Positions 1 to 64,000 of a DNA stretch of 64,000 bases are shown piece by piece; position 1 is the stretch's first letter; every line of letters begins with the position of its first letter. The stretch covers positions 248,001-312,000 of the forward strand of contig JAFCMP010000014.1 of assembly GCA_017506865.1 (NCBI GenBank). Direction: 5' to 3'. A model generated the notes under the pieces. The model made no database searches. It was not told where the DNA came from and saw only the letters and a list, made by a program, of their open reading frames with translations. Source of the DNA: Tribonema minus (taxonomy: Eukaryota > Sar > Xanthophyceae > Tribonematales > Tribonemataceae). The position numbers and the translations under genes were made by a program.

Positions 1-650
1 CGATCGTTGGCATGTTCGTGCAGGAGAAGCTGACCGGCCAGGGCCCCATCGAGCAGATCCTCGCTGGCCACGTGAGTGACCATATCACACCACATTATTG
101 TCGTCCATGAGAACAACTGCTTCAAGCGAGACTGTGTGGTAGACGTACTCGCAGAGTCAGTGTTTTCACCTGGTTTTTGAGTCTTAGGGGGTTCTTCTTG
201 TCTGCAATGACGCCACGGCACTCTTTATCTTTTGTTTTGTACCATATTCTGCCTGTTGCATCCCACTGCTTGGTGCATATGGAAGAATGCATGTGGCAGC
301 CCAGCTACAAATGCCATCTCATCCGATGCCAGGGCGTTTATTATCGCCTTGGCTTTGCATGGATGGTTTTCATACGCTCATGACCAACTGCGACCACCTG
401 CATGAATGCACTGCGAAAGTGACATTATGTGTCGTCAGTGATTCCCTGTGTGGCGCCAATACTTATGAATGCGCATGTTATCACCTGCACAATTGCACGG
501 CTAAAGTGTTGCACCGTGTCTGACACTTACATGATGCACCCTGTCTGACATACTAGGCAAGTGTGCTCTGTCTCACCCCTTCTTTGCATGTCTGCTGGTT
601 CCCTTGTGCCACAGGTCTCCCCCTTCGGCGACGGTCAGGGCGCCTTCTAA
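1..650 (+). CDS. Light-harvesting chlorophyll-binding protein, C-terminal exons (5' truncated)
   Basis: Two exons are visible. Exon 1-71 (frame starting at base 3) reads IVGMFVQEKLTGQGPIEQIL then AGH and ends at a GTGAGT donor. Exon 615-650 follows a CACAG acceptor and reads VSPFGDGQGAF and a TAA stop. The phase-0 junction joins cleanly. The GMFVQE..TG.GPIEQL pattern is the third membrane helix of the LHC superfamily, and the SPFGDGQG tail resembles fucoxanthin-chlorophyll a/c proteins of chromalveolate algae. Such proteins bind chlorophyll and carotenoid in the thylakoid membrane and feed excitation to the photosystems. The N-terminal transit sequence and first two helices lie outside the window. 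The family is secure; the subfamily is inferred from a short tail. Confidence 0.85.
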
Positions 651-1863
651 GCAACAGGTGCATGGCCTACACCACCCCTTTACATCAATTTTGACCCCTC
701 AGCAATGGCACCGCCTGCCTTGGTCTTAACCGGCACTCCGTCGCACCTGTGCTTTATATATATGATGTGATTTTTGTGTACACACGAGTGCCCGTGCGTC
801 TTTCTTCGCGCCGCTGCGTTGTCCCCATGACTGCATGCGCAAGTGCTTGCATGCTGAGACGCCTATTGATCACTTTTGTCACCTGCGTGTTCAAGGGCTC
901 AATGGGCGCAATGCATTGTACGGGATCATGCAATTGGTTGTGTGCGCATGCAGGAACAATGCACAGTCGATTACTTTGTAGCAGCTGTGCAAGCGGGGTT
1001 GGTGTGCAGACGCATGTGATGACATGGTGTTTGTCCATGGCCGTTCTCCGGTGGGTGCATAAACATCACAGAGTGAATGCTTTTAAAAATTCACATAGTT
1101 CCTGATTATCATTCTAACTGTGAAATAAGCAAGCGTCATCTTACACTACAAGAAAGTTTGGTCATCATGTACTGTCCTGCTGCCTGCTTTGGTAGGGGTG
1201 GTTGTATGGAAAACATGCTCGTTGCACGCAATCGATTGCAACGAACACATACTCCCTGGTGGATTGGTGACCAACCACAATGCAAGGAAAAGAACTACCT
1301 AAGGTTTGCAGTTACGACCACGGACAAACCGCAGCAACTGTTCAGTCATCATACAGCAGACAACTAGGATCATGCCCTGCTGGCATGATCCCCTAGTCTC
1401 CAGAATGCTCTTGCCGCGCATTCACTTTACATAAGCCCAACCGTGCCAAATGTACCATGTGATGATGTAAGCCGGTCCAAAAAGATACACGTGCCAGAGA
1501 GGTGGGCGTTCTCAACGATCGCGCCCCTCCCCCAAACACGCTCCCGCAACTCGCTGATCAAAGTGTTTGCCAACTGTTCGCTGCTTGCCGCCGTTGCCTT
1601 TGTATGGCGACCCATCCAGGTTGCCCAAGTTCGTAGTGGCGCACTTCAGTGGCATCCGATGACTAGCAGGTGGAAAGCGCCAGGCTCAATCGGTCTCGTC
1701 ACATCGCAGCCTCTGTGAGTTACTTCCACCGTGATGGCAGGGGCCAGTTGCTGCTTCTATGGTGGCGTGCTTGCGCGCAGAAGAAATTGGCAAAGATCGT
1801 CAGTATAAGCCCTTGGACTGCCAATGTCCCTATGTGGGCTGTCTTGATGAAGTCCTTTACGCT
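651..1863. other. Intergenic, no gene recognised
   Basis: This AT-richer stretch follows the light-harvesting gene. Short open frames are present on both strands, but none shows family motifs, plausible splice signals or consistent codon bias. The hairpin at 1364-1396 is the only structured element I can point to. Confidence 0.5.
1364..1396. repeat. Short inverted repeat (hairpin)
   Basis: CTAGGATCATGCC at 1364-1376 is mirrored by GGCATGATCCCCTAG at 1382-1396, leaving a five-base loop and one or two unpaired bases near the stem base. It lies about 700 bp past the stop codon of the light-harvesting gene, too far to be an obvious 3' end signal. The palindrome is seen directly; any role is unknown. 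Confidence 0.6.
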
Positions 1864-1998
1864 CTAAAGTTTCTCATTTGGGCCATCGAACCTCTCGTCC
1901 ATACTCTGCTCAAGTGAAGCGTCCTTTTTCGCAAGGACGTAAGGGTTGCTGTATTGACGGATCTCGATCCACTCAGCTTCCGTCCTGAGCCGCTCCAT
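1864..1998 (-). CDS. Possible C-terminal coding fragment (WIEIRQYSNPYVLAKK block)
   Basis: The minus strand has a 44-codon frame from ATG at 1998 to TAG at 1864. It contains EWIEIRQYSNPYVLAKK followed by an acidic tail (DASLEQ...DERFDGPNEKL). Proline-rich low-complexity codons lie just upstream at 2030-2060. A diverged copy of the same block is encoded in the opposite orientation at about 2275-2346, so the peptide has been kept recognisable in two inverted copies. That argues for a real coding origin. I do not recognise the family. It could be the last exon of a gene whose other exons I cannot place, or a decayed duplicate. Confidence 0.3.
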   Translation of the reverse strand: MERLRTEAEWIEIRQYSNPYVLAKKDASLEQSMDERFDGPNEKL

Positions 1999-2430
1999 TC
2001 GGGGCTGTCAGGCTTGGATGCCGAGGCTGACGGCGGCGGCGGCGGCGGCAACGGCTGCTCCATGCTCGGGGGTGTCCGGGTTTACCCTCGCTGCTCAAGG
2101 CAACCTGACGCCTCCACGCATGAGAGGTAGAAGGCGCCACGAAGGCCGCGCTGGGCCAGATGAGCAGCTTCATGCCAGCAGCTAAAGTGGGACGATCAGC
2201 ACGTCGTCCTCAACATTGAACTGTACTACTTTTGGCGGTGTCGAGCCAATGGAGCGGCTCAACGGAGCGTCTCAGCAAGGAAGCTGACTGGATCGAGATC
2301 CGCCAATATAGCAACCCTTACGTCCTGGCGAAAAAGGAAGCTTTGAGCAGAGACATCCTACTTCGTGAGCCGCTCCATTTCGGAGCTGTCAGGCTCGAAT
2401 TCCGGCGCTGGCGGAGGCGGAGGGGGCGGC
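1921..2430. repeat. Imperfect inverted duplication with internal direct repeat
   Basis: About 70 bp at 1921-1990 reappears reverse-complemented at 2275-2346; both encode the WIEIRQYSNPYVLAKK block. In addition GAGCCGCTCCATT..GG.GCTGTCAGGCT occurs in direct orientation at about 1987-2016 and 2369-2398, followed each time by GGCGG-rich sequence. The mixture of inverted and direct homology shows a rearranged duplicate rather than a simple palindromic transposon end. Confidence 0.6.
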
Positions 2431-3924
2431 GGCTGCATGTTTGCAATCGGGGGTGTCATGTCCATGTCTGTCTGTCTGTCTGTCTGTTGTCTGTCGCTTT
2501 ACCGTCTTTTTAATTCAAGTCGAGTTTGAAGTTGAGTTGTTCTTGAAGTTGTTGAAAATGAAGAGGGATTTTTGAATTTGTGGATTAGGTCCACCGACCC
2601 CCCGTGTTGCTCGGAGGCGCTGCTGCCCGTGAAGCCGCAACGTATCGGCGCCGGGGTGCCATGGCCACGAGGCTTGAGGTGCGACCTGCTTTTTTAACAT
2701 CCTAACTGACTTGAGGTAGCGCTGATGCTTTGCGACCTGCTTTCCAAACTAAACTAACTGACCTGAATTATCATATAAGCTACTGTAGACGACAACAAGC
2801 TAAGCCACAGTAATTGGAAGAAACTGTAGAATCCGAGTTTGCAAGTCTTCTATTGCCCATGTAGCTTCAACGGAGGTATCATGCACTCCTCGAACTCAGA
2901 GCCTCTCACCATCTGTTGCTGCATGTACCCTAGCCTGGCTATCAAGCGCGGGCTTTAAGTCTCCTATACTCAACGACATCTACACACTGCTGCATCGCCA
3001 GTCAGACCGCTCAAGAGCAGGAAGAGATCGGCGATGCAGGCATTGTAAATTCTGCCAAAGGCAAATGCCGATGCTTCGTGTCGGTGCTGTACACCTGAAA
3101 CACGGCGCTGCATGCATCCTCTGATGGCAGCTGGGCAGCGAGGCCCTGCCTCGTTTGTGCAGCACATAGCATGCGACTGATGTGTCCAGCAGTGGCATTG
3201 CGCTTACTGCCATCAGCAGGAAAAATGCACGCAGCTCACTGGTGACTTTTATGGAAACAAATCAAAAGATCGTAGACCTCTAGGTGACAAGGGGTGGTTA
3301 GCCGTCAAGTTGAACGCTTTCCACCGACACTCCTGGTCGCCGGTGCTGCGGCAATTGGCCACGAGTCAAACAGTGCCACCATACTATGCGGAAGGTATTC
3401 GTGATTTTGACCTCAAGGCAGACCAGGACTATCATGTCAAGGTCAACCGTGGGGTGCCAATTCATTCGCCAGTTCCTGCAGTACTCTACGCTGCAACGGC
3501 GAGCCCGGTGTATATGTCTGAGAGGAACACAGTAATTAATTGCATACTCTACCTAAAACACAGTCAGGGTGGCAGCCCGCAGCGGCAGCAGCGCAGACGC
3601 AAGCAGGCACTTGGCACTGCGGCCGGCAGATGGCAGCACCAGCAGTGAACATGCATGACTATCATCCGAATGCGACAGGCCCGTGAGCTGCGGAGGGCCC
3701 AGTGCAGACTCGGCGGTGGCGCGCTTCCGAAAGTCCTGAGCATGATCTTAGTGCGACGGCGGCAGGGGCGCCAAACGGCGGCGATGCTCACTTGACAAAT
3801 CCACCAAGAAAGAGCTTGGCCCCATAAGCAGCGTTTCGCAGGCAGCAGGCCACAGCGCGCGCACGCAGAGGCAGAGCTATCATGCCCCCCCCGGACATCA
3901 CGCAGGGGCTCGGCGGCGGGGGTT
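2431..3924. other. Intergenic; no gene recognised
   Basis: The stretch holds a TCTG-type short repeat at 2463-2490 and a run of GAAGTTGAG-like words at 2520-2570. A moderately protein-like open frame runs at 3310-3648 on the plus strand, but it starts at TTG, lacks recognisable motifs and has no supported splice partners. I see no RNA gene. Confidence 0.4.
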
Positions 3925-6684
3925 TTGTCGACAATGCCCACCATAGCCATAACCAGAGGTCGGCCGCATGTGCCAGGTCGTGTGCGCATGCGCAGCGCGG
4001 CCGTCGCGGCGGCACGGGGCGCGCGCAATCGATGGACGGCGCAGGTACGATTACACCAGCCATACAACCCCCCCCCCCCCCTCCCTCCCCCCCCCCCCCC
4101 CCCGGTGCAGGACGCGGGCCCCAGCGTGCACCCGGAGATGGAGCGCTTCCGCGCCTTCCTGCGCATCCCCAGTGTGTCCGCAACGGGCCCGCGCGACGGC
4201 AGCTACGCGGCCGCCGCGGCGTGGCTCGAGCGCGCGTGCGCGGAGCGCGTGCCGCCGCTGCGCGTGCGGCGCGTCGGCGGCGCCGCCAAGCCCGTCCTCA
4301 TCGCGACGTGGCGCGGCAGCTCCTCTGCAGACGGCGGCGGCGGCGGCGGCAGCGGCGGCGGCGGCGGCGCAGCGGCGGCGCCGCTGCCCGGCTTGCTGTT
4401 CAACGCGCACTACGACGTCGTCCCCGCGGAGGGGGCGCGCTGGCGCTGCGACCCGTTCGCGGCGGTGCGGACCGCGGACGGCCGCGTGTACGCGCGCGGC
4501 GCGCAGGTGACCCCCCCCCCCTCCCCCTAACCCTGCTTGAGCCCCTGACCCTGTGTTGCGTGGGGGGGGCACTGCCTTGCCGCGCCGCCGTCGCACCGTG
4601 CGGGTCGCGCGCGAGTTGGGAGGGCTGCCCCCCGCTGCATGAGCTCATTGCGCGCTGACGTAGGCGCCCCGCTGCGGCAGCGCGCAGCGCGACCGGGCGC
4701 GCGTGGCGCGGGCGACGCGGGCATCTCGCACACTCTGGAACAGTGCTGCTGTGGGGCCGTGCGACAACTCGGTGGTTGGGCATCTGAAACTTCAGGTCGG
4801 CTGTGCGGCGAAGCAAACGTTACGCACGGGGCGTGTTGTCGCGCGCACGCCACCGCAGTCGCCGCAGGCGCCCTAGCCCTAACCCTAACCCTAGGCCCCC
4901 GGGCATGAGCGGCGCCGCTGCCTCTGCCCTCCTGGTCACCGGCGCCTTCGACTCTCACACATCCCCCCCCTCCTTCCCCCCCCCGTTGCCGCGTCTCGCC
5001 CGTCCCCCCCCCCCCCCCCGTGCCAGGACATGAAGTGCGTGTGCGTGCAGTACTTGGAGGCGCTCGCGCGGCTGCACGCGCGCGGCTGGGCGCCGCGCCG
5101 CACCGTGCACCTCACGTTCGTGCCGGACGAGGAGGTCGGCGGCGCGGACGGCATGATGCTGCTCGTCACCACACCTGAGGTACAAGCGCCGGAGAGCGCA
5201 CTTTGCATGGGGTTAAGGGTTGGTAGTAGGGTTTGGGTTAGGGTTGCAGCTCGGTAGTTAGGGTTGCAGCTCGGCAGTAGGGTTGGAGTTAGGGTTGCTC
5301 TGGCTCTTGGGCGGAACCAGTGCGGGTGATGGCAGGCAGCAGGCACCGCAGGCACCTGATGCTCATCCAGGGAGGAAGCATCTCCGCCTGCGCAGACACG
5401 CAAGCGGCGGGCGATTGCGGCAGATGTTGCAAGCAGAGCACGTTGTCCCTCCGTCAGAGCAGCGTGGCCATATCTGACCCGTTCCCCCCTCCCCCCCCCC
5501 CCCCCCCCGCGTGCCTGCCCCACTGGCAGTGGCGCGCGATGCAGCCCCTGGCTCTGGCCCTCGACGAGGGTCTGGCGAACCCCGACAACGCCTTCACCGT
5601 CTTCTACGGCGAGAGAGCATGCTGGTGGGTTTTGGTGCGAGCTACGGGGCCCGGGGCGGCAGAGGCCGTCGTCAGGGTCTGCACGCGCGCACTCGAGTAC
5701 CGCGCGCAGCAGAGGGCGCTGCTCGGCGGCGGCGGCTGCGCGCACGCCGCGGCGAAGAAGCTCGGCGACGTCGCCACCGTGAACCTGACCATGCTGCGGA
5801 GCAACGGCGGCGGCAGCAGCGCAACGGGCGGCGCGGGCCATGGCGGCGCTGCTGCCTCCAGCAGCGGCGGCGGCAGCGGCGCGGAGCGGACGCTGCCGGT
5901 GCCGGACGTCATAGTGCCGCTGGCGGGCGCGCACGGTGCGGAGGCGGCGGAGGCAGGGTTCGATGTGCGCGTGCCGCTCGGCGTGGACCCCGCCGACATG
6001 CGCGCGCTGCTGGACGCATGGTGCGCCGAGGGCGCGCGCAGCAGCAGTGGCGGCGGTGCCGTCGAGGTAAGCGGCGGCGGCACCTGCGCTGGCGGTGTTC
6101 GGAGCGGCGGCGGCTGCGGCGGGTGCCGCGACCGCCGCGATGATGTGAGCCATGGCGATGGCGGCGTCAGCGGCGACGGCAGCGGCGCCGGCGGCGCCGG
6201 CGATGACAGCAGCAGTGGCGGCATCGGCGACGGCGGCGATGGCAGCAGCAACGGTGGCGCCAGCGTTGGCGCCATCGGCAACGCTGACGACAGCAGCGTT
6301 GGCGGCGGCGACGACGGCGCCAGCGGCGGCGGCTGCGGCTACCCACAGGGCGGCGGCGCCGGCGCCGTGACGTGGCGCTTCGCCATTGAGGACACGGTGC
6401 AGGAGCACCACGTGACGTCGACGGACCGCGCGGCGAACCGGCTGTGGGGCGTCTTCGTGGACGCTCTGAGCGCGTTTGACGCGCCCGTTGTGCCTGAAGT
6501 CTTTCCTGCGGGCACGGATTCGTGGGTGCTGCGGCGCCTCGGCGTGCCGGCGCTCGGGTTCTCGCCGATGCGGCGCACGCCGGTGCTGCTGCACGAGCAC
6601 GACGAGTGGCTCGGCGAGCGCGCCTTCATGGAGGGCATCGACGTGTACGAGGCGCTGTTCCAGGCGCTGAGCGCTGCCACTTAG
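3925..6684 (+). CDS. ACY1: Aminoacylase-1-like zinc peptidase (M20 family)
   Basis: Exons are about 3925-4044 (start uncertain), 4111-4506, 5027-5179, 5530-6066 and 6349-6684, all joined in phase 0. Aminoacylase-1 is a cytosolic zinc enzyme that hydrolyses N-acyl amino acids. The zinc-site motifs are present in order: NAHYDVVP, YARGAQ|DMK (Asp opens exon 3), PDEEVGG, ALDEG, and LLHEHDE near the C-terminus. FSPMRRTPVLLHEHDE and the final VYEALFQALSA block match the family closely. The sequence around RATGPGAAEAVV lacks the GHxS(R)F loop that carries the second catalytic histidine in the family. A Gly/Ser-rich 282-nt segment (6067-6348) has GTAAGC..CACAG borders but is also open in frame, so it may be spliced or retained. 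Family assignment is firm; activity is doubtful. Confidence 0.88.
4869..5300. repeat. Intronic TTAGGG/CCCTAA-type repeats
   Basis: CCCTAGCCCTAACCCTAACC occurs at about 4870 in the intron at 4507-5026. A run of interrupted GGGTTAGGG words alternating with GTTGCAGCTCGG units fills about 5205-5300 in the next intron. They are telomere-like in sequence but short and internal. Confidence 0.75.
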
Positions 6685-6789
6685 AGCGCGCGAGCGAGCC
6701 GCCGCGATGCTGCAGAGGGCGCGACCGGCGCGGCGCCGCCGGCGCACGGCGGCGCGGCGCAGCGGCGGCTGGTCGCACCAGCACGACGC

Positions 6790-7062
6790 ATGTGCAAGGC
6801 GCTGCTGCAGGCACTGAGCGCTGCTGCTTAGAGCGAATAGTAAGCCGCCGCGCCTCGGCGGTGCCGTGCTGCTGTGCGGGCATTGTCGCCACATGCTGGC
6901 GTCGCGGAAAACGCCTATACGTTTGATGGCGCTGGTTCGGGCGCAGAGCGCTGCTGCATGGACAGCGCGCCGCTGCGCGCGCGCGGCGAATGACTAAGCA
7001 AGGGCGGTGCCTTCATGGAGCGGGCATAGATGTGTACGGGCCGTTGTACCCGACGCAGTGAA
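6790..7062 (+). repeat. Degenerate copies of the aminoacylase gene's 3' end
   Basis: The end of the last exon (6621-6684, including the stop codon) is echoed downstream. At 6798-6833 CTGCAGGCACTGAGCGCTGC then TGCTTAG recurs. At about 6931-6960 a shorter version appears. At 7008-7062 GGTGCCTTCATGGAGCGGGC then ATAGATGTGTACG..GCCGTTGTACC recurs. The copies carry substitutions and small indels, so they are not functional exons in this frame. Confidence 0.7.
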
Positions 7063-9319
7063 CGCTCTGCGCTGTAGGCGAGGCGCGCGTCGCCGCCGTG
7101 CCGAGACTGCCGCGGCGGCACGCGCAGCGCTTCTGTGACCACGGCGAGATCAACACGGCACCACGACACTGAAATGACTAAGCGTAGTGCCGCAGCAGCG
7201 GACTCGGCGGCACGCGCGGCGCGCAGAGCCGCGCTGCTGCGGGAGCCCGGGGGTGCGCGGCGCGGCGGCGTGGACACGGCGGCATCAGAGGGGGGCAGTG
7301 CCCCAGAGAGGCGCCGCACGCGCGCAGCGGGCGGCTGCGCACCTGGCGGACATCCCTGCGCGTGGCCATGTGTACCGAGAGTTGCCATCGTCTTGGCAAC
7401 TCGCTGCAGCGGTGCACGGTACATGCTGAGCACCGCCGCCCCATGATACCGCGTCGCAACAAAATGCGGCGCGGTCGCTGGCGCTGGCGCTGCACCCGCG
7501 CATCGCTGCGGCTTCAGCATGGCATCGGTGGGGGCGCAGTGTGCTCGAGCTGGGGGGCAGGGAGGGAAGTGACCAGCACGGACTGCGTGAGAGTGCCCGG
7601 AGCACGATCGCCTGGCAAAAATGAGCACCTGCTATCTCAGAAGCGGTGATTACATGCAGGGAGATCATAGTCACGGTGTGGTCCAGTGCGACCAGTGCAC
7701 AGCCAAGCGGATGCCGCACCCGATCAGTCGGTTCTTTTTAATGCCTTGCCCGGCGCTGCGAATGGGATGTACGCCCCGAGCATGCGCGCTGAAGGATGCT
7801 ACTGTACTTCGGGCAGACGTGAGAAAACTACCTTGAATGATATGCTGTTTTCTTGAGGTATGCACAACAAATGCATGATTGAAGTAGCTCTTCCCTTTGA
7901 CGTACAACAAATGATGCAATGTAAATCATCCATACATGACTGCCACTACTCTCAGCTGCTCATAAGCTTGGGGAGTGCTTGGCCCGTTGCTCGTTCTTGA
8001 GTGACCAGCAATGGTGCTCTTTGAAGGATGCGACACTCACAAATGTTGCTCTCATTGGCCCAGGGGCAAACCCTAACCCTCACCCAAAGTGCATGGCATG
8101 TGCCTCACTCAACAGAGGTGCCTGTGAGCATGAGACACCAAGCGAGCCAGACATGCCGCTGAGGGGCGCCTATTCTTGCTTGTGTTGCATTCCGGTGTGT
8201 CCAAAGGCGCTTGGAACCCCGCATCGCTTCGAGCCCCATGCAGTATTTGTGTCTAATCGTGCTTGGCATGCGCAGATGGCTGTCAGTGCGACGCTCTCCT
8301 GTGATCGATAAAGCATTGCGCCTGCTTGCAAGCTTTGCATGCTGCATTCTTGTGTTGTCATCAGCTAACGTTAAGGTGGGCAGTTGCACAGCCCAAAGTG
8401 GAATGCAGTACAAGGACATTGCATGATACTCTGTTCACGCAGAAATGCAGCGCCCTCCATGAGCAGTACAGCATCACTGCACCATGTACTCTGCACTGCC
8501 ATCTCACATTCTCACTGAGGCAACAGAATGTGACTGCAGGTGTGCGCCCACAACGCCTGCGTGGTAGAGGAAAATGTCTGCAGGGGCATAGTCATTGTGC
8601 GTGAATGCAACGACATCAACACGTGCGGAACCACAGCACATGTGGCCCCGCTGCTGACATCAGCCAAACCAGCAGGTGATGCTGGACATGAGATTCGCAT
8701 ACTGTTGTGTTTGGTATTCCACGGACGAGACCAGCCACTACCACTGTTGCTTCACAAGTATACAGCTTTCACAGCAACACCCAAGAGGATAGTACAACAC
8801 ACGCACACACACAGGCTGCACGCCGCCACCAACCACCGCCCCTTCGCCGCGTCCTTGACACCCAGCCCTACACTACACACAATGCTGCCACTATCCGCTG
8901 CACACGTACTATAAGGTGTGCCTCCGCATGCAGGCACTGCGCCGCAGCGAGCGTGCGAAACCATCGCTCGCCTGCACGCTGCTCTGCGCTGCCCTCTGCG
9001 ACGTTCTGCTGTGCGCAGGCGGTCTGCGCTCGCCGAGCACTGCTGCTGTGCAGGCCAGACTTCAAAAAGCTGGAGGTGTCCCCTCGCTAGCGCTACGGCA
9101 GCCCAGCAAGCCCCTGTGCGCGGTCGAAGCTCGTCCGCTTCACCGTGGATCTGCGTACAGGACAGTCCGCGTGTGATGGCATGCGCGCTGCAATCCAAGG
9201 GCACCACTTGCCGTCCCAGCCGCGCGCTGCCGCTGCCGCCGCTGCTGCTGCCACCACACCGCAGCAGCAGCAGCGGTAGCCGCGGCGGCGGCAGCGCGCC
9301 CGCCGTCCCCGCCGCCGCC
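7063..9319. other. Intergenic, no gene recognised
   Basis: GC content falls after about 7630. Open frames on both strands up to about 125 codons carry no recognisable motif. One AACCCTAACCCTCACCC word lies near 8070. The stretch separates the aminoacylase gene from the 3' end of the glycosyltransferase on the other strand. Confidence 0.5.
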
Positions 9320-12300
9320 CTACTTGGCCAGCTTGCTGAGGTGGTTGATGAGCACGATGAAGCCGCCGAGCAGCGCCCACACGAGGATCTTGATGATGTA
9401 CATGCTCGGTATCTTCCAGCCCATCTGCAGCGAGACCATCGGCCACAGCGCGTGCATGCACAGGAGCGCGCTCGCAAAGACGGAGATGAGGTTCTGCGCC
9501 CACGCGCGGAAGCCGTACTTGCCGACCCAGAAGAGGCCGCCGCCGAGCGCCGCCACCTGCCCGAAGAAGACGGTGAAGAGCGGCCACGTGGGCGCCTTGA
9601 TCGCCCACGCGTTCTCGTGCTTCTGGCACCGCAGCGACGTCCACAGCATGGAGAGGAACGCGTAGATCTGCACGTACGTCGTGGACAGCCAGACCTGCGG
9701 AAGGCGCGCGGGGCGCGCGCAGGGGGCGGCGGGGAGGGGAGGGGTGAGCGGCAGCGGTCAGCGGCGCTGGCGCTGGTGTGCTGTCTGCTGTACCTGATTG
9801 GTGTAGGGGTGAGTGTGCCGTGCTGAGGCGTGATGATGTAGGCTCGGCGGCAGCACAGCGCTGGCTGCGCAGCGGCATCCGCAATGCGGCGGCGGAGATG
9901 AAGGCACAGAGCGGACCGTAGACTGTCGAAAGGCATGCCGCCACCGCACGCGCGGCGCCCGCCGCAACAAGCAAAGGATGCGGCGGAGGCGGGCCGTCGT
10001 TGGCGTATTGTGTGTGCAATGCTGCAACGGGGTGCGCGTCAAGTGCACAACGCACTGCAGGCCGTGTGGGGGCCTCAACAGGCCAGGGTTATACGATACC
10101 CCCTCTCCCCCCTTCCGACCACTTCATAGCCTGGTGAGCCAGGCCGCATTGCCTGTGGCAGAGGCGTGATGAGGGACGCCCCCAAGAAAGAAAGCGCACT
10201 GCTTGAGCACGTGTGCGCTGGTAGCAGCGCCGCAGTTCAATTCCGCATGCGAGGTCCAGCGCGTCAGGCCAAGAAGAATACCAGGCTCATCAAGTCCTCT
10301 TGCCGCCTCAGCGTCTGACCACATGGTCTGTGCACATTACCGGTATACGGGTGTCTGCGCTCCCAGCGCATGCGCGAGCATACCATATTCAGTGTGCTTG
10401 CCATGGAGCGAACACAGATACAAAGTACAGCAGTTCAGAATACTTCAAAGCGAATACGCGCGCTCTGCGCTGCAGCGCCGATGAGCGCTGCCGCCGCACC
10501 TGCTCGTCGCGCTGCAGCTTGTTGGCGTCGACGTCGCCCCACGAGCCGCTGATGACGGTGGGCAGCATGCCCGTCACAATGTACGGCGTGAAGTAGAGGA
10601 AGAAGTCGGCGACGCGCGTCTCGAACGGCGAGTTGCCCGTGAGGCCGTAGATGATGGGCATGAGCAGCAGGATGTAGCCGGGGATGGCCTGCGCAGCGGC
10701 GGCGCACGGAAAGCGTGCGCGGTGAGCATCACCGAGTGACATCGGTCAATAGGCATGTTGAGCACTGTCAGCAGCATGCCATGCAAATTCAGCATTTTGA
10801 ATCCATGTTTAGCTGCAGCAACGCATGTGAAATTGTGGCCGCGACAGCTCAACACCACTCTTTCAAGAAGCACGGTGCCGTTTTTCCTGTTGAATGGTTC
10901 GAGCAGCGCACCTGCAAGTAGTACGTGGCCTGGTCGAAGGCGTAGATGCGGTGGAAGAGGTGAATCACACTTGAATTCATGCATGAAACAGCGCTCGGCG
11001 CACCTGCAGGTAGTACGTGGCCTGGTCGAAGGCGTAGATGCGGTGCCACAGCGTCGGGAAGCGCCCGCCGAAGCTCGTGTAGCTGATGCCCTTGTAGAAG
11101 AGCAGCTGCACGGCGCCCTGGTGCCAGCGCAGCACCTGCAGCGGCGCTCAGCACAGGGCAAAAAGTGTCAACTTCAATTATACCAGAAGAGCAGCTGCAC
11201 GGCGCCCTGGTGCCAGCGCAGCACCTGCAGCAGCGCTCAGCGACAGGCGGCAGCGTACACGACAAGACGCATGGGCGCGATGAGCAAAGTCTGACCGTCG
11301 TGCGAGGAAGTCTACGCAGCCTGGTCGTGGCGGCGCCGGCGCGGCATCTGCCGTGCGCACTGCGCGCGGTGGCTGCTTGACGCGCCACGCGACGCAGTGG
11401 GGCCGGCGCGCACCGCTCAGAAGGTGAATGAGCGGATGAACGTTCATCGTCGAATGAAAACGTGGTGGCGACTGCAGCGCACCTGCTTGGTGAGCCACGC
11501 GATGAGCCCGCGCTGACGCATGCGCGGTGCGTGTCAATGTTCATGCATGAATGACTGAGTGAACAATCATGAACCAACAAATGAACTATGACGGCGGCCG
11601 CGCCGCACCTGCTTGATACGCCATGCGATGCTGTTGGGCTGGTGCGTGCAGATGCTCAGGTGCTCGCCCGGCTCATTCACGTAGCGGGACGTCCAGCCGT
11701 GGCGGAACATGTCGATGCTCGTGTGCGTGTCCTCAATGAGCTGCGCGCGGGCTCACGTGGGGGGTACATGTTTAGTTCACAGAAGTACACTGCAAGTACA
11801 CATGAACCACGTAGCGGCTCCTCCAGCCGTGGCGGAACGTGTCGATGCTCGTGTGCGTGTCCTCGATGAGCTGCGCACGGGTTCACATGGGGTACGCATT
11901 GAGTTCGAGCAGATACAGTGTGAGTCCAGATGAGGTACAGCTGCTGGCGTCGATGCTCGTGTGCGTGTCCTCGATGAGTTGCGCGCGGGTTCACGGGGGG
12001 TACAAAACGAATTCACCAGAGTACACACACGGGGTGCTCATGCTCTGTTGCTCGCCGTGCCCCATGGATGCAGCAGCTTGTCCGGCCGTGGAGGCAACAG
12101 ATGCTCGTGTCACGGGACGACATGTGGGGTGGGCGCAGGGTCGGGACGCACAACCGTTGCGCCGAAGAGCGCTGCTGCGCGGCACGGCGCAGGGGGCCCC
12201 GCCGCTTTGCAATAACCTGCCCCCGCAACGCCGCGGCAGGCGGGGCTGCGAGCGCCCTTCTGGTCTCCGCTCTGCTGCCGCGCTGCATGCTGATCGAGAC

Positions 12301-14722
12301 GGCACCCCCCACAGCGCGCTCCCCCGCTGATCACACGCGCTGTGTCTCGTGCGCTCACGCCGGCAGAGTCTCTAACGGCGACGCGTGCTGCGCGCCGGCG
12401 CTCACCATCTGGCTCCTGAAGCCCAGCGGCTCGCCGATGTTGGCGACGTTGGCGAGCTCCGCATAGCGCCTGACTACATGCACAAATCTTAGACACATAC
12501 CTCAGGGTCCTGACAAGGACACCTGTGCGCCGGCGCTCACCATCTGGCTCCTGAAGCCCAGCGTCTTGCTGATGTTGTCAACGACGGTGGGTCGGCGCAG
12601 CGCCGCCCGTATACATGTCATTCACATCACAGGGTCTGACAAGCCGCCATACACACACATCTCATAAATTCAGTCCAACAACAACACAGAACTATGCGCC
12701 CGCGCTCACCATCTGGCTCCTGAACCCCAGCGTCTTGCCGATGTTGTCGACGACGGTGGGGTCGGCGTAGCGCCGCCCGTCCACGTCCGCGCCCCTCAGC
12801 GCCTCCACGCGCCACAGGCTGCCGTGGCCGCTGCGCAATGTGTTTGGCGAGCGCGGACAAATCAAGAGCGTGTGTGAACATGGCTCACTTGCGACCGTAC
12901 GGCGCGGTGTGTGTGTGTGAGTGAATAAGACGCGCGTCAGTTGTGCCAGGCATCACGGTCGCGGCTGCTGAGCATTTTGGGGCGCGCGCGCGTGCGGGCG
13001 GACGAACAGTGAGTGGGCAGGCATCCATTCGTTGGCGGCGCAGGCATGCGGTAGCTCGTGGCGCATTCGTGCGGTGCGGGTTTGCGTGTGGACGGAGCAG
13101 GCGGCCGTGGCCGCTGCGCGTTTTGACTTGCGCAGGCGGACGGACGAATCGAGAGCTTGTCTGATCGCTGCCATCGTTGCCCCTGCCCATTACCATGTTC
13201 ATAGGTCTACTGCACCGCGATGTATTCTCCATGCCCGGAACACCAAGCACAACTTCAACCGGGACGCTCCACGCACCTGGAGCTGACGGCGCCAATGCCG
13301 TCCTTGCCCCTGTTGATGACGTCGTACTGCACGGCGGCGCAGTACCCAAAACCTCAAAGCACAACTTCAACAAAGACGCTCCACGTACCTGGAGCTGACG
13401 GCGCCGATGCCGTCCTTGCCGCGGTTGATGACGTCGTACTGCACGGCGGCGTGGTTGCCGAGCGGGTCGTCGAGCGTCATCTGGTCGGGCTTGAAGCGCT
13501 GCGGCGTCTGCACGAAGGCGACGCGCGCCCAGCCGTAGTGCTGCCCCTCCGCGTCGAGCTCGAAGAAGTACGGCACGGTGCGCTGCAGGAACGTCGGGTT
13601 CAGCTGGTGGCGGCAGTCGTTCACGACCACGATGGTCGCGTCGCCGATGAGCGGGTCCTGCGCGCGCGCGATCGACGACGAGGAGCAGCATGGCTCAGCA
13701 GCAGTGATTGGATCGGCGGTGGCTGCCACGGCGTGCGCTTCTTCGATGCGTGGCGCGTACCTGAGCGTGTGACGCGCCGCAGTGAGAGAGGAGCGGCAGT
13801 GCCGCGCATGCACACACGCGTGCAAAGGCCGGCCACGTGACTTCCGCGTGTGACGCTGCGCGGCGGTGACGTGCCGCAGGAGCGGAGGCGGGCGCCGCGC
13901 ACAGCGGCGCGGCGCTCTCACGTCCTCGGCTGATGCAAGTGCGAGCAGTAATTGGTAACCTGCAGACAAACCTGACGTCCAACCGTAACGTTGAACCCCT
14001 ATCCGTAGTGATGATGATCGGCAGCGCTCTTTGGGGTGGACAATGGCCGCGTTGAGTTGCCGGCCTTCGGCGACGCATACAGTCAGCCCCTAACTCTCCA
14101 CTCCTAGCCCTAACCCTAACCCTTGCCGCTCTTGGACGCCATGCGAACATGCATACGCGACCAACCCTCGGCTCTGCCTGCCCTTACCCCAACTAAAAGC
14201 CTAGCCCTACCCCAACGCTCATGCACTTGCGTCCTCCGGGTAGTCCACGGGGATGGTGGCCGCGTTGAGGTTGCCCGCCTTGGGCGACCCACACGCACAC
14301 ACACACACGTGCGCATGCTCAACCGGCCTTCAACCCTAATTCTGACTTCAACCCTAATCCCCTAGCCCTAACCCTACGCTCGCGCACTCACGTGCTCGGC
14401 GTAGTCCACGGGGAAGATGGCCGCGTAGAAGTTGCCCGCCTAGGGCGACCTCCCCCCCCCCCCCCCCCCCGCCCCCCTCCCAAGCACACACACAAACTCG
14501 CATGAGCAACCAGCCCTCGACTCGTCACTCGCTGCTTCAACCCTAACCTTAACCCTAGTCCTACCCTACTCACGTCCTCGGGGTAGTCCACGGCGAAGAT
14601 GGCTGCGTTGAGGTTGCCCGCCTTGGGCGACACGCGCGGCGTCCCCGCGTCCTTGCGCGTGTAGTACAGCAGCGTCGGCAGGTCGGGGTTGCTGGAGAAC
14701 TGGTGCACGTAGCCGGCGTCGA

Positions 14723-14757
<35 letters not shown>

Positions 14758-17700
14758 GCGCCGCCGCCGCCGCCAGCGTCGGGGCTCGGCGTGGGGATGT
14801 TGAGCGCCTGCAGCATGGAGCGTGCGAACTCCTCCACGTCCTTGCCGTGAAGCGCGGCCTTGGAGCCCGCGGCGGCGTCTATCGGCATGTCGGAGAGGAG
14901 GAAGATGGAGTCGGCGTCCTCGCCGTTCCCCGCGTGCTTCTCCATGTACTCAAGCAGCAGGCACGCCTTGTTGAGCCAGGGGTCGTTGTACAGGTGCTTG
15001 CGCGCGTAGCCGCCGCCGAACTTCCACCAGTCGTAGAAGCCCTTGACGTTCTCCGCGTCGATGCCCTCCGCCTGCAGGATGGTCACCACCTCGGGGTTTC
15101 TGGGGGGGGGGGGGAAGTAAATCCAAATGGAGGTCAGCGCCGCTGCAATGCAGCAAAATGCATGTGCTGATACTGAGCGTAGCAAACTTCAACGTGGCGT
15201 CTATCCCCTCGGCCTGCAAGATGTGCCTGCAGCGGGCGGGTGACATGCGCAGGTTCGCCGGGCGACAACACAATAAATAACATGTTCTGACTGCAAAGCC
15301 TTCGGCAGTCAAGCGGGGCCCAAATTTACAACAGACAACATGTTCAGGAGTATAAATTCTGTTCAAGACTCTGATCCGCACTCATGCTGGCAACATGTCA
15401 AGGCACCGCTGGGGCTGCTGAGTGCTGCACCAGACAGCAAAGGGCTCCAGTGAGAGCCGTCAGCGCGCTGCGCACTTGATGAGCGTGCCCAACGCATACA
15501 TGGCCGCGGCGATAATGAGCAGTGCTGAGACTGCTGAGCTTTTCATTGAGGAAAAGGTTTTTACTCAAGAAGTATCGGCGTGCTACTGCTCACCTGATGA
15601 GCGTGCCGAGCGCGTACACAGCTGCGGTCATGTTGAGCACGCCCTTGCGGCGCTTCTCGTCCAGTATGATGATGCGCAGCATTTGGGACTGCGCGGGGCG
15701 GGGGGCGGGGGGGGGCACAAGGGGGTGTGGGGGGATCAAATGTCAGCACGCGCCGAGCAGCTGACACAAGCATCAGCCGCGAGCAAGCACGTGCCATCCT
15801 GGACATCCCTTCCAAAACGATGAGGCGACTGCAGCGAGAGGGTATCAGGCGCCCCGCAAAGAGGCGCACGCTGCTGCTGCAGCAGGGCCGCGGCTGCCGC
15901 GGCGGGAGGCGATGCGTGCTGTCACGCGGCCGCGGCGGGGCGCGCGTGCACTGCCAAGTTCACCGTGTGCTGCAGCATTCAAGAAGCGGCGGCGAGCGGC
16001 AGCGCTGCCGCCGCGCTCATGGCACACCTCACTGCAAATGCTAGAAGCATGCGACTCCATTGCGCACGGCGCTGGCCATGCAGCGAGCGCGCTGCCGTGC
16101 GCTGCTCCGGCGCAAAGAAGGGGCGTCAACCCACTGCGCTCTGTCACGCGCGACGCGGGTTTTGCGACACTCCGCTGCGCGCGCTGCCGCGCGACCATGC
16201 CGAGCACCATTCGGGGGCGTGCCGCGGCGCCGCACGATGACGCTTGCATGACAGCACTCGGCAGGGCGTGGTTGGCAGCAGCACCGTACGCCGCGAAACG
16301 CGGACAGGGGCAATGTCAGGCGCAGTGCACCAGCGGTGCTCAGCGCATCAGCGCTCACACTGCGGTGCGCAGGTCACGGGGTGGCAGTCGCGGACGGACC
16401 GCCACGGCGCGCTCCATCCGTGGCGGTGCGCGTCGCAGCGCCCTCGCTCGGCGGCGGCGGCGGCGGCAGCGCCCCCATTCGGCAGCGGCAGCGCACAGGG
16501 GTGAGGGTGCGTACGTGCAGGGCAGGCAGTGCTCAGCGCGCGCGGCTGAGCGCCTCTCACCGTGGTGCGGTTGCCGCCGCGCCACGTCGACTGGCTCATG
16601 GCGCCGAGCAGCGCGAGCATGACGATGTCGAGGCGCTCGCCGGCGCTCGGCAGGAGGATCGCGACGCGCGCGTTATAGCCCACGCAGTCGTCCTCGCGCA
16701 CAAGGTCCTCCATCGCGACGATCGCGCGCTTGATGGGGAACATGCGCTGCGTGTGCCCGATGAGGATGCCAATGGTGAGGCAGATCTGCGGACGGGGGGA
16801 GAGGAGGGGGGGGGGGGGGGGGGGGGAGGGGGGATGTTAGTGTGCACGCCGCCTGCTGAGCAGCGGTTGCGCGCGGGGGCGGAGGGTCCGTGCGTGCGTG
16901 GCGCCCGCTCACATTCGCCCAGCCTTATGACCACTTGGTGGAGGTGTGCAGCGCTTGCTTGAGCGCTCGGGCGTGGCGCACGGACACCAGTTCGGAGTAG
17001 CAAGACCGGATGTGCATGAGCGCTGATGACTGACCCTAACCCTAACCCTACCCCTAACCCCAAGCCCAACCCTTAATTCGACCCTAATCCTAACCCTTAA
17101 TCCTAACCCTTGACCATGCAGTGCAGCGCAACTTCCCAGCTCACGCAAGTCGCCACCTTCTGGAACCCTTCGAGCTGCGCGCAGGGGGTTATAAGCCTGC
17201 GGCGCAGCGACGGCACTCGCACAACAATATCATCGCTTCAAGAGTCCTGAGTCTGAGTTCGAGTCAGCTGGTGATCTCACCTCGACGCCGTAGAAGACCC
17301 ACGCCCAGATCTGCACGGGGAAGTACTTGATGTTGTAGAAGTACCTGCGGGCAAAGGCAGCGGGGGAGTAAGGAAAAACAAGAGGATGCAGCAGCTATCA
17401 GGCTCTGGGGCAGATGGGGGGGAGAGGGCTGCGGCGCAGGGCGGCCGCTTGTAACCTGTGCAAGAGAGGCTGACCAGGCCCCCAGTCAACCGGCACGACA
17501 TCTCTGTTCATTGCGGCGGCATAGCCGTCTCCAACATCTCCAACATGATCAGCGAGAGCTCATGCAGGCACGTGCTGGGCGTATCACCACCTCCCCCCGC
17601 CCCCCTTGACATTCAAATTGCCTGGCGCAATGCTACCGTGGGGTCCCTGCCCCTCCCCTCCTCAACTTGTCGACCGCATCATGTAACCCACTAATCCGCC

Positions 17701-17808
17701 CCTCCCCCCAATCCCCACACAATACTACCGCCACTTGAGACATGAGCGGTCCCCCCCCCCCCTCCCCCCAATTCCCACACAATACTACCGCCACTTCAGA
17801 CATGAGCG

Positions 17809-17846
<38 letters not shown>

Positions 17847-18129
17847 CCCCGGCCCCCCGCGCGCGCGCGCACTCACGTGTCGATCGTCGTGATGGTGCTC
17901 GTCGCGCGCCAGTACAGGTACAGCGCCGAGAAGCCGACGTTCGCCGCCATGATGAGGCGCAGCAGCGGCGTCGAGCCGAGCGCGAAGAACGCCTGCGGGT
18001 TCGGCTTGAACTGCTGCTTGAGCACGACGGCGTCGTCCGCGTACGCGCCGCCCGCCGCCTCCGACGGCCGCAGCCCCGCCGCCGCCGCGAACGAGTTCAC
18101 GCGCCCGCGGCTCAGCCAGCGCGTGTGTA

Positions 18130-18162
<33 letters not shown>

Positions 18163-18322
18163 GGCTGCCGCCGCCGCGGCTGCGCGCGCTGCCGCCGCCG
18201 CCGCCGCCGCCGGCGGTGTCGAGCGACGGCGTCGCGGCCGGGAAGTTGGGGCCGGGGGAGGGGGGCGGCGCGCTGGGATTGGTGCCGCGGACGAGCTGGA
18301 GGGCGTGCGCCGGCGAGAAGCC
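9320..18322 (-). CDS. Processive family-2 glycosyltransferase, cellulose-synthase type
   Basis: Eleven minus-strand exons join in matching phases: 18322-17877, 17344-17281, 16785-16561, 15688-15594, 15099-14574, 13657-13389, 12830-12710, 11740-11609, 11135-11004, 10688-10500 and 9694-9320 (about 857 residues; the true start may lie further upstream). Two helices precede the catalytic part, which contains NARVAILLPSAGER, VSPKAGNLNAAIFAVDYPED, GDATIVVVNDCRHQ, FLQRTVPYFF, RVAFVQTPQRF, NRGKDGIGAVSS, an IEDTHTSIDMF..GW.S.YV block (TED equivalent) and KQ|VLRW, a QxxRW motif split by an intron. About six C-terminal helices follow. This is the layout of membrane synthases that polymerise and extrude beta-glycans from UDP-sugars. 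Product and substrate cannot be read from sequence. The usual DxD appears as DCR. Confidence 0.85.
10909..11236 (-). repeat. Copies of both edges of the QxxRW exon
   Basis: The exon at 11004-11135 has an echo of its donor end at about 10909-10960 (same CACCTGCA..TAGTACGTGG core, offset 92 bp). It also has an echo of its acceptor end at about 11191-11236, offset exactly 90 bp. Each copy includes the splice-site sequence and is followed by unrelated DNA. Confidence 0.8.
11824..12130 (-). repeat. Serial copies of the IEDTHTSIDMF exon start
   Basis: The first 45 or so bases of the exon at 11609-11740, plus its upstream acceptor, recur at about 11824-11896 and 11948-12002, with a weaker copy near 12085-12130. 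Each retains GATGCTCGTGTGCGTGTCCT or a close variant (shorter in the last). All lie in the intron on the 5' side of the exon in the sense direction. Confidence 0.8.
12400..12610 (-). repeat. Two copies of the GFRSQM exon end
   Basis: The donor end of the exon at 12710-12830 (sense GGCTTCAGGAGCCAGATGGT) recurs at about 12400-12470 and 12530-12605 in the downstream intron, each followed by GAGCGCCGG. The copies have point changes that alter the encoded residues. Confidence 0.8.
13265..13350 (-). repeat. Copy of the GKDGIGAVSS exon end
   Basis: Bases 13265-13340 repeat 13378-13453 with a 113-bp offset, including the donor and the intron start with its GTTGAAGTTGTGC word. The copy lies just downstream of the donor in the sense direction. 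Confidence 0.8.
14020..14446 (-). repeat. Three copies of the AGNLNAAIFAVDYPED exon end, with CCCTAA spacers
   Basis: The donor end of the exon at 14574-15099 recurs at about 14393-14446, 14226-14295 and 14025-14075, progressively more diverged. Between them lie CCCTAACCCTAACCCTTGCC at about 14107, CCCTAGCCCTAACCCTACGC near 14365 and related words before 14570. Encoded peptides drift (for example KAGNLNAATIPVDYPED). Confidence 0.85.
17032..17115. repeat. Interstitial CCCTAA-type array
   Basis: About 80 bases of CCCTAA, CCCCTAA and CCTTAAT variants sit in the intron between the exons at 16561-16785 and 17281-17344. The array is degenerate and internal, so it is not a chromosome end. Confidence 0.85.
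17695..17845. repeat. Tandem pair of about 60-bp units ending in poly-C
   Basis: CACACAATACTACCGCCACTT followed by GAGACATGAGCG or CAGACATGAGCG occurs twice, at about 17716 and 17777. Each unit ends in a C tract; the second exceeds 25 C. The units lie in the first recognised glycosyltransferase intron, but the poly-C is on the antisense strand here. Confidence 0.75.
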
Positions 18323-19204
18323 CTGAGCGTTGTGGACGGCGCATGGAGGGGGGGGGAAATGGGGGGCGCGGGGGGTTGCGGGGGGGGGGTCAGGGGGGGG
18401 GGTACGGGGGCGACGCGCGACGCGCAAGCGGAGTGAGCTGAGCCGCGACTCCGCAGCAGCGGGCGGTGCTCGGGGGGCACACTGCCGGGGCCTGGGGGGT
18501 ATGTTTGGCGCAGGGCGGCGTGTGCGGGCGAGGTGGGGTGCGTGCGGCAAGGGTGGGATACGCGTGCGCTGCGGGCATCGAAGGCGCGGGCGCGGTGCAG
18601 CGCGGCGACGGGCATGCCCAGTCATCGACGTCGGCTGCTGCATCCGCTGAGGGCACGCGGATGGCTGCCACGACGACGCCCCCCCCCCCCCCTGTGGACG
18701 CATAATGGCAGATTTTTTGCGTCCACGGCCGTCCTGTTTTCTCACAACTCCACACGGTGCTGTGCACTCGAATACTGGCTGCGCATGCGCCAGGACCATT
18801 TCGACCAACCAGACGAGTATGGCGGCAGACTTCAATGGTTGCGTTTGAGGGATTGCCGGTTTGCTCCCGTGGGAGCTGCAAGCCTTGGGGTGCATGGCTC
18901 CGTGGTCTGCTGCTGCAGTGCATCGCGAGCAGCAGCGTGCGCTTGACGCAGCCACCCCATCTAGCGTTTTTGAAAGCAGCTCAGCTAAGGTGTTTGATGG
19001 CGCAGCGCAGCATCCGTGCGAACGCTGCAGGCGCGCCGCGAGGCGCGGGCGCGGTGCTGTACGGCGACAGATGCTGTGACTGCTGCAAACGCACATGGAC
19101 AGATGGGCGGCGTCCGAAACCACGCGTAGCATGATTCAAACGTGCTATATACGTCTCTATATATACACATGTACATGTACTTCAATGTACATGAATGTGC
19201 ACAC
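18323..19204. other. Gene-poor stretch upstream of the glycosyltransferase exons
   Basis: G-rich tracts at 18348-18410 lie just upstream (sense) of the 18322 acceptor and read as poly-C there. AT-rich palindromic words (CATGTACATGTACTTC) lie at about 19168-19185. No exon joining the orphan exons at 19205-20031 to the glycosyltransferase could be identified; the direct junction would be out of phase. Confidence 0.4.
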
Positions 19205-20031
19205 CTGAACTGGGTGAGGTTGCACAGATTTCATCGAGGAACCCCAGCAGCAGGCGGGGTGTAAAAGACAGGTAGTACTTGTTGAAGTACACGGTGAACA
19301 TTTCCACGCCCTCAAAGCGGGTTATGATGCAGGCCGCAAGGCTGTCGCTCTAAGCTGCTGCCTGCACTCATCAAGAGGTATCTGGCGCAGGCGGCGGTGT
19401 GGAACCCGACGGCAGTCCTCTCCGACTCGAGGCTGGATTGACGCCCATCGCGTACAGAAGCATCAATCCTTAGTGGGGCAGCACGCCACAATGCGCCAAT
19501 TGAACCATGCAACGTGGCCGTGTTACTGACTACGGGCACGAGCTCCTGGCGGTGGAACCTGTGTTCGGAGTAGATGCAGAAGACATGACACTCTGCTTTG
19601 CATGAAGCAGCCTCAGAAGCTAACAAGAGGTGACACAGAGCCCAGCGCGCCGCACCTGCTGCTGCAGCATGAGCTGCTGCTGGCGCGCCATAACGACGCC
19701 GCCTGTCGCAATAACCCCCGAGGCCGTCCGCGCGTGCCGAGCGGACTCGCCATTTGCCGCCGACGCCCGCTGCTGCCTGGACCCTATGTAGGACCCGTTG
19801 CCATTCAACGAGCTCCCATTGGGGGTGCCGAGCGGCGGAGGCCTCCCTCGCATCCCTGAAAGGTCATTAGTGTCAGCAAGGTTACCAGCGCTTGCTTCTG
19901 GGACCGTGGGAATCGTGTGTGCGACGGCGGCGGGCGCTTCCTCGCCCCTGGCCACCGCCACCGCCGCCGCCGTTGCCGCCTGCTGCGCCTCCACGCCCAG
20001 CAGCGCCTGCCAGTGAGATGTGCCCCAGTCG
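19205..20031 (-). CDS. Two linked exons of an unidentified protein
   Basis: Exon 20031-19656 begins after CTCCAG and encodes DWGTSHWQALLGVEAQQ, an Ala-rich acidic linker, and a tail ending MARQQQLMLQQQ before a GTGCGG donor. Exon 19349-19205 follows in phase 0 and encodes SDSLAACIITRFEGVEMFTV then YFNKYYLSFTPRLLLGFLDEI before a GTGTGC donor (phase 1). Codon use and phase agreement support coding. The pair could be 5' exons of the glycosyltransferase gene or a separate gene, because the phase at 18322 does not match directly. I do not recognise the family. No start or stop is assigned. Confidence 0.45.
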
Positions 20032-20541
20032 CTGGAGACCCGCCGGTGGGAGTGACTCTGCTTGCTGTGCGTGGCTGGTGGAGGGTCGTTCTTCGAGGGC
20101 AGCGGGGCTAGCTGACTGCACGGCAAGCGAGATGCAAACAAAGTGCAAGATGACCATCATTGCTGGAATCAATCACAAGACCTCCGCGCACAGGAGACAG
20201 TATTACCTGACTTCGGTACTGCCGTGGTCTTGACTGCCGCTGCGCATCCCTCCAGCCCTAAGGTATGAGCTGATGCTGCCATTGCTGAACTGCGAGCGAT
20301 GCGTGCGATGTCCTTTCGCGGACTGGGGCGTGCCCCTCTCCTTGCTCGACGCCATGGCGTCAGCAGGCGGTGAGCCTAGCTACCGCCGTCTGCTGCGGCA
20401 CTTTCACTCAAGACTATTAAAGACTAGACGCCGCTTCTGCGCTGCTGCTCTGCTTCACCGGCACCTTCTCTTCGCTTTGTTCACAGGCGGTTACATTTCC
20501 AGCCTGAAGTTGTGTTCTGAAGTTTCACTCACTTTTGTGAC
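20032..20541. other. Intergenic upstream of the YidD-like gene
   Basis: No supported exon is visible. This segment should contain the promoter and 5' leader of the plus-strand YidD-like gene. No TATA-like or other named element stands out. Confidence 0.4.
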
Positions 20542-21784
20542 ATGCGTGCTGGCCTAGTGTTGGCATTCCTGGGCGCCGCCAGCACAGGCTGCTGGGCACT
20601 GCTATGTCCCTGCTGCGTCGGCATTCGTCCAGCATCATCTGCAGTCACAGGCAACCGCCATGGTAGACTGATGCGGCTACCGCGTATGGAACCTTGGGAG
20701 GTATCTGCTCTGCTGCTAGCAGAGAGAGCAGCTGCCGAGGAAGCAGAGCTATCGCAGTATGACGAGCGAGGACAGGAGGAAGCGCAATCAGAGCAGCAGC
20801 AGGAGCAGCGACAGCAGCAGCACCAATCAGCGGAGCGGTCGCCCTCGCTGGCTCCTGATCATGATGACGACCCAATCAAGGCAGCCATGATTGGGTTCAT
20901 CAAGGCATACAAGAGAGAAATATCGCCTCTGCTGCCACCGGCGTGCAGGTTCTTTCCGACTTGCAGTGTCTACGCCGTGGAGAGCATAGAGGAGTTCGGC
21001 GCGTGGCGGGGCTTTGTCCTCACGGTGAGCAGCTGCGTAGAATGTTGACAGAGGGCTTGTGGAGTACACGCGACAGTCAGCCGCTTCTGTTAATCCCCAG
21101 TTATGGGGTTGAATTGTGCTGCCACCATGGTTGGCAAACAACCCTGAGCAGTATCTCGTCGCGAGCCTGCTTGCAGCCGCCGCTGTTGTTCCTTGTTCGT
21201 GGGCTGCAGCCCGCGCCGCCAAATGGACTGGCTTACAATTCTGCGCACTGTTTTGCCATCGTCCTGCTTTTACACGCGTGTCCAGCCACCGCCGCATGTA
21301 CTCTGAGCACTGCTGCGCTGCTCTAACGTCTGCGTGCCATCAGTAAGTGCCGCGATGATCGCCGCCTCGTGCCACCGCAACGGCACGTGCAGCATGCCAA
21401 GTGTACTGCGCAATAGCTTGGCCGAGTACCGTGAACAGCTGGTCTTTGTCACCTGTTCAGCTTCTGCAGTCGTCATCAAGCAGCACTGCGGATGCGTGGG
21501 CCCCTGCACATGCTTGATCTTGAACCAACAGCGACGCGCTGACTGCTCATTGGCATCTTCCGTTGACAGTCGCCTCAGCGAAGGTGCTTCATTGCGCATC
21601 AAAATCCTACCGTCATGTCGCCTGGCTCATTAGCTTTCCATGCCCTGCTGCCAATGGCCTGCCATGCTGCTGCTGCTGCCCGCAGGCGTGGCGGCTGCTC
21701 AGGTGCACTCCCGTGGGGGGCTATGGCTACGATCCCCCTCAGTGGCCCCCGCCGAACTGGTTCGCTGGCATCCACAAGAAGTAG
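20542..21784 (+). CDS. yidD: YidD-like membrane-protein insertion efficiency factor, probably plastid-targeted
   Basis: Two exons, 20542-21024 and 21686-21784, join in phase 0 to give 193 residues. The C-terminal half carries the DUF37/YidD signature: FIKAYKREISPLLPPACRFF, PTCSVYAVESIEEFG, then across the intron AWRLLRCTPVGGYGYDPP. The conserved cysteines (CRF.PTCS and LLRC) are in place. Bacterial YidD helps YidC insert inner-membrane proteins; plant and algal homologues are plastid proteins. Residues 1-40 (ATG at 20542) form a hydrophobic signal-like segment, and residues 40-110 are Gln/Glu-rich, consistent with a targeting extension before the about 80-residue core. The family is firm; plastid location is inferred. 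Confidence 0.88.
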
Positions 21785-23369
21785 GGCATTCGCTCCGCAA
21801 CGCAAAGGAGTCGTGAGCGGCGTTGGCCGACCTCTTGAAGTGCCATGCCCCCACTTCGCGTAGGGCCGGTCATGTAGCACAGCAGTGGGGGGGGGGGGGG
21901 CAGGGGGGAGGCAGTGGCCACTGCGTGTCGAGACTGGATGAAGCGTGCAGACGTCATTATGCAGGAACACATCCACCGGCTGAGAGGGAGGACTACAGCC
22001 AGCATTTGGGGCGCCTCAGCCTGCAGCGGCGCTTGCGCCCTTGAGCACGGTGCAGCGCCTGCACTGGACATGGCAATGCCGCGACGGCGGCGGGCACTGA
22101 ACGCACACGGCTGCAGTCACAGCGCCAGCCTCCGTGGCTCGCAGCGTAGCCGTGCTCATGGCATGCACGCGACATGTGCACACATCCCCCCTTCCCCCCC
22201 CCACCAGCCCGCATGCGCATGTACATGTAGTGCATAGGTGCCGCAACCTCTCACATCACATGAGGCATGCGACAATGAGGCTGACGGCGCACTGTACTGT
22301 AATGGACGGTTTCGCTCTGTCAGCGCACATAGCATGTGTCTGAGCACCGCCTTGCTGCATTCTGCACCGCTTTGCGCCTGCGACGCCGCATGAAGGCATC
22401 GCATTGCACTCGTGGCGTCGAATGAGCAGTCATGCAAGCAACAACAAGGCGCTGGTGCACGGACATCTGACGGTCTGTGTTTCATGTGTCATTTGCTGTG
22501 AGAGGGATGTTCGTCACAGTACATGCCTCAATGCCCGCACTGCGATGAACGCAACTTGAAGTCCGTGTCCGTTGGAGCGTCGTCGTCGACGGTCGATGCC
22601 CACCGCATGATGCAGTGCCGTCAACGGGCGGCGCATCGCACTCGGCAGGGGTGCGTCATGTTGCGTCGTTGACTCGCGGCGCGAGCAGCGCCGCCATCGT
22701 TGGGTGGCAGCGCCGCCATGCGTCACGACGGCGTCACGCGCGAGAGCCTTGCATCATGACTTTTTCACGGCGCCGCATTGAGTTATCATCGCGCCAGGGG
22801 CTGCATTGACGTGGCAGGGCACATCGCACGCGCTGCCCGATGCCGCATATCGCTGTCAATGCTCAGCGACCTGACTTTCCCTAGGCAGCTGGTGCATCGT
22901 GGCGGTGAGGTGATCTTGCGCCGACCTTGTTGCGAGCTCTCGTGCTCTCGTCGGACGCGGCGGCAGCGCGCGCCGACGCGCTGCGCACCCGCCTACTTTA
23001 ATAGAACTCTGCGGCGCCACGTTGGTGGACGCTCCTGACGCGTCGGCCGCGTGGTCATGCGCACTTAGCGACGCTCGCGCAGTGCTCCACGCGCAAACTG
23101 CCGCCGCTGCCTTGGGCGCGCGCGTCAACACACACAGCGACCCCCGTGCGCGCACACGTGTCGTCCCCACGCACGGCGTGTCCCTCGGCGCGTGAAGCTG
23201 CGACAGGTCTATCTCTGCGCGTGACCCACATGCGCACACGCGCTGTGCGCCCGTGCTGCCAACAAGCTTCGCGCAGGCAGACACCGCTGCGATGCAGGCC
23301 AAGGCGTCTTGACGGCGCCTGAACGCGCAGTGCTCAGCAAGGGCCAGCGCGCCGCATGTGCAATCGACG
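21785..23369. other. Intergenic, no gene recognised
   Basis: A G tract lies at about 21888-21910 and a C tract at about 22189-22201. Neither is tied to an exon I can support. The open frames here lack motifs. Genes at both ends converge (plus from the left, minus from the right), so two 3' ends face each other. Confidence 0.45.
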
Positions 23370-26300
23370 TCACGGCGTCTTTGCGCGTCTGGCGATGATG
23401 GACGCCGCGCCGGTCATCGAGCGCATCAGCGCCACACCGTGCGCAAAGTCGCGCAGGGCGACGCCGTTGATCGACACCAGGACGTCTCCGGCCTGAACGG
23501 GGAGCGTGGGGGGGGGGGGGGGGAGGGCGGGGGAAACAGGCACAGCATCAGCGGCGTGGCAACAGCGTCGCAGAATGCGATGCTGCTTGGGTGGCATGTG
23601 ACCGATGCGACGAACGTGGCGCTTGTTGAACCCAACAAAAGACAGGAGCTGCTCGTAGAGCGGTGCGAGGCGCGGCGCCTTGCGGCGGGCGCGACGGTAT
23701 GTTTGGCGGCGCGATGCCGCGCCTGCAGAGGCAACTTAATCAACTCTGCGATATGTTCGGCTGTGATGGACCATCATCATGGCTGAATTGGCAACCAAGC
23801 AGGGAGCCGTCAAGGCGAGGGCGCCCAACCTGAATCTCCACAGACGCCACCAATGCAAATCTGTTGATGCCACCAATGCAAATCTGTTGTAGTCGTTTGC
23901 TGTAAGCAGACACGAGAGTGGACCGCCAAGTTGTGCCATCGGCCATCAGCGGCACTGGCGCCCTGGCTTTGCAGTGACCGCAGTACTACGATTACAAATA
24001 ATATGAGTACCTGAAGGCGGGCGGCGCCTATAAACTGCGCGTCCATCTTGACGCGCTGCACCACCAACCGCTCGTCCTCCTGTCGCAGCGGCGAGTGCGC
24101 ATGGGGCAAAAGACAAACATGTCATGCACACAGTGTCTGCATGTACGTACAACCTGGTATGCGTAGGCTTCTGAGACATTTCTTTGCGAGGAATGGTCAG
24201 CGGCGACAGCGTGCAGCTTGCTTGCGCCTACCGGTGCGATTCTGCTGATGGAAGTCGAGCACTGTCACGCTGAGCAGTGTCGTGCACACCTGCGAGCGCA
24301 CCGGTCCGCTGCACGCCCCGCCCTGCAGAGCAGAGCAGAGCAGTGAACACAACCGCATGCATCCTGCGAGGCGGCGCCGTTGCGGATGCTAGTATGGTGT
24401 GTCGGGAAGACCTCGCAAAGACATGCAGCAGGCGGTGCGCACACCTAGCTATACATACCTTCTTGACGTCTAGCCCCCACCCCCCTAGGCCCCTGACGGC
24501 CGTGGCCTTGATGTTGAACGTGAAGTGCTCCTGCGCTGCAATCAGCCGCCGCCTGTGATCGCGCACCATGACAGCGGCGTCAGAGCTTGCCAATTGTTTG
24601 CGCCAGTCTCACGCAGTTACTGAGTCACCGTGCATGTGCGGAACGACCGGCCGCCCTGAAAATCCCCAACAGTAGAGGCAAGAAAAACGACCATTTGCCA
24701 AGTGTCTAGCCATTCCTTGGCATACTCTGTATGCGCGCTTTCTGTGTGCGGCAATCAGGCGATGACGGAAAAGGGGTTGCTTGCATGCCCATCGCCCTTG
24801 CGCTCTGCCTCAACACACCAGTGCCAAAGAGGATGTACATGGCGGTAGGAGTAGTGGCAGTTGCAGCAGTGGTAGTAGCTGCAGTTGCGTTGCGCTGAGG
24901 CAAACCCAGTGTGGCACTGGGAGCCAGTCGCCAACAGCATCATAGTGTCTGTAGTGCACACGATCCTATATTCTACATCATGCAGTGTTTTTCACCCAAG
25001 CGCAAGTCATCAAGCACAAAGTGATTCCCAGACGTACCTCTCTCGGTCCGCTTCTGCCTCGGCCATTGCCGCGTGCGCTGTCCGCTCGGCGCGCAGCAGC
25101 ATGTCCGTCTCCGCCGCCGCCGCCGCGGCCTCCGCCGCCGCCGCGTCCGTCATGCGCGCCGCCGCCTGCGCTCGAGGGCAATCAGCTATCAGCAGAGCTG
25201 TTGCTTTGTTCGCCGATGCATGTTGCCCTGCAGCGTAGACACTTTCGAGGATACATACCGACTGCCGTACTTGAGAGCGGCGCGCACTGCGCCCCTGCGC
25301 AGGCATTGCGCGCCGCTGCAGCTGCAGTGCGCGTGGCACGCCGTCACCGCGTCGTCGCAGTGCTGCGCGGTATGACCATGGCGGTGCTGCCACATACTGG
25401 CTGTGGCAGTCAAGGCCAGTATTACCAGCAGGTCAAGGCATGGATCAGGCCAAGGGTGGTGGTATACATATCCGGTATACATACTTCAGCTTTGAAGTAC
25501 CTGTTCTGCGTTCATCTCCCTGAGCGCTGCTTGCCGCTGCCCGAAGCGCTGCGCCTCTGACCTGGACAGTGCGGCCCACTCAGCCGTTTCGGCAGCGAGG
25601 CGGCTCTGCAAGGGGCGAAGCATGCGGAGCTCTGCCAGTGAGTAGTTGAACATTTTTAGGTAGCGGTCGATGAGCACACAACACAAGGCGCATTGTGTGC
25701 GACCGCGACATAATGCGCGGACCCGATGCAGCACATGCCAATGCGTGTGGCGAGCGATCGCTGCTGCGTCGCGACGCACGTGCTGTTTGTTGCGACCCCC
25801 TGGTGGTCTCATGCACGCTGCTGCTGCGTGCCTCAACGTACACTTCTGCAGCAGCGCCTCAATTAAGTTCCCATGCTTGCGTCTGCCGCCGCCGCTGCAT
25901 TAACTGCTGCCTCCATGATCATTGCTTCTGTGAGCTCACCGCATCGCACTGGCCGCTGGGACCCGGCCTCCGCCCCGCAGCTCCCTGCTTGCGCGCTGCA
26001 GGCTCCTCCCCCTCGCCGTCATCCTCCAGCAGCGCCGTCGCTGCGCCCTCGTCTCGGCCAACGCCGCCACCAGGCCTGACAGCCGGCGTCCTCAGCGGCA
26101 GCGAGGCCAGCAGCCCGGGGCTGTGAGGAGCGCCTTCCCCGAGAGCACGGCCGCCGGCTTCGTCCACCACCTCGTAGCGGTGCTGGAACTGCCTGCTGAG
26201 CTTCGCGACGAACGCCTGTACAGCTCCAAAGCGGCCGCTGCCGCGTGCGCTGGGCGGCGGCGGCAGGGGGTACCCCGTGTGGTCCAGGTCGAGACCGCCT

Positions 26301-26575
26301 TCGATTAGCGGCAGCTCCATCACCTCCGGGTCCAAATCTGCACCAAAAGCTCCCTTGCTCGCAGTGGCACTGCTGCGCTCAATGAAGCTATGATTAAGTG
26401 CCGCAGCCGCTGATGGCTGTGGCGCACTGTCCACAGCGACATCATCAGCTCCAGCGCTGGGGGTCGGTGTTGTGGGCGCCGTCGTCGAAGCCATCATCTT
26501 GGAGTGGCGTGCCTCTTTTGACAGCAGCGTCTCAGCTTGTGCCGTGGCAGCTTGTGCCAAAATGGGGATGTCCAT
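23370..26575 (-). CDS. Coiled-coil protein with C-terminal PDZ domain
   Basis: Six exons match in phase: 26575-25940, 25605-25501, 25165-25038, 24552-24459, 24079-24011 and 23492-23370, giving about 384 residues. The start is the first in-frame ATG of the long first exon. Residues 1-212 are low-complexity with acidic and proline-rich stretches. Residues about 213-290 are Ala/Glu/Arg-rich helix (SRLAAETAEWAALSRSEAQR, then ETDMLLRAERTAHAAMAEAE). The end forms a PDZ fold: FNIKATAVRGLGGWGLDVKK, ERLVVQRVKMDAQFIGAARL, and AGDVLVSINGVALRDF. PDZ domains usually bind C-terminal peptides and scaffold complexes. No catalytic domain is seen, so an adaptor role is inferred. Codons just upstream of the 25605 acceptor also read well (DRYLKMFNYSLAEL), so that exon could be longer. 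Confidence 0.75.
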
Positions 26576-28395
26576 GGCGCCGCTGCTACATCTGTGAGGG
26601 CTCTCCTTCTCGAGGCACCCTGACAAACATGTTCAGGATTTACAGTTTCGCCTCCCCCACCCCGCCGCCGCCCCCCCCAGGATGTGGAGCACTAATTTAT
26701 GAGGCCGCTCACATCTAGAAAAACGTCCATGTTGTTTTTAAAATTCAGAAAACTTTCATATTGATTTACGCTCTAGGGCCTGCTACCATAGTTGCTGCTA
26801 TGTACTCTGGCTGTAGTGATGCATCGAGCACATGCAGCGTCCCAAGCAGTCGACACTGGCCCGAGAGCAGAGCAGAATGTGCATAAATTGCAATCGTCAT
26901 CGCTGTGAGACAGCCCCACATTTGTGGCTGCAAACAACTTCACAGAGTGAGCGCCACAGTCGCTCTGAGCGTTCAACTCACAGCATTCACAGGCACATGT
27001 GCACTAGCAGCGCAGGCCGAAGGCTGCTGCACAGGTTCACAACAAGCTCACGGCAGCATGAGCAATCAATTGGCAGCACTGTACGGTTGCAACCTGCAAC
27101 AGTTGACACACACTCAGAAGCGCACAGCACACCGCCCGGGGGGTCAAAGTTTAAATGTACATTATGCCTGAACAGTGAACTTGTGATTAGGCCACGCCTA
27201 ATGCAGCATTATTGCATGCCGTCCTCTGTGGGGACTCTGGGGGGTGTATGTACCTGTTGGCTCGCCAATTAAAGCAGCAGCGGCACGATCTGTGATCGTG
27301 GTCATCGACGAGGGGGGAGCGATAGAGCTCCGGGGGGTGAGGTGGTGGTGGTGGGGGGGGGTATCTCTGACAAATGGCTGGGTTTTGGACCATCATCGCT
27401 CATGTATACAAAACTGAAGAACAACAGCTGTGGTGGCCGCAGAGCGGACAGGGGGGGCTGCCAAAGGTCGTGCTCCTGTACGAGATCTGCTGTGGGCCGA
27501 TGCGAAGCCTGCGCCCGGCGGAAAGCGCACAGAACACGACACGTACACGTGCACAAAGGGGGGGGGGGGGGGCGAAGTAGCCATGTGACGAGGTTGAAGC
27601 ACAGGGGTCGTGCGGTGCGAGCGCAACGAAAGGATGCCAGCCGCTGCAGCCGCTGGAACGCCTGCGGCGCCACGCCCGACTGCCGCGCATCCGCTTCCGC
27701 CGTTGCGCAGCGGCGCACCGTGCGCATGGATGGACACAGTGATGTCCTTGACCGATTGCGACTTCGTCAAAGTATGAAGAGGAAAAAAGCGGCCATGTCG
27801 GATCAGGGACATGGGCTTGTTGTGTGGGGCAGGGGGTCGGAAAAGGCACAAGGTCTCCCGAAAGTACAAGACGCGCTGTGCTGTGCACAGCTGCGTGAGC
27901 CTAGTTTTGCGGACATGGTACAACTCCCCGGGTGCGCGCTGGCGACGCGCGGCACACGGTCACCAAGCGCGCCGCGCCGCCCTCGCAGCGCCTTCGCCGC
28001 CGCCGCACATGATGCACGCCGCTGTCAACGCACGGCTCGCACTGAGCCCCTTCCAATGCCGCCGCAGCAGGATCGCGCCGCAGCGTACATCTGCGGCGGC
28101 GGCAGCACGCGCATGTCTTGATGCGGTCAGGGCGCGCGTGCACGCTCTGCCGCCGCCGCCGCCGCTGCAGCCGCTTCGCCACCTCTGCACCCCGCAGCCG
28201 CGTCGCTGCTGCTGCGCCGCCGCCGTGACGCCACCGCCGCGCTGCCACTGCCGTGCTGCCGCCTGCCGCCGCCGCCGCGCCGCAGCCGCCGCCGTGACGC
28301 CACCACGCGCCACCGCAGCCACGTCGCCGCCACCGCGCCGCCGCCGCTGCCGCGCTGCCGCCGCCGCGCCGTTGCTGCCGCCGCCGCCGCGCCGC
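26576..28395. other. Intergenic, no gene recognised
   Basis: This AT-richer segment lies between the 5' end of the PDZ gene and the 3' end of the HECT gene. From about 27960 the sequence becomes CCG/GCC-rich, giving long spurious open frames on both strands. A G tract lies at about 27557-27570. Confidence 0.45.
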
Positions 28396-30139
28396 TCACT
28401 CCTTGCCGAACCCCGTCGCGAGCTCGACCTGCACGACGGCCGCGAGCGCGCGCCGCAGCGCCTCGCGGTCGCCGTACAGCGGCAGGTCGAGGCGGTTGAA
28501 GCACGTGTGCGCCATCGGGTACGCGCCGCGCGGGTCGTACAGCGCCGGCGGCAGCGCCGCGAGCGTGAAGGCGCGCGCCTCGCCGTCCGCGCCGCGCAGC
28601 GCGCGGAAGCCGCCGAGCGGGACGCGCGACGTGCCCGTGACGAACTGCAGGAGGCGCGCGCGCGCCGCCTGGTCGAGGTCGCGCACGACGTCCCAGAACC
28701 AGCGCACGAGTCTGCCGGGGGGGGGGGGGGGGGAGCGCGTGGTGCAGCGGTTTCATGGGGGTGAGAAGTCTCCTGAAAACAGCACGCGAGCGTGCCGTAC
28801 GAAAAACATCGGGGCGCGCGCCGGCGGCGTTCATGAAAGGTCGCGCCCGGGGTGATGCATGCCACTCTCTCAGAGGAGACTTGCCACAACCTTATTTGCA
28901 CAGCACACCTGGTGTTTGGTGTAGTGCATCACCGCCATCGCGTGCCTTCCCGCACCCCACACGAGAGGGGCAAACAGGCGTTCCGAGCGCGAGCACGCGC
29001 CGCGCCCCCGCTTGTTTCACAGACGAAGTCTCGGTCGCGATGGAGGGTGGCGTGCGAGGGATGGCCGCGCTGCTTTGCGAGCGCTGCGCGCAAAACCTAG
29101 TGCTAGGGTCAGCAGCCCGCGACTTTGTAAGCCACTTAATGTCCGCTTCAGAACTGGCATCATCCGTCGCGTGTGTACAGACAGCTGGTGTTGAAGTCAT
29201 GGTCAAGGTGCGAGTCGCGCCGTTGCAATGCGGAAGGCGGATCCCACGCACTGTCCGGTGGCAAAAACGCGAGTGCGCGTGGGGTGCAGCATGCCCAGGC
29301 GCGCCTTTTCCGCGGCCCAGCTGTCACGTCAGCAGCGCCGAGACCGCACAGGCGCAACCCACGAGGTGCACAGCGCGAGCGAACCGCTGTCGGGGAATAG
29401 AGGGGGGGATTGCGCAGCGCTGCGCGCCCTGTCAGCGCCGCTCTGCCGCGCCTGCACGCGGGGCGCAGCGCGCCGAGGCGGACCGTTGCTCGCGACCCAG
29501 CCGTCGAGTCAACGCCAGAGTCGCCACAGCCGCGCTTGCGCCACTTGCGTCACAGCGACAACGGCGAGCGAGACACTGACTGCTGAGGATGAGTGCGGAG
29601 CGTGCGCGCGCCCGGCGCCGCGTGCGCGGCAGACCTGTGCGTAGGGCGCAGCGCGCCGAGGAGGGCCTCTCTTCGCGTCCCAAGACGCAGCCGTTGACGT
29701 CATCATCGCCACGACCGCACACGTGCAAACCGCAGTAGCAACTGCTGAAGATTACGTAGCCTGCGCCCTTGTGTTGCTCGGGCTAGGAGACTACTTGTTA
29801 CCGAAGGTTCCTCTCGGCGCCGCGTGCTACTCATCAAGTACGTGAGAGAGCAGGCCACAACCCCGAGCCTCACCGCAACGAGGCAGCGGAGGTCGCTGCG
29901 CGGTACCTGTGCGTGGGGCGCAGCGCGCCGAGGTGCGCCGTATGCGCGGCCCAGTCGTCGACGTCGATCACGTCGAGGCCGCACGTGAGGAGCTCCAGCT
30001 CCTGCGGCCCGAAGACGACCAGCAGCCCCGGCGGGATGACCTCGTAGAACCCCGCCAGCAGCGCCGCGAGCTGCGCGGAGATGCGGTCCAGGAGCTTGAA
30101 CTTGGTCGCCACCTGCAGTGCGAGAGGCGCGAGCGGGGG

Positions 30140-30170
<31 letters not shown>

Positions 30171-33100
30171 TGAGTGTGTGTTTTGATTGATTGAGGAGAG
30201 GGGGGGGGGGGGGGGGTGAGCGTGTGTTTGTCTGCTTGGGGAGAGGGGGGGGGGGGTCAGCATACCTCTGCCGCCCCGAACGCCCGCGCTGTTGACGACA
30301 TAAGGTGGCGCTGCGGCATCCACACTGCTGTGTGGGTCGACTCGGTCGAGTCCATTTTCCGCGAGAGAACCACGGGGGACGGCAACTGCTGCGCCAGCGC
30401 CGGTACACGCGGCGCACGGCAAAGCTGCACTGACAAGTACTGGGCGATGAAGCGTGGCCGCCATGGCTGCGCGCGTTCATTCAGAAGTGCGAGCTCGCAG
30501 CTGCGAGCGCTGGCCTTTGTCGCGCCCTCAGTGAAACATCAAATGAAACGACGAACGCTATACGCGCCGCCGCCTTGTCATGGCGGTCGGCCGCAACCTA
30601 ACCCTAACCCTAACCCTGACCCCGCATCCGCCAGCCGCGCGCAAGCACGCGCGCACCCCCTCACGCAAGCTGCAGTCCGGTCACTCTGACGTGAAACGCT
30701 ACCGCACCCCCCAACTGCAGGAGGAGGCGCACGCGCGCGTCCGTTTCTCACATGCCTTCAACTTTTTACATAACTTCAACTTGTATTTGCACGCGGAGCG
30801 TCACCGTCCGTGTACTCGTGCTCGTCGGCGTCCGTGACGAGCAGATCGCGCCCGCCCGGCACCAGCTCCGGCACGTCGTAGCGCTCGCACCCATCTTCCA
30901 CAAAAATTCAACTTTTTTCACACGCAGAGCGTCACCTCTATGTACTCGTGCTTGTTGGCGTCCGTGACAAGCAGATCCCGCCCGCCCGGCACCAGCTCCA
31001 GCACCTCGTAGCGCTCGCGCCCGCCGGGCGCGTGGCCCGCCACCTCCATCGTCGAGAAGTCCAGGCTCAGCACCTGCGCCGCCGCCGCCGCCGCCGTGCG
31101 CGTGATCAGCACGGTCAGTTGCGGAATGAGTACAGTTGCGTCTGATGCTGAAGCGGCGCTCAGCATGCGGCTGCATGCGCGGTCGACGCGGTCAGTTGTC
31201 GCACATCACCAAGTGCCTGAAGCAGAGCTCAGCCTAAAGCAGAGCTCAGCATATGGCGTGCGCCGCCACCTCCATGGTCGTGAAGTCCAGGCTCAGGCCC
31301 AGCGCCACCTCCGCTCGCCGTCAACACGGTCAGCTGTCACATATCATGGATTGCCTGACGCAGAGCTCAGCATGTGGCTTCGGCCACCTGCGTGGCCGTG
31401 AAGGCCAGGCTCAGGACCTGCGCCGCCGCCGCCGCGCCCTCGCGCGGTCAACTCGGTCAGCGACCCGCGCGGCGCGCGCGGCGCCGCAGACGCACAGACG
31501 GCAGCGCGTTGCTGCGCGCACAGCGCTGCGCGGAGGAGCTCCGCACGGGGTGCTCGCATGCGCCATTCTCTTCAACTTTGAAGTGAAGTGAATGCCGCAG
31601 GTTTACCACCGTCAGTTAGGGAAATTCGCGCGGTACGCAGTCCGTGACACCGGTTCCTCCGGTTCTGTCGCCAAAGCGCACGCTGATGGAGTGCGCAGAC
31701 GGCACCTGCGCCGCTCACCTCGGCGCCCTGTCGTGCAGGCGTGTCCGCGGCGGCGCGCACCGCCGCTTGGCATGCCGCCGCAGACGCACGTACGGCAGAG
31801 TAGCGCTGCGCGCGCGTACGCGCGCGCACGCACCTCAGGCGCGAGCACCCGCACGCACCGGCTACGTGCACTTCAGTTCGTAGCGATGCATACACTGCAG
31901 AGCCGATGGGAAATCCTGCAAAGACAGTGCGCGACACGCTGATGTAATGCGAAACGCCGTGCGACTCACGTCAGCGCCCTGGTGGCTCCGGAGCCACTCC
32001 AGGTTCTTGTGCAGCTTGGGGTCGACGAACTGCAGGTCGCGCGCCGTCACGGGCGCGCCCAGGATGTGCTTGTACAGCGTGCGGCTCAGGTGGATCGGCA
32101 GGGACTTCTCCTCCTGGCGCGGCGCGGGAGAGCGCGCACGAGGCGCAGACACAGCAGCAGCAGCAGCAGCAGCAGCAGCATCAGCGGCGGCTGGACTCTG
32201 TTGAGCAGTGAGGTCTCACAGCAGCACTTGCGCTCATTTTTGCCGGGCCAGCTATCACAAAAACAGATGCGAGCGGGGCCGAACACGCACGCGCCACAGA
32301 TGCACACAAGTTCGGATGAGCGGGCGGCAGTGGTGGGTACCCGGCCTGCGGTTGCTGGCGCCACGCAGCTGTCCGAAGTTTGATGATAGCCCCCCCCCCC
32401 GCCCCCCCCCCCAGTGCGCATCGCGTCCTCCGCTGATGCACGGTCCGCAAGCCTCTGCGAGGCTTGAAGCGATCGAGGGCGCGGTGCGACGCACGGCGAC
32501 CGCGCGCGTGCGGGAAGCGGCGCGCCGCGGCGGCGTGCACGCGCACAGCGCCCGCAGCCCATCCTGCGCCCCGACTGTGAACCATCTGATCATTGCGGAT
32601 GCGGCGCGGAAGGCGCCTCGACCACCAGGCAAACAGTGCCGCCGCTGAGCAACGGGCGCAGTGCACGCTACGATCACCACTGGCATGGAGCGATGCAGTA
32701 GAGTCCTGCAACCCCCCATCAGCGCGGGTTTGGGACCCCTCTCGATGACCGCCCCCCCCCCCCACCCCCCCAATGCCACCCACCACTCACCAGCATGGCT
32801 TTGCCGAGGAAGCGCCCGGCGAAGCGGTACGCGGCGGGCAGCGCGCCGAACGCGCGCGCCGCGGCGGCGTACGTGCGGAAGTGGCGCGCCGTCGCGGCGT
32901 TGATGGTGTGCGTCATGTTGTCCGTGGGCGCGTACGCAAAGAGGCCGAGCGCGGGCGCGAAGAGCGCCTCCGCGACGAGCTGGAACCACTCGCGCCCCAC
33001 GCCGCCCGCGTCTATCGCGCTCTCGCCGGCGAACCTGCGGCGGCAGCACGGTGGCAGCGCTCAGCAACGCCAGCCGAGGTCTCATGGCGCGACCGCCACC

Positions 33101-35986
33101 GCGACCGCGACCGCGATCGCCCGCCCGCGCGCACGGTCGTGGCTCCGCACGCGCCGCGCCGCGCCGCGCCGCGCCGCGCCGCGACGTGGCGTTGCTCAGC
33201 GCTGCAGGCAAGGGCGGCGCGAAAACGTGCACGGCCGCAGCGCCGCGCCGCCGCCGGCACGTTTGCGCGCGCGCACGCGCAGCGGCGATCAGCGCGGCAC
33301 CACACTCATGCACGCGCCCGCCGCCAAGCTGCATGCGCGGCGCGGCGCCGCGGCCGGCGCACAGACTTCAACTACCACGTCGGCCCTCACCTGAACTTCA
33401 TGGGCAGCCGCAGCTCCTCCGCGCTCAGCGCTGCGAACGCGGCCGCGCTGCTCTCCAGCAGCGCCGCCCGGCTCACTTCGAGCATGACGACACCCTCGTC
33501 CGTCCCCAGCGCTGCCGCCGCCGCCGCCGCAGCTGCCGAGTGCGCCAAGCGGCCGCCGCGCTCCTCTGAGGCCTGCACCTGCCGCCGCCGCGCCAGCTGC
33601 GGCTGGTGCCATGGGTGCAGCCATGGCTGCTGCGCCCCTGCCGTCGCCGTGCCGCCGTCGCCGTCGCCAGTGCCGCTGGCAGCAGATGGCCGCTCGACGG
33701 TCGCCGCCGTTCCGCCCCTGACATAAAAGTCATCTGCAGCAGCAGCTGCGGCAGCAGCGACGAGCGCTGCCGCCTGATGCGCGCTGCTGTCGTCGCCGCC
33801 GCCGCCGCCGCCGCTGCCGCCGCCGCCGCTGCTGCTGTCGCTGACGCCGCCAGACCTGCCTGCATCGCCACGCTGCAGCATGCGCAGCTGGCGCCGCAGC
33901 CACGCGCGCTTCGCCTCAAACGGCAGCACCGCTACCGTCGCGAGCGTATCTGACGTCACGCAGCCGCCGCCGCCGCTGCCAAAGCTGCCGCTGAAGTCCG
34001 CATCGCCGGCGGCGGTGGCGCCGGCGACACAGGAGCGGCTGCCGCCGCCGCCGCATGCGCTTGCGTTGAGCACTGTCACCAGGCGCTGCAGGTCCGCCAG
34101 CTCCTCCCGCAGCTCCGCGCCGCGCACCCATTCCAGCGTGCCGTCCGGCAGCATGCGGCGCAGCCACGCGCCGCTGTGCAGCCCCGCCACATGACCGTCG
34201 CCGCCGCCGCTGTCAATCGGCACTGCTGTCACCGCTGCCGACGGCGGCGGCGCAGAGTCCGTCCCTACGCCGCCACCTGCCGCTGCAGTTTGCGCTGCCG
34301 CTGCCGCCGCATCGCCTCCGCCCACGTACGCATACAATTCGCAGCGCTGCGGGTCGTGGTGGCTTGCGCCCGCAGCGGCGGACGCGTGCCAGGACGGCAC
34401 GGCTGTCACGGCGGCGGCGCCGTCCACGGACACCCATATGATCTCGCCCGTTCCGTCCAAGCTCCGCACTCGCCGCCGCCGGCCGCCGCCGCTGCCGACG
34501 CCGCCACCGCTGCCGCCGCCGCCGATGCTGCTGCTGCGCAACACCCATCGGTCGCCCCCCCCATCGCCTGCCGCCACCCCCAGTGCCGCGGACGCTACCA
34601 CCGCCGTCGCCGCCGCTGCCGGCGCAGTGCTGCCGCGTGCGCTGCTGCCAAACGCGAGCTCGCGCGGCGGCGTCACAGCCTCCGCAATGATGGCGGCAGC
34701 GGGGTCCCAGTGCGCGGCGACAGCGGGCAGCGGCGTGGCCGCCTCCGCGTCTGCCGGCGGCGGCAGCGGCGGCGGCGCCGTGTCGAGGCGGTCGCGGTAG
34801 CGCGCGCGCAGGTACGCCTGCTCGCAGCCCCGCAGCTCCGCGCGCCAGCGCAGCCACGAGCAGCTGCGCGCGTCGTACGCCAGCAGCGCCGCCAGCAGCA
34901 GGCGCAGGGCGCCGTTGAGGTACATCTGCGGCGCAGCGGACAGCACGCGGGAGGTGGGGGGGGGGGAGGGGGGGCGGGGTGGTAAGAGCGAATCGAGGGC
35001 GATACACAGTGAGGTGGGGGCGATGAGTGCTGCCGCAGTTCCGGCAGCGCGCATCACCACCCGCAGCGGGAGCTGCAGGCTGCCGCCGCTGAGAATACGA
35101 ATGGCGGCGACGGCCATCTGCCCCGCCGCCGCCGCCGGAGCGCGACGCAAGTGCGGCAAGCGCGCGCGGGGCAGCGGCGACGCCGCCCCCGTCGATCGAA
35201 AAGAAAAGCCCGCCGGCCTCGCGCTGTGTGAATCGGCGCGCACCTGCGCGCGGATCGCGGGGGAGTCCAGGTGCGCCGTGGCCGTGACGCCCGCGGCGGC
35301 GGCGAGGTTGACGGCGAACGCGAGCGCCAGCGCGCACTCCACGGCGTACAGGCGCCCCACGCGCACCGGGCGCCAGAGGCGCACCACCACCACGGAGAAG
35401 AAGAGGAGGACCGACGCGCAGAGGGTCATGGTCAGCCCCACCTGCGTGCGCGGGGGGTGGGGTGGGGGGGGGGGCTGAGTGGTTGCTGTGCGGCAAAACC
35501 TTGACGGGCAACGAGGGCGACTGACGGTGGGCGACTGTCCGCGCATTAGCGTGTGAAGGTGGAACAGAAGGCGGGAGCGCTGCCATGGCAAGGGGCGGCA
35601 CGGCCCGGCGTCGAAAGGGCGCACAATGCATGACGGTCCGCGTTAGTGTTCGAAGAGGTCAGAGGCACGGGCGCAACGCATGCGTGCAACAACAACGCAT
35701 TGCGCGCTCTACGCAGCACCGCGTATCAAATACTTCAAAGCAGGCGCGGTCGCTGCAGCACTTCTGAGAGCGCAGCGGTGGCGAGGGGTGTCACGCCCTC
35801 AGGCGGCTGGGTGGAGCGTGCCGAGGCTCAGCGCAATGCGGCGCGCCGAGGCTCAGCGCGGCGAGACGAGTCAGCGCTCGGTGGCTGCAGCAGCAGCAGC
35901 AGCAGCGGCGGTGGCAGCAGCAGCAGCAGCGGCAGCAGCAGCAGTAGCAGCAGCAGCGGCGGCGCCGGCAGCAGCAGCAGCCGCAG

Positions 35987-36017
<31 letters not shown>

Positions 36018-37908
36018 GCTCGCTCACCTGCTGCGCGAGCGAGCTGCCCGCGGAGCACGCGTCCTCTGCCGTGCACGCCACCCAGAGCACTACGTCGTAC
36101 GCCATGAGGAACGCGAAGGCGCCCAGCAGGGGGCGCGCGGGGCGCGCCGCCGCGCGCGCCGCCGCCACCGCCTCCGGCGCCTCGAGGTAGTCCTCGCGCA
36201 GTCCGAGGCCCGCCCAGAGCGAGCCGCTTATGAGCGACGTCGCGCACAGGCGCACCGCCGCGCAGAACGACAGCGACAGGATGATCCAGAATAGCGCGTT
36301 GCGCACGACCTGCGCCGCGCGCGCGCGCGGGGGGGGAGGGGGGGCAGACGCCGCTGATGAACATCAAGTGTCGGCGGGGGCGGGGGGGGGGGGGGGGGGC
36401 GTGTGGGAGCCGTGTTTCTGCAAAGCGTTGTTGTCTCGACGAGCCGTGGCCGCCGTGATGGATGCGCACATGTGACGAGGACGCCGCTTCGCTGCACGCG
36501 CACCACACGGCGCACCACGCAGCGCGCTCCGACCGCTCGCCGGCGCATGCGGCGCCTTGCCGACCTCCGCATCAGCGCTCGGCGGCTCACACGTGAGGAG
36601 CGGCCTCCTCGCGCTACGCTGCGAGCGGTGCACTCCTACACGTGCGGGCGGTCACAGCGCTCTCGCAGCGCGCGCGGCGCGGCGGGACGGGACCTGCGAA
36701 CGCTGCGCCGTCGCCCGGCAGCTCGTACGCGGCGCATGGGGCGTTGCCGCCAGGGTTTGGGCCGGTCGTATACTTCGACTACGCATGGTCAGCGCCCCAG
36801 CGTCGTCGCGATGCTCATCGGCGAGTACAGCGCACGCGGCGGCCCAAGCCTATGATGCGACAGCTGGGAGCGTTTGGCAGTTAAACGCTCATTGCCGTTG
36901 GCACGCTTGACGGTCACGGCAGGTACACTTGCCGGTGCACGGACCACTACACAGTCACTTATAGCAGCACGCCGCTGGCGCCAGTCTTCCGTTGCGCTGG
37001 TGACCTCGATATCTACCTCTGTCGGCATGGAGCACCTCTCTACCGGCGGCCTAGCCCGCTTCCTGACCCTACAATACTACTAGATACGAGCGATCAGTGC
37101 TCCAGCGTGCGCGCCGCCCACCGGCGAGTACAGCATGTGCGGCAGCCTGAACCCTGCGCTGCTACTACCGGCGGCCTAGCCCCCAGCCTGACCCTGCGAG
37201 AGTACTACATGGTGCACGATCAGCGCTCGAGCGCGCGCGCGCCGCTCACCAGCGAGTACAGCACGTGCGGCGGCAGCGCCTTGCCGACGGCGGCGCCGTC
37301 GCTCGACAGCTCGTACGGCGTGAAGAGGCGGAACGCCGTCGCGGCGAGCGTGAAGGCGAGGTTCGCGACGACGCAGCGCCGCACGACGCGCGCGCCGAGC
37401 AGCGACTCCGCCAGGAACGAGAAGAAGCAGAGGAGCACTGCCACGACGCCCACGAGCATGTCGAGGAAGAGGATCTGCTCGACGAGCGCGTCCGCGCCGC
37501 GCTGCGCCTCCTGGAAGAAGTGGACGCCGAGGATGGCCATGGTCGGCGGCGCCATGATGCAGAAGTGGATGATGTGGGGGCTGCCCGCGGGGGGGGGGGG
37601 GGGGGGGGGGAGGGAGGGGCACAGGGGGGGGGCAGATGGGCACAGGGGGGGCAAAGGGGGGAGGGGGAGAGCGCAAACGAGGAAAAATGAGCCGTCCTGA
37701 AGCAAAGCATCACAGACCGATTGCAGTAGAGTGCTCTCGTGTAGGTCGCGGCACGGCAAAAGCTCGTGCCAGAATTTCTGGTGAGAGCACTACCTGTTGC
37801 ACATCGGTCAGCGGGGGTCGGCACACAATGCAGGGCGCGGGACACCACGCACAGCCCTGGAGAGAGGAGACCGCAGAGCGCGCGATAGCAGAAGGAGGAC
37901 ACGCACGT

Positions 37909-37963
<55 letters not shown>

Positions 37964-40900
37964 CGTTGCCGCCACCGGTTGATGACGTGCAGGCGCGTGT
38001 GCGCAGTCGGCGCGCGGCACCGCCACCGCTCGCGACGAACGCACAGCCAGTCGGACGGAGGCGCGCCGTGTCATCTTCAAGTGGTGCTTGGAAGTAGCAG
38101 CCTCGAAGCGCGAGGCTCGCGGGCGCCGATTGCGACAGCAGACCTGCGCCGCATTCGGACGCGTGAGCGTATTATCGATGTTCGCTCCAGGCGCAAAAAC
38201 GCTGAGATGGATGTCAAGCCTGCTGTCCGAGAGTCCTAGTGTATTCTTGTGGTGACAGGAGTCGCGTATGTGCCTTTAAACAGCGCGCGGGCGCCGCGCA
38301 CGCAGCGTCGGCATTCGCGTCGGTAGTCAACATACTCTACACTGCAGGAGTAGGCTTGGGTTAGGTGTTAGGGTTTAGCGCAATGCCTGAGCACTGTGTT
38401 GCTGGGGTGCGATGCCTGCGAGGGCTAGGGGCTCAGGGTTTGGGACGCACCTGAGCACTGCGGTGCTGCGCTGCGACGCCCGCGAGGGCTAGGGCTAGGG
38501 TTTGAAACGGACCTGAGCACTGCAGTGTCGGGGTGCGACGCCTGCGAAGGCTAGGGCTAGGGTTTGGAACGGACCTGAGCACTGCAGTGTCGGGGTGCGA
38601 CGCCTGCGAAGGCTAGGGCTAGGGTTTGAAACGTACCTGAGCACTGTGGTGCTTGGGTGCGACGCCTGCGAGTACATCCACTCGGGCACGGGCGCCTCGC
38701 CGCTGGCCGTGCGGTAGATGCCCATGGTCGTCACCAGCACGAGGACGTCGTCCAGGACGTGGCGGTTGTACGTCAGGTAGATGAGCGTGAGCGCGAGGAA
38801 GTAGAAGTTGAGCGTCACCGTGGTGAAGAGCTGCCGCAGGGGGGGGGGGGGGTGGGGGGGGGGGGGGTGGGGGTCAGGTACGCTGAGCAGCAGCTGGAGG
38901 CGCGTGCGCCTGGCACGTGAATGCAGTTCGATGCGACGATGCATTGCGCTTCCCCCGCCCATGCCTTCACGCGTGTGGCAGGAACTGCTACGAAATGCTG
39001 CTGCGGCCAGCTACCGCACCCGCGAGAGCGCAGCCTCCGCAGACAGCTGCAGCCGCTGCCGCAGCCGCGCGAGCGCAGCTGCCGCAGGCGCTTGGACGCG
39101 CCGCGGTCGACGCGAGTCTGTCGGGCAGATCGAGAACTGTGTACCAGTCGGAGCGCGGCGACGCGGCGAGGACGTGGAGCTCGACACTGTAACCTCAATT
39201 TTGACTTGACGAGTGGTGACGCCGCTCACTGAGGTGCAACAGCAGCACCCCCCCCCCCCCCCGCCCCCCTCGCACGCAGCCTGCCCGAACGCGCGGAGCC
39301 CCTCACCGCGATCCACGCGAGGCTCTCCGGCACGTCGAAGTCCGCGTAGTAGTCGGAGCGCGGCAAAGCGGCGAGCACGTGCAGCTCGACGAGCTTTAGC
39401 GCGACGTCCGCGCCCACGAGCGCCGCGAAGAGCGCGCAGCGCCGCAGCAGGCGCGCTGGCGGCGGCGCGAGCTCCCCGAGGCCGCGCAGCGCGGCGCCGT
39501 GGAAGCGGTGACCCGCCGCACACACGGCCGCGAAGAGCAGCACCTCGGCGAGCATCGCGCCGCGGACGGCGCGGTCGCGCGCGCCGCCGAGCGCGTGCGC
39601 CGCGATGAGCGCGCCGCACTGCAGCAGGCACAGCGGCAGGCGCGCGCGCGCCCAGAGGGAGTAGACCTGCGCGCGACCGCGGGGGCGCGCGCGGGGGGGG
39701 GGGGGGGGGGGGGGTTGAGCTAGAGCGAGTAGACAAGCCTGCGTGAAGGGGGAGGGGGGAGCGCTTTCGCGTCGGTGGTGCGCAGGCTTTGAGCGCTGCT
39801 GGTGGCGACCGGCGGTGGGGGTACCGCAGAGTGAGGCGGCACGCAGGGCGCTGGTGCCGCCGGATCAGCCCCCAGTGCGGTGGGGGGATGGCACGGCAGG
39901 AGCCATGCGCCGACTGTGCGCTGGCGCGGCGAGCGCTGCGTTCGGCGCGCTGTGAATGATTCGCTGAAGAAATGGGTGCTTTCGGTAGCTCCTGACAACG
40001 CGTTGCCAGTGGGAGTACACCACACATGGTAACCCTAACGCTAATCCTGATCCTAGCCCTAGACTCAATTGCCGCAAGGTCATGTTGACCCCGGTCATGG
40101 CGACTGGCGTTCTGGGTGCCGCAGCTGATCACCAGCCAGACTCAGTGGCCCAGCTGGTCTGCAAGAAAAGCCAGCAAAGCCCTACTGCAGGCAGCATTGG
40201 CGCAACCCTAGCCTGCAGCCGAGACGCTCGAGCCAACACAGCGGACGCGCAGTGCACACTCGAACGCAGACGCTACACCGTGCATACAGTGGTGTGTTGC
40301 CGCAGCGCGCTTCGGCGCAGCCGGCGCCCAGATCGCGCACACACACACACATGCTGATGCTCCTCCTTTCCTGCGCGCGACGAGACTGCCGCCCGGCAGC
40401 GGCGGCGCGCGCGCGCGCACGCTGCCCCTCTCCTCGCACTCACACACACGCGCATGCTGATGCTCCTCCCTTACTGCACGCGACGAGACCTGCCGCCCCC
40501 GCAGCGGCAGCGCGCGCGCGCACTCTGCCTCTGTCGCCGCACCTGCGCCAGCACTTTCATGCCGCTCCACCGCGCGTCGAGGCCGTCCGCGGCGGCGCGC
40601 ACGAGGCGCACGACGCGGCGCGTCAGCGCGCGCATCTGCCACGCCGGCAGCGCGAGCGCGAGCGCGAGCAGCAGCGCCGCGGGCGCGTACGACGCGGCGG
40701 CGCGGCGCGGCGGCAGCGGCGGCGGCGCGAGGAAGAGCGTGAGTCCGCCGGCGACCATGAGCAGCCACTGCAGCGCGTCGATGGCGGCGTCCCACACGCT
40801 GACGCGCAGACCGAGGACGTGCGCGTCGAGGCCGTCGCTGAGCGCTGCCCCCGCGCCGAGGCCGCTCGCCGCGAGGCACTGCGGGCTGAGGAAGAGCCAG

Positions 40901-41400
40901 AGGAGGGGGTTGCGGCCGTGGAGCCAGCCGTGCAGCAGCGGGGGGATCGCCCAGAACAGCAGCACCTTCCACTCCACCGTGTCGATGTACTGGTAGAGGC
41001 CTGCCGCAGGCGCCGGGGGGGGGCATGCAGTGAGCCGATGACGAGAATCCGGAGTTTCGTGAGTGAAATGCACAAACTTCAATCACCGACACAGCCAGAA
41101 AAGTCAGGAACTGATGTGACGAAATCGAGGATCAGCAAGCGCCTTGAGGGAGCTGCCACCGATCATCAATGACACTGCACTTGCCCCAGCAGACACTTCA
41201 GTTTTCTCTTATGTTTCCTCACCTCCCAGCAGAGCCAGGTGCAGAAGACCGTGGCCTGTCAAAGTGTAAAAGAGGCCAAATGGCGGCTCCCCCCCCCACA
41301 CCTGCTCGCCGTAGAGGCTCCCGATGGTGTCAGGACTCGGAGCAAGCTCAGCATCTTCGGTTCTCGCCTTGCTTCGTCTCCTTTGCACCCACGCCAACAT
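28396..41400 (-). CDS. Polytopic membrane HECT-type E3 ubiquitin ligase
   Basis: Thirteen minus-strand exons join in phase: 41400-41223, 41000-40543, 39666-39307, 38830-38637, 37580-37250, 36309-36028, 35441-35244, 34925-33391, 33034-32791, 32113-31970, 31073-30936, 30112-29907 and 28711-28396 (1527 residues from the ATG at 41400). The first seven exons and the start of the eighth encode about 16-18 hydrophobic helices (for example KVLLFWAIPPLLHGW, FYFLALTLIYLTYN, MLVGVVAVLLCFFSFL). A long Gly/Ser/Ala-rich loop follows, then a full HECT domain: ESAIDAGGVGREWFQL, LFAYAPTDNMTHTINA, FAGRFLGKAML, LELVPGGRDLLVTDANKHEY, ELELLTCGLDVIDVDDW, and the catalytic-cysteine region YPMAHTCFNRLDLP, ending GFGKE. 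HECT ligases accept ubiquitin on this cysteine before transfer. A membrane-embedded ligase is therefore predicted; substrates and membrane are unknown. Confidence 0.85.
29280..29705 (-). repeat. Copies of the CGLDVIDVDDW exon end
   Basis: The donor end of the exon at 29907-30112 (plus-strand GGGGCGCAGCGCGCCGAGG then the CCCAGTCGTCGACGTC region) recurs at about 29633-29705 and 29452-29520, with a weaker version near 29290-29335. All lie downstream of the donor in the sense direction, within the last intron. Confidence 0.75.
30137..30265. repeat. Three poly-G units with TGAG/TGAGCGTGTGTTT spacers
   Basis: Three G tracts of about 10-27 bases, each next to a GAGAGGGG word and separated by TGAGTGTGTGTTTTGATTGA or a variant, lie just upstream (sense) of the 30112 acceptor. 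In the transcript they are poly-C. The array looks like tandem duplication of one poly-C unit. Confidence 0.75.
30597..30620. repeat. CCCTAA repeats in a HECT-gene intron
   Basis: Three to four consecutive CCCTAA units occur between the exons at 29907-30112 and 30936-31073. Confidence 0.85.
30806..30890 (-). repeat. Copy of the RDLLVTDANKHEYIE exon end
   Basis: Plus-strand GCAGATCGCGCCCGCCCGGC and flanks at about 30806-30890 repeat the exon edge at about 30936-31020 with a 130-bp offset, including the donor and following intron bases. Confidence 0.8.
31262..31460 (-). repeat. Two copies of the LSLDFSTMEVAG exon start
   Basis: The acceptor end of the exon at 30936-31073 (plus-strand CCACCTCCAT.GTCG.GAAG then TCCAGGCTCAG) recurs at about 31262-31340 and 31383-31465, each followed by GCGCC-rich sequence and a GGTCAGC.GTC word, also present next to the true exon. 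Confidence 0.75.
35880..36022. repeat. GCA/CAG-rich trinucleotide tract in a HECT intron
   Basis: Interrupted GCA and GGC triplets fill the start of the intron that follows the exon 36028-36309 in the sense direction. The tract abuts the donor region. Confidence 0.85.
36717..37150 (-). repeat. Copies of the LPPHVLYSL exon end
   Basis: The donor end of the exon at 37250-37580 (plus-strand GCGAGTACAGCACGTGCGGC) has a close copy at about 37107-37150 and another at about 36800-36845. A fragment resembling the CAGCTCGTACGGCG part of the exon lies near 36718. All lie in the intron downstream of that donor. Confidence 0.7.
37911..37961. repeat. (CAG)n microsatellite
   Basis: About 16 CAG units lie within the HECT-gene intron spanning 37581-38636. 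The tract is nearly uninterrupted, with one CAA near its end, so it is probably length-variable. Confidence 0.9.
38386..38670 (-). repeat. 62-bp tandem array of an exon end plus donor plus telomere-like spacer
   Basis: CCTGAGCACTG starts at about 38386, 38450, 38512, 38574 and 38636. The last is the real donor edge of the exon at 38637-38830. Each unit holds, in sense order, the last 25-30 bases of the exon, the donor and CCCTAGCCCTAGCC. Spacing is 62-64 bp. Central copies are nearly identical and the outermost is most diverged. Confidence 0.9.
39147..39185 (-). repeat. Internal copy of an exon segment (LHVLAALPRSDYY region)
   Basis: Plus-strand AGTCGGAGCGCGGC..GCGGCGAG.ACGTG.AGCTCGAC occurs in the exon 39307-39666 and again at about 39149-39185 in the downstream intron. 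The copy matches exon sequence well inside the donor, not the donor itself. Confidence 0.75.
40325..40545. repeat. Tandem duplication of about 110 bp next to exon 2 of the HECT gene
   Basis: GCATGCTGATGCTCCTCC and the ACGAGAC.TGCCGCCC..GCAGCGGC block occur at about 40350 and 40452. The second unit abuts the donor of the exon 40543-41000. Confidence 0.75.
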
Positions 41401-42333
41401 GGCCCCTCTCCTTCCGCACACCTCTCTCAGCAGCCGCCATGCAACGAAAGTGCGCACGCTGACAAGATCCAGCAGCCTCACACGTTTTTTTCTCACGAAA
41501 TAAACTTCAAATAGTGCCTCGCCTGTTGCACCTTGAAGTACGGATGGACTTGTATAACCCTAACCCTAACCCTAAGGGAGGCCGGGTTGCCCATGCAATC
41601 GAAAGCTTGCGTACATGACACTTGCTATGCAATATGACATTCAGGCCTTGCACATGTAAGTAGACAGAGGGAGGTGCCTTGCCTGTTGCACCTTGAAGTT
41701 CTACATGACGCGTTGTGTGGGTTCTGCTGCTATCGCCAACAATAACATTTCAGGCCTTCCACATGTAGGTAGACAGAGGGAGGCGGGTGTCCCATGCAAT
41801 CGTAAAGTTTGCTTCTACGCAGCAGCCTAGACTGCATTGTGGTACTAATTTGGTGTGGTAATCTGCATTCTTTGCCAGTGATTTCATCTCAATACCTCCA
41901 CGTGTTACCTTAAGCCGGCGCGCATTAAGTAGGTACTAGGTTAGTCGTGAACTGACAATCTCAACGACAAGGGGGCTCCTGCCTGCACCGTGCTGGGCGA
42001 CCAACAACCAAGAAAGATCGCCATGTGTGACCATCAATATGAGACCAGTCGTCTTGCCAAGGTGTGGTCCCATCGCAAAGCTGCTAATAGTCACGGGCAT
42101 ATACATGTACGGAACCTCATGGCAACTGCAGCTGTCCATGTGCCCGCAAAGAGCGACACAGAAGCCATCTACGAAACTGTTCAACAACGCAGCATAGAAC
42201 AACAGCATGGCAACGATGACGCCACGGTTCAATGGCTGCCAAGGCACGCAGCAGGCAGCAGCAGAGGGTACACTGGTCCATTTGCTGTGATCTCACCAGA
42301 TGTACATGGTATCTACATCGAGCGCGCAAGCTG
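41401..42333. other. Intergenic between HECT gene and PSMB2
   Basis: TAACCCTAACCCTAACCCTA lies at about 41556-41575. A GTGCCT(C/T)GCCTGTTGCACCTTGA block occurs at about 41515 and 41676, each followed within about 80-130 bp by AGGCCTT.CACATGTA and GTAGACAGAGGGAGG-like sequence, indicating a diverged direct duplication. No gene is recognised. Confidence 0.5.
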
Positions 42334-43101
42334 TCATCTGTCTACACCGGAGAGATGCCGCCGCTGCTGCTGCTGCTGCTGCTCCTCCGCTGCGCCGTCC
42401 TGCGCGCCCGCGCCCTCCCCGCCGAGCACGCACTCGCCGCAGCCAATGTCCCTGCAGCCGCGCGCATCCACCACCATCATCTGGAAGCCGCCGCCCCTCA
42501 CGAGGTACCGCGTCGACAGCTGCGCTACGCAGTCGCGCATGAGGCGCACCGCATCCCTCAGCTCCGTCTCGTCCCCCCTGTGTCCCTTGTCCAGGACGCT
42601 GATGACGAAGCTGGAGGCCGCGCCGTGCGCGCCGAAGGGGATCGGCTGCAGGGAGCCCATGCCGTCCAGCCAGTACAGCTGCGCCCCCCGCACCTTGTCC
42701 CAGCCCCCCAGCAGCATGTTGACGTCCATGGGCCTTCTGCGGAGGTCTTGGGCCAGCTGCCGTCGGGCCAGGGAGGCCGCTGCGCTGACGGTCAGGCCGC
42801 CTGAGGTCATCCGCTTGAGGCACAGCACGCGCTGAAGCCAGTCCACGAATACCTCGACATCGCCCTGCTTCGGCCCCGACGCAGCCGCTGCGAGGGTGTC
42901 GTCGAGCTGCACGACCTTCTTGTAGCCGCCCTCCATCACCGTCAGCCCTCTGAAGAAACAGGTGTCCCCACCCAGCAGCACGAAGTCTTTGCCTCTCATG
43001 CCCACAAGGGTGTTCAGGTTGCCGCAGCAGCTGTGAAAGTGCGTGACCACCAGCAGCACCAGCCAGCAGCTGCAGCAGCGGGTAGATGTTCGTATCCGCA
43101 T
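42334..43101 (-). CDS. PSMB2: 20S proteasome subunit beta type-2 (beta-4) with N-terminal signal-like extension
   Basis: A single exon of 255 residues starts at ATG 43101. Residues about 30-215 match the PSMB2 family: TLVGMRGKDFVLLGGDT, SAAASLARRQLAQDLR, VNMLLGGWDKVRGAQLYWLD, PFGAHGAASSFVISVLDK, and LMRDCVAQLSTRYLV. Like the family it has no catalytic N-terminal threonine and would be a structural subunit of the 20S core. The first 25 residues (MRIRTSTRCCSCWLVLLVVT) look like a secretory signal peptide, which cytosolic/nuclear proteasome subunits lack; an upstream unrecognised exon is the alternative. The C-terminal 45 residues are a Gly/Gln-rich extension. It is divergent with the thiamine pyrophosphokinase gene, 105 bp between start codons. 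Confidence 0.85.
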   Translation of the reverse strand: MRIRTSTRCCSCWLVLLVVTHFHSCCGNLNTLVGMRGKDFVLLGGDTCFFRGLTVMEGGYKKVVQLDDTLAAAASGPKQGDVEVFVDWLQRVLCLKRMTSGGLTVSAAASLARRQLAQDLRRRPMDVNMLLGGWDKVRGAQLYWLDGMGSLQPIPFGAHGAASSFVISVLDKGHRGDETELRDAVRLMRDCVAQLSTRYLVRGGGFQMMVVDARGCRDIGCGECVLGGEGAGAQDGAAEEQQQQQQRRHLSGVDR

Positions 43102-43206
43102 AATGGTTGTGCGGATGACAGTGGGCGCAGCTCCCAGCTCCTGGAGGTATTGAAGTTGAAGGTGAAGTTTCCGCGATGGATGCCTTAGAGTTGGTGAGCC
43201 TGACTG
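43102..43206. promoter_or_regulatory. Probable bidirectional promoter
   Basis: Only 105 bp separate the start codons of PSMB2 (minus) and thiamine pyrophosphokinase (plus), so both promoters and leaders must lie here or overlap the coding regions. A TTGAAGTTGAAGGTGAAG word lies at about 43152-43170. No TATA box is evident. Confidence 0.5.
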
Positions 43207-45357
43207 ATGCCTGAAGGACAGATCAGGGTGGTGACAAGGCCGCTGCTGCGCTACTGGCTGCCTGTGTGCCTACTTCTCTGCCTGCCAGCGGTGCCAGTCA
43301 GATCTCTCGCTCACCACTTCCTACGCACGCACCGGCAGCCTCCGCCAACAATGGCAGCTGCATCCTCGGCAGCGTCCTTGGCTGCCGCTGTGACAGGGGG
43401 AGCTCTTGACGAGCTGGTGCACCGGAGCATCATCGCACCGCCATCGGAGAGTGGCCACCCCGGCCAACCGACTGCCATCATTGTTCTGAACAATGTGGGT
43501 GAGGATAGCGGGTCTAGCCTGTTCCTTCGCAGTGCCTGGCACTCAGCGTCGCTCCGGCTCTGCGCGGACGGCGGCGCCAACAGCCTGTACGACTCGCTGG
43601 GGGAGCAGAACAGGTCTCTGTTTCTTCCTGATATGGTTGTGGGGGATTTGGACAGCTTGAGGCCTGAGGTCGCAGACTACTATCGCGACAGCGGTGCGGC
43701 CATCGTGAAGGTGTCTGATCAGGTGCGTTTGCAACAAATGCAAAATGGCAGTTTAAGTATTTCATACGGTTCATGCCCTGCGAGTTGGCTGTCGACATGC
43801 GCAGTTAAGCGTACCACGGTGTCGTTCAGCTTTGTCAGTAATAGGGCGCCGCAGCAGCGCCGCAGCTAATCATGAGGGTGAGACAGAGCAGGTCACCAAT
43901 AAAAATTGGCCTGCGATGACACACACTCAAACTTGCCTGCGATGACACTCACTCAAGTGCACCCTCTTCAAAGTACCGGCTTGCAAGAGGGCACCTAGTT
44001 GCGCCGTCAAACAGGAACCGCGCGCAGCGCACTGATCACGCAGCGCAGCGCAACTGTCCAATAACATTCAGTACTGCCTGATGTGGTGGGTTCTAACCGT
44101 ACGCTGCCCCATCATCCTCACATATACACCTCCTGCAGTCACCTGACGCTTGCCTCATCTGACCTGTTGAACTTCCCCCCCGTGACGCTCCGCGCGACGC
44201 TTGCGCGACGCAGGACCGCAACGACTTTGAGAAGTGCCTGCAGCAGGTGCTGGCGAGCGCCGGCGCGGCAGCGCGCGACACGACCGTGGTCGCGCTCGGC
44301 GCCTTCGGCGGCAGATTCGACCAGGAGATGGCCGCGTTCCACCTGCTGTATCAGTACACCCATGCGTTCCGCAGATTCGTGCTGCTCGGCGGGGGCAACG
44401 TCAGGTGCGGCGACATGAGCGCACACAAATATTCCCAGTGGCACAGTGTTCACGGGCTCTTTCGGAGAGTGGAAAGCTAACGGCCATTGTCTGGGGACGC
44501 CAGCGGAGTGGACGCGCCTCCTCTCCGTCGCTTCAAAGGCAGCTGTGCACATACATGGCCGCGCTGAGTGCGTCGCCAGCGACCGCGCGCCGGCGCGTCC
44601 GCCGCAGCGTCTCTGCTGCAGCGGGGGGAACAGCCTCGTCCGGCGCGGGCAGAGCCGCACAGATCGCAGATCGTCTACATTGCCAAGTGCGCCCCCACTG
44701 TTGCACGTTCGCCCGCTGTTCACCCGCAGTACTTGCGCGACGCTGCGTGCGCAACGATCGTAGCAGTGCCCAGCCCGCTGCACGGCGTCGTCGTGCGCGG
44801 CCGGTGCGCCGCCGCGGCAATGCTCCCGCGCCGTTGGGCCCTCCTCTGCCTGCTCCCCTCACTTCGGCCTCGTGGTCTCCCTTCCCATCGGCTGCACGTC
44901 GGAGGCGCCCTGATGCGCTCAAGTGAGGGCCGCACCTGTCTTTCCACTCCTTTCGGTGCCGCCGCTCCCCTTCAATCTGCCGCAAGCGCATCTCACCTCC
45001 ACACCCCCTCCGCCCCCCACCCCCCCACCCCCTCTGCCCCCCACCAGTTTCCTTCTGCTGCCCGACAGGCGCCACCGCATCGTGCCGGACCCGCGCATGG
45101 AGGGGCCCTTCTGCGGTCTGCTGCCAATAGGAAACCCCTGCGGCAGCGTCACCACGTCGGGACTCATGTGGGACCTCCACCAGCAGCCGCTGGCCTTCGG
45201 CGGCCGCGTCAGCAGCAGCAACAGGATCGCCGCTGCGGAGGTGGAGGTGGTGACGGACGCGCCCGTTGTCTGGACCATGTCGTTTGGCGCAGCGACGGTG
45301 GCGGCGGCGGCGGCGACGGCGGCGGCAGCAGCGGAGGCAGGCGAGGGGGATGCATAG
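43207..45357 (+). CDS. TPK1: Thiamine pyrophosphokinase
   Basis: Exons 43207-43722, 44214-44404 and 45048-45357 join in phase (0, then 2) to 338 residues. The enzyme transfers pyrophosphate from ATP to thiamine to make the cofactor thiamine diphosphate. Diagnostic blocks are ADGGANSLYDSL, PDMVVGDLDSLRPEVADYY, SDQ|DRNDFEKCL, GAFGGRFDQEMA, FLLLPDRRHRIVPDPRMEG, CGLLPIGNPCGSVTTSGLMW and SSSNRI. The core is family length. Residues 1-33 (VTRPLLRYWLPVCLLLCLPA) are strongly signal-peptide-like, and a second ATG at residue 49 could start a cytosolic form. The C-terminus has a 25-residue Ala-rich tail. The poly-C-rich region precedes the last acceptor, as in other genes here. Confidence 0.9.
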
Positions 45358-46907
45358 GAGGTGACTGCAACGCAGAGGCGGCGGCGGCGGCCGCATTGGC
45401 TGTGTTGTCGCTTGACATGACGATTCGCAGCAGCGGCAGCAGCAGCAGCAGCAGCAGCGGCAGCAGCAGCGGCAGCGGCAGCGGCAGCGGTGAACAAGCG
45501 CAGGAGCAGGGAGCGGCGCACCCACGCAGGCGAGGCACCGCCGGGCTGCCGTTCGCAGCGGCGGACGTGAGGCGGCGCGCTGCTCAGACGCGCAACATGC
45601 ACGCACGCAGCAGCCGCTGCAGCGCCCCCGCACGCCTGCTGAGCAGCCGCGGCACCAGAGGCAGCAGCAGCAGCGCGTTCAGCAGGCGCAGCCGCCGTGC
45701 ACCAGCGATTGCCGACACAGCAGCGGAAGCTTTCGGCCTCACCAGCACTGCTGAGGCGCTGCCGCAGCGCCCAGCATGCCACAGCGCACAGCGTGCGCCT
45801 GTAAGGCGGCGCAGCACTGCTCCGCAGCGCCCCGCTTCCACGGCGAATTGCCGGTCGAGTGCAACCGCTCTGGCCGAATGATGTGTAGGCGTGACGCGAG
45901 CGGTGGTCAGAAAGTGTGCTGCTTGCGGTGGGAGCTGTGCGCGTTTGCGGTGTCACTGAGCAGCGTCCTCTGCCAGGCACCCGCTCTCACGCATGTCGCA
46001 GCGCATGGACAGCGGCGCGGCAACGAGAGCCAGCCGGAGCGCGCGGGGGGGGGGGGGCAGGCGGCACGGATTACATGCACGCCGCGGTTTGTTGCAACTG
46101 CGACTCCGCCATGCGCAGCACTTGCTCGACGGCTGCACGCGCGCAGTCTGCTGTTGCACAAGAGCACCAATGATGTGGCACAAGCATCCACTCTCCATGC
46201 GTACCATCACGCATGGTGGACTACCGTCGGAAGTCGCATGGCTGCGTGCCAGCGCGCAGGTCGTTCGTGGTGGCTGCGCCGCCGCCGCCGCCGTCGCAGC
46301 AGCAGCACCAGCAGGCGACGGGACCACAGCAAACGAGCGTGCGCAGCGGCATTTGCACGCCCGTATCACAACTGTAGTGCGACAACTGTAGTGCGGCATG
46401 TTGTTTGGAGGTGCATGAGTGGCATTTTGAAATTGAGGTAACAAGCCCATGCTGCAGGTCAATGAGACAGCGCCCCCCGTCACAAGTCACGTTGTGCACT
46501 GCATCGCGCTGTTTTCCTCATTACTCTTTGCTGTCATGTTCACACATTCTGTGCTCTCTGCAAATAGGCAGTGCTTCAGGCAGCATCGTGCATGCATATG
46601 TTACATGATATGTACCGCTTGCGGCCGAAGGCTCAGCTGTGTGTCAGGTGACAGTGCGTTCGGCATGCACCCAAGCACATTGCACGGCTAGCGGCTAGGC
46701 AGTGGCACTCGACCTTGCTGAGATGTCAGGCAGGTGCAGAGGGGAGATGGGACTACACCGATATGACCGCAAGCGCTGCTGCGACCCTCGAATCGAGCTC
46801 TCCACCCAGGAGGTTTGTCCAGGGGGCACCGACCCTAAAGATGCAACTTGAAGTTTGCTTCACCGAAAGAATAAACCTTTCTTTCTTTCTCTCTCGATTG
46901 AGTGATC
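45358..46907. other. Intergenic, no gene recognised
   Basis: GCA-triplet-rich sequence continues to about 45850, giving long spurious frames on both strands. A G tract lies at about 46045-46056. The last 60 bases before 46908 are pyrimidine-rich (CTTTCTTTCTTTCTCTCT). Confidence 0.45.
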
Positions 46908-47303
46908 ATGCGCTCTTCCTTCCTCGAGGCGGTACGTCACCTGATCGAGATACAAGAGAGTTTGGACGTACTTAAGGACAGACTGGACCAAGCCCCCCTT
47001 TGCGATATGTGGAACTGCGTACTGACCGCGCGGGAGCAGGCCCTGGCTCAGATCGTCAACCACCCGCTGCTTCAGATCGCCGAGGGGAAGCAAGCCCTGG
47101 AGTGGATCGTCACCGGCTACGATGTGTACCTGGTGAGATGTGGTGTCGCTCACAATTCCATCTCCGTGCATATGGACAAGGAGAAAGCGGTAGAGGCCTG
47201 TGATAAGCACAGCGACGCGTTCGTCGATCGCCTCAAGCTCAACGAAACCAGGCGGCACCCAAACGCTTACAATAGCGTCCATTCATCACCCCAAGCCAAA
47301 TAA
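46908..47303 (+). CDS. Small intronless hypothetical protein
   Basis: A 131-codon frame from ATG at 46908 to TAA at 47303 encodes a mixed helical protein (SSFLEAVRHLIEIQESLDVL, LAQIVNHPLLQIAEGKQALE, WIVTGYDVYLVRCGV). Base composition is lower in GC than neighbouring genes and residue use is balanced, unlike the repeat-driven frames around it. No family is recognised. The minus strand is also open over the same span, so strand is not certain. It could be a recently acquired or viral-like gene; nothing in the flanks confirms that. Confidence 0.4.
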   Translation: MRSSFLEAVRHLIEIQESLDVLKDRLDQAPLCDMWNCVLTAREQALAQIVNHPLLQIAEGKQALEWIVTGYDVYLVRCGVAHNSISVHMDKEKAVEACDKHSDAFVDRLKLNETRRHPNAYNSVHSSPQAK

Positions 47304-49555
47304 GTTCTGAGGCTGCGGGGTGCCTAGAGCAGCCAGCGCGTCCCGTCCGGTGTCATCAATCAAACACACAAGTGTCGCACGTCCGGCCAAGTCACTTCGG
47401 CGCTGTCGAGCGCCTCTACCCTCCTGTGCGTATAAATCGAATACAGCGTCACTCATCTGTCTTCACCGCAGGTGTTGTGCTGTGCATTGTGCCGCCCTTT
47501 ATGTATGACTCCTGTGACTCAGTCGTCGCACACTGCTCTGCATTGTCTGCTGATACTGAAGCTGTCGCACATTGTATATGTGGCAATATCTGCTGACATC
47601 GATGTCCTGCACGCTCGTGGGTGCTTGCTCAGCTGTCCGTGGCGATATGCCGGGTGTTGTACTTTTTGTTACAGTGTCTGGCGGGCGATGGTTGCTGGTG
47701 GAGGATCGAACGTCAGAGGGGGCAGATGTGGAGTACTTTTTGTCTTTGCATATTCGCTCGGGTGCGAAAAAATGCAAAAGGTTGATGTCCGCTTGCCGCA
47801 CTTGAGGGTAGGCTGGAACGACATGCAAGGTGGTCGCTGCTGCGTGCTGCTGGAGAGTCTAGCGCTGCAGCGGCCAGATGATTCACGTACATTGTGAGTA
47901 AGTGTCGCGATGCCATTGACAATCACTCTAAAGGACATTGCCACGTGGAGTACATCCGGCACAGCATGTGGACTTAATCATTATGATTGTGTTGGCTCTC
48001 TCCAGCAGTGGGATGCATGGGCAATATCTACAGTCATGAGAGCGAAGTGCCCGCATACCATGAACCACACATGCAAAACGTACAAAGTTGACTTGCATTC
48101 CGCATGCACAGCCGCTAGCGCCGTAATTGTGGGCCACTGGGGATCTGCACCACAGCATCTGAGTCTCTGGGTTGTCTCTGAAGCAGTCGTAGTGGCAAAT
48201 GACTTGGCAATCTGATGCCAGGTGCAACTGTGTCCGTTGACGCTTGGAGCATAATCCAAATGTGAAAGAAGGCACAGCCACAGGAGGCACAGCCACAGGA
48301 GGCCAGATGGACGTGGGTGCCTCCATCCACACAAGGTAGATGTGAGTTTGATGTTGTTGCACAGGCCAGCGCCGTGCGCGGCCATCTCATTCCTGCCTCA
48401 GCGCTCACTGTTTGAGTTGCATCTACATGTGAGCTCATCCTTGAAGATAGAAGTAATAAAAAGTACAAAGTGACACAACATGTAGATTCCGTACAGCAAG
48501 CTTCAAGTTAGATGCCATTCATCTGGGGTTTTTCGCGCCCTGAGCGAGAATTAACAAAAAGTACAAAGAGAGGGCTTTTCGCGCCCCTTGCGAAGCGAAA
48601 TTAATAAAAGTACAAAGTGACATGGAGTCTGCGTGGAGCTGGGTGGCCCTAAGACGGGTCTGTCTGTGGGGGGAGAGTCTTGTAGCTTTGTTTGGTATCC
48701 CTGCTAGTATGTGGGGGACAGTCGCTTGCGGGTGCTTTGTTGGGGGTGATGTGGGGGGCGGGGTGTGGCGTGCAAGCTTTGCATGCTACATCCAAGAGTG
48801 AGAACAAGGCGACACACCTACAACATGGCATTTCCACAGCCACAAGTGGAATATAATAAAAGTACAAAGTGAACTAATGAAAAGTACAATGGGGGGGGGG
48901 CACATGGAGGAGGACGTAGGGGAGGACCCCGAGATGCCATTTGGCGGCGGCGGCGTTTGAGTGGTTGTCGTTGCGACACTTTCAGACTGTCATACGACAT
49001 GTAGATTCCTTACAGCTAGATGCCAATCATCTGGGCTTTTTCGCGCCCTGAGCGAGAATTAATAAAAAGTACAATGTGGGCTTTTTCGCGCCCTGAGCGA
49101 GAATCAATAAAAAGTACAATGTGTACCATAATCATTGCCCCCGGTCTAAGCAAAGGTGCATATCTTGGGGGGTATCATATCATGTACTTGGAGCCACAGC
49201 ATCACATGGTGCCAATTGCACAACAATGTCATCACCAAGTGCCCAACACCGGGCACAGAGGGCAACAACTTCGCCCAGCCATCGAGAATCAATAGGGGCA
49301 AACATGCACATTGAAAATGAATGGAGGCCATCAATCCCTTGCAAAGCGCTGCGCGTGTCTGTGTATCATTTGTGATGACTGAAGGGTGGTCATCGAGGGG
49401 TCGCGGTATGTGTGATCGCCAAATGCCACTGTAATGAATGACGGACTGAACGCTGCCTCGGCGTTCCGGTGCGTGCTCGCATCGGAACGTGCATCGCACG
49501 TTTGCGTGCTGAGACACCCTGGATGTGATACTCCTTTGTAAGCGTATGCGTATAC
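47304..49555. other. Gene-poor, lower-GC stretch with dispersed repeats
   Basis: No exon is recognised. The repeat family with the FSRPERE block lies at 48474-49123. Several short open frames occur but lack motifs. Confidence 0.45.
48474..49123 (+). repeat. Dispersed repeat cluster (TTCGCGCCCTGAGCGAGAAT family)
   Basis: Copies lie at about 48474-48567, 48572-48620 (variant), 48990-49077 and 49078-49123; a truncated AATAAAAGTACAAAGTGA piece lies at about 48852. Full copies begin ACATGTAGATTCC, continue through ATGCCATTCATCTGG and end AATAAAAAGTACAA. Full copies keep an open frame reading MPFIWxFSRPERELxKST without indels. An inverted copy lies at 57881-57970. Element type is unknown. Confidence 0.75.
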
Positions 49556-49560
49556 ATGCG

Positions 49561-49624
<64 letters not shown>

Positions 49625-49705
49625 GCAGCAGCAGCAGCAGCGGCAGCAGCAGCAGCGGCAGCAGCAGCAGCAGCAGCAGCGGCAGCAGCAGCAGCAGCAG
49701 CGCTC
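49556..49705. repeat. GGC then CAG trinucleotide tract
   Basis: About 60 bases of perfect GGC repeat run directly into about 85 bases of interrupted CAG/GCA repeat, ending at the stop codon of the large minus-strand gene. The tract would be in its 3' untranslated region. Confidence 0.9.
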
Positions 49706-52700
49706 AACCTCCGTGCTCCTCGTCGGCGCCGTCCGCTGCGGCCGCAGCGGCGTACAGCTCCTGCAGCTCGTGCCGCGTGATTCCCGGCCACATGTACAGG
49801 TCGAGCGTGCCGAGCTGGCGTCCGAACCGCTGGAAGCCGCGATGGTACTGCACCACGTCTTTGGGCCACGGCACCAGCGGTGGCGGCGACGCCGCCGCAT
49901 CATCCCCCTGCTCCTCCGACTCCATAGACGCGATCTCCTCGCTTGCCTCCTCCTCCTCCGCTGCGTCTGCTGGCGCCTTTCCCGCCTCCGAGGGTTGTGC
50001 ACCTCGAATTGAGGCAGGTACATGGCTGGCGCAGAGCGGCTGCTGCGCAGTCGCCGCGCCACAAGGCAGCTGCTCAGCCGAGGGCCCCCGCAGCTCGCAC
50101 GCCGTCGCCGCCTCTGTGCCGCCCCCGAGAGGCCCTGAATCAGCACAGAGTACGCGCTCGCTGCCTCCGCTTGCGTCGTGCTTGAGCTGCGGCGCGACGG
50201 CCTGCGGCATATCGCATGGCTCTGCGGCTTCTGCGGCGCCTGCTGCCGGAGGCTCGCGCTCGCCGTCGTCCGTCGCCGCTGCAGCGACGGCGCTCTCTGC
50301 GCTGCAGCACGGCTCCTCAGCAGCACGCTCCGCCGCATCGATGCACGGTGCTGAGGGCTGTAGCACGCCCGCCTCGCCATCGCGCACAGCTTGCTGCGCT
50401 GACGCCGCTGCCGCTGCCGCTGCCGCTGCTGCTGCTGCCTCCAGTTCGCCAGCTGCTGCCTCCATGTTTAGAGTGTGGCACTGCTCGACCGCCACCGCTG
50501 CTGAGCAGCTGCTTTCATCGGCGGCTGCTGCACCGTCCAGTGCAACCTCCGTCACTGCCGCTGCTGCCGCTGCTGCTGCTGCTGCGCCGCCGTCGTTCGC
50601 CGTGGCGCCGCCAGCCTTAGCAGCGGCAGCGTGTGAACGTACGCCGTCGGGTTCAGGGCTGATGCTGCGCGAAAGCGCTGTCGCGTCGGGCGCAGCGCCG
50701 AGGCTGTAGTGCGCATGACTGAAGCAGCGGTGCAGCCATGGCTCTGCCCCAGCATTGTCGCCACCGCAGATGCTGGCGCCAGCGGTCCATGGCGTTGGCG
50801 GCGCTGCTGATGGACACAGCACGGCATCTGCACGCCTGCCGCCATCGCTGCTGCCGCCACTGCCGCTGCAGCCGCACCCGCCGCCGCTGCCACTGCTGCT
50901 CGCGTCCTGCGGCACTGACTGCGCCTGTCCGGCATCGCAGCAGGCGCCAGACGCGCTGCTCGCAAGTGCCGTGCAGTCCTCCGTGCGCGCACTGCTCTTG
51001 AGCGCGCTCCCCTCCGCCGCGCTGCTGCCGCCGCTGCTAAGCGTCGTCGACGCCGATGCTGCGCCAGCCGTGCCGCCGCGCGCAGCACTCGCAGGCGACG
51101 CTGGGCGGAGGAACCGGACATTCTGCACGGCGGCGGTGGGCGTGCCGCAGCGCTGCTCCGCGGCAGCGCTCCGCGGCGAGGCCGGCGGGCTCGTGCTGCC
51201 GCTGCGCGCCGCCAACGTCACGGTCGCGCTCGCCGCGCCGCCGCCCGCAGCACCCGCAGGCGATGCCGGGCGCAGGAAGTGCACGATGTGCGCGGCGGCA
51301 GTGGGCGTGCCGCAGCGCTGTTCTGCGGCAGCGCTCCGCGGCGACGCCGGCGGGCTCGTGCTGAATGGCGCGCGCTTGGTGCCAGCATCAGCGGTGCGCC
51401 CCGCTGCCGCCGCGCCGCTGAGCCGTGTGCAGTCCGGTGTGACTTGGAGCGCATGCTTCGGCGACAGCGGCGGCGGCAGCGGCAGGTGCGCGCTGGCATC
51501 AAGATTGGGCGTCTCGCTGCCGCGTTTCGCGATGCCCTCGACATTACGGAGTGGCGCTGCCGCTGACTGACCGCTGAGCAGCACAGCAGCAGCGGTGGCG
51601 GCAGCAGCGGCGGTGGCAGCAGCGGCGGTGGCGGCGGCGCCGGGATCAGAGCCATGCTCTTCATGCCTGGGGCTGCAAGCAACGGCGTTGTCGTGGGTCG
51701 ACGACTGTAGGATGCCGCTGCTGCTGAGCACTGCCACCTGGCGAGCTGTCGTCGGCAGCGCGCCGGCGCCGCTCGCGCCCCTCAGCTCCCCCAGCTCTGT
51801 GCGTGGGTGCTCAGGCGGCGCGGGTGTCGCTGCTGCGTCTGCAGCGTTGCCGCCGCTCGCACCCCCTGCGCCGCCCTCCTCCGCCTTCGCATCTACATCC
51901 TGCGCGCATTGCGGCATCACAGCGTCACCGCATGCGCCGTCCGCAGCCGCCTGTGCCTCGTCTCCGTCGCTGCGCGGCCGCCCTAGCACCTCGGCCACGG
52001 CAGCAGCAAGCACCGCGTCATGTCCCTTCGCAATGTCGCTGCCGCCTGTGCACTCTGGCGGGTGTGCGTCACTGCCGGTGCCGCTGCCGCTGCAGGTCTG
52101 CGCAGCGCGCGCGCCGCCGCCGCCGCCGCTGCAGCATACCTCCGCCTCCGCCTCCCCGCCACACGCATGCGGCCGGGTCCTCTGAGCATCCGCATCGCTG
52201 ACAGAGCCGCCACCGTAGACGCCCTGTAGCGGATCAGGCAGCGGCGCCAGCACCGCGCTGGCCTGCGCAGCCGGTGCAGCGCCGCCATGGCGCGCGCTGC
52301 CCGCAGCAGCAGCGTGAGCACCGCCCTGCGAGCGGTGCTGCGCGAGGGGTGATCGCGCGCCGTCTGCCTCCTCGCCCCTGCAGCGCGTCACCGTGTCTGG
52401 CTCCTGTCCATCGTGCTCTGTGTTGTGCGCCTGTGCGCTGCCGTCATCAGCATCCGCGGGCCTCTCCGCGTCCACACCGCTCACAGCTGCCGCCGCCGTT
52501 GCCGCCGCTGCTGCGGCCGCCGCTGCCGCTGTCGCGTCTGCGCCGGCAAGCGCAGCAGGGGGAACGTGCGTGCGGCCCACGCTGCTGCCGCCCTCACCGC
52601 CGCTGCCTGCCCCACAGCGCTCGCCAGCGCGAGTGCTGACAACATCGGTGCACGCCGATCGCGCTTCCATCGCACGCTCCGCCTCTGCCGCGCGCGCATC

Positions 52701-54005
52701 GTCGCTGTCGCATCGCTCCACGCTCGACGCCGTCGGCAGCGGCGGCACCCCCGCCTCAGCGCCCGGCGGCGGCGGCGGCGCCGCGCTCATGCGCCCCACC
52801 GGCGCCAGGCGCCTGCGCGTCTCGCGGATCAGGTCCTCTATCGCCGCGGCGCCCATGCTGACGGGGCGGCGGTGGAGCGACTCGCGCCTCCCGCCGCTGC
52901 CGCCGCCGCCGCCGTCACCCCAGTGCGCGCCGCCACCGCTGAGCGCTGCTGCGGAAGGCGCGCGAGCCAGCGCATCGCGCCGGGCGTCCCCGGCGGCGGC
53001 GCCTCCGGCGTCGGCGGCGTCGTGTAGCGCGAGCTGCCGCAGCAGCGGCGCCGCGTCGCGCTCCACGGACAGCGACTTGACGTGGCGGTGCGTGGGGCGC
53101 GGCTGGCGCTGCTCGGCGCGCGCCATGCGGCCCTGCAGCACCGCCGCGGCGACGCGCTGGAATTCGCAGACGGCGTCCGGCGCCGCGGGCGCCGGCGGCG
53201 GGTGTATTTCGCAGCCGCGCGTGGCCCTCCTGATGTGCTGCTGCGCTGCGCGGCGCTGCACTGGCTCAGCAGCAGCGGCGGCGGCGGTGGCAGGCGCTGC
53301 TGTAGCAGCGGCGGTGGCGGTGGCTGACGCTGCTGAAGCAGGGTTGCTGCTGACATTGTCGCCGTCCTCCGCAGAGTCCAGCCTGACCAGGAATGACTGG
53401 CGCGCGCTGGCGTGATTGGAGGCAGCGAAACTCCCCCGCAGTGAGCTCCCCCGCAGCGACCTCCTCTGAGGGACGTCCGACACCCGCACCTGCGCCCCCT
53501 TGTGCAGCTCCTGCAGCTGCGCTGTGGTGGCCTCAACGAGCAGGTCCAGGCTGCAGCGGCCCTCCGCCCCCTCCTGCTGCATGCCACAGGCTTTGAGGTA
53601 CGCCTTGTCGGCAGCATGCAGGTCAAAGCTGTCCTGCCTCTTGCGATAAGTGAACCAATCAGCGTCGGTCTCCGCCTGCACGGGATTCATGTCTCTGCCA
53701 GGCACTCCTGATGCTTCGGGTCCTTCATCAGCGACGACTGAGGAGGCTCCGCGAGGTCGCATGTGTGTGTGACCCTCGTTGGCGACAGCAGCGAGCTTTC
53801 GGACAGGAGAGGCGCTGCGACTCGGGCTCGTCCCGCGAGAAACGGAGAGGCCGGTGGCGTTGGCCCTCCAGAAATGAGGCTCGGACGTACTGGCGCGACC
53901 TATGCGCCCAGACTGCAGCTGCTCCGCTGCGGCGTGCACCCTGGCGTTCCTGCGCTCGCAGAGCTCCTGGTCTGCGCCTCTCGGCGATGGCGGTGTCCGG
54001 GACAT
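49704..54005 (-). CDS. Large Ala/Ser-rich disordered protein, function unknown
   Basis: One uninterrupted 4.3-kb frame encodes 1433 residues from ATG at 54005; ATG 54260 is a possible longer start, but codon composition changes there. It begins MSRTPPSPRGADQELCERRN and is mostly low-complexity Ala, Ser, Gly and acidic residues with SP/RSASP motifs, as in phosphorylated disordered proteins. Near residue 70-160 a more ordered segment reads DADWFTYRKRQDSFDLHAAD. A 56-residue unit (STSPPASPRSAAAEQRCGTP) is tandemly duplicated (about 51100-51370). The extreme C-terminus is ordered: VPWPKDVVQYHRGFQRFGRQ, LGTLDLYMWPGITRHELQEL. No family is recognised. The lack of introns contrasts with its neighbours. 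Downstream GGC/CAG repeats touch the stop codon. Confidence 0.6.
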   Translation of the reverse strand: MSRTPPSPRGADQELCERRNARVHAAAEQLQSGRIGRASTSEPHFWRANATGLSVSRGTSPSRSASPVRKLAAVANEGHTHMRPRGASSVVADEGPEASGVPGRDMNPVQAETDADWFTYRKRQDSFDLHAADKAYLKACGMQQEGAEGRCSLDLLVEATTAQLQELHKGAQVRVSDVPQRRSLRGSSLRGSFAASNHASARQSFLVRLDSAEDGDNVSSNPASAASATATAAATAAPATAAAAAAEPVQRRAAQQHIRRATRGCEIHPPPAPAAPDAVCEFQRVAAAVLQGRMARAEQRQPRPTHRHVKSLSVERDAAPLLRQLALHDAADAGGAAAGDARRDALARAPSAAALSGGGAHWGDGGGGGSGGRRESLHRRPVSMGAAAIEDLIRETRRRLAPVGRMSAAPPPPPGAEAGVPPLPTASSVERCDSDDARAAEAERAMEARSACTDVVSTRAGERCGAGSGGEGGSSVGRTHVPPAALAGADATAAAAAAAAAATAAAAVSGVDAERPADADDGSAQAHNTEHDGQEPDTVTRCRGEEADGARSPLAQHRSQGGAHAAAAGSARHGGAAPAAQASAVLAPLPDPLQGVYGGGSVSDADAQRTRPHACGGEAEAEVCCSGGGGGARAAQTCSGSGTGSDAHPPECTGGSDIAKGHDAVLAAAVAEVLGRPRSDGDEAQAAADGACGDAVMPQCAQDVDAKAEEGGAGGASGGNAADAAATPAPPEHPRTELGELRGASGAGALPTTARQVAVLSSSGILQSSTHDNAVACSPRHEEHGSDPGAAATAAAATAAAAATAAAVLLSGQSAAAPLRNVEGIAKRGSETPNLDASAHLPLPPPLSPKHALQVTPDCTRLSGAAAAGRTADAGTKRAPFSTSPPASPRSAAAEQRCGTPTAAAHIVHFLRPASPAGAAGGGAASATVTLAARSGSTSPPASPRSAAAEQRCGTPTAAVQNVRFLRPASPASAARGGTAGAASASTTLSSGGSSAAEGSALKSSARTEDCTALASSASGACCDAGQAQSVPQDASSSGSGGGCGCSGSGGSSDGGRRADAVLCPSAAPPTPWTAGASICGGDNAGAEPWLHRCFSHAHYSLGAAPDATALSRSISPEPDGVRSHAAAAKAGGATANDGGAAAAAAAAAAVTEVALDGAAAADESSCSAAVAVEQCHTLNMEAAAGELEAAAAAAAAAAAASAQQAVRDGEAGVLQPSAPCIDAAERAAEEPCCSAESAVAAAATDDGEREPPAAGAAEAAEPCDMPQAVAPQLKHDASGGSERVLCADSGPLGGGTEAATACELRGPSAEQLPCGAATAQQPLCASHVPASIRGAQPSEAGKAPADAAEEEEASEEIASMESEEQGDDAAASPPPLVPWPKDVVQYHRGFQRFGRQLGTLDLYMWPGITRHELQELYAAAAAADGADEEHGG

Positions 54006-54941
54006 CACTTGTGGCTGGCAGCACCGTTTGCTCGCCGCTATGACGTCAAGTGTATTACATGCGCCATATGTATGCGGCACTCGACTGGACGTACAGGCTA
54101 AAGGCTCTCGCCTCCTCTGCACCCTGCGAGTTCGGCCAGGCTGCGGCAGTTTCGCGCCGCCCCTTTTTTGGGGGGTTCTTGAAGGAAGACTTGCTCGACT
54201 CCACACAAACTGATGCAGATTCATGAAGCGAGCAGCATAAACCCCAGCTCTGTGTGCCATGCTCAATTGCAGGCACCAAGTCTTGAAGCTGACTAACCCT
54301 GCTCATAAAGAGCGAGCCACTTGTATGTGACACAAAATGTATTGATGTGGTGTAGGTATGTGCCAGACCCATATGCCAGCCGATTACACAGGGTGCATGA
54401 GCAGACAACCGGCCATGCTCAGCGCTGACTGCCCGGCTGGCTTTGTAGCTACTGACCTCATAGGTAGATGGGGCAACGTACCGCATTATGCACAATCAAG
54501 CATCTAGTGGTTCTCCTTGGCATCTGAATCAGCAGCTTCCATGCTCTACGTGTACTCAGATAGTCAACTGAGTTGCAAACTTGCACCCTTGTCCCTGGCA
54601 TCACATAGTTTCGTAGCCTGTTCGCAAGGGCCCACGCATGATGTCCATACTTCCCCCCGGCAGCGGTGCCACGGGCCAATGTATACTCGCCAACCCCCCC
54701 CCCCCCCTCAGATACTGTGCCATGTATGTACAGATGCTGCCGACATGAGAATGTGCAGTACCCCCCGACCTTTCGCTTCCATGAAGATCAAGTTGCGATC
54801 CGCGCTCTGCAGCACCATCATCCCCCCGTGATGCACCAGCACTGTGACATCGCCGCACAGCAGCACTTGCTGCACGCCTCCTCCAAATCCGGCAATCTCT
54901 GGCGTCCCTTCAACTGTTATGACACGCGCCAGACGCGCTCC
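54006..54941. other. Intergenic between the large protein and the first coiled-coil gene
   Basis: This lower-GC segment has no recognised exon. A C tract lies at about 54696-54708. Frame remains open on the minus strand to 54266 upstream of the gene, so a 5' extension is possible. Confidence 0.4.
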
Positions 54942-56627
54942 TTAATCACGGCGCTGGCGCTTGCGGCTCGGCGGCCACCCCATGAAGCGCCCCACCCAGC
55001 CCTGCTGCTGCTGCGGCTGCTGCTGCTCCTCGGCCACGCGCTCCGTCCGCTGCTGCTGCTGCTGCTGCAGCTGCTGCTGGATAGCCTCCAGCTCCGCAAC
55101 CACAGCCGCGTGCTGCCCGCGCGCCTCCGCCAACAGCGCGGCCGCGTCGGCGAGCGCGGCGCGCAGCATGCTCACCTCGCCCGCATCGCGCTGAGCGCTG
55201 CTGCTGCTGCCGCCGCTGCTGCCGCGAACGACAGCGCGCTCGCAGCTGCCAAGGTCCGCCAGCTGTGCTTGCAGCTGCGCCGCCGCCGCATTTTGCTCAT
55301 CCAGCTGTCACAGGTGCGCAACGGCGGCGGTGGCAGCAGGGTATGAGCGTTGTGCGGGTGTTGCAGTGTCGGGTGGTGGGCGCCGCACACGCATGCGTTA
55401 AGATGTGGCGCCAGTGCGCCATGCTCAGGCACCAGCCGCCTGGCAGCATCGCTGAAGCAGTGCGAAGCCTGCCGCTGCGTGCAGCATGGCAGTGCAGCCG
55501 GTGTCGCAGATGGGCAGTGATGACAGGGGCAGTAATGTTTGCGCACGGAAGTGCGCCGCTACAAGTTCGTCGTGACACGATTCGCACATGTCTCGAAATA
55601 CTAGGCTTAATGATGCAGCGTTCCAATGCCTCACGAGGCAAGCGGCATAGACGTGATGCAGCAGTGGCTACTGGCAGCGCGTGTTTGCGCTCGCAACACA
55701 CATCCCACAACAAACAAGGTGACTGGCGTGAGGCAGCGAGGACTGCACGTGAAAAATCAACAAGACAGCATTGCCAGAGGCGTACATCCGCTTCAGTGCG
55801 CGCAGCGCCGCCAGCCAGCATCGGCGCCCACAAGCGACGAGCGTACGACGCAGTGCAAGCCGCAGGACTGGACAGAGCTCGCGTACCTGGCTTTCGAGCG
55901 CGTCATGGCTCGACTGCAGCGCCTCATTGGCGCAAATGAGGCGCGCAACTTCGGCGCAGAGGTCGTTGACCTCAACGGCCTGCTGCTGCGCCGCCGCTGC
56001 AGCGTCCGCGCGCGCCGCGTCCCTCGCCTGCACGGCTGCTGCCGCCTCGCTCCGCGCTGTTTCTGCGTCCTGGCGAGCATTCGCTGTCTCTTGAGCCGCC
56101 TCTTGGCGAGCAGCGGTTGCGCGGCGGCGCTCCGCTTGCAGTGCAGTGCGCGCCGCCGCTGCCGCCTGTTGAGCGTTCGCCGCCGTCGCCGCCTCAGCAC
56201 GGGCGGCTGCGAGCTCGGTGCGCATCGTCTCGGCTGCAGCGGCAGCCCTCGCCGTTTCCTCTGCCGCCGCCGCCACCGCTGCCGCCGCTGCAGCCGCTGC
56301 AGCCGGGTCTGGCCCCGCATCGCTGCGCAGCTCGTTGATGGTGCGATTGGCAGCGTCGAGCCTCTCCTGCAGCGCTGCGTTGAGGCCATCAGCGGCCTTC
56401 TTGGCTGCTGCAGCGGCTTTGTACTTCTTGGTCACTTGGCGCAGCTGCTCGTTTGTGGCAGCATCGGCGGCGCCGCGGGCATCGGCAGGGTCTGCCGCTG
56501 CTGCGTCCAGCTGTGCCTGCAATTCCGTCACCTGCGCCACGCGCTGCTCAAGCTGCTGAGCGTTGCTGCTCTGCTCCGCCAGCAGCTGGTCCACCAACTG
56601 CTGCAGCGACTGGATCTGCATCACAGC
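54942..56627 (-). CDS. Coiled-coil protein with basic GWVGRFMGWPPSRKRQRRD tail (paralogue 1)
   Basis: Exons 56627-55890 and 55304-54942 join in phase 0 (366 residues; an ATG sits three codons into the first, but earlier exons are possible). It is almost entirely coiled coil: SLQQLVDQLLAEQSSNAQQL, TNEQLRQVTKKYKAAAAAKK, and long Ala-Arg-Glu heptads. The last exon has DEQNAAAAQLQAQLADL, AALADAAALLAEARGQHAAV, a poly-Gln stretch from CTG repeats, and the C-terminal tail GWVGRFMGWPPSRKRQRRD. The RKRQRR stretch resembles a nuclear-localisation signal. The last exon is duplicated in the gene at 58976. A structural or scaffold role is inferred; no catalytic domain is seen. Confidence 0.7.
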
Positions 56628-58975
56628 CTGCAGAGCAGTTCATTGCCAGGTACAGATCATAAGCTGGTGTACGCCCCGCTGTGGCCACGGCCGTACGTGA
56701 CGCAGTTCGCTACTCGTTGTCAGGCAGATGCAGGGAAGGCGTAAGGCAAGTGATGGCCGCAAGTCGAATTGCCAATTGTATTGAGGCGCTGATGGTACAT
56801 AGCGAACGAGCCCTCTTCAACTTCGGTGTGACAATGCAGAGAAGGACCAATGACACAGGAAGGCACATCGCTCGGTTCAGGAATTGCTGCAGAGTGTTAT
56901 TCCCCAGTACGTGCGCACACACATGTTCGTGTCGGCATTGACGTGCTTGAAGCTCGTGTCACATCAAAAAAGATGCGGTGTTTTTGCATTGAGGCGTACC
57001 TCCTGAAGTTGTGCTTCATCGGCGACACCATAGACGCCATTACGCTGGTGGTGAACGTGGTTCGCCATGTCCGGTGGTTGTCAAGCGCGCTGCTGCCGAG
57101 TGTTTTTGTTTTCCTCAACTTTAACTTCAAGTTCCATCCGGTGACTTGCCTTCCCAGAGATGCAGACCTGAAGCCGTGCGCGCTTGCCTGACGCTCAGCA
57201 ACCATTGCTCAAAGCCTCACCATCCTTGCGCCATGATGACGGCGAAACAGCAAGAAAGGGATGGGTTTCTAACCACGCCTTGTTCCTGGTTGATCGGCTG
57301 TTTAGAGGTGGCATGGGGGCATATTGCGGCAAGCGCCACCTGGCTCGCTCGCAGCAACCGCCACAGCCCTCAGCCAAGCCGCAGGCGCAAGAAATCAAAG
57401 TGCATGAAAACTACTGCTTGCGTCGTGTGGGAAAGACGCGGTCACGTCCTGCTGCTTGGCGCAGAGATTCGAGCATGCTGTCTCGCACAAGGACCCTCTC
57501 TACCAGAGGGACAGTTTTTACAAAGCCACACGAACAAACCGTTGTTAATCTATGGACATTCGATCCGCAAGGATTCGCCCACTCATGGCCACCTGTCCAC
57601 GCTGGACCTCAGAGGCTTCATGCTGTCTTACCTCCAGACATCACACTGCTGCATACCACTGAGACCTCTGGGACAAGCCGGGGAGGGACTGAACAATCCA
57701 GAATGCACATGTGATGAACGCTAGCGTGGATTTTGCAGGGCATTTCATACCGCCACCTGCGGGCAGGGCTTCGCCCTCTTGGCTGAACTTTTGAGCTGCG
57801 CTGCGCCAATATTTGTGAGGACAATTTGCAGCGCCGTGGCTGCAGTGTTACAGGGGCCATCGCGAGCAGCAGCTTTGTGCTTGGTACTTACATTAGTTCT
57901 TTTTATTAATTCTCGCTCAGGGCGCGAAAATGCCCAGATGAATGGCATCTAACTTGAAGCTTGCTTTACATTAGTACTTCCGAGGCTGCTGAAAGACCGC
58001 CTGCCATATTATGTTCCGAACTGCGGCGATTGTGCAGTCCGCGCTGCCCAGGATGCTGACAGATGTGACACTTATGTCTGATGCTCAGTAGCAACGTGAA
58101 CCACATGTCAGATGCATTTGTGACCCAGCAATGCATTGAAACAAAGCGCAGTTGTCACATTCAAAGCAGACATTGGTGGTGGTGCGTTGAGAGCATAGTT
58201 GCACTTCTGCTGCAGTGCGGAAGCTTGCGTTTTGCAGGTGGCGCGAGTGAGTCATCAGCTAGCTCGTGGTGCAGTGCGTGAAGCTGCTCGCATACGACCA
58301 TGAAAGGTCACAACTGCGCTCCATTGCTTTCTGATGAAGGCGCAATTATGGTGGCATGCATAGCAGGGCAGTTTGCCCCCTCCGAGATGCGGACGGCTTT
58401 CACGTCATCAGCACCGCTGACACAGCACAATATTCTGCCCAAACTTCACGCTGTGAAGGTCGCCAAAATTCATGCCCAGACTGACCACAGGCACATCAGC
58501 AGCCCCCAGAGCATGCCTTAGAATGGCAAATGCTTTACAAGGAGTGTGTAGAAGCAGAAGTGGAGTAGAAGTAGAAAAGAGGTGATGCTCAGCATGCAAC
58601 GAACACAAACAAATCATTCATGTTTGGCGCGTTTACACCAGCTCGCTCAGTCCAGCGAGCTGAACAGTCGTGCCCGTTAGTACCTGCATTGAATTTGTAG
58701 ATGGCCTGCTGCGCCCCTGAAGTGCGCGAGCATTCATCTCCATATCAGGAATCGTACTAGCTGAAAAGCATGCTTTCATGCATTTACAGATGTTGATGGA
58801 CAAGGGAATGGTGCTTTGACATACACAGATGCCTCATCATGAATGGCGCATCAGAGTAAAGTGCAGATATAGTTACAAACCTGACGTTCAACGTTGTACA
58901 CCGATCCCTAGGTTACATACACCCAGTACCTATACACATGTACAGATGCTGCGGTCAATGCGCCAGATGTGCCCC
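56628..58975. other. Lower-GC intergenic stretch
   Basis: Two overlapping plus-strand frames of 170-190 codons occur at 57146-57724, but neither has recognisable motifs and each reads as random composition. The inverted copy of the FSRPERE repeat lies at 57881-57970. Any first exon of the upstream coiled-coil gene should lie here, but I could not identify it. Confidence 0.4.
57881..57970 (-). repeat. Inverted copy of the FSRPERE repeat
   Basis: The reverse complement reads ATGCCATTCATCTGGGCATT then TTCGCGCCCTGAGCGAGAAT and AATAAAAAGAAC, matching the copies at 48474-49123. It keeps the same open frame (MPFIWAFSRPERELIK). Confidence 0.8.
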
Positions 58976-59034
58976 TTAATCACGGCGCTGGCGCTTCCGG
59001 CTCGGCGGCCACCCCAGGAACCGCCCCGCCCAGC

Positions 59035-59075
<41 letters not shown>

Positions 59076-61788
59076 TCAGCTTCCACTTGAAGCTCTATCC
59101 ATTGCTGCCAGTGCTGCTGCCGCTGCTGGATGGCCTTCAGCTCTGCGACAACTGCCAGATGCTGCTCGCGCGCCTCCGCCAACAGCGCAGTCGCGTCGCC
59201 GAGTGCGGCGCGCAGGATGGCGATCTCACCCGCGTCGCGCTGGGCGCTGCTTCTGCTGCCGTCGTGAATGGCAGCATCATGATGATCACGGTGGCGGCGC
59301 TCGGCCAGCTGTGCTCGTAGCTGCGCTGCCGCCGCCTTTTGCTCCTCCAACTGCCACAAGGATATGGGTGGGCAGCAGAGGTGGCGGCAGCAGGGTCTGA
59401 GACCTGGTGCCGCAGTGGCGGGTGGCAGGTGCGACACACGCTTTGATACATGATGCCAGTGTGCTAGGCTCATACATCGTCCGCTGTGTCATGCAATGCC
59501 ACACCGTGACATGACTGCGGTGCTTTGCAGAATGACGTTGCAGCGGGTGCAGCAGCTGGACAGTGACCACAACGGAAATGATGATTTTGCACGAGTGCCA
59601 CAACAACACATACACATCGCATGATTCACGCACGCCAAGGCACACCCAGGGCTTCATGATGCACCATGCCACTGGCTTACAGGGCAAGCGGTCAAGACAC
59701 GCGATGCGGCAGCGGCCATCGGCAGCAGCATGTGATTGCGCACACAATGTGCCTCGCATACCGCAAATTGCACGCGTATCGGCAGAGAGGATGGTGCGTG
59801 CACATGAACCGTGAACACTACGTCAAGTGCTGGCGGTGACTTGCCAAGAACGGCACATAAGAAGACAAACGCAAGCGCTCACCTCCTTGTGCAGCTGCGC
59901 TATGTCCACCTGCCGCGCTGCCTCGACGCTCGCAGCAAACGTGCGCTGCTCCTGTGTTTGCCGCTCCAGCTCGTGCAGCGCCGCCTGCGATGCGCGCAGC
60001 GCATCCGTCATGCGCTCCGCATGCGCCGCAGCATCGCTCGCCTGAATCGCCGCCGTTTCGCGCTCGGTATCCAGCGCTGCTTCCGCGGTGCGCAGCTGCA
60101 CATGCAGGCCATTGACCTCTGCCACCAACGAATCTCGGGCGGCGCCGGCAGTGGTTGCAGCGCCAGTGACTTCCGTGAGTCTCGCATTGAGGGCGTCAAT
60201 GGTGCGCTGGGCTACGGCTTCGGTTGCGGCGGCCGCCGCTGCCGCTGCCGCTGCCGCTGCGGTGGTGCGCTGCTCTGCCAGCGCCGCTGCGTGCTCGCCC
60301 TGTGTAATGCGCAGCGGCTCGTCCAACTCGCCGCTGTGCGCACCAGCGCTCGCATCTTCCTCAAGCCGATTGCACAACTCGAGCGCTTCCGCCTCCATCG
60401 CACCAATGCGAGACTCCGCGCTGGCGGCACGGGCTTGTTCAGCGATGACTTGTGCGGTTGCCGCGCGGAGCGCTCTGCTTGACTCTTTCAATTTATTCAG
60501 CAGCAGCTCCGCGTGGCACTGCGCGGCGGCAGCCTGAGCTTTGGCGTTGCGCAGTTCCCCGTCTGACAGCAGCAGGCAGGCAGTGGTTCCATGGTCGGGT
60601 TTAGCCTCCAGAGGATGTACGAGAGATATGCAGCATGGTGGCGGGCGGTCCTGTGCTGTGCTGCACCTGTTCGTCTGCGTCAGTGCTCAACTACTTATTT
60701 CACGATACGATGTAGCCATCCGCGGCAGCGGCAACACATCCTAGCCACTGGCAGGCACCGTGACGCAGGCCCACGCAGAACTGCCATTAGGAATAGAGGA
60801 TAACGCTGATTTCAAGCCCTTCGCAACAACTTCATACTGGGCACCATGGGATGCACAAAGCGCAATGTACTGTGCTGCTCATGACACAGGACAGAGAGCA
60901 ATTCGCCTCACCCTAGTGCTCCGCATCCTTCTTTGCGGCGTCCACCATGGCCGCGAGGTCGCGCGCCTGCCCCTCAAGCCGCGTCACACTGTCCTTGAGC
61001 GCTGCTGCCTCGAGGTTCCGCCGCGCCGCCTCCGCCGCCGCTTCGCGATCGCGCTTGTCCATCTCCACGGCGAATTGCTGGCGCGCCGACCCTATCTCCG
61101 ACGGTGTCTCGCTCTGCACGAGCCGCTGTTCTGCGCTGCGCTGCGCCGCCGCCGCTGCCGCCGCCGCCGCCGCTGCCGCCGCCGCCGCCGCTGCCGCTCC
61201 AGCGCTGCCGCTGCCGCCACCACTGCGCGCTGCCGCAAGCTCCGCGATGCGCTCCTCAGCATCCGCGCTGGTTGCATGCGCCGCCGCGAGCGACGCCTCC
61301 TGCTGCGCAGGAGCGGCTGCATCCCTGCGCTCAGCATCTGCCTGCAGCTCGCACTCGCGCTCCTCGGCGCGCGACGCCCGTTGCGCCGCCTCGTGCAGCT
61401 CGCGTTGAAGCCTGTCGGTGAGGCGCTGGAGGGAAAAAAATCAGAAACGAGGTTCAGAACGCGGTGCGGCTTTGTCGATGTCAAGTCGTCCTTCATCCTC
61501 TATGTTCTAGATGAAACAAGGGGGGGGGGGGCATGCAGTGCGCCGCATCGCAGCGTCAGCACTCGGAGTATTGTACGCGTGTGTACTGGTGCCACACGCA
61601 TCTCGTATACGCCAGAGCTTCCCAATCCTCACCTCGGTCTCCACTTCCTCTGCCTGCACTTGTGCCATCGTCTTCGTCAATACATCCTGGGCGAAGGCGT
61701 CGCCTTGCATGGACCCGCGTGCACGCCCCGAGAAATCGTTTTGTGCGTCCGCGAGGTTGCTGACAATTTTCAACAGCCTTTCCACCCG
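58976..61788 (-). pseudogene. Coiled-coil paralogue 2, interrupted by an in-frame TAG
   Basis: Exons 61788-61633, 61425-60912, 60562-59883 and 59350-58976 agree in phase at every junction. The second exon contains TAG at 60915-60913, four bases before its GGTGAGG donor. The protein is coiled coil throughout: RLLKIVSNLADAQNDF, RLTDRLQRELHEAAQRASRA, KDSVTRLEGQARDLAAMVDA, ELRNAKAQAAAAQCHAELLL, TIDALNARLTEVTG, then the last exon EEQKAAAAQLRAQLAERRHR, poly-Gln and GWAGRFLGWPPSRKRQRRD. The last exon is a clear duplicate of that in the gene at 54942. Either the gene is broken by a CAG-to-TAG change, or it is two genes (61788-60913 and 60562-58976), or splicing avoids the stop. No start codon is assigned. 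Confidence 0.6.
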
Positions 61789-64000
61789 CTGTGTTGATGG
61801 GGTAGATTACATGTGCCCCTGCAGAAACTCGTAAAGCTGCGTTTTGTGCCAGTTCTTGCGCCTGGTGGCGTGCCTCCTCTCAACAGCTGCTTGTCCTGCG
61901 CCAGCCTCCATGTGTGAGCAACCTGAAGCCTGTCCGCCAAACTGATTGATCACAGCCGGCGACGCCCTCCCCGATTGTCTCAGACGGGGTTTGGCAGCTT
62001 TAACCGTCGTCGACTGTCAATTCCCGGTCAGTTCCTGCAGCTGCTGCTGCCTCTCCTCGGCGTCGTTGACTCGCCTGTGCGTGTGACTCGCCTCCGGTGA
62101 AGTCGTAGTTCATCATCAGGCTCTGCTTTAGCAATATGCATTCAAGCCTTGTCGAGGTGGGGCTGCCCGGCATGAAGCTGCGTTGCTGGAAAGGCCGTGA
62201 ATTCGAAGCTGAGAACCGTGCTGGCTGGTGGCGCAGGGCACCCCCCACTTCTGTACTTGCTGGGTTGAGGACACACGCAGCGTGCACATGTATATAACGT
62301 GTGCGCTGCACCTCATGGACCAGCCGCGTTCGAGAGTTCAGATGCCAGCGTGGGATCTTTTGTAGGAATTCATACTGCCACCTTTTGTGGACCTTTTGCC
62401 CTCCTCGATGTGAACCGCTGTCCAACTCAAGTATGTGCTTACAGGTGGACAGTAGCTGCAGCGCCATGGCAATCGTACATTCCGATGCTGCTAACTGCTG
62501 AACACGCTGTGAGGTTCGCCTGTCCAGGTTCACTTGTGTGCGTGTGGTCTGCAGCGACACTCGCGTTATCTGCCCTGCGCGCAACCTGCTGGTGTGTTCA
62601 CTCACACACTTGACGCCCAGTAAAAATGCAATGTGCATCGCGCATCACAGGTAATCTGTGATACAGCCGGGGTTGAGGGCGCAACATGCAAGCGAAGGGA
62701 ACATGGGCAGAGGTGACGACCAGGGCATATGTAAGCCTGCTGCTGCGGGGTGGAAGCGTGCTCTTTTACGTGGCGATGAGCGAATGGCTTGCCGGCGATG
62801 GATCGCAGGAAGCAGAAGTGCCAAGCAACACCGCAACTAAAGTGCGCGCTCTCTGTGTAATCTTGCGACAAGGCATAGCCAAGCAGTTGTGACCCCCAGT
62901 TAACGTTGCTGATGGCTGATCGTCTCGACTGCAGCAAATCTTTTGTTGTGGCAGAGGCAATTGATCAACGCTCAAAAGCCACAGCACGTGCGCAATACCA
63001 CACACCTCTAGGACCAACAGGCGCATCAGCGTGCCCGATACAAGCCTGCATGCAATGATGCACTTGTCGCTAGGACAGCAGTTCCTTTGAACATGCTTTT
63101 GTCCAATTGCATCTGTAGAGGTGAGGTGATGGTGAGTTTGTGGCGCATTGACACATTCGCTCGGTCTAGCAAGCTGAGCGGTTCCTGCATTGCACTGCAG
63201 CTGTGGATGGCGTATTTGCAGAAGTGACAAGGGCATGGCATTAATGTATTGCACAGAAGGGCGATGGTGTCAACAAGAATTTAGGGGGTGCACCTACTTC
63301 GCGCCGTTGCTTCGGCCTGCACTCTCGTGTGCTTCTCGCCAGTGAATGGTGCATCAGCACAAGGCGCAAGTATAGCTACACGTGATGTCCAATGCTCACC
63401 GCCTATCCCTTAGGGTACATACATCCTGAAACCCCCATGCCCCCCCCCCCCCCCCCCATGCGCCGCGGCGCTTAACTCCTGTCTGCTAACGGGCAGCCCT
63501 CTGTGCTGCTGCTGCCAGTGCTGCTGCAGTAAGCGGCCCCCCTCCCCCCCCACACGCACTTACCTCCCCTACGCTAGCGGGCAGCAACTGCTGCTGCTGC
63601 TGCCGCTGCTGCAATAAGCCATTTGTATGTAACATTTACACCCCCCATCCAACAAAGTGCATTGGTGCAGTTCTGTCTGTTTTTACAGGCGAGTCAAGCA
63701 GCTCCACCGCATGACTGCCATACAATGATACAAGTCCCCTGCACGGTGCCCTCCCCACCATGCCCCAGCTGGACTTTAGCACCATTAGATCTCGCTAAAT
63801 CCAGAAATCCCTTTGCATTGCTCCGAGCCCGTTTACTCTGAGTGCGTCCGCGCTCGCAGGCCAAACCCTTTTTCTCCGCGCACGCCGCAACGATTGCCCC
63901 GTGATCACCTCGCTTCTCCGCGCGCATTGCCGCCATCGACCGTCACTCGCCGCGGCGGCGTTTGCGCCCCCCAAGCCCCCCCAGGATGCGCGACCAGAAC
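61789..64000. other. Unresolved 3' flank of the window
   Basis: A short minus-strand frame at about 62018-62076 (VNDAEERQQQLQELTGN and a stop, after ACGCACAG) looks like a terminal coiled-coil exon, but has no placed partner. The stretch 62150-63330 has no recognised exon. A C tract lies at about 63437-63457. The last 150 bases become GC-rich again; no family is evident. Confidence 0.35.
63330..63610. repeat. Degenerate third copy of the coiled-coil gene 3' region
   Basis: GAATGG.GCATCAG..CA..G.GCA.GTATAG.TACA and the later CCCTTAGGGTACATACATCC resemble 58840-58920, downstream of the gene at 58976. CTG-triplet and GTGCTGCTGC words at 63505-63615 resemble its poly-Gln region. No coding frame survives. 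Confidence 0.5.

Follow-up and report, generated by a model that had tools for sequence, protein, structure and literature searches.

Introns of Tribonema minus hold copies of the edges of the exons beside them. These copies are real and extend beyond the window, i.e., the whole stretch of 64,000 nucleotides of the 158 Mb genome that was analysed. We have good confidence in the explanation that small tandem duplications are frequent in this genome, that those crossing an exon-intron border are spliced silently from the outer site, the copy becoming intron, and that exchange between paralogues spread some of them. In the verified genes, a donor-edge copy was found in the downstream intron in 12 of 26 cases and an acceptor-edge copy in the upstream intron in 6 of 26, with 0/26 and 0/26 in the wrong-side controls (right side 18/52 vs. 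wrong side 0/52, Fisher p 1.3e-6). The preliminary description had placed donor-edge copies 3′ and acceptor-edge copies 5′ of the exon, and this direction was confirmed.

Exon-edge copies in the window and elsewhere

The exons of gene A, a cellulose synthase, were first read by hand and afterwards matched exactly to the annotated protein P0001. A transcript-derived relative, P0003, shows 74% identity across the whole 687-residue query. Gene B was modelled with our own gene finder, HECT homologues, and tblastn; its own annotated protein was not found by a protein search giving 16 matches, none named from Tribonema. A Pfam scan of the raw open reading frames in the window gave a match in only 1 of 10. 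Exons in 250 kb elsewhere are predictions of the self-made, self-trained gene finder, in which some exons are missed and others miscalled. Since this program took some copies for exons and set some ends of gene A exons wrongly, the headline figures are built on exact protein matches, i.e., on gene A and two paralogues with 26 introns. In the paralogue C479 the last exon is cut at 2891 although the match continues to the end of the piece, and its donor side was excluded from the edge test. Low-complexity edges and windows, edges less than 300 nt from the ends of a stretch, exons scoring below 12 or 15, exons shorter than 45, 50 or 60 nt, and predicted introns longer than 1300 nt were dropped before counting.

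The window contains 46 ungapped direct-repeat pairs at offsets of 25–600, 36 of them at 9.3–18.6 or 28–41.8 kb, while three dinucleotide shuffles of the window gave none each. Gene A has nine edges with copies (6 donor, 3 acceptor), at most three copies per edge, nearest periods of 89–182 bp and identities of about 73–100% (Table 1). In gene A and its paralogue C6 the matches, with few exceptions, run past the border into the intron side, of which up to 60 nt were offered.

Table 1. Genes, exons (E) and exon-edge copies in the window; coordinates are window positions
Feature	Positions	Strand	Period (bp)	Identical positions and other details
Gene A, cellulose synthase GT2, 11 exons	9320..18625	-		Exact spliced match to annotated T. 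minus protein P0001, 958 aa
A exons 1–4	17877-18625, 17281-17344, 16561-16785 (E3), 15594-15688 (E4)	-		
A exons 5–8	14574-15099 (E5), 13389-13657 (E6), 12710-12830 (E7), 11609-11740 (E8)	-		
A exons 9–11	11004-11135 (E9), 10500-10688, 9320-9694 (stop included)	-		
E4 donor edge, copy, donor GTGCGC	15460..15521	-	118	48/62, score 30.5; edge test z 11.1
E5 acceptor edge, weak copy, without AG	15178..15223	-	142	35/46, score 20; z 8.6; under threshold of later length analysis
E5 donor edge, first copy, GTGAGT kept	14342..14449	-	182	88/100
E5 donor edge, second copy, GT changed to GC	14167..14295	-	343	95/118
E5 donor edge, third copy, decayed	13980..14074	-	557	66/89
E6 donor edge, copy	13239..13339	-	112	93% over 95 nt ungapped; 82/90
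E7 donor edge, first copy	12475..12610	-	170	112/126
E7 donor edge, second copy	12371..12470	-	304	79/100
E8 acceptor edge, first copy	11808..11928	-	128–130, 5′ of exon	102/120
E8 acceptor edge, second copy	11932..12026	-	236–238	79/94
E8 acceptor edge, possible third copy, decayed	12034..12142	-	388	77/105; not found in later length analysis
E8 donor edge, two decayed copies	11363..11543	-	115, 239	77/106, 43/58; z 7.2; only second passes later length analysis
E9 acceptor edge, copy	11196..11247	-	90	50/51
E9 donor edge, copy	10906..10953	-	92	37/38; 98% over 48 nt
Gene B, multi-membrane-span protein with terminal HECT E3 ligase domain	28400..41000, exon limits approximate	-		Own gene finder; HECT homologues; tblastn
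Donor edge at 39307, copy	39059..39181	-	205	93/120
Donor edge at 38637, array of 4.6 units	38359..38672	-	62	TRF; 73/85; z 9.8
Donor edge at 37250, three copies	36627..37146	-	128, 431, 588	58/70, 51/66, 75/99
Donor edge at 32791, copy	32382..32536	-	334	102/126
Donor edge at 31970, weak copy	31676..31806	-	236	86/110, score 24.5
Acceptor edge near 31090, two copies	31256..31460	-	215, 342	69/81, 72/85; border approximate, chosen base without preceding AG
Donor edge at 30936, copy	30768..30885	-	130	102/116; z 30.5
Donor edge at 29907, three copies	29274..29720	-	264, 455, 635	76/90, 57/70, 61/75

In gene B, where borders were set partly by eye and copies were listed without shuffles, a match scoring at least 20 was present at 9 of 9 donor and 4 of 8 acceptor borders examined. 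Left out were the donors at 36028 (a GCA repeat) and 40543 (its period does not match that of the ungapped repeat there) and the acceptors at 39666, 36309, and 33034 (scores 20.5–23.5), and seven donors and one acceptor were counted as copied. The two genes thus bear out the earlier count of at least nine places. The copy numbers (one to four) and periods (about 60–190 bp) of the preliminary description also stand, with the exception of some gene B edges, whose nearest periods are 205–334 bp.

The predicted exons in 250 kb elsewhere gave donor-edge copies in 10/73 (control 3/73) and acceptor-edge copies in 13/71 (control 0/71), so that the excess of exon-edge similarity over controls reappears in this sample (pooled, 23/144 right side vs. 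3/144 wrong side, Fisher p 4e-5). With predicted exons, wrong-side matches numbered 1/35 and 1/36 in the window and 1/12 and 0/12 in C6; the reverse-complement control for predicted introns yielded 0/43 and 0/39. The pattern occurs in kinase, kinesin, UPF0029, EF-hand, flavodoxin-fold, and oxidoreductase genes, most of them chosen for having copies. At locus L015 the exon predicted upstream is in fact an outer copy of the acceptor edge; the ‘intron’ there is not a true intron, and the edge copies within it are real.

Tandem duplication that recurs across exon-intron borders and dates from several ages, as first proposed, is supported well beyond the window. An assembly artefact is a practically negligible explanation: the copies differ by 0–27%, which gives graded ages, and the pattern is repeated across several contigs. 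It is also extremely improbable that dispersed mobile intron elements (introners) carry or have captured the exon edges. Recurrent intron motifs (TTAGGG-like, TTGAAGTTG) would agree with such elements; however, the copies resemble the neighbouring exon, and a search of 380 nt of gene A intron 5 against its own genome returned itself, its own exon edge, and nine stretches of 28–55 nt. All nine fall in one G-rich part of the query, a result from one intron and a search that skips very common words.

Small tandem duplications and their position relative to borders

The sampled genome is rich in short direct duplications, mostly of 40–250 bp with a mode of 100–139 bp. In 314 kb, 318 direct-repeat pairs were found at offsets of 20–2000, with a peak at 100–139, and 152 of 185 nearest-copy pairs lie at offsets of 40–249. 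A set of 51 well-preserved pairs (gapped identity at least 0.88) comprises border and interior duplications, the satellite pairs of locus L027 included; 37 of them are head-to-tail with a spacer of 0–5 nt, and the median copied length is 101 nt. With the satellite left out, seven near-complete ungapped units have a run minus period of −6 to 14, and these intact units are too few for an analysis of junction microhomology. A loose gapped estimate of the position of borders within the units proved noisy and was set aside.

Breakage or template switching might favour exon-intron junctions, for instance through transcription-coupled nicks or G-rich intron starts, and duplications would then arise more often at borders than in intron interiors. 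We regard such targeting as unlikely, although several counts speak for it. Border pairs number 32/158 against 9.4 expected from random shifts (21/130 against 6.9 without the window), a share reached in 0 of 500 shifts and, uncorrected, above what random duplication alone would yield. The excess is seen at identities of 0.82–0.88 (7/38, null 6%), 0.88–0.94 (17/49), and at least 0.94 (5/19; null 8% for both), and a second copy exists for just 8 of the 305 non-exon-like interior windows in the verified genes. However, it is absent at identities of 0.70–0.82 (3/32, null 8%), and the reliable predicted introns show 11 border vs. 7 interior events (null share 0.42, p 0.086). The shift test is inflated because duplications as a whole have a higher density within genes than outside them in the 250 kb, where copies occur in 10.3% of 6141 intron-interior vs. 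3.2% of 2691 intergenic windows; the window itself shows no gene enrichment (3.9% of 1373 vs. 3.6% of 110). Moreover, border copies decay up to about twofold more slowly, missed exons blur the border and interior classes, and the five youngest border pairs include one satellite array (L027) and two flanking one exon of gene A.

It is still less probable that the borders are true hotspots whose intronic copies form a pool for conversion back into exons and from one paralogue to another, which would lead to concerted evolution of exon edges and intron starts. Hints for this reading are the border excess at the highest identities, a tract common to gene A and C6, and serine codons in C6 exon 7, where the exon and copies 2 and 3 use TCA/TCG while copy 1, gene A, and C479 use AGC. 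A strand bias of TTGAAGTT turned out to be inconsistent, at 15 to 4 in verified and 35 to 29 in predicted introns.

Fate of the copies

The annotated protein P0001 and its relative P0003 indicate, by annotation and protein conservation, that the outer exon is the one conserved in the protein and that the inner copy is intronic. The copies largely decay as neutral DNA. In 27 copies of at least 74% identity, exon-copy differences at codon positions 1, 2, and 3 were 67/512, 45/517, and 89/511, close to the expectation if the copy changes freely and the exon next to it only silently. Two observations are not predicted by neutral decay: the count at position 1 is higher than that at position 2, and in the first copy of C6 exon 7 all six differences are at third positions.

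The preliminary description had also suggested decoy or alternative splice sites. In its favour, GT is retained in 18 of 21 donor copies, with a mean score of 5.8 for those vs. 6.3 for true donors, and 5 of 30 copies outscore the true site. On the other hand, none of the 30 copies offers an open in-frame extension of the exon (three of these matches are weak and did not reach significance in the edge test), and coding use was set aside on this ground. That the copies are kept for a function, tuning the amount of productive mRNA as decoy or alternative sites, would account for the preserved donors but appears very unlikely from the sequences: besides the lack of open in-frame extensions, the codon-position pattern is mostly neutral, identities go down to about 73%, AG is lost in 4 of 9 acceptor copies, and C479 has no edge copy in its five introns.

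As had been proposed, the duplications lengthen introns. Of the intron sequence, edge duplications take up 1749 of 6429 nt in gene A, 1487 of 5152 nt in C6, and 0 of 1405 nt in C479. Among predicted introns, the 10 that hold a copy exceed the 36 others in length (median 958.5 vs. 448.5 nt, p 0.002), the effect being weaker in verified introns (483.5 vs. 371.5 nt, p 0.06). The further suggestion of intron gain at AGGT sites is conjectural. The layout of a duplication-born intron, with its start like the downstream exon and its end like the upstream exon, is found in none of the 26 verified introns. One of 46 predicted introns (L016:6679-6868) has it at both ends, a doubtful candidate whose flanking exons are themselves repeats. 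The layout is seen at one end of another predicted intron (z 4.8), and is absent by eye from an intron present only in the paralogue C346. Intron gain as the main outcome was set aside on these counts.

Within the cellulose-synthase family, some duplicated borders are common to paralogues, probably through gene conversion. Gene A, C6, and C346 have the intron start GTNNGTGGAGCGTC in common and carry this border in tandem copies, and one exon of gene A with its copy is colinear with two copies of C6. Exon 9 of gene A and exon 10 of C6 agree in 33 of 33 nt of the last exon block, followed by the same intron start and a copy about 90 nt on; C479, nearer to C6 by protein, matches 28 of 33 in this block and has no intron there. 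These likenesses would also fit a broader reading, in which paralogue exchange or shared ancestry, not fresh local duplication, placed most copies in these genes. We find it rather doubtful: copies occur in unrelated genes too, and clear likeness is seen in only two of five homologous intron starts compared between gene A and C6 (a sixth pair, not at the same position, was left out).

Proposed mechanism and relation to known systems

The explanation that we favour, namely frequent small duplications absorbed by splicing, would operate as follows. Where a duplicated unit straddles a border, the gene carries a second donor or a second acceptor site. The spliceosome presumably keeps the outer site, and each event would be silent for this reason; therefore the extra exon piece would be intronised, and the intron would become longer by one unit per event. 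Repeated events may then build a ladder of copies. By analogy with other organisms, the duplications probably stem from faulty repair of staggered breaks, i.e., opposed nicks about 50–200 bp apart, with fill-in and end joining. Paralogue exchange then probably spread some duplicated borders in the cellulose-synthase family.

Intron growth without transposons is rarely caught happening. T. minus offers many border duplications of graded ages; the source exon is adjacent and the protein shows which site is used, and therefore the step from a duplicated splice site to a longer intron becomes countable. The system is also a natural test of how the spliceosome decides when nearly identical sites lie about 100 bp from one another.

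A limited literature search, with sources available in part, found no publication on intronic copies of exon edges in Tribonema or any other alga. Tandem duplications that cross a border are already published, and so is the elongation of introns by repeats; what is new is their frequency and serial pattern. In one case, as outlined in its source, a single tandem duplication across an intron-exon border created a new intron. As in T. minus, the duplication spans the border and the copied border gives the splice signals; in T. minus, however, serial events lengthen existing introns, and intron gain is unproven. The Rogers AGGT duplication model, as summarised in a review (PMC3443670), likewise has tandem duplication and splicing conceal the extra DNA, but there an exonic AGGT unit becomes an intron, whereas in T. 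minus a border-spanning unit adds its copy to an existing one. In the available part of a report on Caenorhabditis F-box genes (PMC8665587), introns are elongated by short tandem repeats and paralogues differ, as in T. minus, while exon-edge content or border crossing is not described there.

Small tandem duplications are reported to arise from nearby nicks on opposing strands by CST-Pol alpha fill-in and end joining (PMC8355091), a system that could plausibly, by analogy, explain the short duplications of T. minus. The breaks in that study had overhangs of 43 and 50 bp in mouse ES cells. Introners, as characterised in PMC9860276, share with T. minus a large-scale change in intron content, but they are dispersed and make new introns, whereas T. 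minus has local copies of the neighbouring exon edge. In general, border-crossing duplication looks unusually common in T. minus.

Exon-edge copies in verified and predicted genes

Exon edges in this locus have undergone tandem duplication and the copies mostly neutral decay, with protein continuity kept at the outer splice site, the one used by the annotated exon. The window occupies positions 248001-312000 of contig handle G000:C14 in the Tribonema minus genome (158 Mb, 554 contigs). Among proteins, its gene A best matches "cellulose synthase, family GT2 [Tribonema minus]" (100% identity across the 687-residue query), and an exact spliced search gave 11 exons. The same search gave 12 exons for the paralogue on contig C6 (from residue 308 of protein P0007 onward) and 6 exons within a 3 kb piece for that on C479 (protein P0011). 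Gene B, whose exon borders are placed approximately, has a HECT domain at its C-terminus.

Ungapped self-comparison of the window revealed 46 repeat pairs, and dinucleotide shuffles gave 0 in each of three runs. For the verified exons of A, C6 and C479, the last or first 60 nt (half of the exon if shorter) were compared with the introns on either side, and each comparison was set against 200 dinucleotide shuffles. The donor edge was matched in the downstream intron in 12/26 cases and the acceptor edge in the upstream intron in 6/26, while the wrong-side control gave 0/26 for donor edges upstream and 0/26 for acceptor edges downstream. Right-side matches are split evenly between A and C6 (9 each), and C479 has 0. 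Most alignments continue into the adjoining intron; the nearest periods are about 90-220 bp, with at most three clear serial copies per edge.

A 250 kb genome sample (twenty 10-kb stretches plus a single 50-kb one) was picked by round coordinates, not content, and its exons were predicted by our own, self-trained gene finder. The first run returned 8 of 9 gene A training exons exactly and the ninth (exon 6) 11 nt short, with many tiny false exons. Under the later setting used for the counts, which calls some copies as exons and misplaces some exon ends, right- versus wrong-side matches in the sample were 10/73 vs 3/73 for donor and 13/71 vs 0/71 for acceptor edges. The corresponding values were 8/35 vs 1/35 and 3/36 vs 1/36 in the window, and 7/12 vs 1/12 and 5/12 vs 0/12 in C6. 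The preliminary description held that introns carry degenerate copies of adjoining exon edges, and would fail if a genome scan showed no excess of such similarity over controls; since right-side copies exceed wrong-side ones in the sampled genome, it withstands this test across 250 kb of 158 Mb. Pfam-anchored genes with edge copies include protein kinase, kinesin, UPF0029, EF-hand, flavodoxin-fold and NAD-binding oxidoreductase genes. Seven genes, the majority chosen for having copies, contributed 15 predicted introns; donor copies occur in 9 of these introns and acceptor copies in 4, one acceptor edge having four copies.

Form, decay and location of the duplications

A total of 318 repeat pairs at offsets of 20-2000 was found in 314 kb, with a peak at 100-139 bp and 15 pairs past 1 kb. 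For the 51 pairs whose gapped identity reaches 0.88 or more, the median copied length is 101 (quartiles 71.5 and 128.5). The spacer is 0-5 nt in 37 of them, hence most duplications are truly head-to-tail. Exon-copy differences at codon positions 1, 2 and 3 (13.1, 8.7 and 17.4%; 27 copies) roughly fit a neutral copy next to a protein-constrained exon, although position 1 exceeds position 2, against a plain neutral pattern. In the first copy of C6 exon 7 the differences are confined to third positions. Across 30 copies in A and C6, GT is kept in 18/21 donors and AG in 5/9 acceptors, and none of the 30 would provide an exon extension that is both open and in frame. The exon 7 remnant in C6 intron 7 looks as if an array had once filled the whole intron.

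Duplication may have a real preference for exon-intron borders. In the 250 kb sample a neighbouring copy accompanies 17.4% of 230 border windows, 10.3% of 6141 intron-interior windows (where many matches are border copies themselves), 3.2% of 2691 intergenic and 4.2% of 1192 exonic ones. The same classes give 12.1, 3.9, 3.6 and 5.0% within the 64,000-nt window, and shuffled windows give 0/1404. Border pairs amount to 32/158 against 9.4 expected from random shifts, or 21/130 against 6.9 with the window left out. This excess is present at identities of at least 0.82 but absent below. Interior events are rare in verified genes (8/305 windows), although A and C6 are related; however, 46 predicted introns show 11 border vs 7 interior events, against a chance share of 42% for borders (p 0.086). 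Moreover, the slower decay of border pairs, in which one copy is under constraint, can yield up to about a twofold excess, and duplications seem denser in genes.

Paralogues, intron length and intron turnover

A, C6 and the paralogue on contig C346 have the stretch that follows the exon 6 donor in common, each with its own copies. The last block of A exon 9 and C6 exon 10 is identical (33/33 nt), and the intron start and a copy about 90 nt on also agree. C479, the nearer relative of C6 (88% protein identity; about 61% for A and C6), has 28/33 nt there and no intron. Homologous intron starts are alike between A and C6 in 2/5 cases. Judging from these sequences, gene conversion likely accounts for the two shared borders of A and C6, which lie on separate contigs; such exchange among dispersed paralogues is the simplest reading, though shared ancestry may instead lie behind the common borders.

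Under a stricter threshold, copies are present in 6/10 introns of A and 6/11 of C6, spanning 1749/6429 and 1487/5152 intron nt, respectively, and the 5 introns of C479 (1405 nt) hold none. Among predicted introns, the 10 that contain a copy exceed the 36 that do not in length (958.5 vs 448.5 nt; p 0.002), though longer introns also give more room for copies. The difference is weaker in verified introns (483.5 vs 371.5 nt; n = 12 and 14; p 0.06).

An intron born by duplication was sought as an intron start like the downstream exon and an intron end like the upstream exon. This layout was found in 0/26 verified introns. It appears at both ends in 1/46 predicted introns, a candidate in stretch L016 that may have been born by duplication or may reflect exon duplication instead, and at one end in a predicted intron of stretch L028 (z 4.8). 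Between YYLQ and AIPGY, where A has intron 9 and C6 intron 10, C479 is without an intron, and C346 has one between WDR and VAFVQ that is absent from A, C6 and C479. Introns therefore come or go in the cellulose synthase family, with no tie to a duplication seen in these cases.

Some intron motifs recur. In the sampled sequence TTAGGGTTA is strongly over-represented (98 occurrences vs about 0.7 expected from base composition), and TTGAAGTTG shows an about 90-fold excess (65 vs 0.7). TTAGGG leans to the intron sense strand in verified introns (12 vs 0), as does TTAGGGTT in predicted ones (40 vs 19).

Locations of the features discussed (L, sampled stretches)
Feature	Location	Description
Shared borders	C6:181001-191000 (L034, L006, L004, L035); window 9320-18625	near-identical exon ends, similar intron starts at two borders
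C6 exon 7 edge remnant	C6 intron 7, local 4109-4133 (L034/L006 region)	25 nt, 23/25 identical; 1211 nt on, near far end of 1237-nt intron
Intronic duplication	window 17699-17829	60-bp tandem, purely intronic, gene A intron 1, beside G run
Gene A intron 9	window 11003-10689	
Intron-less C479 site	L005, about 2891	
C346 paralogue	C346:324049-327304 (L003/L008)	another cellulose synthase, the third paralogue; has edge copies
Candidate region	L016:6498-7006	predicted 190-nt intron between mutually repeated exons; intron ends resemble flanking exons
Candidate intron	L016:6679-6868	
Satellite-like array	L027:762-3508	236-bp period, about 2.7-3 kb
Direct duplication	window 51061-51363	165 bp, multiple of three, within 1532-aa alanine-rich open frame on minus strand
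Tandem pair	window 48506-49123	45 bp, related copy about 500 bp off; outside genes A and B
Telomere-like TTAGGG tracts	window 14167-14572, 38359-38672	also in introns of sampled genome
TTGAAGTTG	window intron after 13389	also in C6/C346 homologues

Proposed mechanism and comparison with known systems

The literature searched does not describe serial copying of exon edges as common. We infer that the inner splice site, within the intron, would be ignored by splicing, and that the duplications probably arise by staggered-break repair, by analogy with other organisms. PMC8355091 reports that nearby nicks on opposing strands lead to small tandem duplications via CST-Pol alpha fill-in and end joining. 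Comparison with the literature supports the view that serial exon-edge copies belong to no new category of phenomenon.
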